From: Kordiimonadaceae bacterium
GTDB lineage: Bacteria > Pseudomonadota > Alphaproteobacteria > Sphingomonadales > Kordiimonadaceae
DNA: 64,000 bases
Assembly (NCBI GenBank): GCA_017640725.1
Contig: JAEPQB010000001.1
Coordinates: forward strand, 248,001-312,000
Reading direction: 5' to 3'
Shown here: positions 1 to 64,000 of the stretch, piece after piece
Position numbering within the stretch: position 1 is the first letter of the stretch
How the letters are laid out: each line of letters begins with the position of its first letter
The notes under the pieces: model-generated
What the model saw: the letters and a program-made list of their open reading frames with translations, nothing else
What the model was told of the DNA's origin: nothing
The model's database searches: none
Program-made: the position numbers and the translations under genes

Positions 1-1
1 C

Positions 2-469
2 AGCTTCCCTGAAGGTGCTGGGTCCGGTGATTTTGGCGATGTGTTTGGCCCTGACGCCAGTGTTGAAGGTCAACGTGCCCCGCGCTTCCCGAAATGGGCG
101 TGGAACGCGAATCTGACATACGAGAAACCCATAAATGGGACATTCCTCGGCATCGAAGATCCAACATACTTTTGGCGTGCTGACAGTTTCTATTCCGGCA
201 GTTTCTTTGACAGCAATACAAACCTTGCCCGCACGCAGACTGCTCTTGATATCAATTTCAGAACAGGCCTGCGGATGGACAATCTGTCAGTTGAGTTGTT
301 TGTGACCAATCTGTTCAACGAAGATGCGCCGCCGTCTGCAAACAATATTGCGGACACCAGCGCGGATGTTCGCTTCGGCAGTGGTTTCTTTGACTTCTCG
401 CAAGAAAGTATCCACGTGGCCCTGCGTCGCAAGCGCCAAGTTGGTATTCGCTTCAACTATAACTTCTAA
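2..469 (+). CDS. TonB-dependent receptor, C-terminal part (5' end outside window)
   Basis: The reading frame is open from the first complete codon at base 2 and ends in TAA at 467-469, so only the last ~155 residues of a larger gene are present. The segment shows alternating hydrophobic/polar strands (for example residues reading LDINFRTGLRMDNLSVELFV) and ends in an aromatic residue within FNYNF, typical of the last strand of a 22-stranded outer-membrane barrel. TonB-dependent receptors import scarce substrates such as iron complexes, cobalamin, sugars or aromatics across the outer membrane using TonB energy. The plug and TonB box would lie upstream, so the substrate cannot be judged. Two hairpins follow the stop. 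Confidence 0.85.
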   Translation, partial: SFPEGAGSGDFGDVFGPDASVEGQRAPRFPKWAWNANLTYEKPINGTFLGIEDPTYFWRADSFYSGSFFDSNTNLARTQTALDINFRTGLRMDNLSVELFVTNLFNEDAPPSANNIADTSADVRFGSGFFDFSQESIHVALRRKRQVGIRFNYNF

Positions 470-477
470 GACTATTC

Positions 478-608
478 AGCTCTGGGCCCTGGCCCGGAGC
501 TTTCGATTTAGTTTTGAGTAAGTCTCGGCCAGGCTTGGCTATTTGCCAGAACGGCCATTCCTTCATGAGAACCTATTCAGCCGGCCCACTTGGGCCGGTC
601 TTTTTTTA
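478..608 (+). terminator. Tandem hairpins ending the TonB receptor transcript
   Basis: Two hairpins follow the receptor stop. The first, 478-501, pairs AGCTCTGGGCC with GGCCCGGAGCT around a tiny loop and has only a weak T stretch. The second, 581-598, is CCGGCCC-ACTT-GGGCCGG followed directly by TC and seven Ts (601-607), a classical Rho-independent terminator on the plus strand. The GntR gene on the other strand stops just beyond it at 631. Confidence 0.85.
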
Positions 609-630
609 TTCTGTGGGTTTGGAAATGCGC

Positions 631-1443
631 TTAGTGCTCGGTTTTCCAGAAGTTGGAGTCTTCACCTTCAACACGCGAAAGGGTCATGTTCATCTGATAA
701 AGATCCGGACGATAAAGAACGGTAATAAATTCGACCGGCCGGTCGTTACTGTCGATTACCACACGCGTCACCTTCAGGAGCGGACTGCCCACGTTCACGC
801 TCAGCATGGATGCAGTCTTGCCGTCCGCCAAGGTTGCGGTGATAGACTGCCGGGCACGCGATATCTTAACACCTGCCCGTTCCAGCAGCGCGAGCAATGG
901 CTGGTTTTCCATTTCTTCTTTCTTGAACGAACGGCCTATATCTTCGGGCACATATGTTTCGACATATGAAAACGGCGTATCATCCTTGTGGCGAACACGG
1001 ATCGCACGCTGAACCTTTGTACTGGGTGGCACTTCAAGTGCCTCGGCGGCACGGGGTGGCGCCGCCACATAATCGAACTCGTGAATGGTTACCTGCGTTT
1101 CAAGCACAATGGTCAGCAGGTTCTCAAGCAGCCCGTCCATTGATTCCGCACTTTTGGATGGCACAGGAGCAGAAAAGGTTACAACCGTACCGCGGCCGCG
1201 CTGACGGGCAACGAGACCATCCGCCGCAAGTTCATCTAAGGCGCGCTTTGCTGTAATCCGGGAAACATTGAATATTTTTTCAAGCTCATGCTCGCTCGGG
1301 ATCAAGGTTCCCTCAGCATAGTCCCCGGACACCACCTTTTCTCTCAAAAGGACGTAAATCTGGTGATAGAGCGGTGTTGGCAAGTCTTCATTGACGCGTT
1401 CCGTAGCAGAAAAAGTCACATCGCTATTTCGGTTTTTGCTCAT
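631..1443 (-). CDS. GntR-family transcriptional regulator with UTRA domain (HutC type)
   Basis: The 270-aa product has an N-terminal GntR winged helix (about residues 24-90, with PLYHQIYVLLREKVVSG and the recognition segment NVSRITAKRALDELAADGLV), then a UTRA effector-binding domain (about 105-255) ending in the typical RPDLYQM strand. HutC-type regulators usually repress neighbouring catabolic genes until a small ligand binds UTRA. I chose ATG 1443 because GGGGGA lies 6 nt upstream; an in-frame ATG at 1455 and a longer frame to 1491 lack a good site. The gene is divergent from the DUF1330/aldehyde dehydrogenase operon. The shared intergenic region carries an FNR-like box and the 18-bp TATA dyad found at three other promoters here, so this protein is the prime candidate for binding that dyad (inference). 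Confidence 0.92.
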   Translation of the reverse strand: MSKNRNSDVTFSATERVNEDLPTPLYHQIYVLLREKVVSGDYAEGTLIPSEHELEKIFNVSRITAKRALDELAADGLVARQRGRGTVVTFSAPVPSKSAESMDGLLENLLTIVLETQVTIHEFDYVAAPPRAAEALEVPPSTKVQRAIRVRHKDDTPFSYVETYVPEDIGRSFKKEEMENQPLLALLERAGVKISRARQSITATLADGKTASMLSVNVGSPLLKVTRVVIDSNDRPVEFITVLYRPDLYQMNMTLSRVEGEDSNFWKTEH

Positions 1444-1490
1444 AAATTCCCCCATACTCAAAACGCTAGAAATCTTGCTGGCCAGCCCCA

Positions 1491-1504
1491 TTGATATTGA
1501 TCAA
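1491..1504. promoter_or_regulatory. FNR/FixK-type box TTGAT-ATTG-ATCAA
   Basis: TTGATATTGATCAA matches the FNR consensus TTGAT-N4-ATCAA exactly. It lies in the divergent region between the GntR gene (start 1443) and the DUF1330 operon (start 1631). A Crp/Fnr protein with an N-terminal Cys cluster is encoded at 7907 and could be the cognate factor; this link is inferred. Confidence 0.6.
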
Positions 1505-1523
1505 CGTGCGGGTCAACATCGCC

Positions 1524-1541
1524 GGATATATTGATATATCA
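1524..1541. promoter_or_regulatory. Shared dyad operator, copy 1 (GGATATA-TTGA-TATATCA)
   Basis: This 18-bp inverted repeat has two 7-bp arms around 4 bases and contains the perfect core GATATA...TATATC. Equivalent sites lie at 12351-12368, 20379-20396 and 47381-47398, always in promoter regions. The position between the GntR gene and its divergent neighbour operon suggests autoregulation plus control of the operon. Confidence 0.65.
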
Positions 1542-1630
1542 TTTCGGGGGTAGTGGCAAATGGCTTTGCCCAATCACTGGCACCCCGGTTTTTTAGACCG
1601 CCAAATGGCGGCTAATCAGGAGTGGCACAC

Positions 1631-1927
1631 ATGGCAGCCTATATGGTGATATTGGCAGAAATTCAGGATATGCAAAGCTTTAGGGCTTACGGCGAGCGCG
1701 CGGCTGAACTCGTGGCACAATTTGGGGGCGAGTATGTTTCCCGTGGTGCCAAGCGTAGCGAATGCTTGGAGGGTGACTGGCCCGAAGAAACCAAAGTTGT
1801 TATATCCAAATGGCCCTCTTTCGAGGCAGCCAAAGCCTTTTGGGACTCTCCCGAATATGCCGAAGCGAAGAAGCTGCGGGAGGGCAATTCAACGGTGCGC
1901 GTGCGCCTGGTTGAAACCCTGGACTGA
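1631..1927 (+). CDS. DUF1330 family protein
   Basis: A 98-aa single-domain protein with the DUF1330 pattern: MAAYMVILAEIQD at the start, AELVAQFGGEYVSRGA in the middle and WPSFEAAKAFWDSPEYAEAKKLRE near the end. The family has a ferredoxin-like alpha/beta barrel fold and its biochemical role is not established; members often sit in catabolic operons. ATG 1631 is preferred over GTG 1622 because AGGAG (1618-1622) is 8 nt upstream. It is the first gene of an operon and the aldehyde dehydrogenase follows 21 bp later. The operator dyad lies about 90 bp upstream. Confidence 0.9.
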   Translation: MAAYMVILAEIQDMQSFRAYGERAAELVAQFGGEYVSRGAKRSECLEGDWPEETKVVISKWPSFEAAKAFWDSPEYAEAKKLREGNSTVRVRLVETLD

Positions 1928-1948
1928 TTACTTTTGCGGAGCGTGACT

Positions 1949-3373
1949 ATGAGTCTTGATGTTCGAAACCCCCACTCTGGCGAAGTCGATTATCGAATTG
2001 ACCCTGTCGCACCAGACGAGGTGGCGGCCGCGTGCAAAAGCCTTCGACAAGCGCAACCGGCATGGGAAGCACTGGGATATGACGGACGCACAAAAGTGCT
2101 TCGCGCATTCGCTGCAGGGCTCATGAAAAAGAAGGCAGAGATTCACCACGCCTTAACAGCGGACACGGGCCGCTCATACATTTCCGCGATGGAAATTGAC
2201 GGCATCCCGGGAGCAGTGGAGCGCTGGGTGAAAGCAGCTGAGGAGCTCGCAGAAGACACTGGCCGTGCGGGGGCCATGCCGTTTATCGAATATTCGGTAG
2301 GCTATCGCCCTTATCAGCTTGTTGGCGTCATTAGCCCTTGGAACTTTCCGCTCACCCTTTCCTTCATCGACGCCCTGCCGGCCCTGATGGCAGGCTCAGC
2401 CGTAATTATCAAACCGAGTGAGGTAACACCTCGGTTTGCAAAGCCGGTCAGAGAAGTCATTGAACAAATTGCGGAGTTAGAAGGTGTGCTCACAATTGTA
2501 GACGGCGCAGGCGACACGGGTGCCGCGCTTGTCGATAATGTGGACATGGTGTGTTTTACCGGCAGTGTCGCCACTGGCCGCAAGGTCGGCGAGCAAGCTG
2601 CTCGTAACTTCATTCCGTCTTGCCTGGAGCTCGGCGGCAAAGACCCAGCGATTGTACTTGAAAGTGCCGACATTGAACGCGCCAGCACGTCGCTTTTGCG
2701 CTCTTCTGTTCTCAATACCGGTCAAGCGTGTCAGTCCATTGAGCGCATTTACGTTGCTGAGCCGATTTTTGACGAGTTTCTCGCCAAACTGGTGGAGAAA
2801 GCTAAAGCCGTTACAATCAACACTCCCGATATCAACTCCGGTCAGATCGGCCCAATCATTTTTGAAAAGCAAGCCACCATCATTGCCGACCAGATTGCCG
2901 ACGCGCGCGACAAAGGTGCAACTATCCACAGCGGCGGCGAAGTGGAAAAGCACGGTGGCAACTGGTGTCGCCCAACGGTGATCACTAATTTGACGCCGGA
3001 TATGAAAATTATGCGTGAAGAAACATTTGGTCCCCTATTGCCGGTCATACCCTTTGACACCGTTGAAGAAGCAGTCGCCATGGCAAATGATAGTGAGTAT
3101 GGCCTGAGCGGCGCCGTGTTCGCCGCCTCAGCCGAAGAGGCCATCACGGTTGGCCGCCAAATCGATGCGGGTGGCATTAGCATTAACGACGGCTCGCTTA
3201 CCGGCATGATGCATGAAGCAGAAAAGAACTCTTTCAAGCTGTCTGGCATGGGGCCTTCTCGCATGGGGCGCTCTGGTTTTCTGCGCTTCTTCCGCCGCCA
3301 GTCAATGATGGTGAATACCGCAGATGTTGCACCGCTTGCCATGTTCGACGAAGCGAATGCAAACGCGTCGTAG
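1949..3373 (+). CDS. NAD(P)-dependent aldehyde dehydrogenase family protein
   Basis: The 474-aa product has the length of the aldehyde dehydrogenase superfamily, which oxidises aldehydes to acids with NAD(P)+ in the cytoplasm. Visible hallmarks are PWNFP (catalytic Asn about residue 132), the cofactor turn FTGS (203-206), general-base Glu227 in LELGG, and nucleophile Cys261 in [11 protein letters not shown] 1949 was chosen over a TTG at 1934 because GGAG lies 7 nt upstream. The gene is co-transcribed with DUF1330. The substrate is not evident; with the CoA-transferase further down the operon it may generate an acid that is then CoA-activated (inference). Confidence 0.93.
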
Positions 3374-3397
3374 GAAACTTAAAAAGCCGCAAATCCG

Positions 3398-3411
3398 TTG
3401 ACAAATGTCAT
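3398..3411. promoter_or_regulatory. Possible FnrL-type box TTGAC-AAAT-GTCAT
   Basis: It is one mismatch from the TTGAC-N4-GTCAA form seen in alphaproteobacterial FnrL targets. It lies in the 143-bp gap between the aldehyde dehydrogenase and the His-rich permease gene and could drive an internal promoter. The match could be chance. Confidence 0.35.
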
Positions 3412-3487
3412 GGTCGCCTCGCGCCGCCGCTCGTTAGGCTTCAAAAGCTCGGGATGAGTTTTGAGGAAAGCGTTAACCCCGGGCAAA

Positions 3488-3503
3488 GCCTCTGAACAGA
3501 GGC
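3488..3503 (+). other. Small hairpin beside the permease ribosome site
   Basis: GCCTCTG-AA-CAGAGGC lies 13 bp before the start codon of the His-rich permease gene, next to its AGGGGAAG site. It could influence translation initiation; no ligand-binding structure is recognised. Confidence 0.35.
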
Positions 3504-3516
3504 GCAGGGGAAGCAA

Positions 3517-4263
3517 ATGTCCGGCGAATTGTGGCTAATTGTCACCACAGCTGCGTCCATTGCATTTTTGCACACACTGATTGGACCGGATCACTATATG
3601 CCCTTTGTTGCGCTTGGAAAGGCGCGCAAATGGACAACCAAAAAAATGGCGCTGGTTACCGTGGGTTGTGGGCTCGGCCACTCACTCGGCTCCATCGTTC
3701 TGGGCCTGGTTGCTATTTCACTTTCTGTCACCCTTGGTGAAACAACAACCGCCCAAAATCAGATGGCCTCTATTGAGGGTATTCGAGGGGACCTGGCCGC
3801 GTGGGCCCTCATGAGCTTTGGCGTGCTTTACATGGTTTGGGGTGTCCGCCGTGCCCACCGGGCTAAAAAACACACCCATTTTCACGTGCATGCCGATGGT
3901 ACAGCGCATACCCATGAACATGATCATGCTGGCAATCACATGCACGTGCACGATGCTCCCGGGGGTGCCCAAAGCAAACTGGCTTTGGCGCCCTGGTCGA
4001 TATTCATCATTTTTGTCCTGGGCCCCTGTGAACCGCTGATCCCGTTGATGCTGTATCCAGCAGCGACCGCCTCGGCGTTGGGCGTCACTCTTGTTGTTGG
4101 AACATTCGTTTTGGTCACCGTTGCCACGATGACGGCTATCGCCCTTGCTGTGTTCAAGGGCCTGACATTCGTACCCACCAACATCTTTGAACGATACACC
4201 CATGCAGTTGCAGGAGGCACCATTGCCACGTGCGGCTTCGCGATTGTCGGACTCGGTTTATAG
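3517..4263 (+). CDS. His-rich polytopic membrane protein, UreH/NicO-like metal permease
   Basis: This 248-aa protein has about six hydrophobic helices. Helix I carries HTLIGPDHY (residues 19-27), resembling the H-x4-DH signature of nickel/cobalt permeases and UreH-like proteins. GLGHSLGSIVLG follows in helix II. The cytoplasmic or periplasmic loop at 113-146 is packed with about 13 histidines in HxH patterns, as in RcnA-type proteins. I infer transport of a divalent metal such as Ni, Co or Zn; direction is unclear, and a TauE/SafE-like anion exporter is a weaker alternative. AGGGGAAG precedes ATG 3517. The amidohydrolase starts 10 bp after its stop, so the two are co-transcribed. Confidence 0.75.
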   Translation: MSGELWLIVTTAASIAFLHTLIGPDHYMPFVALGKARKWTTKKMALVTVGCGLGHSLGSIVLGLVAISLSVTLGETTTAQNQMASIEGIRGDLAAWALMSFGVLYMVWGVRRAHRAKKHTHFHVHADGTAHTHEHDHAGNHMHVHDAPGGAQSKLALAPWSIFIIFVLGPCEPLIPLMLYPAATASALGVTLVVGTFVLVTVATMTAIALAVFKGLTFVPTNIFERYTHAVAGGTIATCGFAIVGLGL

Positions 4264-4273
4264 GGAAAAACGT

Positions 4274-5170
4274 ATGAGCGATTTTGACTACAAAGCCATC
4301 GATACTGTCGTCAACATCTGGACGCCCGAGGCACTGTCGCATAGGCCGGGTTGGACGGACGAATTTTTTATCGGCAAGATGAAAGGTGAGCATGACGAAG
4401 TCGGCATCAGCTTAGAGACCATGCTTGAGGACATGGACGCCGCCGGCATTGAATATGGCTTTCTGATCGCCACCAAGGCAGGGCGGACAGGCCTACCCGG
4501 CTGTTACCATATGCCACCAGAAGTGGTTGCCGAGGCTGTTAAAAAATACCCCAGCCGCTTTTTCGGCCTTCTTGGCATCGACCCCTTCCAGGGTATGGAT
4601 GGGGTACGGGCGCTTGAGTATGCCGTCAAGGAACTCGGTTTCATTGGCGCTCACCTATACCCGCATTGGTATAATCTTGAACCCAATGCAGCGCAGTATT
4701 ACCCATTTTATGCCAAATGCATCGAGCTTGGTATTCCGATCCAGATGCAGGTTGGCCAGTCGCTTATCTATTCAAAAGAACACCGTTGTCGTTCTGTAGG
4801 CAGGCCTATTTACCTCGATGATATTGCCTGCGACCTGCCAGAACTGAAACTGATTGGCAGCCATGTGGGTATCCCTTGGCATGATGAGATGATCGCCATG
4901 GCCTGGAAGCATGAGAATGTTTTCATCGCGACCGACGCACACAGTCCTAAATACTGGCCCGAAAGTGTGTGGCGCTACATCAACAGTTACGGCCAGAACA
5001 AAGTGATTTTTGGTTCTGATTTCCCTGTGCTGCGATTTGGGCGCACGGTTCAGGAAATTGATGACTATGGCCTTAAGCCGCAAGTGCGCAGAAAATTCAT
5101 GCGCAACAACGCCGTTAAGCTGTACGGCCTTGAACGCTTTGGCGTTGAACCAGCACCGGAGGGCGACTGA
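4274..5170 (+). CDS. Amidohydrolase family 2 protein lacking the N-terminal HxH motif
   Basis: The 298-aa product has the PF04909-type barrel features: the region ELKLIGSHVG with His197, and near the end VIFGSDFP with Asp249, positions that hold metal and catalytic residues in this family of decarboxylases and hydrolases. The expected N-terminal IDxHxH reads IDTVVNIW (residues 9-16), so both strand-1 metal histidines are missing. It may use a single metal or none. ATG 4274 follows AGGGAAA; a longer frame from 4187 overlaps the permease and is rejected. Its stop overlaps the start of the CoA-transferase (TGATG), implying translational coupling and a shared pathway. Confidence 0.85.
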   Translation: MSDFDYKAIDTVVNIWTPEALSHRPGWTDEFFIGKMKGEHDEVGISLETMLEDMDAAGIEYGFLIATKAGRTGLPGCYHMPPEVVAEAVKKYPSRFFGLLGIDPFQGMDGVRALEYAVKELGFIGAHLYPHWYNLEPNAAQYYPFYAKCIELGIPIQMQVGQSLIYSKEHRCRSVGRPIYLDDIACDLPELKLIGSHVGIPWHDEMIAMAWKHENVFIATDAHSPKYWPESVWRYINSYGQNKVIFGSDFPVLRFGRTVQEIDDYGLKPQVRRKFMRNNAVKLYGLERFGVEPAPEGD

Positions 5171-6381
5171 TGCCGGGCCCGCTCGACGGCATAAAAGTTG
5201 TTGAGTTCACGAGCGTCGTGCTGGGCCCATGGGCCTGCCAAACTTTGGGGGATATGGGTGCAGATGTGATCAAAGTGGAGCCGCCCGTCGGCGACACCAA
5301 CCGCAATCTGGGGCCCTACCGCGAAACCGGCAACATGTGCGCTCTTTATCTCAGTTGCAACCGCAACAAACGCTCCGTCGTTCTGGACCTGAAAAGCGAA
5401 AAGGGACGGGAAGCTGCATTTAGACTGGTCGCGGACGCGGACGTGATGGTCCACAATTTTCGGCCAACAGCCATGGAAAAGCTGGGTCTTGATTATGATG
5501 CGGTCTTAGCTGTGAACCCCAACATAATCTACTGCGCAACCTACGGCTTTAGCCGCAAGGGCCGCTACGGCAACCGCGGCGCGCTGGATGATGGCATACA
5601 AGCTGCGTCAGGCCTCTCAGCCCTTATGGCCCGCAGCCTCGGCGACGACAAACCCAGATACCTGCCCACCGTGATAGCGGACAAAACCACCGGGATGGCC
5701 GTTGTGAATGCGGTTTGCGCTGCCCTCTTTTCCCGCGAGCGCAACGGAAAAGGCCAAGCCATCGAAGTGCCAATGTTTGAGCAAACCGTGTCGTTCTTGA
5801 TGGCCGAACACCAATGGGGGCAAACCTTCGAACCCGCCATCGGCACCGCCGGGTATGCGCGCCTGCTCGCAGACAACCGCGCCCCCTACCCCACCAAAGA
5901 CGGTCACATTTCCATGCTGCCCTATTGGGACAATCACTGGAAAACATTCTGCGAGATCATCGAGCGCCCGGACATGATCACCGACCCCCGGTTTGACCGT
6001 ATGAAAAACCGGCTCGTCAACATCAACGACATGCATGCGGAAATCAGTAAAGAGCTCGCGAAACGCACCACCCAGGAATGGCTACAGCTCCTCGCGCCAA
6101 CCAACGTACCGCACATGATTGTTAACTCTCTCGATGATCTGATTGATGATCCACATCTGGTCGAGAGCGGTTTTTGGCAGCTGCATGACCATCCGACCGA
6201 AGGCCAAATCCGAATGGCCTCATCGCCCTATAATTTTTCAGAAACACCTGCATCCATCCGGCGCTTGCCTCCACACCTTGGTGAGCACAGCAGAGAAATC
6301 TTATTGGGCGCCGGGTACAGCGACACTGAAATCGAAACCATGCTTGCGGACGGGGTGACCCAGTCCGCATCCACTGAATGA
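5170..6381 (+). CDS. CaiB/BaiF (class III) CoA-transferase
   Basis: The 403-aa product shows family III CoA-transferase hallmarks: LDGIKVVEFTSVVLGPWACQTLGDMGADVIKVEPP at the N-terminus, NRNKRSVVLDLK, and Asp171 in TVIADKTTG, corresponding to the Asp that forms the acyl anhydride intermediate in formyl-CoA transferase. These enzymes move CoA between carboxylic acids without ATP. It overlaps the amidohydrolase by one base and is followed 15 bp later by a small unknown gene. The likely role is activation of a carboxylated intermediate whose identity cannot be read from sequence. Confidence 0.95.
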   Translation: MPGPLDGIKVVEFTSVVLGPWACQTLGDMGADVIKVEPPVGDTNRNLGPYRETGNMCALYLSCNRNKRSVVLDLKSEKGREAAFRLVADADVMVHNFRPTAMEKLGLDYDAVLAVNPNIIYCATYGFSRKGRYGNRGALDDGIQAASGLSALMARSLGDDKPRYLPTVIADKTTGMAVVNAVCAALFSRERNGKGQAIEVPMFEQTVSFLMAEHQWGQTFEPAIGTAGYARLLADNRAPYPTKDGHISMLPYWDNHWKTFCEIIERPDMITDPRFDRMKNRLVNINDMHAEISKELAKRTTQEWLQLLAPTNVPHMIVNSLDDLIDDPHLVESGFWQLHDHPTEGQIRMASSPYNFSETPASIRRLPPHLGEHSREILLGAGYSDTEIETMLADGVTQSASTE

Positions 6382-6396
6382 CGCAAAGAGGAGGGA

Positions 6397-6672
6397 ATGT
6401 TGAGTAAATACGTGCAGGACGACAAACCACCCATGACGGCGGAAGCCAAAGCCTGGATGGAAAAAGAAACGGCAACTCAGGAAGATCGCTACAAAGCGAT
6501 TGTGGATGAGCAAGACGCCCTCATTCCTGAGCGTGAGCAGTGGTACGCCGATTTTTTGAATATCGTGCAAACAAAAGGCTTCAACTTCACAGGCGACCAA
6601 CGCCGTGTAATCCCAAAAGAAGAGATTGCTGAAAAACCGGATCGCCCCGATGCGATGCGGGTTGTTTGGTAA
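6397..6672 (+). CDS. Small protein of unknown function (91 aa)
   Basis: I do not recognise this protein. It is hydrophilic and charged, has no signal peptide or membrane helix, and contains a helical stretch rich in Glu, Lys and Trp (AEAKAWMEKETATQEDRYKAIVDEQ) and one WYADF patch. AGGAGGG abuts ATG 6397 at only 2 nt, so TTG 6400 (5-nt spacing) may be the real start. It is wedged between the CoA-transferase and the cupin with short gaps (15 and 21 bp), so it belongs to the operon and may be a subunit or accessory of one of them. Confidence 0.7.
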   Translation: MLSKYVQDDKPPMTAEAKAWMEKETATQEDRYKAIVDEQDALIPEREQWYADFLNIVQTKGFNFTGDQRRVIPKEEIAEKPDRPDAMRVVW

Positions 6673-6693
6673 GGCATAGGAAAGGAAAAGAGA

Positions 6694-7794
6694 ATGGCAC
6701 GTCCCCATATTGAACCCTATGTCGAGTTTAATGAAGACTATCGCGCTTTCGACTTCGCCGGATACGGCGGTGCGGAATACAAGGTTTTGTCCCTCGATGT
6801 GGACACAGGCGCGAGCTCATTGAAAGTCAAATTCAACGGCGGCTATACCCGCAAGCCGGGCCTTTGTTATTCAGACATGGAAGTCTTTGTTCTGAACGGT
6901 GAGATAAAAGTTGGCAGCGAAACCTGGGTTGAAGGTCACTACTCTTTCATTCCGGCTGGGGTGGCGCTGGGTGCAATGGAGGTCGCGCAAGGTGCCGAAG
7001 CCATTGTTTGGTATAATGATAGCGAACCGACGTTTGAAGAAACCGACAGGGACCACCCGCTGGCACTCAAGGAAGGCTTCATTTCGGTAAACAGCTATCT
7101 GGATTGCCCCTGGGCATCAGGGTCGATCGTTTCGCCCTCTACTGCAACCGGTTGCATGATCAAACTATTGCGGTTCGACCCGATTACCGAGGCTATGACT
7201 TTCCTATATTGCATGACACCAGAATTCATGCAGGACAACATCAGCTATCACGACTGCGCGGAGGAGAGTTACCACATCTGGGGCACCAGCTGGATGATGC
7301 AGTTTGGCGACCTTCCAACCGGCGGTTATTTCTGGCGACCACCTTACATCAATCATGGCTCATTCCGGTCCAAGCTCGGCTGTATTGCCATTGGTCGGAC
7401 AGACAGCAAGCTGCACAATTATTTTCATTTCAATCCATGGACTAACCCGGACGACAATCAGGCACGCGCGGCCTCATTTCTGTATCGCCAAAGACCGCAG
7501 CTTTTCCGCTGGGTTGGCGCGGGTGGCCACAACCATCCCCACGGGCCGCAAGGACAGCTGAAGTACCAAAACCCGCCCCATGATTTTGAGACGCCCGAAT
7601 ACGGTCACCGGCCTGACGTGAGCGCCCTGGCGAACCAAAATTATACTTTCCGGGAAATGGACCATCTGCATGCAGATGAGTATGTGCACAAGGTGCATCA
7701 TGCGCATAAAGTGGAGGATGATCATCACCATCATGATCATGACCATGACCATCCGCACCATCACGGTGACGGGGACCTGGATCACAAACACTAA
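6694..7794 (+). CDS. Double-cupin protein with His-rich C-terminal tail
   Basis: The 366-aa protein contains two cupin-like segments. The first is around residues 60-110, with MEVFVLNGEIKVGSETWVEGHYSFIPAG, and the second around 185-250, with YHIWGTSWMMQFGDLPTGGYFWRPPYINHGSF. The last ~45 residues hold long runs of His and Asp (HHHHDHDHDHPHHHGDGD), a probable metal-buffering tail. Cupins of this type are metal-dependent dioxygenases, isomerases or sensors. It is most like the DUF4437/ChrR-related cupins, but I cannot assign a reaction. It ends the operon that begins at 1631, with a hairpin following. The His-rich permease in the same operon suggests metal supply. Confidence 0.8.
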   Translation: MARPHIEPYVEFNEDYRAFDFAGYGGAEYKVLSLDVDTGASSLKVKFNGGYTRKPGLCYSDMEVFVLNGEIKVGSETWVEGHYSFIPAGVALGAMEVAQGAEAIVWYNDSEPTFEETDRDHPLALKEGFISVNSYLDCPWASGSIVSPSTATGCMIKLLRFDPITEAMTFLYCMTPEFMQDNISYHDCAEESYHIWGTSWMMQFGDLPTGGYFWRPPYINHGSFRSKLGCIAIGRTDSKLHNYFHFNPWTNPDDNQARAASFLYRQRPQLFRWVGAGGHNHPHGPQGQLKYQNPPHDFETPEYGHRPDVSALANQNYTFREMDHLHADEYVHKVHHAHKVEDDHHHHDHDHDHPHHHGDGDLDHKH

Positions 7795-7812
7795 GCATAA
7801 TTTGATGCTGAT

Positions 7813-7834
7813 GGGCGGCGACCACTCGCCGCCC
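7813..7834 (+). terminator. Hairpin after the cupin gene
   Basis: GGGCGGCGA-CCAC-TCGCCGCCC is a perfect 9-bp stem with a 4-nt loop, followed by the moderately T-rich TAAATCTATATTT. It is probably the operon terminator, although the T tract is weak. Confidence 0.65.
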
Positions 7835-7906
7835 TAAATCTATATTTCCGTTTAGCTTTTTTTCTGATACCGTCTCGCCAATAGCACATGTTCGGAGGGT
7901 TGAGGC

Positions 7907-8629
7907 ATGCGCCCCATCTCGAATTCTGGTGAAATTTTGTGTCACAGTTGCCCGGCTCGAAAAAGCCGGCTGTGTTCTGCTTTGGATGAAAAAGCAATTT
8001 ATGAGCTGGATGCCATCGCAACCCGAATAGAGATCAAACCGCATGGCTACCTGTTCGAAGAAGAAGACCCCAGCGATTATGTCTATAATATCAGTACTGG
8101 GATCGGCCTGCTGGAGCGCTTATCGAGCGATGGCCGACGCCAGATTATGGCATTCCTATTCCCTGGTGATTTCGCGGGCCTCTTACCAGACGCAATTGCC
8201 AGTGTGAGCGCCAAAGCACTCAGCCGCCTGACGGCCTGCCGCTGGCACATCCGCGACTTGGATGCCCTGATGGAACGTCACCCAGAGCTTGAGCACCGCC
8301 TGCGCCGCATTGGCGGCCGTGTGCTGGCGACCACACTTGATCAGGTGTTTGTGCTGGGCTGCAAAAACGCGCGCGAAAAGCTCGCTTATTTTCTTCTGCA
8401 TATGGAACATCGCCAGAAGGCCGCTCTGGGCCCGCGGGAAACGCTGCATTTGCCGATGACCAGGGTCGACATTGCAGATTATCTGGGGATCACCGTCGAG
8501 ACAGTCAGCCGGGTATTTTCCAAAATCAAGCGTGAAGGCCTGATTGAACTGCCTGACCCCAACAATGTGGTCATCAAACAGCGCGAACACTTGCAGGACA
8601 TAGCGGAATACTATCCGGACGGCCACTAG
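7907..8629 (+). CDS. Crp/Fnr family regulator, FnrL-like, with probable Fe-S cluster
   Basis: The 240-aa protein has an N-terminal Cys cluster C12-x2-C15-x7-C23, spaced as in FnrL proteins, and a fourth cysteine at 111 that could complete a 4Fe-4S ligand set. A cNMP-fold domain follows (about 30-150). The C-terminal winged helix has the recognition helix ETVSRVFSKIKREG carrying the E-xx-SR signature that reads TTGA half-sites. GGAGGG is 7 nt before ATG 7907. The protein likely senses oxygen. FNR-type boxes in this window at 1491, 30658 and 56385 are plausible targets. Confidence 0.9.
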   Translation: MRPISNSGEILCHSCPARKSRLCSALDEKAIYELDAIATRIEIKPHGYLFEEEDPSDYVYNISTGIGLLERLSSDGRRQIMAFLFPGDFAGLLPDAIASVSAKALSRLTACRWHIRDLDALMERHPELEHRLRRIGGRVLATTLDQVFVLGCKNAREKLAYFLLHMEHRQKAALGPRETLHLPMTRVDIADYLGITVETVSRVFSKIKREGLIELPDPNNVVIKQREHLQDIAEYYPDGH

Positions 8630-8669
8630 ACGACCTTGCCCGCCCATGCAGTAAATGTTACAATGTTAC

Positions 8670-9755
8670 ATGGACAGACGGGATTTTCTGGCAGTTGGAG
8701 CAGCAACCCTGGCAACTACGACGTTGGGATTGCCTAACATTGTCCGTGCTCAAACCCCACAAAAAATACTTATTCTCGGTGGCACCAACTTCGTTGGTCC
8801 TGCGGTGGTTTCTGAGGCGTTGAAGCGCGGGCACGAAGTCACCCTATTCAACCGAGGCATCACGCGCCCGCATCTTTTTCCGTCAGTTGAAAAATTGCAA
8901 GGTGACCGCAAGCCGGAAGGCGGCGATCTGACCGCGCTGATGACTGATAGGCGATGGGATGCCGTCATCGACACATGGCCGGAGCATTCTGCTGTCGTTG
9001 AAGCCACGGCGCGACTTCTCCAAGGCCGCACAAATTATTACTTCTTCTGCTCCAGCATCGCCGTTTACAGGGACTTCAGCAAACCAGGCCTGTCGGAAAC
9101 GGCACCAACATATGTGGATGATCCCGGCTGGTATGGCGGTGAAAAAGCGGTCGCAGAACAGCTGCTCGCTGACCTATATCCTGACGCATTTGGGGTTTCC
9201 CGCTGTCACGCGATTTTTGGGCCCAATGATGACGGAAACGCGTTTCACTATTGGCTGCGCAGACTGGCAACGAGTGAGGAAGTGCTCGCTCCAGGCACCG
9301 GCAAAGACCCAGTTCAATACATCGATGTGCGCGATCTTGCCATTTGGATACTCGATAGCACAGAGACCAAACGTACCGGGATTTACAACACATGCGGCGC
9401 GGGACAGCCGATAATTTTCAAAGATTTCCTGGAAGGAGCGCGCAAAGCAATCGGCAGTAGCGCCAAACTAACCTGGGTTGACGCAGACTTTTTGCGCAGC
9501 GAGCAAGAGGTGCGGTCATTCTCGGACATGCCACTTTGGGCACCACTTGATGAAGACGAAGGCTTTTATCAAATCAGCGGTGCCAAAGCCCTTAAAGCGG
9601 GGGCGAATTACCGTCCATTCGCTGAAACAGCCCGCGCTGCCTGGCGATGGCACAGCAGTTACCCGTTCCGCCACACGAGCTTTCCGCTCGGTGGGCTTGG
9701 CCTTTCTCGTGAAAAGGAAGAAGCGGTCTTAAACGCCTGGCATAACCGGTCTTGA
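8670..9755 (+). CDS. Tat-exported NAD-binding epimerase/reductase-like protein
   Basis: The 361-aa protein begins with a twin-arginine signal (MDRRDFLAVGAATL, cleavage probably after VRAQ near residue 28). It continues as a Rossmann fold of the extended SDR type: GGTNFVG at 37-43, FFCSSIAVY near 126-133 and a YGGEK (Tyr155, Lys159) equivalent of YxxxK. Such proteins normally act in the cytoplasm on nucleotide sugars or related carbonyl compounds; export with a tightly bound cofactor would be needed here. ATG 8655 in frame is an alternative start, and neither has a clear ribosome site. An ATGTTACA direct repeat spans the start region. Confidence 0.85.
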   Translation: MDRRDFLAVGAATLATTTLGLPNIVRAQTPQKILILGGTNFVGPAVVSEALKRGHEVTLFNRGITRPHLFPSVEKLQGDRKPEGGDLTALMTDRRWDAVIDTWPEHSAVVEATARLLQGRTNYYFFCSSIAVYRDFSKPGLSETAPTYVDDPGWYGGEKAVAEQLLADLYPDAFGVSRCHAIFGPNDDGNAFHYWLRRLATSEEVLAPGTGKDPVQYIDVRDLAIWILDSTETKRTGIYNTCGAGQPIIFKDFLEGARKAIGSSAKLTWVDADFLRSEQEVRSFSDMPLWAPLDEDEGFYQISGAKALKAGANYRPFAETARAAWRWHSSYPFRHTSFPLGGLGLSREKEEAVLNAWHNRS

Positions 9756-9848
9756 TCATGATCCCATTTTAAACAAGAGCACATCCAACAGTTGCACACA
9801 GTAGCCCTTTCTGAGCAAAATGCTGTTTCCAAAAATCAGGAGGGTTCG

Positions 9849-10547
9849 ATGGCTGCACTATCAGATTTTTTCATCACACAGAAATGGCCGGCCAAAAACC
9901 CGGACGTTATCCAGCTCTATTCGCTTGGCACACCTAACGGTGTGAAAGCGACCATCGCGCTTGAGGAAATGAACCTTCCTTATGAACTTCATACGATCTC
10001 TTTCGCTGACAGTGAGCAGCTGTCGCCAGAGTTTTTGTCGCTAAATCCCAACAATAAAATCCCTGCAATGATTGACCCGAATGGGCCGAATGGCGACCCG
10101 CTCCCTTTATGGGAATCAGGCGCAATGCTCATCTATCTTGCGGAGAAAAGCGGGATTGGGCTGCCAAACGATGGCTCCAAACGAGCCATCACCCTTCAGT
10201 GGCTTATGTTCCAGATGGGCGGGATCGGCCCCATGTTTGGGCAATTCGGGTTCTTCCACAAGTTTGCGGGCAAAGACATTGAAGATCCACGCCCGGTTGA
10301 ACGGTATGCGGGCGAGTCAAAACGTTTGTTGTCCGTTTTGGATGCTCAGCTCTCCGACAATAAATTTGTCGTCGGCGACGACTTTACCATTGCTGACATC
10401 GCACTTGGGCCATGGGTCCGGTCCATGCGCGATTTTTACAAAGGCGGTGAGTTAGTGGGCTGGGACAGTCACACCAACGTTCATCGTTATCTGGATGATT
10501 TCCTCGCACGCCCAGGCGTGCAGCGCGGTCTTGAGGCATTTGCTTAG
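9849..10547 (+). CDS. Glutathione S-transferase family protein (YghU/Ure2p-like)
   Basis: The 232-aa product has an N-terminal thioredoxin-like domain (VIQLYSLGTPNGVKATIALEEMNLPYELHTISF, then NNKIPAMIDPNG and LWESGAMLIYLAEKSG, the glutathione-binding SxA segment). The all-helical C-terminal domain contains VVGDDFTIADIALGPWV. It resembles the nu-class/YghU branch, which uses glutathione in disulfide-bond or peroxide reduction. ATG 9849 has a perfect AGGAGG 5 nt upstream; an in-frame TTG at 9792 is rejected. Its stop overlaps the stop of the convergent membrane protein gene. Confidence 0.92.
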   Translation: MAALSDFFITQKWPAKNPDVIQLYSLGTPNGVKATIALEEMNLPYELHTISFADSEQLSPEFLSLNPNNKIPAMIDPNGPNGDPLPLWESGAMLIYLAEKSGIGLPNDGSKRAITLQWLMFQMGGIGPMFGQFGFFHKFAGKDIEDPRPVERYAGESKRLLSVLDAQLSDNKFVVGDDFTIADIALGPWVRSMRDFYKGGELVGWDSHTNVHRYLDDFLARPGVQRGLEAFA

Positions 10548-11134
10548 TCGACAATTTGCAGAGCTTCCAGCGCAGCCGTAATGGCTTCAAAGCACCGCTC
10601 TTCGTTTCCTGAAAGCTGCGCGTAAGCAAAGCCAATGATATTGAAAAACCTGACACCATCGGTGCGCCGCGTCTCTGCCAGCGCTTGCTGGTAAGCACCA
10701 GCCGTATTTTCGATCCGTTCAAAACAGGCGTAGGCTTCATTGACCGCGGCGGTAACGGGCACGTCCGTTTCCGCCCAAACGCCCATTTGAAGGGCCGTAT
10801 CGAAAGCTGCATGGCGCAGCAACGGCACCCTAAACCCATCGTACCAGCTGGCATCAGCATACTTGCCAGTGCTTTCAATATAGTCGAGCGCCTCGAAGCT
10901 CTTCGGCCCCGCCTCAATATGATACGCGTATGATGCTCTGATAGTGGTCTCGTTGGCTTCAAGTTCTGCTTGCACTGCCTGAAGGTTTTGATGGATCAGG
11001 CGATTGCGTTCCTGATCAGCCCAATATTCCTCTGCTGCCAAGGCAAGTATGACACCCAGCGCAACCACCAAAAGCTCCAGGAAAAGACTGGGTTGGCGGC
11101 CCTCAGCCCGGAAAAACAATCTGGATAAAATCAT
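10544..11134 (-). CDS. Membrane-anchored protein of unknown function
   Basis: The 196-aa protein has one N-terminal transmembrane helix (about residues 17-36, SLFLELLVVALGVILALAAEE), followed by a charged helical domain. The layout resembles the DUF6090-type group (short cytoplasmic start, ELLVVxxGVxxAL helix, long helical exterior), but the assignment is tentative. It converges on the GST gene with a 4-bp overlap of stops and lies downstream of the nitrilase-like gene on the opposite side of an 80-bp gap. No function can be given. Confidence 0.7.
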   Translation of the reverse strand: MILSRLFFRAEGRQPSLFLELLVVALGVILALAAEEYWADQERNRLIHQNLQAVQAELEANETTIRASYAYHIEAGPKSFEALDYIESTGKYADASWYDGFRVPLLRHAAFDTALQMGVWAETDVPVTAAVNEAYACFERIENTAGAYQQALAETRRTDGVRFFNIIGFAYAQLSGNEERCFEAITAALEALQIVD

Positions 11135-11214
11135 AAAGCCCCCTGTTTCCTCACAATCAGCTTACTGTGGTTCAAAGGGTGCGTGCAACGGTTGTAATTC
11201 GGGAAGGGGACGGG

Positions 11215-12273
11215 TCAGATTGTGCCGTCATCACTCATTTTTTTGATGCTGGCCTGCTGGGCACCTATGAAATGTGCCCGATCTGGTGTTTTCACACTGC
11301 CATCATCTGCTAGCAAACTGTTCGCAGGCTGGGTGCCCAGTGTCGCATAGGTTTCAGCAAAAAGTTCCAGCCGCTGACGTGCCAACATATTGCTCATGCC
11401 CGGGCGGCGGCGATGCTTCCTGAGGGCATTCAGGTCAATGCAGGCATGCGCTGTCATGGTTTGGCCCCATCCGCTTTCTGCGTGCACAAGGCCTTTGAAA
11501 TCGACGATGGATGAGCGCCCATCCGTGGCGGAAAACGGCAGTTCATGCCCTTGAATGCCGCCTGCATTTGCAGAGATCACATATGCCAGATTTTCCAGCG
11601 CGCGCGCCTTCCGGGCAATTGCTTTGGGCGTTTCAGACATGGAACCCATCTCCCCCGTCGCATGAAGAAACACCTCCGCACCGCGAAGCGCCAAAGCACG
11701 GGCGATTTCGGGATACAGAATTTCTTCTGACGCAATGGCTGCCAGGTTTCCGATCTCGGTTTTTGCCACTGGGAAAACGCCGTCCAGGCCATAGATATCC
11801 AGATACTTGTCCCACACATCGTGGGGCGTTGGCGCAAACATGGAATTCAGGCGGCGGTACCGCAAAATCACATCGCCGCTGGGCGCAATGACGAAACAGG
11901 CCTGAAAATAGAGGCCCGGGAAGTTGGGGTCCCGCTCATAAGCGTTGCCCATCAGATATATATCGTTGTCTTGTGCGATTTTGCCGAGTGCTTCGTACTC
12001 TGCGCCGTCCATGTCGATGGCGGCTTTTTCTGCCCAACCGGGCACTGTGTCCCCGAGCGGATACGCAGTCAGCACATATTCGGGCATCACAATCAGTTTT
12101 GTATCGGGGCCAATGAAACGCTTGGTGGCTTGTAATTCACCCGCGAGCCGGTCAATGGTGCGCATCATGGATGCGCGCGCTTCTTCCTTACTCGGTAAGC
12201 CGTTTACGGCGTCACATGTGGTTTGCAGCGCGGCAGCATAATAACTTGGGCCCAAGAGTGTCTGATCGCTCAT
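11215..12273 (-). CDS. Nitrilase-superfamily (carbon-nitrogen hydrolase) protein with altered catalytic triad
   Basis: The 352-aa protein keeps the nitrilase fold landmarks: Glu65 in LIVMPEYVLTAYP, the YRRLN segment after strand VILRY, and LYPEIARALALRGAEVFL. The family uses Glu-Lys-Cys. Here the lysine position reads Arg141 (YRR instead of YRK). The nucleophile segment reads IASEEILYPE, placing Ser182 where IC(Y/W)D would have Cys. The substitutions are clear in the nucleotide sequence, so this is not a frameshift. It may be inactive, a binding protein or a changed enzyme. It is divergent from the MDR reductase, with the shared dyad between them. Confidence 0.85.
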   Translation of the reverse strand: MSDQTLLGPSYYAAALQTTCDAVNGLPSKEEARASMMRTIDRLAGELQATKRFIGPDTKLIVMPEYVLTAYPLGDTVPGWAEKAAIDMDGAEYEALGKIAQDNDIYLMGNAYERDPNFPGLYFQACFVIAPSGDVILRYRRLNSMFAPTPHDVWDKYLDIYGLDGVFPVAKTEIGNLAAIASEEILYPEIARALALRGAEVFLHATGEMGSMSETPKAIARKARALENLAYVISANAGGIQGHELPFSATDGRSSIVDFKGLVHAESGWGQTMTAHACIDLNALRKHRRRPGMSNMLARQRLELFAETYATLGTQPANSLLADDGSVKTPDRAHFIGAQQASIKKMSDDGTI

Positions 12274-12350
12274 AAATCGCTCCGTAATTTCGCAGACTAT
12301 AGCGGAAGTCGCCGCAATATCACTTGTTTTACATCAAGAATAAATTAAAA

Positions 12351-12368
12351 TGATATATCGATATAGCA
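12351..12368. promoter_or_regulatory. Shared dyad operator, copy 2 (TGATATA-TCGA-TATAGCA)
   Basis: Near-perfect 18-bp palindrome (one position breaks symmetry), 20 bp before the MDR reductase start and 78 bp before the nitrilase-like gene. It has the same arm and spacer layout as the sites at 1524, 20379 and 47381. Confidence 0.65.
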
Positions 12369-12387
12369 TTTATAGTCGGAGTACCCG

Positions 12388-13410
12388 ATGGCACAAGAGA
12401 TGAACCGCCAAGTCCTATTGGCATCAACACCTGATGGCATGCCTGCAGAAGGGCATTTCACTGTCGCTGAGTCAGCGATAGCGCCCCCCAAAGACGGTGA
12501 AATCCTGTGTCGAAATCTGTTTCTCTCACTTGATCCTTATATGCGCAGTCAAATCGCCGGCAGGCATATGTCTGGCAGCACTGCACCGGGTGATGTTCTA
12601 AAGGGCGAAACCATCGCAGAGATTGTTGAAAGCAAACACCCAGATTTCAAAACGGGCGATAAGGTGATCGTGCCAGGTGGATGGCAAACCCACACCACAC
12701 TTGTGCCCCAACCCGATGCGCCGCCACCGATGGCGACACGCAGGCTTAACCCAGCAGTTTACCCAATGTCGCTCGCGTTGGGGGCGCTTGGCATGCCTGG
12801 CCTTACGGCTTACGCCGGGCTAAAGCATCTTGGCCAACCGAAAGCAGGGGATGTGGTTGTTGTGTCAGCAGCATCAGGCGCCGTCGGCTCCATGGTGGGG
12901 CAGTTTGCCAAGTCGCTGGGGTGCAAGGTCATTGGCATTGCCGGCAGCCCAGATAAATGCAAATGGCTGACAGACACCGCCGGATTCGACGGCTGCATCA
13001 ATTACAAGGATGAAGCGGTTGCTGACGGCCTCGACCGCTTGTGCCCGAAGGGTGTTGATATTTACTTCGATAATGTCGGGGGTGAAATATTGGATGCTGT
13101 CAGTTGGCGGCTTGCCATTGGCGCGCGGGTTATCCTGTGTGGACTCATTTCAAAAGTGAATTCAAGCGAACCGGTAGTTGGACCAAGCCCCGGCGCCTTC
13201 ATCAAAGCACGCGCCACTGTGCGCGGCCTCGTGGTTTATGACTTTTGGGACCAGATGGACGAAATGGCTGAAACATTTATGAAGCTGATCGAAGCTGGCA
13301 AGATGCACTTTCTGGAAGATGTCAGTGATGGCATTGAGGAAGCACCGGCAGCGTTTGTTCGGCTGATGAACGGGCAAAACCACGGTAAAACCATTATAAA
13401 GCTGCTGTAG
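12388..13410 (+). CDS. Zinc-independent MDR oxidoreductase (PTGR/curcumin-reductase type)
   Basis: The 340-aa product has the N-terminal GroES-like part with FLSLDPYMRSQIAGRHM. Its Rossmann part contains LGALGMPGLTAYAGL, VVVSAASGAVGSMVGQFAKSLGCKVIGIAGSPDKC (NADPH-binding AASGAVG) and YFDNVGGEILD. Members reduce alpha,beta-unsaturated ketones or aldehydes with NADPH and need no zinc. GGAG precedes ATG 12388. A shared operator dyad sits just upstream, placing it in the proposed regulon. Confidence 0.94.
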   Translation: MAQEMNRQVLLASTPDGMPAEGHFTVAESAIAPPKDGEILCRNLFLSLDPYMRSQIAGRHMSGSTAPGDVLKGETIAEIVESKHPDFKTGDKVIVPGGWQTHTTLVPQPDAPPPMATRRLNPAVYPMSLALGALGMPGLTAYAGLKHLGQPKAGDVVVVSAASGAVGSMVGQFAKSLGCKVIGIAGSPDKCKWLTDTAGFDGCINYKDEAVADGLDRLCPKGVDIYFDNVGGEILDAVSWRLAIGARVILCGLISKVNSSEPVVGPSPGAFIKARATVRGLVVYDFWDQMDEMAETFMKLIEAGKMHFLEDVSDGIEEAPAAFVRLMNGQNHGKTIIKLL

Positions 13411-13431
13411 GGCTCATTCCGGTACAATCAC

Positions 13432-13836
13432 TCACTCTTTGTCCATTGCAAGGTGGACAGCATGCGCCACCAAAGCAAAGCCCCACATGTAGGCGACAAA
13501 ATTGATGGTTTCGCGGTCAACGCCGAACTCTCGGTTTAGGAAAAACAGCCAAGTTATCCCAACCATCATTATTCCAACATGCCCGAGCAATCCTATCCAC
13601 CCAAGCCGCACAACTGCTGTCTTGGGCTTTGCAGCAGAAGGTGAGGTTTCTTCACCTACCTGGCTGGCAAATTCCTCAATAGTCACCCCGAAGGCTGCCG
13701 CAATCGCTTTTTGCGTTTCAAGGGCCGGCAATTCACCTTTTTCCAGCCGTTGAATGGTGCGCACACTCACACCGCTGATTTCAGCTAACTGGTCCTGCGA
13801 CCATCCTTTGGCCCGTCGCATATCCTTGAGTGTCAT
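13432..13836 (-). CDS. XRE-type helix-turn-helix protein with C-terminal 2TM domain
   Basis: The 134-aa protein has an N-terminal Cro/C1 HTH (residues 4-55, WSQDQLAEISGVSVRTIQRLEKGE). A linker follows, then two transmembrane helices (about 75-98 and 108-128) of the 2TM type often attached to small HTH regulators. It may be a membrane-tethered regulator. It is convergent with the MDR reductase and lies 156 bp downstream of the FAD oxidase operon on the same strand, so co-transcription with that operon is uncertain. Confidence 0.85.
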   Translation of the reverse strand: MTLKDMRRAKGWSQDQLAEISGVSVRTIQRLEKGELPALETQKAIAAAFGVTIEEFASQVGEETSPSAAKPKTAVVRLGWIGLLGHVGIMMVGITWLFFLNREFGVDRETINFVAYMWGFALVAHAVHLAMDKE

Positions 13837-13992
13837 TTTTTATCCTCGTTGCATGTATCGATGGGCTGCTTTTAGACGGCAATACATAGTTTCGGGAACG
13901 TCGTGCCCCTGAAATACACGAGCCAAAGCGCCGTCGCAACCTGACAGAAAGGTGACAACAACCCGCCAACGCATTTGGTTTGAGGTTTGGCG

Positions 13993-15564
13993 CTAGATAA
14001 GACCCAGTGCGCCAGGATTGATTTGGCCTGTGGGGTCGAGCTCTTTTTTCAGTGTTTCCACCAGTGCATAGCTCGCGGGCTCAAGACCTTCGCGGTACTT
14101 GTAGGCCTTTCCAATTTGCAGATGAACGGCACCCTCTTTTTTGAATAGCTCAACCAGAGCCGTTCGCACTTTCATCACCGCAGCAAATCCATCGGGGCGC
14201 GAACCATAGTCCTGAAAATTCTTTTTGGCGCTGGCCTCGACAATCTCTTCCTGAATTTCCATGCGCTCATCCGGCCAGAAAAATACAGGCTCCAGCACGC
14301 ATGTGCTGGCACCCACGGTTGCGAGCAAATAACCCGTGTGAATGTCATGGGTTGCCATTTCCTCGCTGTGGTCAGCAAAAATCTTTTCGATCTTGTCCAT
14401 CATATCAACGGCGCGCGAGTGCGGCACAAGGCCGTGTACGGGCAGCCAACGTTCCCCTTCCGGACCAACAGCGTTGTTAAGCGGTGTGAAGGGGTTTGCA
14501 CTGATAATTTTGGGGATCGAATTTTCAATCTGCTTACCGCCTGCTTCTTTGCACACAGCCTCAATTTCCGCCAGCGCAGCGTCAGCACCAACGCTTGAAT
14601 GCGCTTCTGTGATAAAATGATAGCTATATTGAACATCATCCATAAAGCCGCGCCCCGCGAGAGCAACTTTCGCCCCTTCTTTTAGGGCCTTGAAGGCACC
14701 ACCCGACGACTTCATGACATTGGTGAGCGACTTCACATCACTCGCCAGACTCTGGCGCTTCATGCGCTGACTTTGCAGGTAAGGGTCAAAACCGAAGCTT
14801 TCGCTCGCGATGCCCCGGCGTGCGACTTCACTGGCTGCGGCAAACATGCTGGCGTAATCCGGAAAATCAAACGAGGCGAACCGTTTGTGTTCTGGTTCGC
14901 GCACGAGGCGCATGGTGATGGTGGCCTTGACCCCAAGCGCCCCTGCGTCAGACGTAAAAATTCCGGTAAGGTCTGGTCCGAAATGTCGCTGGAACGGGGT
15001 GGCATTCACCTGAGCTCCGGCCCCCGTTTTTAGAATGCTGCCGTCAGCCAAAACAATCTCAAAACCTGTCACACTGTCGGCGGCGGTACCATGTTGGCCA
15101 GAGCCAAAAAAGATGCTGTTCTGGCTCATACCGCCGCCAACGGTTGCGCGAATGCCCGACAGTGTGCCCCAAAACGGCGTGCGGACACCGGTCCCTTTAA
15201 GCGCCTCATGTAAATCCACCCAACGGCAACCGGCCTCCACCGTGACATACATGTCCGTGGTGTTGACCTCCAAAACGCGGTCCATGCGGGCTGTGTCGAT
15301 GGTTATGGCTTTGTTGTTGGTAGGCAGGTAGCCACTGGTGTAGCTCATGCCACCGCCGCGCGGAAACAAGCTGTAACCAGCTTCAACGGACGCTTTAACG
15401 GCCGCCGCAAGCTCTTCTTTGTCACCGGGTCGTATCACTGCCTGCGTCACAAAATCCGCGCGTTTACTGACATCCTGCGAATAAAAGGCAAGGTCGGCTT
15501 CGTCCAAAAGCAGGTTGTCGGCACCCAGTATCTGGGTCAAACGGTCTTTAATCGAAGCGTCCAT
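13993..15564 (-). CDS. FAD-linked oxidase of the VAO/GlcD family
   Basis: The 523-aa product has a PCMH-type FAD-binding domain (VIRPGDKEELAAAVKASVEAGYSLFPRGGGMSYTSG, then TVGGGMSQNSIFFGSGQHGTAADSVTGFEIVLADGSI). The C-terminal FAD-oxidase domain ends in the family signature LDPTGQINPGALGLI. Relatives include vanillyl-alcohol oxidase, 4-cresol dehydrogenase and glycolate/lactate dehydrogenases, so it should oxidise an alcohol, phenol or hydroxy acid. No signal peptide is seen. It is the last gene of the TRAP operon, 13 bp after DctM, so its substrate may be what the transporter imports (inference). Confidence 0.92.
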   Translation of the reverse strand: MDASIKDRLTQILGADNLLLDEADLAFYSQDVSKRADFVTQAVIRPGDKEELAAAVKASVEAGYSLFPRGGGMSYTSGYLPTNNKAITIDTARMDRVLEVNTTDMYVTVEAGCRWVDLHEALKGTGVRTPFWGTLSGIRATVGGGMSQNSIFFGSGQHGTAADSVTGFEIVLADGSILKTGAGAQVNATPFQRHFGPDLTGIFTSDAGALGVKATITMRLVREPEHKRFASFDFPDYASMFAAASEVARRGIASESFGFDPYLQSQRMKRQSLASDVKSLTNVMKSSGGAFKALKEGAKVALAGRGFMDDVQYSYHFITEAHSSVGADAALAEIEAVCKEAGGKQIENSIPKIISANPFTPLNNAVGPEGERWLPVHGLVPHSRAVDMMDKIEKIFADHSEEMATHDIHTGYLLATVGASTCVLEPVFFWPDERMEIQEEIVEASAKKNFQDYGSRPDGFAAVMKVRTALVELFKKEGAVHLQIGKAYKYREGLEPASYALVETLKKELDPTGQINPGALGLI

Positions 15565-15577
15565 GATTTAGTCCTGA

Positions 15578-16837
15578 CTATTTTACAAGAAACAGAGATA
15601 GGGAGGGCGTAAAGGTGACAATCAACAGGCCGATGATCATCAACACGAGGAATGGCAAAACAGATTTTGCGATCAGCCAGAAGTCCTCTTTGAAGGCTGT
15701 CATCGCAACAATGAGGTTGAGCCCCAGGGGCGGCGTCAAGTAACCAATCTCCAGGTTGGTGATCATGATCACACCAAAATGCACGGGGTCCACCCCTTGT
15801 GAAAGGGCAAGCGGCATCAAAAGAGGCGAGATGATCAGAATGGCTGAGCCGATATCCATGAAGCAGCCAACCGCCAGCAACAGCACCATGGTTATCAGCA
15901 GGAAAGATACCGGGTCGCTGACAAGTTCCGTCATCCAGCCCACGAGGGCCGCTGGAATTTGCTCATAGGCCATAAAGGTGTTGATGGATAACGCCATCAT
16001 GAGGAGCGGAAACAGGCTGCCCATCATGGTTGCCGTTTCAAGCGATGTGTCCTTGAGTTCAGCCAGTGTCATGTCACGGTGCACAAGGAGCTCCACAAGC
16101 ACTGCATAGAACACTGCAACTGCTGCAGACTCTGTCGCAGTAAACCAACCGGCGTATATACCGCCCAGAATAACAACTGGCATAAACAGTGCAAAAATGC
16201 CGTTCTTGAGGGCGTCAATGAGGGCGGAGAAATTGAACGGCGCCCGCTCTTTGCTCCAATTCACCGCCATCGAATAGATGACAAACAGACTGGTCAGCAA
16301 GATGGCCGGGCCGATACCGGCCTTGAACAAGTCCGCAATCGACGTTTCCGTCATTACTCCATACAAGATGAGCGGGATTGATGGCGGTACAATGATGCCA
16401 AGCGTGCCGGCCGCACACAGTGCGCCGAGCGCAAACTTCTTGCTATATCCCGCATCAATGAGTGCCGGATACATCACTGAGCCAACGGCAATCAGTGTCA
16501 CGGTGCTGGAACCGGAAATCGCGGCAAAAAACGCACACGACAGTACGGTCGCAATGGCAAGACCGCCCGGGATCGGGTTCATGGCCTCGCGCATGATCGC
16601 GATTAACCTGCGTGCAATCGAACCACGCGACATGATGTTGCCTGCAAGTATGAAGAGCGGGATCGACAGCAATACTTCCTGGTCAGCTGCGGCCCATGTG
16701 TCGAGAACCACATAGCCAAGCTTGCCGTCACCCCACACCAAATAGCTGAAACCGGCAGCCAGCATCAGCATGATGACGATGCGTTGCCGCAGCAACAGCA
16801 TGAGCACAAGTGAGGAAGAAAGAACTAGAGCACTCAT
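15578..16837 (-). CDS. dctM: TRAP transporter large permease, DctM subunit
   Basis: The 419-aa polytopic protein has the DctM signature: AGNIMSRGSIARRLI, GGLAIATVLSCAFFAAISGSSTVTLIAVGSVMYPALIDAGYSKKFA, IIVPPSIPLILYGVMT, and near the end VDPVHFGVIMITNLEIGYLTPPLGLNL. It forms the sodium-driven channel subunit of a tripartite ATP-independent periplasmic transporter. It overlaps dctQ by 4 bp (ATGA), indicating coupled translation. Confidence 0.96.
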   Translation of the reverse strand: MSALVLSSSLVLMLLLRQRIVIMLMLAAGFSYLVWGDGKLGYVVLDTWAAADQEVLLSIPLFILAGNIMSRGSIARRLIAIMREAMNPIPGGLAIATVLSCAFFAAISGSSTVTLIAVGSVMYPALIDAGYSKKFALGALCAAGTLGIIVPPSIPLILYGVMTETSIADLFKAGIGPAILLTSLFVIYSMAVNWSKERAPFNFSALIDALKNGIFALFMPVVILGGIYAGWFTATESAAVAVFYAVLVELLVHRDMTLAELKDTSLETATMMGSLFPLLMMALSINTFMAYEQIPAALVGWMTELVSDPVSFLLITMVLLLAVGCFMDIGSAILIISPLLMPLALSQGVDPVHFGVIMITNLEIGYLTPPLGLNLIVAMTAFKEDFWLIAKSVLPFLVLMIIGLLIVTFTPSLSLFLVK

Positions 16838-17385
16838 GCTTTTTCTCCCTCTGTGTCTTCTGACGCGCCAGACGGAATGGCGTCCAGACCTTCTGCATCT
16901 TCAAGGACTGGCCTAAGCTCCGGGATCAGGCCAAAAATACTGTGACGGATAGCAGCGACAAAGAACACCAGCGGGATGATTGCCTGCATCGGCCATACGG
17001 GGATGCGAAGCATGCGCGTAGCCTCACCGAGCTCATAGGTTTCCCGCACAACCCCCACCGCAACGATGGCAAACACCAGACAAAAGGCAGCTGTTAGCAA
17101 TTCCTGAATGCGCGTGATGGCTCCATCCCAATGCTCAGGAAACCAAGTGTCTGCAAACTTGGGCCGCAGATGTCGGCGGGCATCAGACGCCAGGCCAAAA
17201 CTGACAAACGCCGTGGCGATCATGGCAAACACGCCGATGCGCGGTGCACCCGCAATACCAACACCGGTGAGCTTGCGACTAAACACATCCGCGATAATGA
17301 CAAGCGTCATGACAGCAAAAGCTAGCAAAGTAATAGTTCGTTCCGCTTTCGAAACGATCTTCAAAAAGGTGCGCGCGAATTCCAT
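16834..17385 (-). CDS. dctQ: TRAP transporter small permease, DctQ subunit
   Basis: The 183-aa protein has four predicted membrane helices (for example ERTITLLAFAVMTLVIIADVFSRK and a final VWPMQAIIPLVFFVAAIRHSIFGLI), as in DctQ subunits. The acidic C-terminal tail is ordinary. It overlaps DctP by one base and DctM by four, giving a standard P-Q-M order. Confidence 0.93.
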   Translation of the reverse strand: MEFARTFLKIVSKAERTITLLAFAVMTLVIIADVFSRKLTGVGIAGAPRIGVFAMIATAFVSFGLASDARRHLRPKFADTWFPEHWDGAITRIQELLTAAFCLVFAIVAVGVVRETYELGEATRMLRIPVWPMQAIIPLVFFVAAIRHSIFGLIPELRPVLEDAEGLDAIPSGASEDTEGEKA

Positions 17386-18452
17386 CAGTTGCCCCCTTCT
17401 GTGCGTTGCGTCGCCTGTAGTGTACCTGCTGCAACACGCGCGCGGTAATCCGCGCGGCCAGCAACCATGGCGTCATAGATCATTTGCGACCTGCCGCCGA
17501 CTTCGCGGGCGATTAGTTCTGCATTGCCTTTAGTGGCTTCAACCCAAGCGGCGCGATCTTCGTCAGATAGAGTATGCACCGTGATGTCCGGGTCGGCCTG
17601 CACCATGGCACCAAGCGACTGTGTCATCGCACGAACACCAGCCCGGGCCTCATCAGACGTAGGAAAAGCATTGCGGATGGTGTCCTGGTCTGCCGCGCTC
17701 AGGCCCGAGAACCACTTATAGTTCGCCACAACCACCCCAGTATCATAGGCATGCTGGGTTAGCGTTAGGTGCGGCGCTTCCTTGCCCAGGCCCGTGATGC
17801 CATACAGCACCATGTTGGTGTCCCCGCCCTTTACAAGGCCAGTTTGCAAGGCTGGTATCAGGTCTGGAAACGGCATTTGGATCATGTCGCCACCAAGTGA
17901 GGTCATCAGAACTTGCGACGCTTCAGACGCTTGCGACCGGAGTGCATATCCGCGCGCATCTTCAGGTCGTAGAATGGGCGTTTTGCCAAAGAAATTCAGC
18001 CACCCCACTTCAACCCAGCGCACGAGAACCAGGTTTTTCTCTGCAAAAAGAGGCTGAAACACATCCAGCAGATGCTCATCCATCACATAGTCAAGCTCGG
18101 CACGGTTTTCGAAAAAGAACGGCGTGAGCAACATTGAGAGCTCCGGCACGATCGCAGAGGCACCGCCGATGGTAAATCCGCCAAACTGAATACGGTTGCG
18201 GCGAATGTTGCTCATTGTCACAGGTTCGCCGCCGGTTTCACCGCGGATCAAAAGTTTGATATCAATGGCGCCGTTTGAGCGGCCTTCAGCATTTTGGCGA
18301 AAGGTCTGCCAGTCTTTGTCCCAAGGCGAACCAGGTGCTGCAAACGCACCAACAGTGACCTTCACGCGCTGATCTTCGGCAATTGAGGCAGCGCTTTGCA
18401 AAGCTGCTGAAACAGCGAGCGCGGCAAAACCAAATGCAACTTTTTTAAACAC
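17385..18452 (-). CDS. dctP: TRAP transporter periplasmic substrate-binding protein, DctP family
   Basis: The 355-aa protein starts with a Sec signal (MFKKVAFGFAALAVSAALQSAASIA) and continues as a DctP-type binding protein (VKVTVGAFAAPGSPWDKDWQTF; LRSQASEASQVLMTSLGGDMIQMPFPDLIPALQTGLVKGGDTN, the ligand-contact and dimer segment). It captures an organic acid-like ligand for DctQM. I placed the start at GTG 18452, with AAGGAG 6 nt upstream, instead of the longer TTG frame. It is preceded by the methyltransferase gene with a 33-bp gap. Confidence 0.92.
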   Translation of the reverse strand: MFKKVAFGFAALAVSAALQSAASIAEDQRVKVTVGAFAAPGSPWDKDWQTFRQNAEGRSNGAIDIKLLIRGETGGEPVTMSNIRRNRIQFGGFTIGGASAIVPELSMLLTPFFFENRAELDYVMDEHLLDVFQPLFAEKNLVLVRWVEVGWLNFFGKTPILRPEDARGYALRSQASEASQVLMTSLGGDMIQMPFPDLIPALQTGLVKGGDTNMVLYGITGLGKEAPHLTLTQHAYDTGVVVANYKWFSGLSAADQDTIRNAFPTSDEARAGVRAMTQSLGAMVQADPDITVHTLSDEDRAAWVEATKGNAELIAREVGGRSQMIYDAMVAGRADYRARVAAGTLQATQRTEGGN

Positions 18453-18485
18453 CCAACACTCCTTCAATTCCCGTCTCGTACCAGC

Positions 18486-19373
18486 CTACTGCACGCGCTC
18501 TAATGTCACCAAATGATCAAACTCAGTTGGCCAACGATAGTCGGGCTCCCCGTCCAAAAACTTTGCCGCAAACTCCTTTGAATTTACAGTGTCAGTCATG
18601 GTCCAGCCGCAGCCCTCTGCAAGCTCTGCAAACTCAGTGGGAACAAACCCTGTCACGATCGGCTCACCTTTTGAGGCAGTATGCGCCATCAGGCGCTCAA
18701 GATCAGACGCAATTTCCGGGATCGTTTGAAGAAACCCCGGGTCGAACAAGCGACCATCCATAAAGTCAGCAACAATAATGCTGCCCGGCATGGCAATGTC
18801 AGCCAACCCCTTCAGAGCACCGATAATGGCTTCTTTTTCCAAGTAAATGAGCACGCCCTGCCAGCTGAAAAAGCTGGGTTTCAAAGTATCAAACCCGCTT
18901 TCGATAAGCTTGGCACCTACTTTGTCTTTTTCAAAATCTACCGCTACGAACCTGTGATCTGGTGCAACTTCGCGACCGCAAGTCCGAATTTTTTTGCGCT
19001 TCGCCGCCTGGCTATGAAGGGTATCTACCTCGAACACCGTGACTTCTTTGAATTCAGCCCCTGCTCTAAGGGCAAATGTATCAAAGCCAGCACCCAAAAT
19101 AACATATTGGCGCATGCCATTTTTCACCGCAACGGCAAGCTGGTCTTCACCGTACCGAGCTCGGGAAAGAACGCTAAGGGAAGATTTCAGCCGCTTGAAC
19201 ATGCCTTGTCGCATATAGTGCTGCCTTAGAAACGGAACCCGGCATTTGAGCCAATACTGTGGACCCAACATGTTTATGGCATACGGATCGTCAAACAGCG
19301 CCGCTTCTGGACCATAATGATATGCTGCGCGCACAGCAGCGACCATTTCAGCAGTTTCACTCGCTTTGCCCAT
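18486..19373 (-). CDS. SAM-dependent methyltransferase, leucine carboxyl methyltransferase (LCMT) family
   Basis: The 295-aa protein shows the PF04072 pattern: SETAEMVAAVRAAYHYGPEAALFDDPYA at the start, the SAM-binding YVILGAGFDTFALRAG, VFEVDTLHSQAAKRKKI, and FFSWQGVLIYLEKEAI. Bacterial members methylate carboxylates or hydroxyls of small molecules. It sits between a VOC protein (7-bp gap) and dctP, an unusual place for this family. It may modify the imported substrate or an intermediate. Confidence 0.92.
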   Translation of the reverse strand: MGKASETAEMVAAVRAAYHYGPEAALFDDPYAINMLGPQYWLKCRVPFLRQHYMRQGMFKRLKSSLSVLSRARYGEDQLAVAVKNGMRQYVILGAGFDTFALRAGAEFKEVTVFEVDTLHSQAAKRKKIRTCGREVAPDHRFVAVDFEKDKVGAKLIESGFDTLKPSFFSWQGVLIYLEKEAIIGALKGLADIAMPGSIIVADFMDGRLFDPGFLQTIPEIASDLERLMAHTASKGEPIVTGFVPTEFAELAEGCGWTMTDTVNSKEFAAKFLDGEPDYRWPTEFDHLVTLERVQ

Positions 19374-19380
19374 TGTGCGC

Positions 19381-20292
19381 CTACCCGATCTCTATGAGTT
19401 CAATCAGCTCGCCAGCCGCACCGATACAGCAGGCTGTCCGGCGACCCTCATAGATCAGGCCCTCGCGCACCTGTGGCACCGTAATCATCGGCACATCAAT
19501 CGCATCCAGTGAAGACACTATGTAAGTCACCGCAGCTATACCCGGTGGCAGCATGCCCTCCGCGCAATTTCGCTCAGTGGTTTCGTCCGGGTATTGGTCA
19601 ATCTCGTTATTCACCAGGCGATCAACGCAGGTCATGGTCAGGTCGGTTTTATGGTCTTCCCCAAACCCAAAGGCCTGGTTGATCACTTTGTAAGTGAGGG
19701 AATAGCTGTCGCCCGCGCCCCATCCCAGTTTCTGGGTGTAAAACTCAAGCGCTTTTTGCCGGTCTGGTGCCGCCAGAACCATGATGAAAACATGGTCGAC
19801 CCATGCACCGGCTTTTGGCAGGTCAAAGTTCGGTAAATTATCCCGAACTTCATTTAGGAACAAAACCTCCCCCTCTGGCCCCACCGCCTGCATCGGGTAG
19901 ATGATCGAAGAAAACTCAAGTTCCGCAGGCGGGCCAATTATTTTGAACGGCGATGACTGAAGCCGGGCATACAAAGCGTCCACGTCGGCGACACAAATTT
20001 CAATTGCGTTCCAGCCAAAAGTTCGAAGCGGCGTGTAGTTGGGCATGTCCGGGTTTTGCACAATTCGCAGGTAAACTGGTGTGCCGCTTGATGAGGCCAG
20101 GACAAAACATGGTTGCCCAGCCATGGCTGACGCACCCCAGCTTGAGGCTAACTCTTCAGACACCACATCAGTTTCAACGACCTTCAGGTCAAAATATTCT
20201 TCATAAAGGCTCACCAAACGACCGGCATCCGCAGCCGAAATGGTTGCAGCCTTGATAAGCCCCTCTCGATCGAAACTCTGGTAATTTGTCAT
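19381..20292 (-). CDS. VOC superfamily protein with two glyoxalase-like modules
   Basis: The 303-aa protein contains two betaalphabeta-betabetabeta modules. The first (about 10-140) has ISAADAGRLVSLYEEYFDLKVVETD and WNAIEICVADVDALYARL. The second (about 150-300) has WVDHVFIMVLAAPDRQKALEFYTQKLGW. VOC proteins are metal-dependent dioxygenases, isomerases, lyases or binding proteins. It is the first gene of the minus-strand operon running to 13993, and the operator dyad lies ~90 bp upstream. Enzyme or binder cannot be decided from sequence. Confidence 0.85.
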   Translation of the reverse strand: MTNYQSFDREGLIKAATISAADAGRLVSLYEEYFDLKVVETDVVSEELASSWGASAMAGQPCFVLASSSGTPVYLRIVQNPDMPNYTPLRTFGWNAIEICVADVDALYARLQSSPFKIIGPPAELEFSSIIYPMQAVGPEGEVLFLNEVRDNLPNFDLPKAGAWVDHVFIMVLAAPDRQKALEFYTQKLGWGAGDSYSLTYKVINQAFGFGEDHKTDLTMTCVDRLVNNEIDQYPDETTERNCAEGMLPPGIAAVTYIVSSLDAIDVPMITVPQVREGLIYEGRRTACCIGAAGELIELIEIG

Positions 20293-20378
20293 GGTCGCCC
20301 ACTACTCACATCTGACCAGTGATCGTGCGTCAAACTCGGTTGAAAATAACATGACGTATATCAATCGAAAGCCATAAA

Positions 20379-20396
20379 TGTTATAGTAGTATATCA
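20379..20396. promoter_or_regulatory. Shared dyad operator, copy 3 (TGTTATA-GTAG-TATATCA)
   Basis: The 18-bp imperfect palindrome lies between the divergent VOC-TRAP operon (start 20292) and the amine oxidase gene (start 20439), with the arms and 4-bp spacer seen in the other three copies. Confidence 0.65.
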
Positions 20397-20438
20397 TTTA
20401 TTAGTTGGATGTCTGTTGCCATGTTTGGGGGAGAACAC

Positions 20439-21902
20439 ATGAGCACCTTGAAATTAAGCCGCCGTCATTTTTTGCTGGGCAGTGCAGCCGCGCTTGCGGC
20501 ACCGGCACTTGGTGGTATCGCCTTTGCCCGCAATCTGGACTGCGACGTAGCCATTGTGGGTGCTGGCCTGTCGGGCCTTAACGCCGCCAAGCACCTTGAA
20601 GAACAAGGCCTAAGAGTGTTGGTTCTTGAGGCGCAGCAGCGTGTTGGCGGACGGGTTTTTTCTCTCACAGACATGAACGGCGAGCAGGAACTCGGTGGCC
20701 AATCGATTGGGGTCGGCTATGCCCGCATGGTTGCCGCAACAGACGATCTTGGCCTGACGCGTCGCAACCCAGGCGCCAGCAATGCTGCACTTCGTCGCCG
20801 CGATACTGCGATGGTTTACAAAGGCGAAATTCTCGCCGACCGGAAAGCATGGGAGATTAGTAAACTCAATACGTTTGATGATGACAATCGCGGCCAATAC
20901 CCATGGGAGCGGCTGCGCGGCCTAATCGGTAATCTCAATCCAGTGCAGAATGCTGAGGATTGGCTGGACGCCCAGTTCCACTCTTTTGACAAGTCGCTGA
21001 AACAGACATTGCTTGAGCAAGGCTTCAGCGCTGAGCACGCTTCTCTCCTTACCGATATCAACCCCACCTACGGTGATGGGGGGGACCAGATATCGGCCAT
21101 GATGCATTTCTATAATGCCGCCTGGATTCGCCGCCAATTCGCATTTCTGGAGCGCGGCACAACGCCCACTTATCAGGTGGCTGGTGGCAACCAGCTTATT
21201 CCCATGGGCATGGCTGAAGGCCTTTCCGGTGACATTCGTTTTGGTTTCAATCTAGCGTCAGTTGCTCAGGATGGCGGCTCTGTTGAACTAACATCAACCG
21301 ACGGAGCCAAAGTGCGCGCAAAATCAGTGATCCTGACCTTGCCACTAAAAGCACTCTCGCGCGTGGTCTTTGGCGCGTCCTTGCCACCGGAACGACTTCA
21401 AGCCTTCAAATCAGTTCCTTATTCTCGTGTATTTCAGGGCTTCTTCGAGATTGAAAAACCCTTCTGGGAACAGGACGATATGCCCATGATTTATTGGACA
21501 GACACACCGGCCGGGCGTCTGTTCATTTCTGCTGGTGCCGACGACGCGCCAGCATATGTGAAGACCTGGTCAACAGGCTTGGCAGCAAAAGCGCTCGACC
21601 AAATGGGCGAGGCGGATGCGCTCAGCCTATTGCTCGCTGAAATTCACAAGGCGCGCCCGGCGACTGAGGGCGCAATTAGGCCCGTGCGCACATGGTCCTG
21701 GCAACAGGATGCCTTTGCAGGGGGCACCTACGCCGCCTGGGCCCCAGGGCAGGTCAGCACGATTGTGCCAACCATCGGCGCGCCGCACGGTAACATCTTC
21801 TTTGCCGGGGAACACACCGCGCAACTTGACCGCGGCATGGAAGGCGCGATGGAGTCAGGCGAGCGTGCCGCCTTTGAAGTGATTGATCACTTAGAAGCCT
21901 AA
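20439..21902 (+). CDS. Tat-exported flavin monoamine oxidase family protein
   Basis: The 487-aa protein begins with a twin-arginine signal (SRRHFLLGSAAAL, residues 7-19; cleavage near AFA-RN at 30). It then has a GMC/amine-oxidase FAD motif VAIVGAGLSGLNAAKHLEEQG (38-58) with VLEAQQRVGGRV, and ends in the amine-oxidase signature GNIFFAGEHTAQLDRGMEGAMESGERAA. It should oxidise an amine or amino acid, or desaturate a ring, in the periplasm. GGGGGAG precedes ATG 20439; the frame from 20409 is rejected. The shared operator dyad is 43 bp upstream. Confidence 0.92.
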   Translation: MSTLKLSRRHFLLGSAAALAAPALGGIAFARNLDCDVAIVGAGLSGLNAAKHLEEQGLRVLVLEAQQRVGGRVFSLTDMNGEQELGGQSIGVGYARMVAATDDLGLTRRNPGASNAALRRRDTAMVYKGEILADRKAWEISKLNTFDDDNRGQYPWERLRGLIGNLNPVQNAEDWLDAQFHSFDKSLKQTLLEQGFSAEHASLLTDINPTYGDGGDQISAMMHFYNAAWIRRQFAFLERGTTPTYQVAGGNQLIPMGMAEGLSGDIRFGFNLASVAQDGGSVELTSTDGAKVRAKSVILTLPLKALSRVVFGASLPPERLQAFKSVPYSRVFQGFFEIEKPFWEQDDMPMIYWTDTPAGRLFISAGADDAPAYVKTWSTGLAAKALDQMGEADALSLLLAEIHKARPATEGAIRPVRTWSWQQDAFAGGTYAAWAPGQVSTIVPTIGAPHGNIFFAGEHTAQLDRGMEGAMESGERAAFEVIDHLEA

Positions 21903-21908
21903 ATCGGT

Positions 21909-22640
21909 TTAATTGAGCTCGGCAACGGCCGTTATCAACTGCTCATGGCCGCCATCTTTCTTCCAGTCCCGGATAGCACGGTCCAGCGTTTCTGCATGTT
22001 TCATGCACGCGCTGCTGGGGTTGATCGCCATGTAGGCCGTCATGCGCATGTCCGTTCCTGGCAGCTCTTTTACTTGCAGGCCATTTATGCTGGCCTGTCG
22101 GTTTATCACTTCACGCTCACCGAGAATGATATCTATCTTTCCCGACGATAGTTTGTTCACAAGGTTTGCGGGCGTGTCCCAGTCGGGGTTGCCATGCAAC
22201 CGGGTGAGGTAGGTGGGTATTGGCTGCACATTCTTCAGGGCACGGTTCACGCCGATAGTCGGGTGTTTGAGGTCATTCGGATTTGTGTGCGCCAGTGTGA
22301 ATGGTCCCCAGTGATAGCTCAGCCACGGACCAACAAATTTCATGGTTTTTTCACGCTCTGCAGACCGGAGCGCAATAGCAAGAATATCGATTTTGCCATT
22401 TTCAAATTTCTTTAGCACATCTGCCCATGGCTCAACTGGATGGTGGGCCACCTCCATTTTGGCTGCGGCAAATATCTGATCAGCAGAATTGATAAGGGGC
22501 CCGCCAAACTGATTTTCTTCAACAGTGGCCCAACTGCCATTTTGTTCAGGAAAAGCAACAACACAGGTTTGCGCGTACAAGGGCGTTGTCACGATAAGCA
22601 AAGCAACCGAAGCGGCCAATTGCAGGTAATGTTTGCTCAT
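21909..22640 (-). CDS. Periplasmic binding-protein-like (SBP_bac_3 type) protein
   Basis: The 243-aa protein has a Sec signal (MSKHYLQLAASVALLIVTTPLYA) and the general layout of polar amino acid binding proteins (DQIFAAAKMEVAHHPVEPWADVLKKFENGKIDILAIALRSAEREKTMKFVGPW). Many such lone proteins in TonB-rich bacteria have no adjacent ABC permease and their role is unknown. It overlaps the upstream homologous gene by 4 bp and ends 7 bp from the convergent amine oxidase stop. Confidence 0.8.
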   Translation of the reverse strand: MSKHYLQLAASVALLIVTTPLYAQTCVVAFPEQNGSWATVEENQFGGPLINSADQIFAAAKMEVAHHPVEPWADVLKKFENGKIDILAIALRSAEREKTMKFVGPWLSYHWGPFTLAHTNPNDLKHPTIGVNRALKNVQPIPTYLTRLHGNPDWDTPANLVNKLSSGKIDIILGEREVINRQASINGLQVKELPGTDMRMTAYMAINPSSACMKHAETLDRAIRDWKKDGGHEQLITAVAELN

Positions 22641-23434
22641 GGTGTTGTCCCGTCGGCTTGTTTTTTCATGATTGTCAGGTTTTGCGCGTTCGGTGGCCCT
22701 ACAGAATAGGTCTTTGCGTCATCGGTTTTGGCCCATGTGCTCAACGCCGCATTAAGTTCTGCCTTCCGTGTCATGCAGGGCGCATCATGCTTAATGGCAA
22801 CATATGTGTGAACGTCAACCCCTTCCCCTGGAAGTCGTTCCAACTGCTGCTGGCGGCGGTCCAAAAGAAGGCTAATTCCATATTCAGACGCAAGAATGAC
22901 ATCTACCCGGTCTTCTTCAAGCATACGCCCAAGGCGTTCATAGGGCATCCCAATTAGCGTGCCGTTCATGGCCTCAACAGCCTCTATTATGGGCGTCAAA
23001 TCTGCATATGTGCGTAACACGCCCACCGTAGGGCTTGCCATGTTCGGATTGGCACCTCTTCTGATATATTTGTACCATTTGTTGGTAAAAATGGGGCCAA
23101 GGAATGCCAGCTTTTCTGCGCGAGAGGGGGTCTCTAGTGCCATTGAAAGGCCCTGCCCTTTTCCGCGCATAACTTCTTCAACTGCACGGGTCCAGGGCAC
23201 AAATGGCTCGGCAATCAATTCGGCACCCGCATCCGCAAATATTGTCTTTAGTTTTTGATAAAACCCTGATGTGGGGTAGCTGCCCAACGGGGCATTAATA
23301 TCGTCCCAGCTTTGCGTGAAATACATGCGACAAGATGGGCGGGCTTCTGTGCCTTCCTGAGCGTGCGCTAGGCTCAACGGCAATCCGAGGGCAGCGGCCA
23401 CAATCAATGTTTTGACGCAAATTTTTGCGAACAT
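22637..23434 (-). CDS. Second periplasmic binding-protein-like protein
   Basis: The 265-aa protein has a signal peptide (MFAKICVKTLIVAAALGLPLSLAHA) and the same organisation as its downstream partner: GAELIAEPFVPWTRAVEEVMRGKGQGLSMALETPSRAEKLAFLGPIF, then a Cys near the end (DAPCMTRKAELNAALSTW), matching SACMKHAETLDRAI in the other. The pair therefore looks like an old duplication. I use ATG 23434 with GAGG upstream; the longer frame to 23599 runs into the imuA promoter. No permease genes are nearby. Confidence 0.8.
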   Translation of the reverse strand: MFAKICVKTLIVAAALGLPLSLAHAQEGTEARPSCRMYFTQSWDDINAPLGSYPTSGFYQKLKTIFADAGAELIAEPFVPWTRAVEEVMRGKGQGLSMALETPSRAEKLAFLGPIFTNKWYKYIRRGANPNMASPTVGVLRTYADLTPIIEAVEAMNGTLIGMPYERLGRMLEEDRVDVILASEYGISLLLDRRQQQLERLPGEGVDVHTYVAIKHDAPCMTRKAELNAALSTWAKTDDAKTYSVGPPNAQNLTIMKKQADGTTP

Positions 23435-23544
23435 TTCCCACCTCATTCCCCCAAAACCTAGCCTCGTGTATTTTGAACAGTCTCGCAAGGGTAATTCGAA
23501 TTCTATTCTGATTTCCTCATCTTGACTCTGGCACGAAAAAATGA

Positions 23545-23559
23545 GAACAAATAGTGAAC
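23545..23559 (+). promoter_or_regulatory. LexA (SOS) box, GAAC-N7-GAAC
   Basis: GAAC-AAATAGT-GAAC is an exact match to the direct-repeat LexA box of alphaproteobacteria, 21 bp before the imuA start. It predicts DNA-damage induction of the imuA-imuB-dnaE2 cassette. Confidence 0.9.
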
Positions 23560-23579
23560 ATTTAGAGTGAGTCGGCAGT

Positions 23580-24431
23580 ATGCATGTTCGTGCCATCAAT
23601 GATAATCAGGCACAGCCCTATGCCCCCAGAGAAAAGGATATCTGGGAAGAAGGCCTCGATGCCAAGCTTGTTCAAAAGCTTGGCAAACTCAAAGCCTTGC
23701 GCACCACCTTGTCTGATCTGGACCCGGCAACCAACGGGCCGCCTGCGCTTGAGCACAAAGACACACCGGCTGAACAGCATAATGACTATTTCCCTAGAGG
23801 CTGGATTCATGAGCTTTGGGTCCCAAACCCAAAAGACCACGGGGCGGCAATGGCCTGGGCATTATCCACGCTAAAACAAGGGGGTAAGCCCTTATTGTGG
23901 GTGACAAGCCAGACCCTAATGCGTGAACAAGGCATGCCTTACGGCCCCGGACTGCTGCATATTGGACATCCCCCTGAACAGTTTATCATCGCACGAACCA
24001 AAACTCATGAAGATGGCCTTTGGGCGCTTGAGGAAGCGATCAAGTCTGGCGCTTTTAGCGCCGTCATCGGCGAACTGTCAGACATTGACCTCACCAGCAG
24101 TCGGCGCCTTTCGCTAGCGGCACAAAACCACAAAGCACAGTGCCTTCTTCTGATGCGGTCAGCGAAGCCTCCACAAACTGTTGCTTACAGTCGGTGGCGC
24201 GTTGATGCCGCAGCGAGCGAACCGGAAACTGAACAGACCTCCTGGCCCGGAAAGGCCCGCCTGACAGCCCATTTACACAAACACCGCGGCGGCGAATTAC
24301 CCCGCGAAACCCTATTGGAGTGGCATGATGCGCACCATCGCTTCCATATGGTTTCCCCACTGGTCCGTGAACCGCTGGGTCCGCAGCCACATGCGCAGCG
24401 ACCCGAGCGTGAAAAGCGGGCAGCCGGATAA
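23580..24431 (+). CDS. imuA: ImuA, mutasome accessory protein
   Basis: The 283-aa RecA-like accessory protein matches alphaproteobacterial ImuA in position and in features such as RGWIHELWVPNPKDHGAAMAWALSTLKQGGKPLLWVTSQTLMREQGMPYGPGL and RLSLAAQNHKAQCLLLMRS. ImuA works with ImuB and DnaE2 in damage-induced mutagenic translesion synthesis. The LexA box is directly upstream. Its 3' end overlaps imuB by 107 bp in another frame, much longer than the usual few bases. Confidence 0.88.
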   Translation: MHVRAINDNQAQPYAPREKDIWEEGLDAKLVQKLGKLKALRTTLSDLDPATNGPPALEHKDTPAEQHNDYFPRGWIHELWVPNPKDHGAAMAWALSTLKQGGKPLLWVTSQTLMREQGMPYGPGLLHIGHPPEQFIIARTKTHEDGLWALEEAIKSGAFSAVIGELSDIDLTSSRRLSLAAQNHKAQCLLLMRSAKPPQTVAYSRWRVDAAASEPETEQTSWPGKARLTAHLHKHRGGELPRETLLEWHDAHHRFHMVSPLVREPLGPQPHAQRPEREKRAAG

Positions 24432-25941
24432 GGCTTTTGCTTTAACGGAAACCATGAACCAAACCCAGAAACTGCAAGCAGTGTCGCTTGCGGGGCAAAC
24501 ACTTGGCCTGCTGCCCGGCATGACGCTGGCAGAAGCGCGCGCCATTTTGCCCGCGCTTGAAACCGCACCCGCTGACCCAGACGCTGATGCCACAGCTTTG
24601 CATGCCATCGCCCGTTGGTGCGACCGTTACACCCCACTTGTGACCATGGATGGTGTTGATGGCTTACTGCTTGATATTAGTGGCTGCGGCCATTTGTTTG
24701 GCGGGGACAAGCAATTGCTCACTGACCTGCGGTTTCGCCTCAAACAAGCGGGTTTTGATACACACATCGCTGTTGCAAGCACTGTGGGCACTGCTTGGGC
24801 GCTGGCACGCTATGCCCCAAACACCCGTGTTCAGGGTACTTTCCTGCAAATACGTGCGCCCGAAGAAGCCCTAAAGCCTCTGCCCGTCAAGGCCTTGCGC
24901 CTCGACACCGGCAGCGTCACGACCCTGCACCGGCTTGGGCTAAAACGCATCGGCGACATACTCACCCTGCCGCGCCCTGCGCTTGCGCGCCGGTTCCGGG
25001 GCAAAGCATCCAAGCATGTCAGCGACTTGCTGAAGCGACTGGACCAGGCACTTGGTGTGCAGTCAGAGCCCCTTGAACCGCTGCAACCCTTACCCTTGTG
25101 GCGCTTGCGGCACGCTTTTACGGAGCCCATTCAGCATCTGGCTGCTGTTGAGGCTGCCCTGCCCAAACTCATCGATGATATGATGACCATCCTGGCGCGC
25201 GCGGACCAGGGAGTGCGGCGGCTGGTTTTCAGTGCTTTCCGGGTAGACGGCACCTGTCAGGACATCATGATTGGCACCAGCCGCCCAACCCGCGACACGG
25301 CCCATTTAATGCGCTTGTTCGCCGAGAAACTGGATGCCCTGCAGGCAGGTTTCGGGTTTGACCTGATTATGCTGTCGGTCAGTGAAGCGGAGGCCCTGCC
25401 TCCAAGCCAAATCGCTACCATCAAGGACACGGAAACAGAGGCAACAGCTCGTGTATTGGACCGACTGAGCGCCCGCCTTGGCAGCGGCGCAGTGGTGCAA
25501 CTCAAGCATCGGCACAGCCATATTCCAGAGCGGGCACAGTCATATGCTCCGGCGTTTGCAAGCGGACTGAATTGGGACAGCATGCCTGAGGGCTTGGCAG
25601 CACGCCCCCTTCGCCTGCTGCAGCGGCCAGAAGCCATGGACGTTCTGGCTGAAGTGCCCGAAGGCGCGCCGCGCCGTTTCCGCTGGCGGCGGGTAGACCA
25701 TAAAGTCACTCGCGCCGAGGGGCCGGAGCGCATCGGATCTGAATGGTGGGCACTCTTGCCCGAAGATGACCCCGAAACGCTCAGTCGGGACTATTACCGG
25801 ATTGAAGTTGCGGGCGGTGCCCGCTTTTGGGTGTTCCGGCGCGGCCTATACGAGCAAGCCGGCGTGCGCCCGGCAGAAACCGTTTATGATCCCCTGAATG
25901 GGCATGCACCGCGCTGGTTCATGCATGGCTTTTTTGCTTAA
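24325..25941 (+). CDS. imuB: ImuB, catalytically inactive Y-family polymerase homologue
   Basis: The 538-aa product has the Y-family fold (RTIASIWFPHWSVNRW; SLAGQTLGLLPGMTLAEARAILPAL; DGLLLDISGCGHLFGG) and a helix-hairpin-helix region (LHRLGLKRIGDILTLPRPALARRFG-like), with a C-terminal ImuB extension. ImuB bridges DnaE2 to the beta clamp and lacks the full acidic active site of true Y-family polymerases. It starts at ATG 24325 (or 24328) inside imuA and ends 9 bp before dnaE2, so the three genes form one operon. Confidence 0.93.
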   Translation: MMRTIASIWFPHWSVNRWVRSHMRSDPSVKSGQPDKAFALTETMNQTQKLQAVSLAGQTLGLLPGMTLAEARAILPALETAPADPDADATALHAIARWCDRYTPLVTMDGVDGLLLDISGCGHLFGGDKQLLTDLRFRLKQAGFDTHIAVASTVGTAWALARYAPNTRVQGTFLQIRAPEEALKPLPVKALRLDTGSVTTLHRLGLKRIGDILTLPRPALARRFRGKASKHVSDLLKRLDQALGVQSEPLEPLQPLPLWRLRHAFTEPIQHLAAVEAALPKLIDDMMTILARADQGVRRLVFSAFRVDGTCQDIMIGTSRPTRDTAHLMRLFAEKLDALQAGFGFDLIMLSVSEAEALPPSQIATIKDTETEATARVLDRLSARLGSGAVVQLKHRHSHIPERAQSYAPAFASGLNWDSMPEGLAARPLRLLQRPEAMDVLAEVPEGAPRRFRWRRVDHKVTRAEGPERIGSEWWALLPEDDPETLSRDYYRIEVAGGARFWVFRRGLYEQAGVRPAETVYDPLNGHAPRWFMHGFFA

Positions 25942-25950
25942 GGCTTGCCC

Positions 25951-28900
25951 ATGTATGCCGAACTCCATAGCACCAGTAACTTCAGTTTCCTGCGCGGGGC
26001 ATCTCACCCCGAAGAACTGGTCATCATGGCCAAAATCAAAGGTTTGAGCGCGCTTGCGATCACCGACCGCAACAGCATGGCTGGCATTGTGCGCGCCCAC
26101 AAAGCCGCCAAAGAAAACGACCTGCCCTTCATCCCTGCGTGCCGGTTAGACCTTATGGATGCGCCCTCACTGCTCGCGTATCCGACCGACCGGGACGCTT
26201 ACGCGCGCCTGACGGAACTATTGACCATCGGCAACCGGCGCGCACCCAAGGGCGAATGCCATCTTGGCCTTGAAGACGTGGCCTCCTTCAGCAAAGGACT
26301 GATGTTTGCCTTAGTACCCGACGCCAAAACGCCTGGTGACATTTTGAGTGAGACCCACATCAACAAACTGCAGCGCATGCGCGAGCAGTTGAATGCACCG
26401 CTCTATCTGGCGGCCCACTATACCTATCAGGGTGAGGACAAGCGTCGTATCCATGCACTGGCCACCTGTGCCCAGCAAGCTGGCCTGCCTTTGCTGGCCA
26501 CGGGTGACGTTATGTTTCACGGGCCGGAGCGACGCGTGCTTGCGGATGTGGTCACCTGTATCCGGGAGCATAAACGCATTGAAGAAGCAGGTTATTTGCT
26601 CGCTGCCAACGCAGAACGTTTCATCAAACCCGCGCACGAGATGCAGCGCCTGTTTGCCGAATACCCGAGGGCCGTAAAAAACACGCAAGTCATCCAGGAA
26701 GCCTGCAATTTCTCACTGGACGAGTTGAGCTACAACTATCCTCATGAGCCTGTACCCGAGGGCAAAACCCCACAGCAACATTTGGCGGAGCTTTCCTACA
26801 AAGGTGCTGAAGACCGCTTCCCTGAAGGCATGCCAGATAAAGTCCGCGACATTCTGCAGCGCGAGCTGGAACTTGTGGATGAGCTTGGTTACGCCCCCTA
26901 TTTCCTGACCGTGCATGACATTGTGCATTTTGCCCGGAGCCGGAAAATTCTGTGTCAGGGGCGCGGGTCAGCAGCCAACTCTGTGATTTGCTACATGCTG
27001 CGCATCACTGATGTGAACCCCGCCAAAGTCGACCTTTTGTTCGAGCGTTTTGTCTCCAAAGAGCGCGGCGAACCGCCGGATATTGATGTCGACTTTGAGC
27101 ATGAGCGCCGCGAAGAAGTGATCCAGTATATCTATGAGCGATACGGTCGGCACCGGGCAGGGTTGGCGGCGACACTGATCACCTATCGGGCGCGCAGTGC
27201 GATCCGCGAAGTGGGCAAGGTAATGGGGCTGTCGGAAGACATGATCAGTGCGCTTTCTGGCACCGTGTGGGGTTTCTACAGCAGTGAAATCCCGGACGAA
27301 CAGGTGCGACAGGCAGGCTTTGACCCGGCTGAACCAGGCTTGATGCAAACCCTTGCGATTGCTCATGAAATTGTTGGTTTCCCGCGGCATCTGTCACAGC
27401 ATGTGGGTGGCTTTGTGCTGACGGAAAGCCCGCTGCATCACATTGTGCCCATTCAAAACGCCGCGATGAAGGACCGCACGGTTATCGAGTGGAACAAAGA
27501 CGACCTGGATACGCTCAATATCCTGAAGGTGGATGTGCTGGCGCTGGGCATGCTGAGTTGCTTGCGCAAGGCCTTTGACTTGATGCGCATGCACCATGGC
27601 CGCAATTATGAGCTTGCCACCCTGCCAAACGAAGATCCCGCCACTTACGCCATGCTGCAGCGTGCCGACAGTGTGGGTGTGTTTCAGGTGGAAAGCCGCG
27701 CGCAAATGAGCATGCTGCCGCGCCTGAAACCCAAAAGTTATTATGACCTTGTGGTTCAGGTGGCGATTGTGCGCCCCGGCCCCATACAGGGCGATATGGT
27801 GCACCCCTACCTGCGCCGGCGACAGGGCAAAGAGGCCGTTGAGTACCCGGCGCCTGACCCGGCTTTCGGGCCGACTGACGAGCTGGAGCAAGTGCTTTCC
27901 CGCACATACGGTGTGCCACTGTTTCAGGAACAAGCCATGAAAATTGCGATTGTTGCAGCGGGCTTTACGCCTGGCGAAGCAGACGGCCTGAGACGCGCCA
28001 TGGCAACCTTTAGGAACAGCGGCACGGTGGGCGCGTTTGAGGCCAAATTCATCAATGGCATGACCGATCGTGGCTACACGCAAGACTTTGCTGAGCGCTG
28101 CTTTCGCCAAATTGAGGGCTTCGCTGATTATGGCTTTCCAGAAAGCCATGCCGCCAGCTTTGCCTTGCTTGTCTATGCCTCCTCCTGGGTCAAATGCCAT
28201 CACCCGGACGTGTTTGCCTGCGCGCTCCTGAACGCCCAACCCATGGGCTTTTATGCCCCCGCTCAGATCGTTCGGGACGCACGCGAGCACGGCGTGGAGG
28301 TGCGGCCGGTTGACGTAAACCACAGCGACTGGGATTGCACGCTTGAACCCGCCCCCAAGACCAAGTGGGGATGCGCTGTAAGGCTTGGTATGCGCCAGGT
28401 TAAGGGGGTTCGCGAGGACGCTGCCGAGCTGCTGATGGCTGCGCGCCTCAGACCCTTCACTGACGCGTTTGATGTGCATGCCCGCACCCGTATGATGGTG
28501 GTGCAACTTGAGAAGCTTGCGGAAGCTGATGCCTTCAGATCCTGCGGTCTTGATCGGCGGCAGGCCCTGTGGCAAGTGCGCGGCCTGGTGGATACTCCTG
28601 ACCTGCCTTTGTTTGCCCATGCGGACACTGAAGAAACCGGACCTGAGGTGGAGGCGGTGCTGCCAACTATGCCGCTCGCCGAACATGTGGTGAATGACTA
28701 TCAAACCCTGCGGCTTTCACTGAAAGCGCACCCCCTGTCATTCCTGAGGACGACCATGAAAGCGCGCGGCGTGGTGCCCTGCCGCGGACTGGAAGAAAAA
28801 CGCGACGGAGACCATGCTTCTGTCGCTGGCCTTGTCTTGGTCCGGCAACGCCCAGGAAGCGCAAAAGGCGTTATATTTCTGACACTTGAGGATGAAACCG

Positions 28901-29217
28901 GTGTCGCTAATATTGTTGTCTGGAGCAAGGTTTTTGACGCCCACCGCGCCATCCTTATGGGCGGTCGCCTGCTGGTGGTTGAAGGCCAACTGCAGCGGGA
29001 AGACGGGGTCACCCATCTGGTTGCGCGCAAGCTTTATGATGCGTCTGCCGAGTTGCTGCGCCTGTCGGATGATGTGGATGATCTGAGTGTGCCGGTCGCG
29101 GCAGCGGACGAAGTGAAAAAGCCAACCGAAGGGGACCGGCGCTTGCCACCCTTCAAAGCATCAATGCATCCGCGCAATGTGCGCGGGTTGATCCCCAAAA
29201 GCAGGGACTTCCACTAA
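25951..29217 (+). CDS. dnaE2: DnaE2 (ImuC), error-prone DNA polymerase III alpha subunit
   Basis: The 1088-aa product is full length for DnaE2. It starts with the PHP domain (MYAELHSTSNFSFLRGASHPEELV). The polymerase core shows GRGSAANSVICYMLRITDVNP and PPDIDVDFEHERREEVIQYIYERYG with the catalytic aspartates DxD, and FRNSGTVGAFEAKFINGM. A C-terminal OB domain follows (GVIFLTLEDETGVANIVVW). It performs SOS mutagenic bypass synthesis with ImuAB. ATG 25951 follows AAGG at 7-nt spacing. Confidence 0.96.
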   Translation: MYAELHSTSNFSFLRGASHPEELVIMAKIKGLSALAITDRNSMAGIVRAHKAAKENDLPFIPACRLDLMDAPSLLAYPTDRDAYARLTELLTIGNRRAPKGECHLGLEDVASFSKGLMFALVPDAKTPGDILSETHINKLQRMREQLNAPLYLAAHYTYQGEDKRRIHALATCAQQAGLPLLATGDVMFHGPERRVLADVVTCIREHKRIEEAGYLLAANAERFIKPAHEMQRLFAEYPRAVKNTQVIQEACNFSLDELSYNYPHEPVPEGKTPQQHLAELSYKGAEDRFPEGMPDKVRDILQRELELVDELGYAPYFLTVHDIVHFARSRKILCQGRGSAANSVICYMLRITDVNPAKVDLLFERFVSKERGEPPDIDVDFEHERREEVIQYIYERYGRHRAGLAATLITYRARSAIREVGKVMGLSEDMISALSGTVWGFYSSEIPDEQVRQAGFDPAEPGLMQTLAIAHEIVGFPRHLSQHVGGFVLTESPLHHIVPIQNAAMKDRTVIEWNKDDLDTLNILKVDVLALGMLSCLRKAFDLMRMHHGRNYELATLPNEDPATYAMLQRADSVGVFQVESRAQMSMLPRLKPKSYYDLVVQVAIVRPGPIQGDMVHPYLRRRQGKEAVEYPAPDPAFGPTDELEQVLSRTYGVPLFQEQAMKIAIVAAGFTPGEADGLRRAMATFRNSGTVGAFEAKFINGMTDRGYTQDFAERCFRQIEGFADYGFPESHAASFALLVYASSWVKCHHPDVFACALLNAQPMGFYAPAQIVRDAREHGVEVRPVDVNHSDWDCTLEPAPKTKWGCAVRLGMRQVKGVREDAAELLMAARLRPFTDAFDVHARTRMMVVQLEKLAEADAFRSCGLDRRQALWQVRGLVDTPDLPLFAHADTEETGPEVEAVLPTMPLAEHVVNDYQTLRLSLKAHPLSFLRTTMKARGVVPCRGLEEKRDGDHASVAGLVLVRQRPGSAKGVIFLTLEDETGVANIVVWSKVFDAHRAILMGGRLLVVEGQLQREDGVTHLVARKLYDASAELLRLSDDVDDLSVPVAAADEVKKPTEGDRRLPPFKASMHPRNVRGLIPKSRDFH

Positions 29218-29233
29218 TCCGCACTCAACGACA

Positions 29234-29300
29234 AGCGCAAAAAGTACGAAAAAACGCAAAAAAAGTGGCAGAAACAGGCAAAAAATGTCATAAAAACACT
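29234..29300. other. Phased A-tracts (probable intrinsically bent DNA)
   Basis: Runs of 5-7 adenines begin at about 29239, 29249, 29258, 29280 and 29292, close to one helical turn apart, in the 205-bp gap between dnaE2 and the Crp/Fnr gene. Such phasing predicts curvature and may help the downstream promoter. Confidence 0.5.
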
Positions 29301-29385
29301 GGAAATTGGCACGGGGGCTCTCTAAGGGGCACTTCAGGGGGTGCGCCATTTTGCCCAATGGAATCTCTCAATCTGAATGACTAGG

Positions 29386-29399
29386 TGACGCATGCGTCA
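29386..29399. promoter_or_regulatory. Perfect 14-bp palindrome TGACGCATGCGTCA
   Basis: It lies 24 bp before the Crp/Fnr gene start. Perfect symmetry and position suggest an operator, possibly for autoregulation. It does not match the FNR consensus. Confidence 0.5.
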
Positions 29400-29422
29400 T
29401 TGGACATGAACGTGAGGAATGG

Positions 29423-30175
29423 ATGGGAAATATCGACGTAAAAACCATGGCTGGCGAAAGCTCTGCCGAGATGATAGCCCGACAGCCTCTTTTTAAAGGT
29501 GCGTCCGAAGATACCATCGGCAAACTTTCGGCGGCAGGCCAGGTTCTCAAACTGGATAAAGGCGAAGCGCTCTTTATGCAGGAAGACCCTGCGGAGTGGT
29601 TTTACATCATGCTGTCGGGATGGGTGAAACTGTTCCGCGAAACCATGGACGGCGCTGAAGCCGTAATCGATATGGCAACCCGGGGAGAGCTTGTAGGCGA
29701 AACCGCCATTTTCGAAGATGGCATGCATTCCTATTGCGCGGCTGCTGCAGAAAAAGTTGAAGTCCTGCGGCTACCAAGCAGCCTGCTGAAAAAAGCGGTG
29801 AATGACGAACAACCTGTTGCGCTTTCCATGCTGTCGTCGATGTCGCGCCACCGCAAACGGCAAAGCCGCGAAATTGAAAGCCTGACACTCCAGAACGCAT
29901 CACAGCGCATCGGCTGCTTTTTGCTGCGACACTGCAACCAGCTGGAGGAAGATCAGATTGATCTGCAACTGCCCTACGACAAATCGCTTATTGCGGCGCG
30001 TCTGGGCATGAAATCAGAAACCTTCTCGCGTGCTCTTAACAAATTGCGGCAGGAAACCAACATTGAAGTCAAAGGCTCAATGGTGCAAATCCCGAGCATC
30101 GATGTGATTTCCACCTACTCCTGCAGCGCCTGCTCGAACGAGTTTCCCTGCTCAGATTTGCAGGCAATGGAATAA
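29423..30175 (+). CDS. Crp/Fnr family regulator with C-terminal Cys cluster
   Basis: The 250-aa protein has a cNMP-type sensor domain (about 20-140, LDKGEALFMQEDPAEWFYIMLSGWVKLFRETMDGAEAVIDMATRGELVGETAIFE) and a winged helix with YDKSLIAARLGMKSETFSRALNKLRQ. It lacks an N-terminal Cys cluster but ends in C234-x2-C237-x5-C243 (SCSACSNEFPC), a possible metal or redox site. Relatives act in nitrosative or anaerobic control, but the ligand is unknown. GAGGA lies just upstream. The hemN gene with an FNR box follows 0.5 kb downstream. Confidence 0.88.
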   Translation: MGNIDVKTMAGESSAEMIARQPLFKGASEDTIGKLSAAGQVLKLDKGEALFMQEDPAEWFYIMLSGWVKLFRETMDGAEAVIDMATRGELVGETAIFEDGMHSYCAAAAEKVEVLRLPSSLLKKAVNDEQPVALSMLSSMSRHRKRQSREIESLTLQNASQRIGCFLLRHCNQLEEDQIDLQLPYDKSLIAARLGMKSETFSRALNKLRQETNIEVKGSMVQIPSIDVISTYSCSACSNEFPCSDLQAME

Positions 30176-30631
30176 TCAAGCCTGAAGCCAATCCCAATTG
30201 ATCTTTGACGGGTCCGCGACATAAAGATCCGGCGCAGAAACAACGCGCAAGATATACTGAAACTCAATCGGATAACGCGGCAGTGCGCCATCAATGTCAC
30301 CCAGTGTCATCAAGGAGACCGGGTTCACTGAAATTGACGCTTGCCCCAGCGTAACAACACCTGCCGCTTTCACCTCCTCGTCGACCAATAGAAGCAATAC
30401 CGGATTGCCAGAACGGGCATCTTCTCCGGCTGACCAAATCTGCCTATAGGGAAAACGATGGCAATTCGCCGCCATCACCTGGTTGCATACATCAAGATAG
30501 CGCAGCAACAACGCAAGGTAGGTGTCATCACCGGCCCCATTTTCGATCGAAAAACCGCCTCCGCACAAGCCGTCCGACTTTTGACTTTCAATGCCAACCA
30601 AAACAACACTCCCAGTTTTGACAGTCGGCAC
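30176..30631 (-). CDS. Protein of unknown function (about 140-151 aa)
   Basis: I do not recognise this protein. It has no signal peptide or membrane span and carries a YLALLLRYLDVCNQVMAANCHRFPYRQIW segment, followed by a beta-rich part VLLLLVDEEVKAAGVVTLGQASISVNPVSL that may form a small alpha/beta domain. GTG 30631 is the longest start; TTG 30601 with GGGAG 7 nt upstream is an alternative. It is divergent from hemN, and the FNR-like box lies between them. It converges tail to tail with the Crp/Fnr gene, stop against stop. Confidence 0.6.
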   Translation of the reverse strand: MPTVKTGSVVLVGIESQKSDGLCGGGFSIENGAGDDTYLALLLRYLDVCNQVMAANCHRFPYRQIWSAGEDARSGNPVLLLLVDEEVKAAGVVTLGQASISVNPVSLMTLGDIDGALPRYPIEFQYILRVVSAPDLYVADPSKINWDWLQA

Positions 30632-30657
30632 TGTGCGCCAATCCCCGAGGGCTTTGG

Positions 30658-30671
30658 TTGACTTTCGTCAA
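30658..30671. promoter_or_regulatory. FNR/FnrL box TTGAC-TTTC-GTCAA upstream of hemN
   Basis: A perfect inverted repeat of the alphaproteobacterial FnrL form, centred about 70 bp before the hemN start codon. Oxygen-dependent hemN control by FNR-type proteins is well established, which supports the site. Confidence 0.75.
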
Positions 30672-30733
30672 GTATCCTTGGCGAGCAAAAAACTAGGGTG
30701 CGACTCATCGGAATTTTGTGCTGGAGCCACCCT

Positions 30734-32089
30734 ATGTCTGCCTTGTCAGAAGCCCTACTGCGTCACAACAAAAACACGCCCCGTTACACCAGCTACCCAA
30801 CTGCACCCCACTTTTCTGAGGCAGTTAGGGAAACCACCTACCTGTCCTGGCTCACGAGCCTAGAGGGGGACAACTGTACGTCGCTCTATATTCACATCCC
30901 ATACTGCAAAAGCATCTGCTGGTATTGCGGCTGCAATACAAAAGCGACCCAGAAATACGGTCCAGTGACCCGCTTTGTGGATCTACTGCTGAAAGAAATC
31001 GCTTTGGTCAAAAGCGCGCTTTCCCATACGCAGTCCGTCACAAATATCCATTTTGGGGGTGGCTCTCCCAGCATGCTAACGGCCGATGACTTTACCCGTA
31101 TTATGGCGCATGTCCGGGATAGTTTTGACGTGAAACCTGACGCTGAAATCGCCATTGAAATTGACCCGCGAGAGCTCACGGAAGCGAAAACTGCGGCTTA
31201 TGCCCTTGCCGGTGTAACGCGCGTCAGTTTTGGCATTCAAGACTTCCATGAAGACGTGCAGAACGCCATCGGCAGGCGGCAGCCTTTTTACCTGGTTTAT
31301 GATGCGGTGAAACTGGTTCGCAGCTATGGCATTGAGCAGATCAATATGGACCTGCTGTATGGCTTGCCTCACCAAACAGCTGAAAAAATGCGCGCAAACA
31401 TCAATTTTGCCCAAGCGCTTGCACCAACGCGAGTTGCCCTGTTTGGCTATGCCCATGTGCCGTGGATGAAAAAGCACATGCAACTAATCGACGAGAGTTT
31501 TCTGCCCGACGCAAAAGAAAGGCTGGATCTATTCGATGCGGCTTCAGACCAGCTGAGCAAAAAGGGCTTTCATGCCATCGGCATTGATCATTTTGTCAGG
31601 TCTGATGACACCATGTTCTCCGCTCATGCCGAAGGTCGACTGAGGCGCAACTTCCAGGGCTACACAACTGACAAGGCAACTACTCTCATCGGCCTTGGGG
31701 TCTCTGCAATCGGGGCCATGCCCCAGGGCTATGTGCAAAACACGCCTGATATTCGAAGGTACGTCCGCGCGGTCGAAGCTGGCAAGCTACCGATCGCAAA
31801 GGGTATCAAGACATCACCGGACGACATGGTTCGGCGGGCAGCCATCGAGCAGCTGATGTGTTACGGCAAATTGGATACAGAAGCATTCTACAAGCATCAT
31901 GGCCTGCCAGCAGGCTATTTTGATGACGCCATACAATCGCTGGCCCCTCTTGTTGTAGATGGATTGCTTTGGATATCGGACGGCATTCTTGAAGTGCCGG
32001 CGTCACTGCCACAGGCTTCCAGACTGGTAGCTGCAGCATTTGACGCCTACCTCAAACCATCAAACGTCAAACATGCGCAAGTTGCCTGA
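30734..32089 (+). CDS. hemN: HemN, oxygen-independent coproporphyrinogen III dehydrogenase
   Basis: The 451-aa radical SAM enzyme converts coproporphyrinogen III to protoporphyrinogen IX without oxygen. It shows NTPRYTSYPTAPHF near the N-terminus and the 4Fe-4S binding C58-x3-C62-x2-C65 in YIHIPYCKSICWYCGCNT. The extra Cys after the cluster matches HemN, unlike HemW. GGGSPSML follows, as does a C-terminal HemN domain. ATG 30734 is preferred (GGAG 7 nt upstream) to the frame from 30698. Confidence 0.95.
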   Translation: MSALSEALLRHNKNTPRYTSYPTAPHFSEAVRETTYLSWLTSLEGDNCTSLYIHIPYCKSICWYCGCNTKATQKYGPVTRFVDLLLKEIALVKSALSHTQSVTNIHFGGGSPSMLTADDFTRIMAHVRDSFDVKPDAEIAIEIDPRELTEAKTAAYALAGVTRVSFGIQDFHEDVQNAIGRRQPFYLVYDAVKLVRSYGIEQINMDLLYGLPHQTAEKMRANINFAQALAPTRVALFGYAHVPWMKKHMQLIDESFLPDAKERLDLFDAASDQLSKKGFHAIGIDHFVRSDDTMFSAHAEGRLRRNFQGYTTDKATTLIGLGVSAIGAMPQGYVQNTPDIRRYVRAVEAGKLPIAKGIKTSPDDMVRRAAIEQLMCYGKLDTEAFYKHHGLPAGYFDDAIQSLAPLVVDGLLWISDGILEVPASLPQASRLVAAAFDAYLKPSNVKHAQVA

Positions 32090-32148
32090 CATCTGAACTC
32101 ACGCAGCTTTTTGTCGACCCCTACCCCACCGCCTGCTATGGGGTTGGC

Positions 32149-32730
32149 ATGGTTATGACCTTTTTTGCATCGCCCGAAGAAAAGTGGCTGCTTGCGCTGG
32201 CGTTTGGCGTGAAGCAAATCCGCAGTTCAGATTGGGTGTCTGCTGACCATGTAGGAATACGCATTGGCGATATTCAAGTTCGCGGTGCGGCCGCCTGCCT
32301 GTTAGCCATTGAGGCTGCCGTGCCATCGCCGAGCCTGTTTCCAAACGGGAACGTCGGCATGCCAGTCGCCTTGTTGCACTGGCAACGGTCTATGGCGGCC
32401 ACGCCATCGTCTTCGTCGGGAGCGGTGCTCGCAAACGCGGAATTGATCACCCGGCAAATGCATGACGGACGGCCTTTTTTGCAAGGAGAGCATGCAGGGC
32501 TCGCTGATATTGCAAGCGCAAGCTGGCTACTCCCTAAGAAAGAACAGCTACCAGAACAGCATAGTCTTTTGCCCTGGCTTGACCGCATGGCGGCAATTGC
32601 TGAGGCCGACAGTAATGGGCCAATGACGTTGAGAACCAGTCAACTTCGGGACTTGGAACACCATGGCATCTTGCATATAGAGGCGCGCGACGGCGTTTCG
32701 CACGTCTCCAGCCCACTGGACGTTGAATAA
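32149..32730 (+). CDS. Degenerate GST-like protein
   Basis: The 193-aa product has a C-terminal stretch typical of the GST helical domain (RQMHDGRPFLQGEHAGLADIASASWLL; a LADIA N-cap motif) and LLPWLDRMAAI. The N-terminal ~80 residues do not show a clear thioredoxin fold or glutathione site. It could be a divergent or non-catalytic GST. It lies 59 bp after hemN in the same direction with no visible terminator, so they may be co-transcribed. Confidence 0.6.
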   Translation: MVMTFFASPEEKWLLALAFGVKQIRSSDWVSADHVGIRIGDIQVRGAAACLLAIEAAVPSPSLFPNGNVGMPVALLHWQRSMAATPSSSSGAVLANAELITRQMHDGRPFLQGEHAGLADIASASWLLPKKEQLPEQHSLLPWLDRMAAIAEADSNGPMTLRTSQLRDLEHHGILHIEARDGVSHVSSPLDVE

Positions 32731-32758
32731 CTACCTTCCTCAATTCATGTTGTCACTT

Positions 32759-32784
32759 TTTGCAACCTATTTTGCAAATTTGCA
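32759..32784. promoter_or_regulatory. TTTGCA repeat cluster upstream of the MFS gene
   Basis: Three TTTGCA copies (32759, 32771, 32779) occur within 26 bp; the last two form the perfect palindrome TGCAAATTTGCA (32773-32784). A similar but larger cluster precedes the TonB receptor at 37434. These are candidate operators for the LacI-family regulator at 36061. Confidence 0.6.
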
Positions 32785-32834
32785 CTTGACTGCTTTTATG
32801 TTTACTCGTTAGCTGCGGCTGGGGAGAAACGATC

Positions 32835-34388
32835 ATGACAGATCAAGCAGCGAGCAAGCCGCAGCTCAGCTTTTGGCAAATCTGGAACATGTGCTTTGGC
32901 TTCATGGGCATCCAGTTTGGCTTTGAGCTGCAAGTCAGCAATGTCAGCCGAATTTTTCAAACACTTGGTGCGGAAATCGATGAAATCGCCATTCTGTGGG
33001 TGGCGGCACCGCTGACGGGACTCATCGTGCAACCCATCATCGGATACATGAGCGATAAAACCTGGACCCGGATGGGCAGGCGGCGGCCCTATTTCTTTTA
33101 TGGCGCTATCTTTTCGACGCTTGCGCTCATTGTCATGCCCAATTCCCCAACACTTTGGATTGCAGCTGGCATGCTGTGGATCATGGATGCCTCGTTCAAT
33201 ATTGCCATGGAGCCCTTCCGGGCGTTTGTGGGTGATATGCTGCCAGAACGCCAACGCTCGCTTGGGTACGCCATGCAGACGTTTTTCATTGGCATAGGTG
33301 CTTCAGTCGCCGCCGCGTTGCCATGGATGATGACAAACGTCTTCGGCGTTGCCAACACGGCTGCCGAAGGTATCATCCCCGACTCTGTTGTTTATGCCTT
33401 TTATACTGGCGGCTTGATCCTTCTTGTGTGCGTCTTCTGGACTGTGTTCACAACCAAGGAATACAGCCCCGAGGAGCTGGAAGCCTACAACGCGGCAGTG
33501 GAGGAAAGTGCTGCCAAACATGACGGCCTGGATATCACTAAAACCCGCGCGAATGGCACGGTTGACGCACAACAACACCAATCAGGTGGATTGCTATGGC
33601 TTGCGATTGGGCTTGTGGCTTCACTTGTCATATTTGTAGGTGGCGGTTCATACCGACTGCATATTTTGTCTGGTGGCCTGGCAGTATTTGGGCTGCTGCG
33701 CATGCTCGCGGCCCGACTTAAAGCTCAAGGGAAAAACGATGGCGCGGTTGTTGAGATCATGGATGATCTCATCCTGATGCCCACCATCATGAAACAATTG
33801 GCTGTTGTTCAGTTCTTTTCCTGGTTTGCCATGTTCACCATGTGGTCGTTTACCGTGCCAGCCGTGACCGCATTTCATTTTGGGTCAACAGACCCCACAA
33901 GCACTGTTTACAACAATGGTGCTGACTGGGCCGGCGTATTGAATATGGTCCGGAACCTGGTGACGATCGGTGCAGCGCTGGTCATTGCCGGATTTGCCAA
34001 CCGCATTGGACGCAGACGCCTTCATGCTGGCAACCTGTTGGTTGGCGGAGTTGGACTGGCGTCGTTTTTCTTCATCACTGATCCCAACTTGCTGGTCGTC
34101 TCAATGGGGCTCGTGGGGTTTGCCTGGGCATCCATTCTGTCTATTCCCTACTCCTTGCTTTCAAGTGCGGTTCCGCACCACAAGATGGGCATATACATGG
34201 GTGTGTTTAACTTCTTCATCGTTATTCCCCAGATTGTTGCGGCCACTACCCTTGGCTTAGTTTTGAGTGAACTCTTTGCAGGACAAGCAATTTATGGTCT
34301 TCTGCTCGCTGGCGGCTCTATGGTGATTGCCGCCCTGATGACGCTTCGGGTTAATGCGCCGTCAGAGGGGGCACCGCAGGTGCGGTAG
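32835..34388 (+). CDS. MFS sugar transporter of the SLC45/GPH-like type
   Basis: The 517-aa polytopic protein begins FWQIWNMCFGFMGIQFGFELQVSNVSRIFQTLGAEIDEIAILWVAAPLTGLIVQPIIGYMSDKTWTRMGRRRPYF, the segment seen in alpha-glucoside/sucrose-type transporters, with the MFS loop motif D-K-x-W-x-x-x-GRRRPY. About 12 helices fit. It likely takes up a disaccharide or oligosaccharide across the inner membrane. The sodium symporter gene follows 14 bp later, giving one operon under the TTTGCA cluster. Confidence 0.9.
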   Translation: MTDQAASKPQLSFWQIWNMCFGFMGIQFGFELQVSNVSRIFQTLGAEIDEIAILWVAAPLTGLIVQPIIGYMSDKTWTRMGRRRPYFFYGAIFSTLALIVMPNSPTLWIAAGMLWIMDASFNIAMEPFRAFVGDMLPERQRSLGYAMQTFFIGIGASVAAALPWMMTNVFGVANTAAEGIIPDSVVYAFYTGGLILLVCVFWTVFTTKEYSPEELEAYNAAVEESAAKHDGLDITKTRANGTVDAQQHQSGGLLWLAIGLVASLVIFVGGGSYRLHILSGGLAVFGLLRMLAARLKAQGKNDGAVVEIMDDLILMPTIMKQLAVVQFFSWFAMFTMWSFTVPAVTAFHFGSTDPTSTVYNNGADWAGVLNMVRNLVTIGAALVIAGFANRIGRRRLHAGNLLVGGVGLASFFFITDPNLLVVSMGLVGFAWASILSIPYSLLSSAVPHHKMGIYMGVFNFFIVIPQIVAATTLGLVLSELFAGQAIYGLLLAGGSMVIAALMTLRVNAPSEGAPQVR

Positions 34389-34402
34389 GGGGAGACGACG
34401 TT

Positions 34403-35995
34403 ATGATGGCATCGCTTGATTGGATCATCATCGCAATTTATTTTGCAGCCGTATTTTTTATCGCGTTTCGCGCTGGCAAAACGCAGAGCGCTGAGGGCGA
34501 TTCCGCTGAGTTTTTCCTGGCTGGCCGAAACACAGGCTGGTTGGTGGTTGGTGCGTCCATTTTTGCATCAAACATTGGGTCAGAACACCTGATCGGCCTG
34601 GCTGGCACCGGGGCGGCGAGCGGTGTGGCGGTTGCGCAATTTGAGATTATCGCTGGCTTTGCGCTCTTGTTACTGGGCTGGTTTTTTGTGCCCTTCTATT
34701 TGTCGTCTGGCGTGTTCACCATGCCCGAATTTCTGGAAAAACGGTTTTCCAAGGGTGCACGCACCTATTTGGCGGTGGTGTCGGTTGTTGGCTATGTTCT
34801 AACCAAAATCTCTGTCACCATCGCGGCTGGCGGCATTGTCTTTGAAACCCTGCTGGGGGTCGATTTTTGGACTGGTGCTTTCATTGTCGTCATCGCCACT
34901 GGTGTTTACACCGTGTGGGGTGGCTTGAAGGCTGTTTTGTATACCGACGCCTTGCAGATGGTCATTCTGTTGTTTGGCGCTGTGGTGATTACGGTTGTTG
35001 GCCTCAACACAGTTGGCGGATGGGAAGCCATGAGCAGCGCCGCCGGCGACAAGGCCATGAGCCTGTGGCGGCCCATGAGCGACCCGGACTTCCCCTGGAC
35101 CGGCATCCTGTTTGGCGCGCCAATTTTGGCGGTCTGGTATTGGTGTACTGACCAATATATTGTGCAGCGTGTGTTGTCCGCGAACGGTATTGAAGGCGCG
35201 CGTCGCGCGACCATTATGGCGGCGGCCCTGAAGCAACTGCCGCTTTTCATTTTTGTCATACCCGGTGTGATTGCAGCCGTGCTGGTTGATCAGGGGCGCC
35301 TGACGCTCGCGCAGCCTGATGCGGCGCTCCCGACACTGATTGGCGAACTGCTGCCGGTCGGCCTTCGTGGCCTATTGGTTGCGGGCCTCTTGGCTGCCCT
35401 CATGAGCTCGCTTTCAAGCGTGTTCAATAGTTGCTCGACAATCGTGACTATGGACCTTTACAAGCCGCTGCGCCCAGAAGCTGGGGAGCGGGAACTGGTG
35501 ACGGTCGGCCGTGTTTCCACAACTGCGCTGGTTGGCCTTGGCCTGTTGTGGATACCATTTATTCAGCTGGTTTCTGGTCAGCTGTTTCAGTATCTGCAGG
35601 AGGTGCAGTCCTACATCGCGCCCCCCATCGCTGCCGTTTTCCTGATTGGATTGCTGTGGAAAGGGGCAAATGCCCGTGGTGCTGCCTGGACATTGGGGCT
35701 TGGAGCCGTTATCGGCATCGCCAAACTGTTGTTGGTGATCAACTCAGATGCGCTGTCTGGTCCCTTGCTTTGGGTCGCTGGCATTAATTTCCTGGAATTT
35801 GCCTTCATCTTGTTCCTGATTTCAGGCGTGATATTGGTTTTGACCAGTGGCAAGGAAGTGAGTGCTGAAGCGCAGAGCCTAATGATAGGCGGTGCGGAAG
35901 CCGCTGCGGACTATGAGGAAGCCCGCAGCCGTGACAAGTGGATGAGCCTTGCGGTTCTTGCACTGATTGCCGTGATTTGGGTGGTCTTCTCCTAG
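34403..35995 (+). CDS. Sodium:solute symporter (SSS/SGLT family)
   Basis: The 530-aa protein has about 14 helices and SGLT signatures: FFLAGRNTGWLVVGASIFASNIGSEHLIGLAGTGAASG near the start, TGVYTVWGGLKAVLYTDALQMVILL, WYWCTDQYIVQRVLSA and GLLAALMSSLSSVFNS with the sodium-site serines. It should import a monosaccharide with Na+. ATG 34403 and 34406 are both possible after GGGGGAG. A separate lacI-family gene follows 65 bp later. Confidence 0.93.
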   Translation: MMASLDWIIIAIYFAAVFFIAFRAGKTQSAEGDSAEFFLAGRNTGWLVVGASIFASNIGSEHLIGLAGTGAASGVAVAQFEIIAGFALLLLGWFFVPFYLSSGVFTMPEFLEKRFSKGARTYLAVVSVVGYVLTKISVTIAAGGIVFETLLGVDFWTGAFIVVIATGVYTVWGGLKAVLYTDALQMVILLFGAVVITVVGLNTVGGWEAMSSAAGDKAMSLWRPMSDPDFPWTGILFGAPILAVWYWCTDQYIVQRVLSANGIEGARRATIMAAALKQLPLFIFVIPGVIAAVLVDQGRLTLAQPDAALPTLIGELLPVGLRGLLVAGLLAALMSSLSSVFNSCSTIVTMDLYKPLRPEAGERELVTVGRVSTTALVGLGLLWIPFIQLVSGQLFQYLQEVQSYIAPPIAAVFLIGLLWKGANARGAAWTLGLGAVIGIAKLLLVINSDALSGPLLWVAGINFLEFAFILFLISGVILVLTSGKEVSAEAQSLMIGGAEAAADYEEARSRDKWMSLAVLALIAVIWVVFS

Positions 35996-36060
35996 AGACT
36001 GCCCACAAATTATAGAGGCCTACAGGACTTAGAGGCCCAAAGATACTAGAGGAATGACAC

Positions 36061-37119
36061 ATGGGTGCACCGCCAAAGAAAGACGATGATCCGCTTTTTG
36101 ATCCGGCAGAGGCTTCACCGAAGCGCCTGCAGGATTTGGCGGAAATGGCGGGGGTTTCCATCGCCACTGTTTCTCGCGCGCTCAGGAACAGCCCTCTCGT
36201 CAGCGACCGCACCAAGGTCAAGATCCGCAAGCTTGCGCGGGACAGCCAATATGAAGGCCGCACCATGGGGCCGGTAGCGAACGCTTCCGCATCGCCTTTG
36301 CTTTCGATTGTGGTGCCAAGCCCGCAAGGCCGGGATCGTCGCATCAGTGACCCGTTCCTTCTGGAGCTGATTGGTGGACTGGCAGACGCGGGGCAGGAAA
36401 AAGGCTGTGACATTATGCTGAGCCACGTTATGCCGTCTGACAGCGCGATGATCGCGAAGCTTGACCTGCCCAGCTATTCCGACGGGCTGATTTTCCTGGG
36501 GCAAAGTACGCTGCATGAGCACCTGAACAAACTGGTGCAAAAATCTGTACCGTTTGTGGTGTGGGGCGCGATGCAGCCTGACCAGCAATATTGCTCTGTG
36601 GGGTCAGACAATATGCAAGGGGGACAGCGCGCAACTGACCATTTGATCCGATTGGGACGCAAGCGCATCGTTTTCCTCGGCAACACCGATGCACCGGAAG
36701 CCATGCTCCGATATCAGGGGTATGTGAATGCGCTCGAACGATCAGGCAACACTGTCGATAGTGCACTTGTGCGCCCGGCTGACTTTAGTTTTGAGTCTGG
36801 TGCCGAGGCTGTGGAAACCCTGCTGGAAGCCGGTGTCCGCCCTGACGGCATTTTTGCAGCCAGCGACCTGATTGCCATGGGCGCCATTCGCGCGCTAACG
36901 CAGCGCGGGCTGCGTATCCCGGATGATGTATCAATCGTTGGGTATGACGATATCCGCATGGCGTCCTACACGAGCCCGGCGCTCACCACAGTGCGCCAGG
37001 ACGTCAACCGGGCAGGCAGACGGTTGATTGGCAAACTGCTGCGCATCCGTGAGGGCGATCAGGTTCGCCCCGAGCTTTTGCCCACCGACTTGATTGTCCG
37101 CGAATCCTGCGGCGCGTAA
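36061..37119 (+). CDS. LacI-family transcriptional regulator
   Basis: The 352-aa protein has a LacI helix-turn-helix at 22-41 (RLQDLAEMAGVSIATVSRAL), a hinge, and a periplasmic-binding-like sugar-sensing domain (SPLLSIVVPSPQ..., FVVWGAMQPDQQYCSVGSDN, GYDDIRMASYTSPALTTVRQD). The HTH is preceded by an unusual ~20-residue acidic, Pro-rich extension (KKDDDPLFDPAEASP). It probably represses the adjacent MFS/SSS operon and the TonB receptor through the TTTGCA clusters (inference from position). Confidence 0.93.
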   Translation: MGAPPKKDDDPLFDPAEASPKRLQDLAEMAGVSIATVSRALRNSPLVSDRTKVKIRKLARDSQYEGRTMGPVANASASPLLSIVVPSPQGRDRRISDPFLLELIGGLADAGQEKGCDIMLSHVMPSDSAMIAKLDLPSYSDGLIFLGQSTLHEHLNKLVQKSVPFVVWGAMQPDQQYCSVGSDNMQGGQRATDHLIRLGRKRIVFLGNTDAPEAMLRYQGYVNALERSGNTVDSALVRPADFSFESGAEAVETLLEAGVRPDGIFAASDLIAMGAIRALTQRGLRIPDDVSIVGYDDIRMASYTSPALTTVRQDVNRAGRRLIGKLLRIREGDQVRPELLPTDLIVRESCGA

Positions 37120-37433
37120 AAGCGCATCAAATATCACAAGTTTTTTCAGTTTTGCAAAAATTTGCAATAATTTGCATTTTTGCACAATTCTTTGCTTCTA
37201 TTTTTTATTCATATTTTTCAATGCCTTATGAATACACGATGGATTATGCGGCATAAATATCACACCTTTTTTTGTAATTTTTGCGTAATTTAATGAAATG
37301 TTTGCATTCTGTGACAGTTTTTTGCATAGTCGATTCTGAGGGGAGAGACTTACGCGCATTCGCGACACATTTATGTGCGCCTTTCCCCCATTTGTAATGC
37401 TCTGTGCAGGGTAGATATGGAAGGGAGAGGGGT
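37120..37433. promoter_or_regulatory. AT-rich promoter region with repeated TTTGCA
   Basis: This 314-bp non-coding gap holds TTTGCA at 37151, 37161, 37171, 37179, 37301 and 37321, with TTTGCT at 37191 and TTTGCG at 37280. The first group is spaced at about one helical turn. The repeats match those before the MFS gene. The promoter of the TonB receptor should lie here; no small gene is visible. Confidence 0.6.
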
Positions 37434-40175
37434 ATGCGTACCTCAAAACAAACCAAGTCGAAGCTGATGTGCTTTGCCTCGGTGCCGGCCTTGATGATGG
37501 CGGCGCCGACAGCGATTGCACAAGACGCTGACACGGAAGAAGTTTTTGAAGAAATTATCGTTACAGTAAACCGCCGCGAGGAAAGCATTCAGGATGTAGC
37601 AGGTACGGTTCAAGCCTTCAGTGGCATTGACCTGCAGCGCATCGGCGTGAACTCAGAGTTCGCCAACCTGCAGTATGCTGTCCCTGGCCTCCAGATTGCA
37701 AAACAGGAAGGCAAGTTCGAAGTCTTCCTTCGCGGGATCGGTTCCGCCGACAGTGACTTCTCGTCTGACCCATCAGTCGCCACTCACTTTAACGGTGTTT
37801 ACCTGCCGCGCCCACGCGGTATCGGCCCCTTGTTCTTCGACACGCAGCGCGTGGAAGTCAACAAAGGCCCCCAAGGTACAATCCGTGGCCGTAACGCCAC
37901 TGGCGGTACAATCAACATCATTTCAAACCGTCCAGACACGCAAGAATTCTCTGGCTACGCGATGGCTGGTGTCAGCAACTTCAATGGCCGCGAGTTCGAA
38001 GCCGTATTGAACGTACCGCTGTCTGACACACTCGCGATCCGCGCTGCGGGTTGGCACAAGGCGCATGATGGTCTTTTTGGCAATGAATTCATCGAAGACC
38101 TGGGCGTGACTGATTTCACAACGCCGAGCGCCCAAGATGATATCGCAGGCCGCCTGTCAGTTCGCTGGGAACCCAATGACCGCCTGACAGTTGACCTTTT
38201 CGCCACTTATTCTGACGTTCAGTCAAGTGGCGACCCAGGAACATTCTCTGGCCGTTCGCTGTCAGCCGGCTTTGATATCGATGACCTCGATGATCCATGG
38301 AACCAGTATTTCCGCACAGAAGGTCGCTTTGACCAGGAAATCGAAATGTATCAGGCGACGATCACCTATGATTTCGATCAGTTCGGTGTGGAATACAACG
38401 GCTCCATCACCAGTCTTGACGCCTATAACCAAAACGCGTCTCGTGAATGGCAGCTGGGCTTGGTATATCCAGGATCTGAAGCCGAAGCTGATTTCATTGC
38501 TTCCGGCGCCAACCCACAGCGTAACCTCAGCGTAAACGACACCTTCTCTCAGGGTGAGCGCAGCGAGAGCGTTATCCAGGAACTTCGTTTCTTCTCAACA
38601 AACGACGGTGCCTTCCAATGGTCTGCCGGTGGTTTCTACTTCAAAGAAACCTATGACTTCGTTTCCTGGGACATTGGTAACGGCTTCTGCGGCAACAGTA
38701 ACTTCTTTGGTTTCGAAGCGCCGCTTGGCCCGGAGACGATCAGCTGCTGGCAGAACGGCCTTGGCGGTGAAAGCCGTGGTGACGACAGCGAAGTAGAATC
38801 TATTGCCTTCTATGGTGACGCTACGTACGAAATCAACGATCGCTTGCGCATCAAGGGTGGCATTCGCTGGACTGAAGACGAAAAAACCCAAAACGACTTC
38901 AACGCGCGTTACCAGTTCACCTTCAACTCTGACTTCTTCTTCAGCCAGCCTGGCATCAATGAGCCAAGCGACCTGGTGATAGGGTCTGAAGGCCTGCGTC
39001 TCGCGGCTCCTGGCACACGCCCAGACGTTGACAGCATCGCCGTAGGCGGCGACGCAACACAATTGTTCCTTGATGGTTTCTCAAGCTTCGGCCTGCGTGA
39101 CAACTGGGATGATGTGCTGCAAGCCTGTCAGGGTGCACCGCAAAACTGTCAGATCATCGTAACCGATAACGACTTTGACGACCCAACCACACCGGGCGTG
39201 ATTGAGCTCACGCAGACCAGCCGCGTGAAGGACAACTTCGTCGATTGGCGTGTTGGTTTCGAGTATGACCTCAGTGACGATCAACTGCTCTATGGTACAG
39301 TGTCCACCGGTCACCGTTCTGGTGGTATCAACCGTCCGCTCGTATCGCAAACAGGCGTTGTTCAGGCCCGTACTTGGGACCCTGAGAAACTGGTCGTATA
39401 CGAAGTTGGTTCGAAAAACGTCTTCGACTGGAATGGTCGTCGTGCAGTCCTGAATGCGGCAGCCTTCTATTATGACTACACAGACCGTGTTGTTCAGAAC
39501 CTGGTAACAGTGCCAAGCCCAACACCAACCAACCCGAACGCCACCACTGAACGCGTTGTTTCTGACAACGTGGGCGGCGCCAGCGTCTTTGGTGTGGAAA
39601 TCGATGGTAACTTCGATCTGCCACAGGGCTTCAACTTCGGCTTCAATCTCGCTTACCTCGACACAGAGTTTAGTGACGACGACGAAAACATTCTGTTTGA
39701 CCCACGGGTAACAAATGGTGATGCGCTCACGGATGTTCGCGGCAATCGCTTGGAGAATACTTCCAAGTGGAACTTGAACATGCGCCTGTCGCAAAACTAT
39801 GAGATCGATGGCGACATTGTTAAGGGCTTTGACTGGACGATTAACACGCTGTTCCGCAGCAGTTTCTTCCTCACTCAGTTCAACAATGAGTTCCCTGATC
39901 CGGGCCGTTTTGTACCGAACAACAACGGCGCACTCTCGGGCGTCGGTGGACCAGCGGGCATCGGCTTCTTCTCAGACTCGGTTGACAGCTTCTGGCTGGT
40001 TAACTTGAACGCCGGCATCACCATGGGTGACGAAGAACAGCATCGCCTGGACTTCTACATGGAGAATGTGTTTGAGCAGGCCTTTACACCAAAAGGCTTC
40101 ATCAACGGCTCGGTTAACATTCGTTACCTGAACGCCCCGCGTATTTACGGCGTCCGGTTCCGCACAAACTTCTAG
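37434..40175 (+). CDS. TonB-dependent receptor (sugar-locus type)
   Basis: The 913-aa protein has a signal peptide (ending TAIAQ), a TonB box in EEIIVTVNRREESIQDVAGTVQAFSG, a plug domain (LQYAVPGLQIAKQ...FLRGIGSADSD; RVEVNKGPQGTIRGRNATGGTINIIS) and a large barrel ending in RTNF. The position beside a LacI regulator, sugar transporters and halogenase-like genes suggests carbohydrate uptake, as in maltose-type loci of Caulobacter and Xanthomonas relatives. ATG 37434 follows GGGAGAGGGG. The frame from 37404 is rejected. Confidence 0.94.
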   Translation: MRTSKQTKSKLMCFASVPALMMAAPTAIAQDADTEEVFEEIIVTVNRREESIQDVAGTVQAFSGIDLQRIGVNSEFANLQYAVPGLQIAKQEGKFEVFLRGIGSADSDFSSDPSVATHFNGVYLPRPRGIGPLFFDTQRVEVNKGPQGTIRGRNATGGTINIISNRPDTQEFSGYAMAGVSNFNGREFEAVLNVPLSDTLAIRAAGWHKAHDGLFGNEFIEDLGVTDFTTPSAQDDIAGRLSVRWEPNDRLTVDLFATYSDVQSSGDPGTFSGRSLSAGFDIDDLDDPWNQYFRTEGRFDQEIEMYQATITYDFDQFGVEYNGSITSLDAYNQNASREWQLGLVYPGSEAEADFIASGANPQRNLSVNDTFSQGERSESVIQELRFFSTNDGAFQWSAGGFYFKETYDFVSWDIGNGFCGNSNFFGFEAPLGPETISCWQNGLGGESRGDDSEVESIAFYGDATYEINDRLRIKGGIRWTEDEKTQNDFNARYQFTFNSDFFFSQPGINEPSDLVIGSEGLRLAAPGTRPDVDSIAVGGDATQLFLDGFSSFGLRDNWDDVLQACQGAPQNCQIIVTDNDFDDPTTPGVIELTQTSRVKDNFVDWRVGFEYDLSDDQLLYGTVSTGHRSGGINRPLVSQTGVVQARTWDPEKLVVYEVGSKNVFDWNGRRAVLNAAAFYYDYTDRVVQNLVTVPSPTPTNPNATTERVVSDNVGGASVFGVEIDGNFDLPQGFNFGFNLAYLDTEFSDDDENILFDPRVTNGDALTDVRGNRLENTSKWNLNMRLSQNYEIDGDIVKGFDWTINTLFRSSFFLTQFNNEFPDPGRFVPNNNGALSGVGGPAGIGFFSDSVDSFWLVNLNAGITMGDEEQHRLDFYMENVFEQAFTPKGFINGSVNIRYLNAPRIYGVRFRTNF

Positions 40176-40192
40176 GAACCCAACCAAATGGC

Positions 40193-40225
40193 TGATGGCA
40201 ACGGCCTGGACCCCTGTTGCCATCA
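40193..40225. other. Inverted repeat after the TonB receptor
   Basis: TGATGGCAAC and GTTGCCATCA form a perfect 10-bp stem with a 13-nt interior. There is no T tract, so it is not a Rho-independent terminator by itself; it may protect the 3' end or act with the hairpin at 40331. Confidence 0.5.
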
Positions 40226-40330
40226 ACTGAGGCGAAAGCCAGGGGTGGTGAGACACTGTTTTGAGTACTCCCTCTCCAGTATGGACGACTAATCTTTCCT
40301 GCGACCATTCGCTTCTGGCTTTCATCTCAC

Positions 40331-40366
40331 AGCCGCTGTTATACCTATAGCAGCGGCTTTTTCTTT
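40331..40366 (+). terminator. Rho-independent terminator after the TonB receptor
   Basis: AGCCGCTGTTAT pairs with ATAGCAGCGGCT around a short loop, followed by TTTTTCTTT. It sits between the TonB receptor and the first halogenase-like gene, so the latter is either expressed by read-through or has its own promoter. Confidence 0.8.
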
Positions 40367-40400
40367 GCGCGTCAGCGCGGTTGCCACTGGGGAGAGATCA

Positions 40401-41918
40401 ATGGCACTTCGGAAAGTTCTCATCGTTGGGGGCGGCTCAGCAGGCTGGATCACAGCCGCTTACATGGACGCCGTACTCAATGGCAGCACCAAGAAAATCA
40501 TCGATATAACCGTACTGGAGTCGCCCGACATTGGCCGCATCGGTGTGGGCGAAGCCACAGTGCCAAGCGTGCGCGACACCATGCGCACCATCGGTGTGCC
40601 TGAACAGGATTTCATGCGCGCCGCTGATGCCACCTTCAAGCAAGCCATCAAGTTTGTGAACTGGCTGGATGGCAATGACGCCTATTACCACCCGTTTGAC
40701 CGCCGGCCGGCTGGGCGGCTGGACCGCGCGGGTCTGCGGTGGCTCTCGTCAGATCGCAGTACACCGTTTGCGGCCACAGTCTCCCCGCAGCCCTGGATGT
40801 GTGAAGACGGGCTTGGCCCTAAATTGATGGACAGCCCCGATTATGAGGCACCCGTTTCCTACGCCTATCATATGGACGCAGAGCGCACGGCAGACTTCCT
40901 TTGTGATTTGGCGACAAAGCGCGGCGTAAAACATGTACAGGACCTGATGACAGAGGCCGAAATGCATGAAGACGGCCGCATTGCGGCCGTTAAAACCCAG
41001 GCCGGGAAACGGTTGGAAGCCGACCTGTTCATTGATTGCACGGGCTTCCGCGCCCTGTTGATCGAAGGCGCGCTCGGCGTGCCGCATGTGGATTATTCCC
41101 AGTGGCTGTTGTGCGACCGGGCGGTCGCCATGCGGGTACCGTTTGAGACCTATTACCCAGGCACGCGCAAGCCCTACACACTTTCTACCGCTGTTTCCAA
41201 TGGCTGGATATGGGACATTGGCCTCGCGAACAGGCGCGGGGTTGGTTACGTCTACTCCAGCGACTTTATCGACGATGACACCGCCGAAGCGGAGCTCAGG
41301 GCTTACGAAGGGGCGCACGCTGACGAGGTTCAGGCACGGCGACTGAAGTTTAAAGTCGGACGCCGGGAGCAGTTCTGGGCCAAAAACTGCGTGTCCATTG
41401 GGCTTGCGTCAGGGTTCATTGAACCGCTGGAGTCCACAGGGCTATTCCTGGTGGAGCTCGCCGCCGCAACAATCTGCGAATATTTCCCGATGACAAACAA
41501 TATGGCAGGGCTCGCAGACAAATTTAATCTGGTGATGCAAAGGCGCTACGAAGAAACGCTCGATTTCATCGTGCTGCATTATTGCCTGACCCGCCGCAAC
41601 GACACAGACTTCTGGAGGGAAGTCCAGAAATCAGACCGCATTACCGACAGCTTGAAAAGCTGGCTCGAGATTTATCAGTATAAGTCGCCGTCCCACTCAG
41701 ATTTCACGGACAGCCTGCAGCTCTTCTCTCACCACACCTATGAGTATGTAATGTACGGCATGGATTTTCAGCGTGACAAAATCGCTGGCCGCCGCATGCC
41801 GCCAACAGCAATCCCTAAAGAGATTGAAGACGCTGTACTAAAATCGCGTGGTGCGTTCCCAAGCCATGACGCATGGCTTGAGGCCAAATTTGGCACCCAA
41901 TACGAGCGGGCGAGCTGA
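40401..41918 (+). CDS. Flavin-dependent tryptophan-halogenase-like protein, copy 1
   Basis: The 505-aa protein has the FAD motif GGGSAGW (10-16), Lys80 in DATFKQAIKF, equivalent to the catalytic Lys79 of PrnA, and Glu344 in GFIEPLESTG, equivalent to Glu346. The halogenase WxWxIP signature reads WIWDIG (269-274). These proteins use FADH2 and oxygen to make hypohalous acid, but members next to TonB receptors have unknown substrates, probably not free tryptophan. GGGGAGAG precedes ATG 40401. No flavin reductase gene is in the window. Confidence 0.9.
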   Translation: MALRKVLIVGGGSAGWITAAYMDAVLNGSTKKIIDITVLESPDIGRIGVGEATVPSVRDTMRTIGVPEQDFMRAADATFKQAIKFVNWLDGNDAYYHPFDRRPAGRLDRAGLRWLSSDRSTPFAATVSPQPWMCEDGLGPKLMDSPDYEAPVSYAYHMDAERTADFLCDLATKRGVKHVQDLMTEAEMHEDGRIAAVKTQAGKRLEADLFIDCTGFRALLIEGALGVPHVDYSQWLLCDRAVAMRVPFETYYPGTRKPYTLSTAVSNGWIWDIGLANRRGVGYVYSSDFIDDDTAEAELRAYEGAHADEVQARRLKFKVGRREQFWAKNCVSIGLASGFIEPLESTGLFLVELAAATICEYFPMTNNMAGLADKFNLVMQRRYEETLDFIVLHYCLTRRNDTDFWREVQKSDRITDSLKSWLEIYQYKSPSHSDFTDSLQLFSHHTYEYVMYGMDFQRDKIAGRRMPPTAIPKEIEDAVLKSRGAFPSHDAWLEAKFGTQYERAS

Positions 41919-41920
41919 CC

Positions 41921-43441
41921 ATGAGTGCCATCAAGAAAGTTCTGATTGTCGGCGGTGGCTCGGCAGGTTGGATCACAGCGGCTTATATGAACTCGGCCCT
42001 TAACGGTCGCAAAACCATGGTCGAAATCACACTTGTGGAATCCGCCTCCATCGGGCGCATAGGCGTTGGGGAAGCCACCGTTCCCACCATTCGCCAGGTG
42101 CTGCAGTCTGTGGGCATCAGCGAAACCGAATTCATGAAAAAAACCGATGCCTCCTTCAAGCAGGCGATCCGGTTTGATGATTGGCACCGCATTGGCGATG
42201 GCGGATACTATCACCCGTTCCAGCGCCGCCCTATGGCGCGCATCGACCGCGCGGGCGCCGATTGGTTGATGAGTGACCGGTCTGTACCGTATGCCGAAAC
42301 GGTGTCTGTGCAGCCCGCGTTTTCTGATTTGGGGCTGAGCCCGCGCATGGGTGGCAGCAAGGATTTTGGCTCGCCGTTTCCTTATGCCTATCATATGGAC
42401 GCCGAGAAGTTTGCCGACTATCTACGCGACATATCAGTGACACGCGGGGTGGCGCACTATATCGACGATGTCACAGATATTGAGCAAGCGGAAAACGGGG
42501 ATATCACCGCGGTTAAAACCAAAGGCGGCCTGTCGCTGGAGGCAGATCTGTTTATCGATTGCACCGGGTTTGCAAGCCTGCTTTCCGGCAAAACACTGGA
42601 CACAGACTTCACCGATTATGGCCAATGGCTATTGTGCGACCGGGCGGTTGCGATGCGTGTGCCCTACGACGCCTATTATCCTGGTGAGGTGAAGCCTTAC
42701 ACAACTGCAACGGCACTTAGCCACGGCTGGAAATGGGACATTGGCCTGACAGACAGAAGGGGCGTTGGCTATGTCTATTCAAGCCAGTTCCTATCTGACG
42801 ACGAGGCAGAAACACAGCTGCGAGCCCACGAAGGCGCACACACAGAAGGCCTTGAGGCCCGCCGTCTCAAGTTCCGGGTTGGCATGCGGCCACAGCCCTG
42901 GACCAAAAACTGCGTGGCGATTGGTCTGTCTGGCGGTTTCATCGAACCGCTGGAGTCGACCGGTCTCTACCTCATTGAGTTTGCCGCGATCACTTTGTGT
43001 GAGCATTTCCCGTTTGGTGAAATCACCGAGCCGCTATCGAAACGCTTCAATGAAATTATGGGCAGCCGCTACAGTGAAATTCTTGATTTCATTAACATGC
43101 ATTACTGCCTGACAAAGCGCGACGACACGGATTTCTGGCGCGAAGTGCAGAAAGACGAACGCATCACCGACAGCCTGAAGGCCAAGTTCGATTTCTGGCG
43201 TTTCAAGCCGCCAAGCCACTCCGACTTTGATGACCAGTTAAGGCTGTTTAGCCATCAGAGCTACGAATACATTCTCTATGGCATGGACTTTCAAGTGGCG
43301 GACGGCGTGCTACCACCCGGCGACAACGCCCCGCCCCTTATCCCTGCGGATGTGCGCAATATCGTGGAGGCGGGCAAAACCCGCCTGCCAAGGCATGCTG
43401 ATTTTCTGTCGCAAACCCTCGGGCGCCGGGTCGGCGCCTGA
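41921..43441 (+). CDS. Flavin-dependent tryptophan-halogenase-like protein, copy 2
   Basis: The 506-aa paralogue of the preceding gene starts 2 bp after its stop. It keeps GGGSAGW (11-17), Lys80 in DASFKQAIRF, FIEPLESTGLYL and again an altered signature WKWDIG in place of WxWxIP. The two copies align throughout, which points to tandem duplication with divergence. Tight spacing implies coupled expression; together they might form a heteromer or act on two positions of one substrate (inference). Confidence 0.9.
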   Translation: MSAIKKVLIVGGGSAGWITAAYMNSALNGRKTMVEITLVESASIGRIGVGEATVPTIRQVLQSVGISETEFMKKTDASFKQAIRFDDWHRIGDGGYYHPFQRRPMARIDRAGADWLMSDRSVPYAETVSVQPAFSDLGLSPRMGGSKDFGSPFPYAYHMDAEKFADYLRDISVTRGVAHYIDDVTDIEQAENGDITAVKTKGGLSLEADLFIDCTGFASLLSGKTLDTDFTDYGQWLLCDRAVAMRVPYDAYYPGEVKPYTTATALSHGWKWDIGLTDRRGVGYVYSSQFLSDDEAETQLRAHEGAHTEGLEARRLKFRVGMRPQPWTKNCVAIGLSGGFIEPLESTGLYLIEFAAITLCEHFPFGEITEPLSKRFNEIMGSRYSEILDFINMHYCLTKRDDTDFWREVQKDERITDSLKAKFDFWRFKPPSHSDFDDQLRLFSHQSYEYILYGMDFQVADGVLPPGDNAPPLIPADVRNIVEAGKTRLPRHADFLSQTLGRRVGA

Positions 43442-43457
43442 GGTGTGGGCTTAATGC

Positions 43458-45665
43458 CTATGCGCTGGCCGTGAAGTCGTAATTCTTCAGCGGCAGTTGG
43501 CGCACGCGCTGGCCAGTGAGGGCAAACACGGCGTTTGTGATCGCGGGTGCCGTTGGCGGCAGGCCGGGTTCCCCGATGCCGCCCATTTTTTCGCCAGACT
43601 CGATGATAAATACCTCGATTTCTGGCACGTCAGCAAGGCGTACCATTTCATACTCAGGGAAGTTACCTTCAACCACCTGACCGCCATCAACAGTGATTTC
43701 ACCGAAGAAGGCGCCGGTCATGCCATAGATGATCGCGCTTTCAATCTGGCTTTCGATATTGTCAGGATTGATCGCCTCGCCGCAGTCCACAGCGCAAGTA
43801 ACTTTATGCACTTTTGGCATGCCGTCGCTGCCGATGGAAACTTCGGCAGCATGTGCGACGATGGAGCCAAAGCTTTCGTGCACAGCAACCCCCATGGCGC
43901 GGCCATCTTTAACGCCAGCGTACCAGCCACCTTTTTCAGCCGCTGTTTTCAGCACATTGGCATGACGGGGTTTGTCAGCCAGCATTGACAAGCGGTAAGC
44001 AAGCGGGTCTGCGCCCGCTTCATGTGCCAACTCGTCAACAAAGCTTTCGGTAAAGAACGCATGCTGCGAATGGTCCACGCTGCGCCATGGGCCAAGCTTG
44101 ATATGGCTTTGGCTGCGCACAAATCCGATGGATTGGTTCTCGACACCGTAAGGAATGAGCGGCGCCTCCACTGGCTCGCGTTTGTCGGAGAAACGGTTCT
44201 TCCAAGCCGTTGGTTTGCCATCGTCGCCCAGCTTGGCGGCAAAACGGCTGACAACTGCCGGACGGTACTCATCAAACCGCATGTCTTCTTCGCGCGTCCA
44301 GATGGTCTTAACCGGCTCGCCAACCATTTTGGCAATCTCAACCGCGGGCGCGACATAGTCGTTTTCGGCGTGAATACGCCGACCGAAACCACCACCGAGC
44401 ATGTGATTGTGGATGGTGACATTTTCTGGCTCAAGGCCCGCAGCCTTGGCGGCCGCGGCGCGCGCCATCAGAGGTGCCTGTGTGCCGGTCCAAACGTCCA
44501 GTTTGCCGTCCCGCATCCAGGCGGTTGCGTTCATTGGCTCCATACAGGCGTGCGCGAGATATGGAACAGAATAGTCAGCTTCAATAAGCTTGCCTTCTGC
44601 GGCCTCCACATCGCCCTCGTCGATGTCATACTCAAGCTCAAGCTCGCCAAGGTCTTTGTTGAACCGCGCGAAAATGGCGTCGGAGTCGATGAGTTCATTG
44701 CCGCCGGCTTCAAACTTGATATCGACGGCTTCGAGCGCTTTTTTGGCGCGCCAGTATTTGTCAGCAACCACGGCATAGGCATAGCCCAGGTTGCAGACTT
44801 TCTTCACACCAGGCATCGCAAGCGCAGCCGCGTCGTCAAGCGATGTGATCGCACCCCCATGCACGGGCACGCGCGCGATTGAGGCATACAGCATGCCGTC
44901 AACTTCAGCGTCGATACCGTATTTCGCGGTGCCGTTGACTTTGCCCGGAATGTCGAAGCGCTTGATGGTGCGTGTGCCCACGATGGTGTGCGCCGCCTTT
45001 GGCTTCAGCGTTGGTGTTGGGTTCGGGTCAAATGCGCTGGCGGCCTCCGCGAGCGAGCCATAACTTGCTGACCGGCCGGAAGCTTTGTGGTGCACAAAGC
45101 TTTTCCCGGTGGTCAGGTCACTTCGCGCCACACCCCATTCTTTGGCGGCGGCGCGCACAAGCATTTCGCGTGCAGCAGCACCCGCAATACGCATACCGTA
45201 CTGGCCAGTGAAACGAACGGACGTGGAGCCACCCGTGATTTGCAGGTCCATCGCCTGTGCAATCGAATAGAAGGCCTTGTTGATCAAAGGCGCCAGAATG
45301 TCAGGCATGCTGTCGCCAACAATGAAGCCCTCACCCAGCGGTTGGTTGGCAAACTCCGGCAAACCGGGAGCCTCTTCCATGGAAACCAGGTCCCAGTCTG
45401 CGTCCAACTCTTCGGCTGCCATCATCGGCAGCGCCGTGTGCGTGCCCTGCCCCATTTCAGCGTGAGGTACGATCACCGTGATTTTGTTGTCTGGCGTGAT
45501 TTTGATCCAGCCCGACAGGATTTGGCCTTCACCCTTGTGTTTGGCCGCAATGTCTTTCATCTGGTTTGGCAGCGCCGCATAACCGAGCACCAAACCACCA
45601 CCAACAACCGCACCAGTGCCAAGCAGGAACTTACGGCGCGTGAGTTTTTTCTTACCCTCAGCCAT
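43458..45665 (-). CDS. Molybdopterin-binding subunit of an isoquinoline 1-oxidoreductase-type hydroxylase
   Basis: The 735-aa protein starts with a Tat signal (LTRRKFLLGTGAVVGGG). It belongs to the xanthine dehydrogenase large-subunit family (IorB type): GWIKITPDNKITVIVPHAEMGQGTHTALPMMAAEELD, GGGFGRRIHAENDYV, and near the end GGIGEPGLPPTAPAITNAVFALTG carrying the active-site Glu. It hydroxylates N-heterocycles or oxidises aldehydes in the periplasm with the 2Fe-2S partner encoded just upstream. The genes overlap by one base (TAATG). An electron-transfer cytochrome gene is not adjacent. Confidence 0.94.
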   Translation of the reverse strand: MAEGKKKLTRRKFLLGTGAVVGGGLVLGYAALPNQMKDIAAKHKGEGQILSGWIKITPDNKITVIVPHAEMGQGTHTALPMMAAEELDADWDLVSMEEAPGLPEFANQPLGEGFIVGDSMPDILAPLINKAFYSIAQAMDLQITGGSTSVRFTGQYGMRIAGAAAREMLVRAAAKEWGVARSDLTTGKSFVHHKASGRSASYGSLAEAASAFDPNPTPTLKPKAAHTIVGTRTIKRFDIPGKVNGTAKYGIDAEVDGMLYASIARVPVHGGAITSLDDAAALAMPGVKKVCNLGYAYAVVADKYWRAKKALEAVDIKFEAGGNELIDSDAIFARFNKDLGELELEYDIDEGDVEAAEGKLIEADYSVPYLAHACMEPMNATAWMRDGKLDVWTGTQAPLMARAAAAKAAGLEPENVTIHNHMLGGGFGRRIHAENDYVAPAVEIAKMVGEPVKTIWTREEDMRFDEYRPAVVSRFAAKLGDDGKPTAWKNRFSDKREPVEAPLIPYGVENQSIGFVRSQSHIKLGPWRSVDHSQHAFFTESFVDELAHEAGADPLAYRLSMLADKPRHANVLKTAAEKGGWYAGVKDGRAMGVAVHESFGSIVAHAAEVSIGSDGMPKVHKVTCAVDCGEAINPDNIESQIESAIIYGMTGAFFGEITVDGGQVVEGNFPEYEMVRLADVPEIEVFIIESGEKMGGIGEPGLPPTAPAITNAVFALTGQRVRQLPLKNYDFTASA

Positions 45666-46129
45666 TATGCTGCTCCTCTTTCACTGATGACCTTTTTGAT
45701 CGCCTTCTTGATGCGCGGATAACTGCCGCACCGGCACACATTGCTGATGGCATCGTTGATATCTTCGTCAGTTGGAGCCGGGTTTTCGTCCAACAGCGCG
45801 CTAACCGCCATCACCATGCCGGACTGGCAGTAACCGCACTGCGGCACCTGCTCGTCGATCCAGGCTTGTTGCACATCGGTGAACATGCCCTCATCCGACA
45901 GCCCTTCGATGGTGGTGATCTCAATATCTTCCGCGGCCTCAACCGGATAAACGCACGTGCGCGTCGCCGCGCCGTCCATGTGGACCGTGCAAGCACCGCA
46001 AGCAGCCACGCCGCAACCGAACTTAACGCCCTTAAAGCCCAGCTCGTCACGTAGCACCCACAAAAGAGGTGTGTCGGGCTCGACATCGACAGTGCGTGTC
46101 TCCCCATTAACTTTCAGTGTATATGGCAT
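45665..46129 (-). CDS. 2Fe-2S subunit of the molybdenum hydroxylase (IorA type)
   Basis: The 154-aa protein has both iron-sulfur sites: the plant-ferredoxin-type [16 protein letters not shown]...C (residues ~38-58) and the C-terminal [11 protein letters not shown]...CRCGSYPRI (residues ~97-137). It passes electrons from the molybdenum subunit to the acceptor. It has no signal peptide of its own and would be co-exported with the Tat-bearing large subunit. It is divergent from the pirin gene. Confidence 0.95.
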
Positions 46130-46171
46130 GCCCTTACTCTCCCGATTGGCCCGTCCGAAGAATCAAACAAT

Positions 46172-46188
46172 ACGACAAATGATGTCGT
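46172..46188. promoter_or_regulatory. Inverted repeat ACGACA-AATGA-TGTCGT
   Basis: A perfect 6-bp dyad with 5-bp spacer in the divergent region between the molybdenum hydroxylase operon and the pirin gene. It is a plausible operator for a TetR- or LysR-size regulator, but no such gene is adjacent. Confidence 0.45.
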
Positions 46189-46292
46189 TTTGTCCATAGC
46201 GAGATTCTGATCGGTTGCCCTTCGTGTAATCGGTCATCATACTGTGATCGAAACATGCTCTTGTGGCGCCCATACCAGCAAGGAGAAAGCAG

Positions 46293-47207
46293 ATGAGCTA
46301 CCATGATTCCACTTCCGCAGACTGTGAGAACAAAAGCTGTTCGGGCATCAAGACAGTTATTCGCCCCAAAGCAAAAGACATTGGTGGCTTCGAAGTGCGT
46401 CGGGCGCTGCCGTCCATCGAAGCGCGCACGGTTGGCCCCTTCATATTCTTTGACCAGATGGGGCCCGCCACCTTCGCCCCGGGCACTGGCGTTGATGTGC
46501 GCCCACACCCCCACATCGGCCTGTCAACGCTCACGTGGCTTGTTGAAGGTGAAATCATGCACCGCGATAGTCTTGGCTATGCGCAGCCCATTCGCCCAGG
46601 CGAAGTGAATTGGATGACGGCAGGCACCGGCATCGTGCACTCTGAGCGCACGCCTGACGATGTGCGCGCGGCTGGCCACAACCTGCTCGGCCTTCAGGTC
46701 TGGATGGCCTTACCTTCCGACAAACAAGAGGTGGACCCTTCGTTCCAACATTATGAAGCTGCCGACATTCCTGTTGTGAAACTCGATGGCGCAACAGTGA
46801 CCATCGTCGCGGGCGACGCCTGGGGCGCCACCTCCCCCGTATCGGTTTATAGTCGCACACTGTACGCCGATGTCCGTATCAATGCAGGCGCAGCCCTCGA
46901 CATCCCGGCATCTCATGAAGAGCGCGCAATTTATGTGGTTTCCGGTTCAGTAAAATTGGGCGAAGAAGAATTTGGCGAAGCAACCATGGTTGTCCTTCGC
47001 GAGGATGAAGTCGTTCCTGTGAACACGATAGAAGGTGCCCATCTGGCTCTTATTGGCGGCGACAAACTCAAGCAACCTCGTCGTTTGTGGTGGAACTTCG
47101 CCCACACCGACAGCGCGATGTTAGAAGACGCAAAAAATCGCTGGAAGAACGGTGAGTTTGCCATGGTTGCTGGCGACGATGAGTTTATTCCTCTACCTGA
47201 CCGCTAA
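46293..47207 (+). CDS. Pirin family protein
   Basis: The 304-aa bicupin has classic pirin motifs: GPFIFFDQMGPATFAPGTGVDVRPHPHIGLSTLTWLVEGEIMHRDSLG (metal ligands HPHIG) and NWMTAGTGIVHSERTP. Bacterial pirins bind Fe or another metal and some act as quercetinases; others are redox-linked regulators. ATG 46293 follows AAGGAGA; the longer frame to 46263 is rejected. It is divergent from the molybdenum hydroxylase operon. Confidence 0.95.
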   Translation: MSYHDSTSADCENKSCSGIKTVIRPKAKDIGGFEVRRALPSIEARTVGPFIFFDQMGPATFAPGTGVDVRPHPHIGLSTLTWLVEGEIMHRDSLGYAQPIRPGEVNWMTAGTGIVHSERTPDDVRAAGHNLLGLQVWMALPSDKQEVDPSFQHYEAADIPVVKLDGATVTIVAGDAWGATSPVSVYSRTLYADVRINAGAALDIPASHEERAIYVVSGSVKLGEEEFGEATMVVLREDEVVPVNTIEGAHLALIGGDKLKQPRRLWWNFAHTDSAMLEDAKNRWKNGEFAMVAGDDEFIPLPDR

Positions 47208-47249
47208 ACGAATTCGTATTCTTACCGAGTCGCAATAATTTGGAAACTC

Positions 47250-47283
47250 ATGTCGCGCTACGGCGAATAGGGCGACATTTTTG
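47250..47283 (+). terminator. Probable terminator after pirin
   Basis: ATGTCGC pairs with GCGACAT across a 15-nt loop, followed by a run of Ts (47278-47282). The long loop makes it moderate in strength. Confidence 0.6.
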
Positions 47284-47380
47284 CCACACATATCATCAAA
47301 ACTGATCTGTCCATAGTGTCATGAATTTGCTGAAATTCTTGTATTTCAGCAACTTATGTAGTTTCGACATTTTTGTTAGT

Positions 47381-47398
47381 TGTCATATTGATATATCA
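47381..47398. promoter_or_regulatory. Shared dyad operator, copy 4 (TGTCATA-TTGA-TATATCA)
   Basis: Same arm and spacer design as the sites at 1524, 12351 and 20379; its right arm and spacer (TTGA-TATATCA) are identical to copy 1. It is located 139 bp before the TonB receptor start and links this gene to the first region of the window. Confidence 0.6.
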
Positions 47399-47536
47399 TG
47401 AGGTTGACTTTGACGATTAATTCCTTTTATTGGGCGTTGGATGCATTGGGGAAATAAGCGTTCAAAGCGAGGCCGGACATTGTTGTGTCTTTCATCCTCT
47501 CGTGCCTCGTAGAGCGCTGCGATAGCAGGAGGAACC

Positions 47537-50068
47537 ATGCTTATCAAACGACTTCTGTCGACAACGGCGGTAGTGGGTTTAGCCACGACCGTTAACGGCT
47601 TTGCTGTGTCAGCACAGGAAGCAGCCGTGGAAGATGAACTGGCGCTTGAAGAAATTATCGTCACAGCCAGGAAACGTTCAGAAAACCTGAGAGATGTGCC
47701 ACTGGCAATAACCGCATTCACTGCGGAAGCGATCCAGCGCTCGCTCTCGCAGGATGTGCAAGACCTCGCTCTTCTAACGCCCGGCTTTTCGTTCCGGGAA
47801 GGGTTTGGCCGGGCGACAGGCGGTGCCAACAACCGTCCTTCCGTGCGCGGCATGTCAAATATTTTGGGCTCGCCGAATGCTTCATTCTTTGTGGACGGCG
47901 TGTATGTGGCAGGGCCGATTACCTCGTATGATCTGAACAACGTGCAGCGCGTTGAAGTGGTACGGGGACCGCAGTCAGCATTGTTTGGCCGGGGTACTTT
48001 CTCCGGCGCGATTAACTTCATCACCTCTCGGCCGGGGAACGAATTCCGGGGTCGTGTGGCGGCTGAGGCGGGTGACCATGATCACTATGAAATCCGCGGT
48101 TTTGTCCAAGCACCAGTTATTGAAGATAAACTGGCCATTGAACTGAGCGGATCATTCTACACGTTCGGTGGTGACTACATAAACAATGTGAACGGTCGGA
48201 AAGAACTTGGTGACGAAGAAACCAAGATGATTGGTGGTAAAATCAACTGGACACCTTCTGATAACCTGAGTGTGTACATTGATGCTGCCTATTCTGAAGA
48301 CCGAGACCGTGGATTTGCTTATGGCCTGTGGAACGGCGGTGATGACAATGAAGCGGCGATTGGCGAAAACCAGATCAACTGTTTTGAACCAGACCTGAGC
48401 TTCTTCATTTTTGCTTTCCGCGGATCAACACGTAGCCGCGGATACTATTGTGGCGAAATCGATAGTTTCAGCAGCTATTATTACGACCTAAGCGGCACAA
48501 ACGGCGAAACAGTTGACGGTGTGCGTCGCGACAGCTTCCGGATCAATTCTGTTATTGATTATGACTTCAACGGCTACACGCTAACGTCTTTGACTGGTTA
48601 TACAGACTTCGATTTCCAGAACGCTTTTGGTGCAGTTAACCCTGGGGGCTTCGCTTCTTTCAGCCGAGGTAGCCAAAGCTATTTCTCTGAAGAATTGCGT
48701 CTCGCCAGCCCCGATGATCAGCGCCTACGCTGGTTGATTGGTGGTTACTATTACAAAGACTCCCAAGGCGATAATTTCAGCACCTCGTGGGACCCGCTGG
48801 TAAGCCCTGCGCCGGTCGATAGCGATGTTGTTCTACTCGCTAATGACAGCTTCATTCGAAATGTGGCCGTGTTTGGTAGTCTTGACTATGACATCATGGA
48901 AAACTTGGTTTTCTCGGCCGAACTTCGTTGGCAAGAGGAAACTCTGCACCTGGCTGGTGCTGGCATCGACAATCCACTGACAGCAGCAGAGCTTGATGCG
49001 CCGGATGATCTAGTATTTGACGCAACATTGCCCAGGTTTGCCCTGCGCTATGACGTCAACGAAGACTTCAACTTCTATGCGTCCGTTGCTCGCGGCAATA
49101 AGCCAGGTGGGTTCAACAGCGCCTTCTTTGACGCTGATTTTGATGCCACTGACCGCGCCAATTTCCTGAATGATGGCAAAGGCACCTTTGAGGAATCAAA
49201 AGTTTGGTCTTACGAGTTGGGCTCAAAAGGCTCCCTGCTGGATGGCCGTTTGCGCTATGACGCCTCGGTCTATTATCTGGACTGGACAGCACAGCCGCTC
49301 ACCACATCTGAAGCACTGCAACGGGTGAATTCTACGGCGCAGTCAACGGTGGCGCCGATCGTGAATGCTGGTACGTCAGAAGTGAAAGGCTTCGAGATTG
49401 AGATGAGTGCCGCGGTGACGCAAGGCTTTGACCTGCGTGTTACCTACGCCTATTCGGACGCGCAGTTTGAGGACTATATTGATGAAAACTTCCGCGACCT
49501 GCAGGACACAAACGGTTTCTTCACCGGTCCGGCAGAGCCATCAAGGGCACCTGACGCTGACAATGACGGTGTTGTGGACACAGCGCCTGGTGTTCTGATT
49601 GTTGGCACACGACCTGATGGCCGTGTTGACCTTGTGGACACGGTGGACCCTTCTGGCCAAACCGCCGGCAATCAGCTCCCACAAACGCCAAAGCATATGC
49701 TGACCATCTCGCCAAACTTTGTATATGAGGTTAACGACCGCATGAACCTGTTCATGAACGTTGACTATCAATACGAAAGCAAACGTTTTGTTCAGGCTGC
49801 AAACCTTGCGTTTGTTGGCGGAACCAACAAGATCAACATGAACCTGGGCTTCACTTATGATGGGTTGCGTGTTGCATTCTACGCCAAGAACCTAACCAAG
49901 GAAGACACGCCAGAAGTTGTGACGCGGCTTGCGGATTTCCGCCAGTTCTTCTTTATCCCAAGCCAGGTGCGTACGTCCTTCTTCGGGCGCGGAACCTTTG
50001 CGCGCGACTTTGCGGTTACACCGCCCCGTCAGCGCGAGTTTGGAGTATCGATGAGCTACGATTTCTAA
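47537..50068 (+). CDS. TonB-dependent receptor
   Basis: The 843-aa protein has a signal peptide (MLIKRLLSTTAVVGLATTVNGFAVSAQ), a TonB box LEEIIVTARKRSENLRDVPLAITAFTAEAIQ, a plug (LLTPGFSFREGF; RVEVVRGPQSALFGRGTFSGAINFIT) and a barrel ending SMSYDF. It should import the substrate of the proposed regulon, because the shared operator dyad lies upstream. AGGAGG sits 6-11 nt before ATG 47537. A terminator follows and the PepSY protein gene is next. Confidence 0.95.
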   Translation: MLIKRLLSTTAVVGLATTVNGFAVSAQEAAVEDELALEEIIVTARKRSENLRDVPLAITAFTAEAIQRSLSQDVQDLALLTPGFSFREGFGRATGGANNRPSVRGMSNILGSPNASFFVDGVYVAGPITSYDLNNVQRVEVVRGPQSALFGRGTFSGAINFITSRPGNEFRGRVAAEAGDHDHYEIRGFVQAPVIEDKLAIELSGSFYTFGGDYINNVNGRKELGDEETKMIGGKINWTPSDNLSVYIDAAYSEDRDRGFAYGLWNGGDDNEAAIGENQINCFEPDLSFFIFAFRGSTRSRGYYCGEIDSFSSYYYDLSGTNGETVDGVRRDSFRINSVIDYDFNGYTLTSLTGYTDFDFQNAFGAVNPGGFASFSRGSQSYFSEELRLASPDDQRLRWLIGGYYYKDSQGDNFSTSWDPLVSPAPVDSDVVLLANDSFIRNVAVFGSLDYDIMENLVFSAELRWQEETLHLAGAGIDNPLTAAELDAPDDLVFDATLPRFALRYDVNEDFNFYASVARGNKPGGFNSAFFDADFDATDRANFLNDGKGTFEESKVWSYELGSKGSLLDGRLRYDASVYYLDWTAQPLTTSEALQRVNSTAQSTVAPIVNAGTSEVKGFEIEMSAAVTQGFDLRVTYAYSDAQFEDYIDENFRDLQDTNGFFTGPAEPSRAPDADNDGVVDTAPGVLIVGTRPDGRVDLVDTVDPSGQTAGNQLPQTPKHMLTISPNFVYEVNDRMNLFMNVDYQYESKRFVQAANLAFVGGTNKINMNLGFTYDGLRVAFYAKNLTKEDTPEVVTRLADFRQFFFIPSQVRTSFFGRGTFARDFAVTPPRQREFGVSMSYDF

Positions 50069-50091
50069 GCATCGATACTTTCAGAGACCAT

Positions 50092-50121
50092 ATGGGTGGG
50101 GGACGTCCCCGCCCATTTTTG
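50092..50121 (+). terminator. Rho-independent terminator after the TonB receptor
   Basis: ATGGGTGGGG-GACGT-CCCCGCCCAT (one G-T pair) followed by TTTTGT. It ends the receptor transcript before the PepSY gene. Confidence 0.85.
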
Positions 50122-50122
50122 T

Positions 50123-50135
50123 CGCTATCATAGCG
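50123..50135. promoter_or_regulatory. Dyad CGCTAT-C-ATAGCG
   Basis: A perfect 6-bp inverted repeat with a 1-bp centre, 30 bp before the start of the PepSY protein gene. It may be an operator for that gene. Confidence 0.35.
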
Positions 50136-50165
50136 ATTGGGCCATACCATAGTGGGGAGTGATAC

Positions 50166-51692
50166 GTGGCCGTTAAAAAACCATGGATTAAACTGAAGCC
50201 TTATCAGTTTTTCCTGAAAATACACCGGTGGGCCGGGCTGACTGCCGTTTTATGGCTTACCCTACTGTGCATTACTGGTATTATTCTCGACCATCCGGAA
50301 TGGCGCTGGTCGGCGCAAACGGCGACGCCTGCTGAGTGGTCATCCACACGGGTTGCCCGCATCGCACCAGCGACAATCATGCGATACATTGCGGTCAATG
50401 CGGAAGAAACCCGCTTTGTTGGCGCTTCAGAACGCGGTCTTTGGTACAGCGATGACCGTGGCGCAACCTGGAATGATGTCGAATTTGAAGGCGTGTCAGG
50501 CACACCCCAGGTAAAACGAATGCTCGGTTCACACACCGGCGACTTGAACCAACTGGTGTTAGCAACTGACGACGGCCTTTGGCAGGTTCAGGAATATGGC
50601 CTTAGCGCAAGGCGGCTTGGCCTTGAGGGGCAGTTTGTTTCATCTGTTTCCGACGGGCCAGATGAAGACACATTGCTGGCGGTCGTCTCCGAGACCGACC
50701 TTGTGTTGTTTAATACGACATCAGCACGTGCTTCGCCGATCAGCATCAAAGCAAACGTTGCTGGCCTTTCTGAAAAATTGCCATTTTACCGCGTGATGAT
50801 GGACCTTCACTTTGGGCACGGCACGCTACCTGGTGCCGGGTCTCTGTGGCTCAACGATATTGCCGGTTTCGCCATGATTATTTTGGGCATTACGGGTGTT
50901 TTGAGTTGGTGGCTGCCCAAACGCTGGAAGAAAAACAAAACACCGGGCAGCAAGCGCCAAAAAATCTATCGATGGCTGTTCCGGGGGCACGCCCCCATCA
51001 TTGGTTTTGTTGCCCTAATCCCCATGCTGATTGTGACCACAACGGCGATCCCAATGAACCACATACTGGATTTCATTCCCTGGTCGCGCGGCATGGAAGT
51101 GGAGCGCGCATCCTTGCCGCCCGCTTATCAGGCAACATCCTTTGGCCACACGATCCGGGGTGCCGTGGCATTCCCCGGTGAACCAAATCGGCTGATGATG
51201 ACCACGCGCTTTGGTATTTTGGAAAGCGCGGATGGTGGCAGCAGCTGGCAGGTGCAATCCTCACTGCCCTTGCCCCCGTCGATGAACATGACCGGTGGTG
51301 GTTTGTTCCGGGTGGGTGACCGTGTTTTTGCCGCCTTCAGTGGCGGGCGCAATTTCTGGCGCCGCGACGGCGAAATGGACTGGCACAAAATTGAAGGGCC
51401 ACAGCGGGCAATCACGGCTGCTGCCCGTGCCGATGACGGCATATGGTACGTCAAAAACAGTAAGGCCATCTTCCGTGGCAGCTTTGCAGAAGGCGCAGAG
51501 CCAATGGTGGAATCTGGTGTTTCCTTTCGAAACGCAGCGCCCGGCACACCCTTTTACCTTTTCGCTGCTGATGTGCACGCTGGTGTTATCTTCCATGATG
51601 ATTGGGGCTTCTTCAATGACGTCATCACCATAATGGCGATCTTACTCGCGCTATCTGGCCCCATCATCTGGCTCAGGAAAAAGTGGCTTTAA
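50166..51692 (+). CDS. PepSY-associated membrane protein with Asp-box repeats
   Basis: The 508-aa protein has the PepSY_TM/PiuB-like frame: LKIHRWAGLTAVLWLTLLCITGIIL (helix 1, ~17-42), a MMDLHFGHGTLPGAGSLWLNDIAGFAMIILGITGVLSWWLPKRWK block (211-254), helices at 276-296 and a last helix 483-503 with RKKWL. Asp-box motifs occur at 94-102 (SDDRGATWN-like) and 353-361 (SADGGSSWQ), indicating beta-propeller-like periplasmic segments between the helices. PepSY_TM proteins act as inner-membrane ferric reductases or in substrate processing for TonB receptors. GTG 50166 is used with GGGGAG upstream. Confidence 0.85.
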   Translation: MAVKKPWIKLKPYQFFLKIHRWAGLTAVLWLTLLCITGIILDHPEWRWSAQTATPAEWSSTRVARIAPATIMRYIAVNAEETRFVGASERGLWYSDDRGATWNDVEFEGVSGTPQVKRMLGSHTGDLNQLVLATDDGLWQVQEYGLSARRLGLEGQFVSSVSDGPDEDTLLAVVSETDLVLFNTTSARASPISIKANVAGLSEKLPFYRVMMDLHFGHGTLPGAGSLWLNDIAGFAMIILGITGVLSWWLPKRWKKNKTPGSKRQKIYRWLFRGHAPIIGFVALIPMLIVTTTAIPMNHILDFIPWSRGMEVERASLPPAYQATSFGHTIRGAVAFPGEPNRLMMTTRFGILESADGGSSWQVQSSLPLPPSMNMTGGGLFRVGDRVFAAFSGGRNFWRRDGEMDWHKIEGPQRAITAAARADDGIWYVKNSKAIFRGSFAEGAEPMVESGVSFRNAAPGTPFYLFAADVHAGVIFHDDWGFFNDVITIMAILLALSGPIIWLRKKWL

Positions 51693-51705
51693 GACGTGAG
51701 ATATG

Positions 51706-51743
51706 AAAAACCCGCCGGCGACAAACCAGCGGGTTTCTTTTTT
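51706..51743. terminator. Bidirectional terminator between convergent genes
   Basis: AAACCCGC and GCGGGTTT form an 8-bp stem around 13 nt, with TTTTTT on the plus side and AAAAA on the other, serving both the PepSY gene and the DUF1838 operon. Confidence 0.8.
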
Positions 51744-51759
51744 GATCCATGCTCCAGAC

Positions 51760-52677
51760 TTAACGCGGGCCTTGTTTCGGCACTTCACCTCGTTCACGCT
51801 TCTCGTCAATCCAACGCTTGAACACAGTCCAGGTCGTGTCATTGGGCCGGTCATCATCGGTCGGAGGCGGTGTTTGATACTTTGGCCAGTTGGTCTCTAT
51901 TTCATTCCGCAGCACATCTGGCAGATCTTCCCAGTCATGGAGGCGCATGCCGTGCGTGTAATGAACCATCAGGCCGGAGCGGCCACGCATTTTCATCCAG
52001 GGCAACCACCCTGAAATCCGGCCCCAGCTGATGACCGCGTCCTGGATGGCGGATTGACTGGCATCCAACGCATCCGCAAGCGGATAGGAGACGGTCAGAA
52101 ATTCGGCTGCATGGTATTTGCCGCCCTCATAATCCTGATAATCGCCGGTTAGCGGATTGTTATAGAACAGGCGGGCGGCACCGCCGCCAGAGAGCACCAT
52201 GCCATTGACCACCTGCTGTGGTTCAAAACGCGCGGATGGTTCGCCGTTCTCGTCCCGCGCCCAGCGCGGGCCGCGGCTGTTTACCGGGTCATTGTTCACA
52301 TGCATGACCTCGACTTCCTCATTGGTCCATGGGTTGGTCCAGGTGCGCAGGATTTCGTTAGTCTCCGGGTCGAGATACAGCATTATTTCGCGACTGACAC
52401 TCCGGAAACCAAGGCCACGAGTTTCGTCTTCCATTCGGCCGCACTGGCGCGCATTCATACCCTGAACATTAAAGATAAGAGTGTCTTTTTCGCCAGGAAT
52501 GCGGCTGTAGACTTCCCCCTGCCACCAATAGAGTGAGATTTCACCCTGTTCATTGGCGCAGAAAATTTTATTGCTGGCGAGCAGCGCCTGGTTGGGATCC
52601 GACACATCCAGTTGCTGAGCGTGCACGCCAAAACCCGCAAGTATCAGGGTAGAAGTGATGAGTGTTTTCTTGAGCAT
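51760..52677 (-). CDS. Exported DUF1838 family protein, copy 1
   Basis: The 305-aa protein has a signal peptide (MLKKTLITSTLILAGFGVHA) and DUF1838 features, including a conserved Cys (KIFCANEQGEISLYWWQGEVYSRIPGEKDTLIFNVQGMNARQC) and SREIMLYLDPETNEILRTWTNPWT. The function of DUF1838 is unknown; members occur in catabolic clusters of sphingomonad-like bacteria. It is the last gene of a four-gene minus-strand operon and overlaps copy 2 by one base. Confidence 0.9.
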   Translation of the reverse strand: MLKKTLITSTLILAGFGVHAQQLDVSDPNQALLASNKIFCANEQGEISLYWWQGEVYSRIPGEKDTLIFNVQGMNARQCGRMEDETRGLGFRSVSREIMLYLDPETNEILRTWTNPWTNEEVEVMHVNNDPVNSRGPRWARDENGEPSARFEPQQVVNGMVLSGGGAARLFYNNPLTGDYQDYEGGKYHAAEFLTVSYPLADALDASQSAIQDAVISWGRISGWLPWMKMRGRSGLMVHYTHGMRLHDWEDLPDVLRNEIETNWPKYQTPPPTDDDRPNDTTWTVFKRWIDEKRERGEVPKQGPR

Positions 52678-53573
52678 CAGTTTTCCCCCCGCGCTGCATC
52701 AATGGCTGCCTTTGTGATCACCCAAGTGGTCTCGTTTGGGCGATCATCATCCAGGGGCGGCGGCGCCAAAAACTTCGGATAATTGGCCTTCATCTCCGAC
52801 AGGAGCGGCTCCGGGATATCATCCACCGTATTGACCCGCGCACCAATAACCGATGTGAACATGACGCCAAGACGGTCGCCCATTTTCATCCACGGCAACC
52901 AGTCCGCCACCCTTGTCCAGCTATAAGTGTAGCGACTGAGCTTCATATTGTTGCGGTCTAGAACCTCGTCTTCATAAGCATAATTGTTGAACATTTCCAT
53001 CGCGTGATACGTGCCGCCCACATACTCCTGATATTCACCACCCAACGGATTTTTGTAGAATAGCGGGATATTGAACGACGTGATCACGCGCCCGTTTTTG
53101 AACAAGCCATCAAATTCAATCGGTGAGCCGTCTTCACGGTAAACATGGATTGGACGACGCATGTTCACGGGGTCGTTCGCCACATGGATGACATCCACAG
53201 TTTCCCCATTCCAAGGGTTTTCCCAAGTGCGCAGCACTTCGTTGGTTTCGGGGTCCAGATACAGCATCACTTCGCGGCTGACACTTCTAAAGCCCTTGCC
53301 ACGCTCAGGGTCCATCAGGTCTTTGCATTGGCGCACGTTCACGCCGACCAAGTTGAAGAGGATGCGGTCCCTCTCTCCTTCAACCCGGCTATACATTTTG
53401 CCTTCGAAATAGCCGTAAGTGACGTCGCCTTCCGTGCGGGAGCACAAAAACTTGCGCTGCACTTCAAGCGCGTCTTCCGGCACGCTGATATCCAGCCTGT
53501 CTTGTTGTGCTTGCGCACCCGGCATGACTGCCGCGGCGCAGCCCAGCAGCAGGCCGCTCAATAGATGTTTCAT
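52677..53573 (-). CDS. Exported DUF1838 family protein, copy 2
   Basis: The 298-aa paralogue of the next gene shares SVSREVMLYLDPETNEVLRTWENPWNGETVDVIHVANDPVN and the LLSxEMKxNYPKFLAPPP region, so the two are tandem duplicates. The signal peptide is MKHLLSGLLLGCAAAVMPGAQAQ. I use ATG 53573 with GAGGGGAT upstream; the longer frame to 53648 overlaps the preceding gene. The strong conservation of the central block suggests a shared ligand-binding or catalytic core. Confidence 0.9.
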   Translation of the reverse strand: MKHLLSGLLLGCAAAVMPGAQAQQDRLDISVPEDALEVQRKFLCSRTEGDVTYGYFEGKMYSRVEGERDRILFNLVGVNVRQCKDLMDPERGKGFRSVSREVMLYLDPETNEVLRTWENPWNGETVDVIHVANDPVNMRRPIHVYREDGSPIEFDGLFKNGRVITSFNIPLFYKNPLGGEYQEYVGGTYHAMEMFNNYAYEDEVLDRNNMKLSRYTYSWTRVADWLPWMKMGDRLGVMFTSVIGARVNTVDDIPEPLLSEMKANYPKFLAPPPLDDDRPNETTWVITKAAIDAARGEN

Positions 53574-53607
53574 GGTTATCCCCTCTCTCCTCACTCTCTG
53601 TGCCGCC

Positions 53608-54492
53608 CTACATCTCCGGGCGGGCTTTGTCTCTCGGTGTGATTGCACAGTTCACCAACATCCAGCGCAGGTTGTAGCCAAGCCGCTCCGCGCTTGGCTC
53701 CGTGAAGGTGTATGGGTGCGATTTAGTGCTGCCATCCGGCATGCGTTCGCTCGCATAAAGCACCAGGGAATTACGATTGAAATTGCCGTTGTTTTCATTG
53801 AGCACATGCCATGTGATGGCTTGAAGCGTCAGGCCAATTTCACGCTTTTCTTCGCCGCGCGTGGTGAACCAATGGGTCTTGCCTTTGTCATGCAGCGTGA
53901 TGTTGTCATAACGCTCAAACGGTATGTCGCGACCGCCGCTCACGCCCGGCAGATCAGCGTAGCAATGAAACTCACGCGCGCGCTCGTACCAATAGGGCTC
54001 TGCTTTGCTGGCCACTTCGACCCACACTTCTTTGCGGGACACCTGCATGCCAGTAAAGCCAAGACTGTCGCAGCCAGAGCCGACGGCGGCACCATCATAA
54101 TGTTCAGCACGACGCTTGAAGCGGATTTCGCAGTCTTCAATTGTCGCGCCCTCGCCGTTAGCAAGTTTTGCCGTCAACTCCTGATCCGTCGGGCCGGGAA
54201 CCAAAGACATTTGGTAGCTGGATTCCTTGCCCGCAAAGGTGCCCACTAGCGAGAAGCTGTGCGGTGCTTCAAGGCGTTCAATCTGGAATTCTTCGCGGCC
54301 ATGGCGCTCCGCTTCTACTATACCACGGCGCGCATCAAACAGAGCCTGATTGGCGCTGCTATATATGCCCGGCAAAAGCTCGCTCAAAACAAGCAGATTG
54401 CGCTCGCCAGGTGTGCTGTCCTGGCCCTGCGCCATAGCGCCCGTTGAGGCAGCCATCGCCACCAAAGCCGTGAAAATTTTGGATCGTTTCAT
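53608..54492 (-). CDS. Exported CpeT/CpcT-like protein
   Basis: The 294-aa protein has a signal peptide (MKRSKIFTALVAMAASTGAMAQ). The CpeT-like layout is seen in LLVLSELLPGIYSSANQALFD, the paired cysteines in IEDCEIRFKRRAEHYDGAAVGSGCDS and the following YWYERAREFHC. CpeT/CpcT proteins attach bilins in cyanobacteria, but non-photosynthetic members have unknown roles and probably bind a small hydrophobic ligand. Assignment is by pattern and moderate in confidence. It lies 34 bp before DUF1838 copy 2 in the operon. Confidence 0.65.
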   Translation of the reverse strand: MKRSKIFTALVAMAASTGAMAQGQDSTPGERNLLVLSELLPGIYSSANQALFDARRGIVEAERHGREEFQIERLEAPHSFSLVGTFAGKESSYQMSLVPGPTDQELTAKLANGEGATIEDCEIRFKRRAEHYDGAAVGSGCDSLGFTGMQVSRKEVWVEVASKAEPYWYERAREFHCYADLPGVSGGRDIPFERYDNITLHDKGKTHWFTTRGEEKREIGLTLQAITWHVLNENNGNFNRNSLVLYASERMPDGSTKSHPYTFTEPSAERLGYNLRWMLVNCAITPRDKARPEM

Positions 54493-54537
54493 TTGCTTCC
54501 CCCACTGATGGCAGGAAGCAAATGCAGGCGATTGCCG

Positions 54538-56253
54538 CTACTGCGTTTGTGCAGTTTCCTTCCAACCAAGCCAACCTGGTCCCCGAAGCGCTCGGCCGGG
54601 CCGAGCGCCCGTATGGTCACCGTCTTTGAGGACCTGAATACCATTTACCCATACATCATTTACGCCGGTGGAATATTGATGTGGATCATCGAAGGTGGAA
54701 TGATCCTGGATGGTTTCGGGGTCAAAGATCACGATGTCGGCGAAATAGCCCTCCTGAAGGCGCCCACGTTCCCTGAGCTTGAGGTTTTCAGCCGGCAAGC
54801 TGGTCATTTTTCGCACTGCTTCGCCAACCGTCAGGATGCCATCTTCCCGAACATATTTTGCGAAGACACGCGCAAAGTTCCCATATGCGCGCGGATGTGC
54901 GCCGCTCAGCGTAAAGGGTGGGTTGGGCGCTGGTGCGCCCGCGTCAGAGCCAAAGCTCATGTACGGCAAAGCGATCTTCTTGCGAATATTCTCTTCGGAC
55001 ATGATGAAGTAAGCCGTACCAACCCGGCTGCCGTCCTCTATCACCAGATCCATCGCCGTTTCTATTGGCCCTTTGCCGCGCATGGCCGCAACTTCAGCAA
55101 GCGATTTGCCGGTGAGCGGCTTGAGCGCTTCATTCTTGAAGCCAATCAGCAGCAGTTTGTCGGCCCCTCCTGCCGCCAAATAGAGGTTTTCCCACGCCTG
55201 CGGCGTTGCGATTTCAACAATCAGTTGCTCGCGGATCAGAGGATCCTTGAGCCGCTCCGCCCAGGCTTCATAGCCACCCTCCTGCACCCATGGCGGCATC
55301 ATGGCGTCGAGGCCGGTTGCGCCAGCAGTGTAGCTATACATGTCTGTTGTAATGGCAAGCCCTTCAGCGCGCGCCGCTTCAATTTTGGCAATCACCCGGT
55401 CCATCTTGGGCCAGTTCTGGGTGCCTGCTGCTTTCAGGTGGTATATTTCAGCCGGCGCACCGCTTTCCCGCGCAATCGTGATCAATTCATCCACCGCCTC
55501 TTCGAAGCGGTCTCCTTCACTGCGCAGGTGGGAAATATACATACCACCATACTCCGAAGCCGTTTGCATAAGGGCAATCAATTCATCCGTTTCCGCATAG
55601 GCTGCCGGCGCATAAATGAGCGACGAGCCAACACCAAGCGCGCCTTCTTCCATGGCCTCTGCCACAAGCGCTTTCATTTTAGTCAGTTCTTCTTCGCTCG
55701 GAGCGCGGTTTTCATAGCCCAGAACCGACACGCGGGCGGTGGTTGCCCCCATGAAAGACGCAACGTTGGGCGATACGCCCCTGTTTTCCAGATACTCGAG
55801 ATAGCCGCCCAGTGTGGTCCACTCGATTGGGTACTTGATGTCACCCTGCCGCGACTCTGCATATTCTTTCATCTCAGGTTTTACCGGACCCCAAGAAACA
55901 CCCTCACCAAAGACTTCTGTTGTAACACCCTGGCGGATATCACTTTCGCCGTTGCCGTCTTCGATCAATGTTTCAACCGCCCAGCTGAGAACATTAATGA
56001 ACCCTGGCGCAACAGCTTTTCCGCTCGCATCTACATATGTGTCGGCAGTTGCGAGCGACAGATCCCCTACTGCCGCAATCCGGTCGTCAGAGATGGCGAT
56101 ATCTACTTGCTGACCGCCCCCTCCTGATCCGTCGTAGACAACGCCATTGGTGATGATCACGTCATACTTGGGAACGGGCTCGACGCCGAGCTGGAAGTAG
56201 GCAATTGCAGCAACGGCCATCAGGCCAAAAATCGCTAACAGTGTACGTTTCAT
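54538..56253 (-). CDS. D-aminoacylase-type amidohydrolase lacking HxH and Cys metal ligands
   Basis: The 571-aa protein has an N-terminal membrane anchor or signal (LLAIFGLMAVAAIAYF). The amidohydrolase frame is clear (YDVIITNGVVYDGSGGGGQQVDIAISDDRIAAVGDL; YISHLRSEGDRFEEAVDELI; MSFGSDAGAPAPNPPF; SLPAENLKLRERGRLQEGYFADIVIFDPETI). The usual GFIDxHxH is GFINVLSW (84-91), and the GNCG Cys ligand is replaced by FGEGVS (115-120). It may hydrolyse an amide using one metal or none, and may use Glu117. ATG 56253 follows AGGGA; it heads the four-gene operon. Confidence 0.85.
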   Translation of the reverse strand: MKRTLLAIFGLMAVAAIAYFQLGVEPVPKYDVIITNGVVYDGSGGGGQQVDIAISDDRIAAVGDLSLATADTYVDASGKAVAPGFINVLSWAVETLIEDGNGESDIRQGVTTEVFGEGVSWGPVKPEMKEYAESRQGDIKYPIEWTTLGGYLEYLENRGVSPNVASFMGATTARVSVLGYENRAPSEEELTKMKALVAEAMEEGALGVGSSLIYAPAAYAETDELIALMQTASEYGGMYISHLRSEGDRFEEAVDELITIARESGAPAEIYHLKAAGTQNWPKMDRVIAKIEAARAEGLAITTDMYSYTAGATGLDAMMPPWVQEGGYEAWAERLKDPLIREQLIVEIATPQAWENLYLAAGGADKLLLIGFKNEALKPLTGKSLAEVAAMRGKGPIETAMDLVIEDGSRVGTAYFIMSEENIRKKIALPYMSFGSDAGAPAPNPPFTLSGAHPRAYGNFARVFAKYVREDGILTVGEAVRKMTSLPAENLKLRERGRLQEGYFADIVIFDPETIQDHSTFDDPHQYSTGVNDVWVNGIQVLKDGDHTGARPGRALRGPGWLGWKETAQTQ

Positions 56254-56384
56254 AGCAAATCCCTTCGTGCTCGGCTTCTGTGGAACTCTATCGTTCAACA
56301 AATTTCGGAACAAGTGAAAGCCATTAAAGGTTTCCTTAAGGCAATTAGGACAGAATGTCGCACTCAAGCCCAAGTTTGGAAAAC

Positions 56385-56398
56385 TTGACTGTTATCAA
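56385..56398. promoter_or_regulatory. FNR box TTGAC-TGTT-ATCAA upstream of ompW
   Basis: The dyad extends to ACTTGAC...ATCAAGT and is centred about 64 bp before the ompW start. OmpW genes are known FNR targets in enterobacteria, which supports the call. Confidence 0.65.
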
Positions 56399-56455
56399 GT
56401 GGGGGTCGGAATCCATTTTCTATGAAGAGCAAATCTCAAGGAATGAGGAACCGAC

Positions 56456-57076
56456 ATGAAACTAACTAAAGCAATTATGTGCGCTGCCGCACTTTTTGGT
56501 GCTTCCGTCTCTGCAACCGCTCAGGACGGTCCATGGCAAATTCGAGTGCGGGCAATTGATATCGTGCCAGACGAGAGCAGCACAGTTTCAATCGGTGGTG
56601 AGGCGCGGGTTGATACGGCTATTATGCCAGAGGTTGATATCACCTACTTCTGGTCAGAGAATTTCGCGACCGAGCTCATTTTAGCCACCACCAAACACAA
56701 TACATCGGCGCGTGGCACAGCGCTCGGTGACCTAAGCCTCGGTGATGTGTGGGTACTGCCACCAACCCTCACGTTCCAGTATCACGCCAACCCAGGCGGG
56801 AAAGTGCGTCCCTATTTGGGTGCGGGTGTGAACTACACGATTTTTTACAATGATGATCCAGGTGATGTGGGGTCCATCAAATACGAAGATGGCTTCGGGT
56901 TTGCACTGCAGGCTGGTGTAGATATTGACATCAACAATGACAGCGGCTGGTTTTTCAATGCGGACGTCAAGCGCATTTGGCTCAATACCGATGTTGAAAT
57001 CAATGGCGGCGCCGTGACCGCTGATGTTGACCTGAACCCTTGGGTGTTTGGTATTGGCTTCGGGAAACGTTTTTAG
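56456..57076 (+). CDS. ompW: OmpW family outer-membrane protein
   Basis: The 206-aa protein has a signal peptide (MKLTKAIMCAAALFGASVSATAQ) and the OmpW pattern: WQIRVRAIDIVPDESSTVS, MPEVDITYFWSENFATELILATTKHN, LPPTLTFQYHANPGGKVRPYLGAGVNYTIFYND, and a C-terminal strand ending GFGKRF. OmpW forms an 8-stranded barrel that passes small hydrophobic compounds and responds to oxygen and stress. GGAATGAGGAACC precedes ATG. The FNR box upstream suggests anaerobic control. Confidence 0.94.
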   Translation: MKLTKAIMCAAALFGASVSATAQDGPWQIRVRAIDIVPDESSTVSIGGEARVDTAIMPEVDITYFWSENFATELILATTKHNTSARGTALGDLSLGDVWVLPPTLTFQYHANPGGKVRPYLGAGVNYTIFYNDDPGDVGSIKYEDGFGFALQAGVDIDINNDSGWFFNADVKRIWLNTDVEINGGAVTADVDLNPWVFGIGFGKRF

Positions 57077-57116
57077 CATTACTGATATCGAGGGGAGGCG
57101 CGATTGTTTCGCGCCG

Positions 57117-57144
57117 AAAGGCCCGGTTCGCCGGGCCTTTTTTT
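57117..57144. terminator. Strong terminator between ompW and glgB
   Basis: GGCCCGG-TTCG-CCGGGCC has a UUCG tetraloop and is followed by seven Ts; AAA on the other side gives some bidirectional ability for the convergent glgB. Confidence 0.92.
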
Positions 57145-57153
57145 ATCCAACGA

Positions 57154-59355
57154 CTATTCTGGCTGATGAGTAAACACGACGGTCGCGAGTGGCGGGATGG
57201 TCATCATCAAACTATAGGGTTTGATATGCCAAGGGATGTTTTCAGCCTCCATACCGCCGTGGTTGCCGACACCAGAGCCGCCATAAAAGTGCGAATCTGT
57301 ATTCATCACTTCGCGCCAATACCCGCCGTAAGGCACACCGATCCGGTACCCTTCACGCGGCAGGGGCGAGAAGTTGCAAACGACAAGGCATGGATTGCTG
57401 CCGTTCTCGCCCCAGCGCATAAACGATAGAATATTATCCTCTGATGCGCCGCCATCAATCCATTCAAAGCCTGAGGCTTCGCAGTCACGCTCATGAAGTG
57501 CCGGGTTGTTACGGTACAAACCATTCAAGTCTTTGATGAGCGTGTGAATATTGCGGTGATCCGGGTCATCCATCAAATGCCAATCAAGGCTCCGGTCGGC
57601 ATTCCACTCTCGCGTTTGCGCAAACTCACCGCCCATGAACAGCAGTTTTTTGCCGGGATGCGTCCACATAAAACCATAATAGGCGCGCAAATTTGCAAAT
57701 TGCTGCCACCGGTCACCCGGCATACGGTCGAGAAGCGAGCCTTTTCCATGCACAACTTCATCATGGCTGAGCGGCAAAATATAGTTTTCTGAAAAGGCGT
57801 AATCGATACCAAACGTCATCTGGTGATGATGATGTTTGCGGTGAACTGGTTCTTTGCTCATGTATTCGAGCGTGTCATTCATCCAGCCCATATTCCATTT
57901 GAAACCAAAGCCCAATCCGCCAGAGCTCGTTGGCGACGAAACGCCCGGCCATGCCGTCGATTCTTCCGCAATAGTGATGATGCCGTCGTTGAGCGCATAG
58001 GCGCGCTCATTCATGCGCTGCATCATGCCTATAGCTTCATAATTTTGGTTGCCGCCATGCTCGTTTGGCAGCCACTCACCTTCTTTACGGCTATAATCGA
58101 GGTATAGCATGGAGGCTACGGCATCGACCCGCAAACCATCCAGATGATATTCCTCAAGCCAAAAGTGCGCATTGCTAACCAGATAATTCTGAACCTCACG
58201 CCGCCCAAAGTTGAAGATCAGGGTATTCCAGTCTGGATGAAAACCGCGCCGCCGGTCTGCATGCTCGTAAAGATGAGTGCCATCAAAATGTGCAAGGCCA
58301 TGTTCATCTGAAGGGAAATGGCCCGGCACCCAGTCAAGAATTACACTCAACTCGGCCTGGTGGCAGGCATCCACAAACGCCTTAAAGTCCTTGGGCGTAC
58401 CAAACCGACGGGTCGGTGCATAAAGTCCCACCGGCTGATACCCCCACGAGCCGTCAAACGGGTGCTCGGTGATCGGCAGCAATTCGATATGCGTGAAGCC
58501 CAGCTCCTTAACATATGGGATCAGGCGTTTTGCCAATTCGGCATAGTCCAAAAACAGTTCACCATTTTCACCAGCGCGCTGCCATGACCCAAGATGAACT
58601 TCGTAAACTGACACTGGCGCAGCCCGGTGCTGGCGCTCACCCCGCGTTGAAATCCATTCGGCGTCAGACCACTCGTAATCATCAATTTTTCTGACCACAG
58701 AGGCCGTATTGGGGCGAAACTCCGCGCCAAAGGCATACGGATCCGCCTTTAGAGGCAACTGCGCCCCACTTGCATCAAACACGCAGTATTTATAGTGGGC
58801 ACCGTCTTTAATCTCTGGGATGAAAATCTCCCAAATGCCGCTTGAGCCGCGATTGCGCATTACATGCTGGCTGTTGTTCCAGTGATTAAACTCACCGACA
58901 ACCGCAACCCGGCTGGCATTGGGTGCCCAAACGGCAAAGCGAACACCAATTGTGCCACTTATAGATAGTAAATGAGCACCAAAGCATTCGAACGCTCGCT
59001 CGTGCGTACCTTCCGACAATAGATGCACATCCAAATCGCTCAAGAGCGGGCCAAAACAATATGGGTCCAAATAATCCCAGGTGTTTTCGCCATCAGACGC
59101 TGACAAACGGTAACCGGACTTAGCCTTTGACGCCGCAAGCTGGCCCTCGAACAGGCCGGACTCATGGATTTTAGTGAGTGACGCCACAGGCTTTTGGCCT
59201 TTTGGTGTAAACACATCAACCGAGATGGCACCGGGCGCCATGGTGCGAATAACGGTGGATTTGCCAAGAACATGTCTGCCCAGGCGCGAGAACGGGTCGC
59301 CGTGTGTGCCGGTCGCGAGCGCGTCAATTTCCTGCGCGTCCAGTGTCGCCTTCAT
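57154..59355 (-). CDS. glgB: GlgB, 1,4-alpha-glucan branching enzyme
   Basis: The 733-aa product introduces alpha-1,6 branches into glycogen. An N-terminal CBM48 (RFAVWAPNASRVAVVGEFNHWNNSQHVMRNRGSSGIWEIFIPE) precedes the GH13 barrel, with DGLRVDAVASMLY (nucleophile Asp), IAEESTAWP (acid Glu) and LPLSHDEVVHGKGSL (third Asp). ATG 59355 follows GGGGGAC; ATG 59385 is possible. It lies 38 bp after glgP in the same operon. Confidence 0.97.
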   Translation of the reverse strand: MKATLDAQEIDALATGTHGDPFSRLGRHVLGKSTVIRTMAPGAISVDVFTPKGQKPVASLTKIHESGLFEGQLAASKAKSGYRLSASDGENTWDYLDPYCFGPLLSDLDVHLLSEGTHERAFECFGAHLLSISGTIGVRFAVWAPNASRVAVVGEFNHWNNSQHVMRNRGSSGIWEIFIPEIKDGAHYKYCVFDASGAQLPLKADPYAFGAEFRPNTASVVRKIDDYEWSDAEWISTRGERQHRAAPVSVYEVHLGSWQRAGENGELFLDYAELAKRLIPYVKELGFTHIELLPITEHPFDGSWGYQPVGLYAPTRRFGTPKDFKAFVDACHQAELSVILDWVPGHFPSDEHGLAHFDGTHLYEHADRRRGFHPDWNTLIFNFGRREVQNYLVSNAHFWLEEYHLDGLRVDAVASMLYLDYSRKEGEWLPNEHGGNQNYEAIGMMQRMNERAYALNDGIITIAEESTAWPGVSSPTSSGGLGFGFKWNMGWMNDTLEYMSKEPVHRKHHHHQMTFGIDYAFSENYILPLSHDEVVHGKGSLLDRMPGDRWQQFANLRAYYGFMWTHPGKKLLFMGGEFAQTREWNADRSLDWHLMDDPDHRNIHTLIKDLNGLYRNNPALHERDCEASGFEWIDGGASEDNILSFMRWGENGSNPCLVVCNFSPLPREGYRIGVPYGGYWREVMNTDSHFYGGSGVGNHGGMEAENIPWHIKPYSLMMTIPPLATVVFTHQPE

Positions 59356-59393
59356 ACTGCGTCCCCCACCCTGATGTTGCTTCAAGCCCTAGC

Positions 59394-61838
59394 CTACTTG
59401 GGCAGCGCGTCCCAGATTTGTTCCGCGTAGCTACGGATCGTGCGATCAGCCGAGAACCAACCCATGTTGGCTGTGTTCAATATCGCCTTGGTATGCCAGG
59501 TTTTTTCATCCGCAAATACGCTATCAACATGACGCTGCATTTGCCAGTATGCGTCAAAATCTGGTGTTACCTGGAAATAGTCATGGGCGAGGATGTTATC
59601 GACAATGCCAGCAAAACGCTCTGTATCACCATGCGAGTAGAAGCCGCTGGAAAGCTGGGTGACAACCTCTTGCAATCGCGGCGTTTCGGAAACCGTGACC
59701 CAAGGCTGAGCGTGGCTGCGCTGGCGCTCGGCAACTTCATGCGCCTTCATGCCGAAGATGAAGATATTGTCTTCACCCACATGTTCCATGATCTCAACAT
59801 TGGCGCCGTCGAGGGTGCCTATGGTGAGAGCACCATTGAGCGCAAACTTCATGTTGCCGGTGCCAGACGCTTCAAATCCTGCCGTTGAAATCTGTTCCGA
59901 CAGATCAGCGGCGGGGATCAACTCCTCAGCGGCAGACACATTATAGTTCGGCAAAAATACGACTTTCAGAAGGTCACCCACATCAGCATCATTATTGATC
60001 AGCTCCGCCACATCGTTGATCATTTTAATGATCAATTTCGCCAATGAATAACTTGGCGCCGCCTTGCCGGAGAATATCTTGACGCGCGGCTGCCATCCTG
60101 CGCCCGGGTCAGCCTTGATCGCGTTATAGAGCGCCATGGTTTCAAGCGCGTTCATCAGTTGGCGCTTGTATTCGTGAATACGTTTGATCTGGATATCAAA
60201 CATAGCATTCGGATTAATCACGATGTCGGTTTGATCTTTGATGAAGGCGGCCAGATCCACTTTATTAGCAGCTTTCACGGCGGCAAACTCGTCCCGGAAA
60301 GCGGCATCGTCTGCAAATGGCACCAGTGCAGTCAACTGCTCAAGGTCATCGACCCAGCCTTCGCCGATAGTTTTGGTGATCAGGCTGGCGAGACGCGGGT
60401 TGCTCTCATAGAGCCAGCGGCGCGGCGTAATGCCGTTGGTTTGATTGAGGATGCGGTCCGGGTAGACCTCATGCAGGTCCTTGAACACGGTTTGTTTCAT
60501 CAGGTCCGTGTGCAGGGCAGAAACACCGTTTACGTGACTAGAGCCAATGAAAGCCAAATTGCCCATACGCACCCATGCGCCATCATGGTGATAGCCGATG
60601 GCCTGCATCGGTGACGGGTCTTTGTCATCGAATTTAGCGCGCACTTCGGCTGCGAACAGATTGTCAACTTCACGGATGATTTGTAGATGGCGCGGCAGAC
60701 ACCGTTCAAACAGCTCCAGCGGCCATTTCTCAAGGGCCTCAGGCAGAAGTGTATGGTTGGTGTAATGCAGCGTTTCCCGCGCAATCTCAAAGCTTTTGAC
60801 AAATTCCATGCCATGCTTGTCCACCAAAAGGCGGATCAATTCAGGTACGGCAATCGCTGGGTGTGTATCGTTGAGTTGAACCGCTGCGGCACTGCCAAGG
60901 CCTGACAAATCTTCGTGGTCCAACAAATAGCGATGCAGAATGTCTTGCAAGGAAGCCGACGTGAAAAACACTTCTTGCTTCAGGCGCAGTTCGCGGCCTT
61001 CCGGTGTGTGATCACCCGGATAAAGAACCTTGGTGATTGACTCAGCCAGCACCTGATTGCGCGCAGCCGCAATAAATTCACCTTGGTTGAACTGTTGCAG
61101 GTTCAGCACCTCGGCAGAGCGCGCAGACCAAAGGCGCAGTGTATTCACATGCTTGCCGCCCCAACCCGCGATGGGCGTATCAAACGCGCCAGCAAGAATG
61201 CGCTCGCTTGGGGTCCAGACCATCTTGCCATCATGGCCCTGGTTCACAGAGCCGCCGAACTCGATGGAGTATTCCACTTCCGGGCGCTGGAATTCCCAGC
61301 TGTTGCCGAAGATGAGCCAATCTTCCGGCTCTTCAAGCTGCCAGCCGTCCTGGAAGCTTTGGCGGAAAATCCCGTGCTCGTAGCGAATGCCGTAACCAAT
61401 GCCGGCCACGCCAACAGTGGCCATCGAATCCATAAAACAGGCTGCCAATCGACCCAAACCGCCGTTACCAAGGGCCGGGTCAGGTTCTGACTTCAGGATG
61501 GCAGACAGGTCAAAGCCAATCGAATCGAAAAACTCGCGCGCTTCATCCGTCAGGCCCATATTGGCGATGGCATCCTCGAGCAAACGCCCGATCATGAATT
61601 CCATCGACAGATAATAAACCCGCTTTTGCTTGGACTTATAAATGCGGCGGGTCGTGTCCATCCATCCATCAACCATGCGATCACGGATGGCGAGCGACAG
61701 CGCAGCGCACCAGTCACGCTTCACAGCATGTGATTGGTCCTTGCCAACTGAATAAACAAGATGTCGCAATACCGCGTCACCAAGGGGTCCTTGTTCGGTT
61801 TTAAAACCCACCGGAGAAGCTGTTTGAATTTTGGTCAT
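59394..61838 (-). CDS. glgP: GlgP, glycogen/starch phosphorylase
   Basis: The 814-aa enzyme releases glucose 1-phosphate from glycogen with pyridoxal phosphate. Marks include MEFMIGRLLEDAIANMGL, NGGLGRLAACFMDSMATVGV, TNHTLLPEALEKWP and the PLP-lysine segment EASGTGNMKFALNGALTIGTLDGANVEI. It is divergent from glgC, and the 234-bp gap between them should hold both promoters. AGGA is close to the start codon. Confidence 0.97.
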   Translation of the reverse strand: MTKIQTASPVGFKTEQGPLGDAVLRHLVYSVGKDQSHAVKRDWCAALSLAIRDRMVDGWMDTTRRIYKSKQKRVYYLSMEFMIGRLLEDAIANMGLTDEAREFFDSIGFDLSAILKSEPDPALGNGGLGRLAACFMDSMATVGVAGIGYGIRYEHGIFRQSFQDGWQLEEPEDWLIFGNSWEFQRPEVEYSIEFGGSVNQGHDGKMVWTPSERILAGAFDTPIAGWGGKHVNTLRLWSARSAEVLNLQQFNQGEFIAAARNQVLAESITKVLYPGDHTPEGRELRLKQEVFFTSASLQDILHRYLLDHEDLSGLGSAAAVQLNDTHPAIAVPELIRLLVDKHGMEFVKSFEIARETLHYTNHTLLPEALEKWPLELFERCLPRHLQIIREVDNLFAAEVRAKFDDKDPSPMQAIGYHHDGAWVRMGNLAFIGSSHVNGVSALHTDLMKQTVFKDLHEVYPDRILNQTNGITPRRWLYESNPRLASLITKTIGEGWVDDLEQLTALVPFADDAAFRDEFAAVKAANKVDLAAFIKDQTDIVINPNAMFDIQIKRIHEYKRQLMNALETMALYNAIKADPGAGWQPRVKIFSGKAAPSYSLAKLIIKMINDVAELINNDADVGDLLKVVFLPNYNVSAAEELIPAADLSEQISTAGFEASGTGNMKFALNGALTIGTLDGANVEIMEHVGEDNIFIFGMKAHEVAERQRSHAQPWVTVSETPRLQEVVTQLSSGFYSHGDTERFAGIVDNILAHDYFQVTPDFDAYWQMQRHVDSVFADEKTWHTKAILNTANMGWFSADRTIRSYAEQIWDALPK

Positions 61839-62072
61839 TATCCTACCGCCCTACTAGATACGAATTAGCCTTAAAACTGCACTTGAAAAGACAGCGTTGT
61901 CAAGCGCAGAAATCGGCGCTATTTTAGCAAACGTCCTGTTGCAGTTTTGTTTTGCATTGTTGTGAAAGCAGGCATTGAATACTGCAATATATTCATCGCT
62001 TGAAGCGCAAGGCGCCTTGAGTGACACTATTTGGAGTGGCTGCCTTGTTGGCGCCAATCGGGGGGAAAGATT
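61839..62072. promoter_or_regulatory. Divergent promoter region glgP / glgC
   Basis: The 234-bp gap is AT-rich in its middle (CAATATATTC near 61983) and should carry both promoters. No gene, hairpin terminator or shared operator dyad is seen in it. GGGGGAAAGA (about 62061-62070) is the ribosome site of glgC. Confidence 0.5.
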
Positions 62073-63335
62073 ATGACACGATCGTCGGCACAACCACTGT
62101 CGCGGCACACAATGGCTTACGTATTGGCCGGAGGGCGCGGCAGCCGCTTGAAAGAAATGACGGACAAGCGCGCGAAACCAGCTGTTTATTTTGGCGGCAA
62201 AAGCAGGATTATCGATTTCGCGCTGTCCAACGCGATGAACTCCGGCATTCGTCGTATTGGCGTGGCGACACAATATAAAGCACATAGCCTAATTCGCCAT
62301 ATGCAGCGCGGCTGGAACTTCTTCCGGGCCGAACGAAACGAGAGCTTTGACATTCTGCCCGCAAGCCAGCGTGTTTCTGAAACTCAGTGGTACGAAGGCA
62401 CGGCGGACGCTGTGTATCAGAACATTGATATCATTGCCTCCTATGCTCCCAAATACATGGTCATTCTGGCCGGCGATCATGTCTATAAAATGGACTATGA
62501 GCTGATGCTGGAGGAGCATGTAAACACCGGTGCCGACGTCACCATCGGCTGCCTGGAAGTAACACCAGAGGAAGCCAAAGGCTTTGGTGTGATGGGTGTT
62601 GACGAAAAAGACCGGATAATCGATTTCCTAGAGAAACCTGCGGACCCGCCAACAATTCCGGGCAAACCCAACAAGTGTCTCGCCTCCATGGGCATTTATG
62701 TTTTCAACACTGAGTTTTTGTTTGAAGAGTTGAAGCGTGACGCCGCTGACCCCAAGTCCGCCCGCGATTTTGGTAAAGATATCATCCCCCACATTGTGAA
62801 GAACGGCTATGCCCATGCGCACCAGTTTACACGCTCTTGTGTGCGGGCCATCGCCGGCCATGAAGCTTACTGGCGCGATGTCGGCACGGTGGACAGTTAC
62901 TGGGAAGCCAATCTGGACCTCACATCAATCGAGCCCGCGCTCAACCTCTACGACCAGGACTGGCCGATCTGGACCTACAGTGAAATTACGCCGCCCGCCA
63001 AGTTCGTGCATGACCAGGACGGTCGCCGCGGTGAAGCTATTAGCTCGCTGGTATCCGGTGGCTGCATCGTGTCTGGCGCCCATGTAGAGAATTGTCTGCT
63101 GTTCACGCGGGTTCATGCACATAGCTACAGTCACCTCGAAAACTCCGTGATCCAGCCTTACGTCACAATTGGCCGGGGTGCGCATCTGAAAAACGTGGTG
63201 GTTGACCGGGGTGTCGAAATCCCGCGCGGGCTTGTTGTTGGCGAAGACCCAGAGGAAGATGCACGCCGCTTCCGCCGAACAGACAAGGGTATTTGTCTGA
63301 TCACGCAAAATATGATCGACGCGCTGGAGGACTGA
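62073..63335 (+). CDS. glgC: GlgC, glucose-1-phosphate adenylyltransferase
   Basis: The 420-aa enzyme makes ADP-glucose for glycogen synthesis. Features: [44 protein letters not shown] (substrate-binding start), [29 protein letters not shown], and a C-terminal left-handed beta-helix with [38 protein letters not shown] 62073 follows GGGGGAAAGA; the frame from 62031 is rejected. glgA follows after one base. Confidence 0.97.
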
Positions 63336-63336
63336 A

Positions 63337-64000
63337 TTGGCCGGTCCTAAACGCATACTTTTCGCAGGGTCTGAATGCTTTCCGCTGATTAAAACCGGTG
63401 GACTTGCCGATGTCATGGGGGCGTTGCCCCCAGCGCTCGATAGCCGTGGCCTTGAGGTTTTTACGCTCCTGCCTGGTTTTCCGGCGGTTAAGGCTGGCGT
63501 GAAGCGCGCGAAGAAAGTGGGCGTTCTTTCTGACATTGCTGGCGGAAGCGTCAATATCCTGAAAGGCAAAAGCCCGACGGGCCAAACCATTCTGGTTGCT
63601 GACGCGCCGCACCTGTTCGACATCGACGGCAACCCATACCTGGATGCAAATGGCAAAGACCGGGCAGATAACGGCATTCGTTACGCCGCTTTCTCCGAAA
63701 TTGCTGCCAAAGTTGCTTTGGGTCAGGCATTCAAATGGAAAGCCGATGTTGTACATGCCCACGACTGGCAAGCCGGGCTGGTCGCGGCCTATCTGTCCCT
63801 AACGGAAGGACCGACCCCAAAAACTGTGTTCACAATCCACAATTTGGCGTTTCAGGGGCAGTTTCCAAAGTCTTTGATGCGCAAAATCGGCTTGCCTGCA
63901 CAGATGTTTCATCAGGACGGTGTTGAGTTTTGGGACAAAATCAGTTTCCTGAAAGCAGGCATTATTTATAGCGATTTGGTTACCACAGTCAGCCCCACCT
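63337..64000 (+). CDS. glgA: GlgA, glycogen synthase, N-terminal part (cut by window end)
   Basis: The frame from TTG 63337 (GGAGG 6 nt upstream, just after the glgC stop) is open to the window end, 221 residues. It reads RILFAGSECFPLIKTGGLADVMGALPP (ADP-glucose-binding KTGGL), VVHAHDWQAGLVAAYL and TVFTIHNLAFQGQFP, hallmarks of bacterial GT5 starch/glycogen synthase. It is the second gene of the glgC-glgA pair. Confidence 0.95.
   Translation, partial: MAGPKRILFAGSECFPLIKTGGLADVMGALPPALDSRGLEVFTLLPGFPAVKAGVKRAKKVGVLSDIAGGSVNILKGKSPTGQTILVADAPHLFDIDGNPYLDANGKDRADNGIRYAAFSEIAAKVALGQAFKWKADVVHAHDWQAGLVAAYLSLTEGPTPKTVFTIHNLAFQGQFPKSLMRKIGLPAQMFHQDGVEFWDKISFLKAGIIYSDLVTTVSPT

Follow-up and report, generated by a model that had tools for sequence, protein, structure and literature searches.

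Regulators of the HutC/UTRA subfamily (HutC, YvoA/NagR, DasR, and PhnF) combine a GntR winged helix with a UTRA effector domain, lie in catabolic clusters, and have a site in their own promoter; the operator consensus of the subfamily is NGTMTAKACN. FNR proteins require three N-terminal cysteines, one internal cysteine, and an E-SR helix. Anaerobic nicotinate fermentation uses dimethylmaleate hydratase and 2,3-dimethylmalate lyase. Fungal nicotinate catabolism, as described in the excerpt of PMC9304392, employs the imidase HxnM and then the amide hydrolase HxnN, a precedent for an imidase-amidase order.

The locus described here encodes a regulator with the same two domains, and YvoA and DasR are its PDB relatives. 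Its gene, too, is part of a catabolic cluster and has a site in the promoter that drives it. We consider it probable, from sequence comparisons, that an 18-bp dyad is the operator of this GntR/UTRA protein and marks a local, autoregulated regulon of ten promoters in 63 kb. On inspection, the ten sites do not show the consensus of the HutC subfamily, and the predicted operator, TGWTATA-N4-TATAWCA, appears to differ from it.

A clustered and conserved 18-bp dyad

The four near-identical inverted repeats reported in an earlier note are all present, at the coordinates given there, in the window, i.e., the whole 64,000-nt stretch of DNA analysed (Table 1). As that note described, three lie between divergent genes, and copies 1 and 4 share an identical right half. 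None is inside an accepted gene, copy 4 is between tandem genes, and the last 14 bases are common to copies 1 and 4. A 213-aa minus-strand ORF (47383-48024) overlaps copy 4; it is located over the TonB gene and is taken as spurious. Copy 1 has a single mismatch to TGNYATAN4TATRNCA, at the first base. Allowing at most one mismatch, this pattern matches four times in the window, versus 0.25 expected, and none of 100 shuffles reached four. The dyad consensus is about WWWTGWTATA-N4-TATAWCAWWW. Reading the dyad as 10-bp palindromes arrayed on an 8-bp lattice does not describe the main form: 39 of the 59 sites with a PWM score of at least 16.5 have both the outer TG and the outer CA. Several sites overlap by 8 bp, and an inner TG or CA occurs in 14 of the 20 sites lacking one outer end and in 10 of the other 39. 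The 18-bp dyad is kept as the main operator form and the 8-bp lattice as a variant.

Table 1. Genes and predicted regulatory sites in the window
Feature	Position	Strand	Sequence	Basis or context
GntR/UTRA regulator, proposed binder	631..1443	-		Pfam GntR and UTRA
FNR box	1491..1504		TTGATATTGATCAA	Centre 35 bp from centre of operator copy 1
Operator copy 1	1524..1541		GGATATATTGATATATCA	Between gntR (-) and DUF1330-ALDH operon (+)
DUF1330 protein and aldehyde dehydrogenase (ALDH)	1622..3373	+		Pfam; orthologs in Kordiimonas genomes, Eilatimonas, G036, G041
Amidohydrolase_2, CoA-transferase III, 91-aa protein (no Pfam match), DUF4437 cupin	4187..7794	+		Pfam
FNR/CRP-type regulator	7907..8629	+		Pfam; translation: Cys12, 15, 23, 111
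Nitrilase-superfamily C-N hydrolase	11215..12273	-		Pfam
FNR-like box	12324..12337		TTGTTTTACATCAA	Centre 29 bp from centre of operator copy 2
Operator copy 2	12351..12368		TGATATATCGATATAGCA	Between nitrilase-like (-) and MDR reductase (+)
MDR (ADH_N_2) reductase	12388..13410	+		Pfam
Operon: FAD-linked oxidase, TRAP DctM-DctQ-DctP, LCM-type methyltransferase, VOC protein	13993..20292	-		Pfam; DctQ (183 aa) by position in the operon
Weaker FNR-like box	20351..20364		ATGACGTATATCAA	Centre 30 bp from centre of operator copy 3
Operator copy 3	20379..20396		TGTTATAGTAGTATATCA	Between VOC-methyltransferase-TRAP-FAD oxidase operon (-) and amine oxidase (+)
Flavin amine oxidase	20409..21902	+		Pfam, PDB relatives; Tat signal by sequence
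Operator copy 4	47381..47398		TGTCATATTGATATATCA	5' of TonB receptor 2; pirin and TonB receptor genes in tandem
TonB-dependent receptor 2	47537..50068	+		Pfam

Across the whole 4.04-Mb genome of this marine bacterium (G000, probably a Kordiimonas), the exact pattern occurs at five sites and at none in the reversed control. All five fall within 53 kb (C6:242498-295398), and two are upstream of the window. With up to one mismatch, the pattern is not specific genome-wide but its clustering is, because there are 27 sites versus 21 in the reversed control and 10 of the 27 fall in C6:231982-295398. A profile (R1) trained on other genera only, without Kordiimonas, and applied to 150 of 230 first-look candidates placed nine of nine sites within C6:231,980-295,399 (63 kb), for which the probability under uniform placement is about 3e-14. 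The many equally good, unrelated sites that the earlier note had envisaged as a possible outcome of such a matrix scan were not found among these candidates. Together with a site at 239,771, the nine make ten site-bearing promoters, six of which are upstream of the window. The candidate regulon is thus supported by the profile scan and the conserved promoters, but its extent is ten promoters, not the four first proposed.

When orthologous promoters are compared, conservation at all ten is higher within the site than in the sequence around it, which bears out the conservation that the earlier note expected of a real regulon. For copy 1, in the gntR promoter, 13 of 18 columns are invariant versus 8 of 100 flanking columns (seven genomes). 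The corresponding counts are 13 of 18 versus 35 of 100 for copy 3 (four genomes), 16 of 18 versus 45 of 100 for copy 4 (two genomes), and 14 of 18 versus 62 of 100 for copy 2 (nitrilase/MDR; four genomes), where the excess is small.

The regulator that probably binds the dyad

The predicted binder has an N-terminal GntR winged helix (PF00392, E = 2.1e-18) and a C-terminal UTRA domain (PF07702, E = 2e-33), and scores 112.8 bits against HutC proper (TIGR02018), below the equivalog cut-off of 220. Its longest ORF begins at 1491; the ATG at 1443 has GGGGGA before it. Orthologs are 59-94% identical, and V76-T80 and K82-A89 of the recognition helix are invariant in 11 of them. This helix differs in all 13 other paralogues compared, and it is kept bar one residue in a homologue of 36% identity from G041, a genome with the same clustered sites. 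G041 is outside the training set; its gntR marks the end of an 81-kb stretch that contains 18 of the 23 strand-matches in that genome.

At least eight strand-matches were found in nine of 10 genomes with a GntR ortholog and in one of 48 without, and in six of six versus one of 48 once the four genomes supplying training sites were removed; these counts are not independent because the GntR-bearing genomes are related. The exceptions are G037 (GntR 63%), with only two strand-matches, one of them a training site and none in the gntR promoter, and G051, with nine matches and no GntR ortholog. A site precedes gntR in 12 of 13 ortholog loci, two at a PWM score of 15.4 and ten by a fixed pattern with a lax cut that gives further matches in the window, L013, L014, L016, and L056. 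Among 14 distant regions, five have sites (reversed control, 0) and nine have none. The co-occurrence, the site upstream of gntR, and the conserved recognition helix point indirectly to GntR as the binder. GntR would most likely be a repressor sitting over the -10 region of the promoters it controls, in which a TATA half-site can double as the -10 element. Binding of a pathway intermediate to the UTRA domain may then release it.

The cluster also encodes an FNR-type regulator with three N-terminal cysteines, one internal cysteine, and the helix TETVSRV (ETVSR, FNR-like), which we take to pair with the FNR-type box in the cluster. At four of the ten promoters, an FNR-type box is found 29-35 bp from the operator; boxes of score 8 are common background (0.75 per kb), and the weaker box beside copy 3 reaches the threshold in two of four genomes. 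The FNR-type protein probably acts at these TTGAT-N4-ATCAA boxes upstream of the operator.

Two other accounts of the dyads were weighed. In the first, GntR is a bystander and the dyads are bound by another protein, whether the FNR/CRP-type protein, the LysR or the small HTH protein of this cluster, or a regulator whose gene lies elsewhere; we regard this as unlikely. Nearly as many genomes keep the FNR-type gene as keep gntR, and the G041 copy of the former is 72% identical versus 36% for GntR; the FNR-type protein is set aside as dyad binder only because it has a canonical box of its own, a candidate beside the operator at four promoters that suits its FNR-like helix. The 134-aa HTH protein has no match at E<=1e-10 in the stretches of seven relatives, and the LysR gene (C6:224083) was not found in those of G019, G036, and G037, which, like that of G013, may end short of it. 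The site most widely kept is the one in the gntR promoter. The dyad core is not unique to GntR proteins, because the 10-mer TGATATATCA also occurs in a promoter/operator fragment of Treponema denticola TroR, which likewise has an 18-bp dyad; TroR is, however, a DtxR-family metal regulator, and in the excerpt of PMC2628430 its flanks TTTTGATATATCAAAA are without the second TATA arm. No DtxR-type protein was seen among the proteins scanned.

In the second, base composition makes AT-rich promoter elements (overlapping -10 boxes) recur without any operator function, which is very improbable. The motif is TATA-rich, its one-mismatch matches only modestly outnumber those of the control, and AT-rich G036 and L053 yield 3 and 1 matches in the reversed control with a PWM score of at least 15; two of these reach or exceed the training cut of 17, so some training sites may be chance. 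The exact and profile sites are nonetheless confined to the cluster, site blocks are conserved in otherwise diverged promoters, and three distant regions of 62-64% GC give matches and no control matches; the whole-genome, control, and footprint tests led us to reject a composition artefact.

Gene content and candidate substrates

The genes carried by the regulon are best explained as an outer- and inner-membrane uptake and degradation pathway. A fold prediction for the DUF1838 protein (mean pLDDT 59.3 from 3 sequences) gave no match at E<=0.001. The genes for much of the putative core chemistry lie upstream of the window. The earlier note suggested that the pathway could be one of uptake and oxidation for one compound; the conserved core appears to work by hydrolysis and lyase-type cleavage. 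Gene context suggests a cyclic-imide pathway, which we hold about evenly poised between right and wrong. A PuuE-like imidase would open the imide, an isochorismatase-fold amidase would hydrolyse the half-amide, and a LeuCD-like enzyme would hydrate the substituted maleate. CoA transfer and HMG-CoA-lyase-like cleavage would then yield pyruvate and an acyl-CoA, or a methylisocitrate/dimethylmalate-lyase-like enzyme may catalyse the last step.

The candidate imidase has PuuE-like and allantoinase-like relatives; its G041 ortholog scores 127.2 bits against PuuE allantoinase (TIGR03212; cut-off 424.6) and is related to, but is not, PuuE. Its genes (C6:227138-229680) have no operator match in G000, and orthologs with one occur in G019, G035, G041, and G048. 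The amidase candidate is N-carbamoylsarcosine-amidase-like, and the best NCBIfam match of HyuA, below cut-off, is caprolactamase. The cluster LeuC scores 552 bits against TIGR00170 (equivalog cut-off 560) and passes two broader LeuC models; orthologs in G005, G013, G018, and G036 just pass TIGR00170. It is the lowest-scoring of three LeuC proteins in G000 (the others, 765 and 645 bits), so leucine synthesis is probably covered elsewhere and is less likely to be the sole role of the cluster LeuCD. LeuD (TIGR00171, 191.5 versus 116 bits) and the HMG-CoA lyase subfamily (NF004283, 278.5 and 311.1 versus 246 bits) exceed their cut-offs. G041 and other genomes encode a PEP-mutase/ICL-family lyase resembling 2,3-dimethylmalate lyase (3fa3, 9e-47) and methylisocitrate lyase (9e-54).

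Alkylmaleimides derived from tetrapyrroles are our leading guess at the substrate, judging from these gene contents. Pyrrole rings released as alkylmaleimides, e.g., hematinic acid, would become dialkylmaleates and, after hydration and cleavage, pyruvate and acyl-CoA; some members would have additional Rieske and red-chlorophyll-catabolite (RCC) reductase steps. A bacterial route consuming chlorophyll- or bilin-derived pigments under one GntR operator across Alphaproteobacteria is a tentative and rather doubtful proposal. In the relative G041, the operator cluster itself contains RCC-reductase homologues; PF06405 is above the gathering score only in G041 (2 copies) and G408, in both of which a Rieske oxygenase is paired with the homologue. 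Only G041 among 59 genomes has an RCC reductase, none was found in G000, and no bilin reductase is above cut-off in 11 genomes. Over the class, RCC reductase and imidase occur in 3 and 39 of 385 genomes and overlap in one (G349, a weak RCC match), which shows no association. The regulon could instead serve another N-heterocycle or aromatic compound, a reading to which we give almost an even chance: a ureide, hydantoin, or lactam may be what the PuuE-like and isochorismatase-like enzymes attack, and the HyuA, N-carbamoylsarcosine-amidase-like, and allantoinase-like relatives fit ureide/lactam chemistry. The rarity of RCC and bilin reductases also favours this reading. It is countered by the G041 homologues and by the malate-type lyase or LeuCD-CoAT-HMGL genes found near imidase genes in eight of 12 regions, which ureide degradation does not need.

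Comparison with known systems

Starting from four short repeats, the analysis yields a regulon that can be tested and that has a boundary, a named candidate regulator, and a precisely predicted operator. Because the regulon recurs in other Alphaproteobacteria, its operator can serve to locate the pathway in them; if the tetrapyrrole reading is true, these would be genes for the bacterial breakdown of chlorophyll- or bilin-derived pyrroles. Among the titles listed from the open-licence literature, we found nothing relevant to this regulon beyond PMC9304392 and PMC2628430, no paper on Kordiimonas and GntR, and no bacterial pathway of tetrapyrrole-pyrrole breakdown, which is weak evidence of novelty.

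The Rieske and RCC-reductase pairing of G041 and G408 is shared with plant chlorophyll breakdown (pheophorbide a oxygenase and RCC reductase), but the Rieske proteins are VanA_C-type and G000 is without RCC reductase. With anaerobic nicotinate fermentation, the cluster has a LeuCD-like hydratase in common, and G041 and other genomes also the PEP-mutase/ICL-family lyase, whereas the Kordiimonas cluster has a CoA-transferase and HMG-CoA-lyase-like pair of predicted specificity. As with HxnM and HxnN in the excerpt of PMC9304392, an imidase related to the PuuE/HpPgdA group would be followed by an amide hydrolase; here, however, the proposed amidase has an isochorismatase fold, and the next genes would encode a hydratase and a lyase for a substituted maleate.

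Putative operator sites are confined to one cluster

Four copies of an 18-bp inverted repeat (arms TGNYATA / TATANCA, 4-bp spacer; a putative operator, hereafter the operator) lie in the window exactly where the earlier note placed them. Only 0.25 matches to TGNYATAN4TATRNCA with at most one mismatch are expected there, and 0 of 100 shuffles reach four. Across the assembly (4,040,051 bases, 14 contigs), the exact pattern occurs five times, always within positions 242498-295398 of the contig carrying the window (C6, with the window at 248001-312000), and never in the reversed-sequence control. Allowing one mismatch gives 27 sites (21 in the control), ten of which fall within C6:231982-295398. 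In total, ten promoters bear sites; six lie before the window begins.

We trained a 24-base profile (R1) exclusively with sites of other genera, 21 in all (genomes G019, Eilatimonas, and G036; regions L052, L053, L055, L056, and L076), chosen at a position-matrix (PWM) score of at least 17. Matches at PWM of at least 15 versus reversed control numbered 10 versus 0 in G019, 7 versus 3 in AT-rich G036, and 2 versus 1 in L053, so chance may account for a few training sites. In the source genome, R1 at E ≤ 10 yielded 17 strand-matches representing nine distinct sites, all within C6:231980-295399 (probability near 3e-14 under uniform placement); the 150 first-look candidates scored, out of 230, gave no match outside this interval. 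R1 misses the operator at C6:239771. In alignments of orthologous promoters, the site columns outdo their flanks in conservation at all ten, and the sites are still present in Eilatimonas, G036, and G041, where gene order is shuffled. This confinement and conservation support the regulon that the earlier note had proposed.

Column conservation at the ten operator-bearing promoters
Promoter	Conserved site columns	Conserved flanking columns	Genomes	FNR-like box
GntR/DUF1330	13/18	8/100	7	yes
TonB	14/18	6/100	7	
HMGL/CoA-transferase	12/18	7/100	7	
DUF1838	13/18	17/100	6	
MFS	11/18	26/100	6	yes
VOC/VOC	9/18	19/100	6	
Methyltransferase	17/18	24/100	4	
VOC/amine oxidase	13/18	35/100	4	yes
Nitrilase/MDR	14/18	62/100 (weak contrast)	4	yes
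TonB-2	16/18	45/100	2	

GntR is the predicted regulator

Strong but indirect evidence assigns the operator sites to the GntR/UTRA regulator encoded in the window (GntR). Under stricter filters, we scanned 59 genomes with R1. Ten have a GntR ortholog (nine at 60-94% identity, plus G035, known solely from a 37-residue fragment, 57%, at a contig end), G041 has a homologue at 36%, and the paralogues in the remaining 48 are all weaker or built differently, the best of them (G026, 39%) having a different helix and no R1 matches. At least eight R1 strand-matches occur in nine of the ten carriers, in G041, and in one of the 48 non-carriers, counts that come from related genomes and are non-independent; without the four genomes supplying training sites, 6/6 carriers versus 1/48 reach this number. 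The exceptions are G037, a carrier with two matches, and G051, a non-carrier with nine scattered ones. An operator lies upstream of gntR in 12 of 13 ortholog loci, ten by a fixed pattern whose lax cut gave extra matches in five loci; the L053 and L054 sites score PWM 15.4, and L017 lacks an operator there.

GntR residues V76-S77-R78-I79-T80 and K82-R83-A84-L85-D86-E87-L88-A89 are invariant across 11 orthologs. The G041 homologue has SRITAKRAMDEL at those helix residues, where all 13 other paralogues compared differ, and G041, which lies outside the R1 training, has 18 of its 23 strand-matches in one region, five elsewhere, and two operator positions upstream of its gntR. Of the indirect evidence for GntR as the probable binder, this match between helix and motif is the best. 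We consider it quite unlikely that another regulator binds the operator. Weighing toward one is TGATATATCA, which is also present in the promoter/operator fragment of TroR, a DtxR-family protein from Treponema denticola (excerpt of PMC2628430), so the 10-base core alone does not identify the regulator family; moreover, the absence of LysR in relatives partly reflects the limit of the stretches fetched.

The cluster, GntR's predicted regulon, also encodes an FNR-type protein (Cys12, 15, 23, and 111; TETVSRV helix). Four of the ten promoters carry a TTGAT-N4-ATCAA-like box at a distance of 29-35 bp from the centre of the operator, each time upstream as seen from one of the genes transcribed; the weakest, at VOC/amine oxidase, scores 8 of 10 and occurs in two of four genomes, with a background of 0.75 score-8 boxes per kb. 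If FNR sat near -41.5, as in class II geometry, the operator would extend over both the start site and the -10 region.

Gene content of the cluster

In and around the ten promoters are genes for transport (two TonB receptors, one MFS and one TRAP transporter), hydrolases and hydratases (alpha/beta hydrolases, LeuC- and LeuD-like hydratase subunits, amidohydrolase_2, nitrilase-like), a lyase and transferases (HMG-CoA-lyase-like, class III CoA-transferases, methyltransferases), redox enzymes (two MDR reductases, aldehyde dehydrogenase, FAD-linked oxidase, flavin amine oxidase), and VOC, DUF1838, DUF1330, and DUF4437 proteins; not all cluster genes have their own operator site. The cluster LeuC scores lowest of three genomic copies (552 bits), which would fit a specialised role. 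The methyltransferase ORF is over-long and holds an operator within its N-terminal extension, so its true start is probably downstream.

Directly upstream of the cluster are an isochorismatase-fold amidase and two PuuE-like proteins, for which the operator scan found no site in the source genome; their orthologs have upstream operators in G019, G035, G041, and G048. Farther upstream is a CoA-transferase/HMGL/HyuAB set whose divergent promoter carries two TTGTATACAA palindromes; the same intergenic region carries the TATA-type operator in G036, G041, and L053, possibly reflecting a change of regulator in Kordiimonas, the probable genus of the source genome judging by named neighbours and kinship.

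The molybdenum hydroxylase pair stays with TonB-2 in G013, and the operator scan found no site in its own promoter. The two paralogous flavoproteins presumably resemble tryptophan halogenases.

Coordinates of features
Feature	Location	Remark
gntR	window 631-1443	
Operators	window 1524, 12351, 20379, 47381	
Operators gained at one mismatch	C6:231982, 234414, 235343, 239771, 249524	last = window 1524
Methyltransferase ORF	C6:241358-242920	operator at 242498
TTGTATACAA palindromes	C6:218501-218655	L005 ~501-655
Other LeuC copies	C6:743135; C6:1779932	765 bits; 645 bits
248-aa ORF	window 3517-4263	no Pfam match at 1e-5; 48-76% matches in seven other regions, beside amidohydrolase or ALDH gene
Large TonB-receptor-like protein, then two flavoproteins	window 37404-43441	adjoins LacI-type regulator
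Molybdenum hydroxylase large subunit (twin-arginine start), 2Fe-2S partner	window 43458-46129	near pirin
G041 R1 region	C1:819357-899855	
G041 RCC-reductase homologues	L083:19-831; L084:3415-4221	
Operator-like site, L117		43 bp before half-amidase
Operator-like site, L121		45 bp before gntR match
Operator-like site (one), L127		25 bp before half-amidase

Predicted pathway and possible substrate

Matches to the predicted PuuE-like imidase at E ≤ 1e-60 occur in 39 of 385 class genomes. We compared 12 imidase regions from 11 genomes, the source genome aside and mostly best matches. In seven, the imidase/half-amidase genes have, about 1 kb away or less, a lyase of the PEP-mutase/ICL family whose relatives include methylisocitrate and 2,3-dimethylmalate lyases; in one, LeuCD, CoA-transferase, and HMGL are found there instead; four have neither lyase type within the stretch fetched. 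That one lyase type takes the other's place next to the same hydrolases points to a plausible core route from cyclic imide via half-amide, substituted maleate, and substituted malate to pyruvate plus an acyl unit. Four of these 12 regions contain GntR homologues at 45-53% (L115, L116, L121, and L127), and operator-like sites (PWM of at least 13) occur in five of 14 (L114, L116, L117, L121, and L127), with none in the reversed control of all 14.

Oxidation of tetrapyrroles yields dialkylmaleimides, which would fit this core, and a tetrapyrrole-derived substrate is possible, if doubtful. The operator cluster of G041, an alphaproteobacterium, encodes two homologues of red chlorophyll catabolite (RCC) reductase (PF06405), one matching plant RCC reductase structures at 3e-8 and one divergent from a Rieske oxygenase with an operator between, as well as maleate-isomerase-like and methylisocitrate/dimethylmalate-lyase-like genes. 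PF06405 occurs in one of 59 relatives and three of 385 class genomes, one of the three over cut-off (G408). There, RCC reductase adjoins a Rieske oxygenase near a PEP-mutase-type lyase, HpcH-type lyase, MmgE/PrpD, CoA-transferase, and hydantoinase B; the region has no operator match, and G408 no imidase at E ≤ 1e-60. Other bacteria also have RCC-reductase relatives (excerpt of PMC10151467). Counting against a tetrapyrrole are the lack of a PF06405 match in the source genome, of bilin reductases over cut-off in 11 genomes, and of any association between imidase and RCC reductase across the class.

Comparison with known systems

The operator appears unlike the HutC consensus, and our results support a new GntR/UTRA catabolic regulon. 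Its predicted chemistry resembles Aspergillus nicotinate catabolism, in which, according to an excerpt of PMC9304392, an amide hydrolase acts after an imidase with kinship to the PuuE/HpPgdA group.
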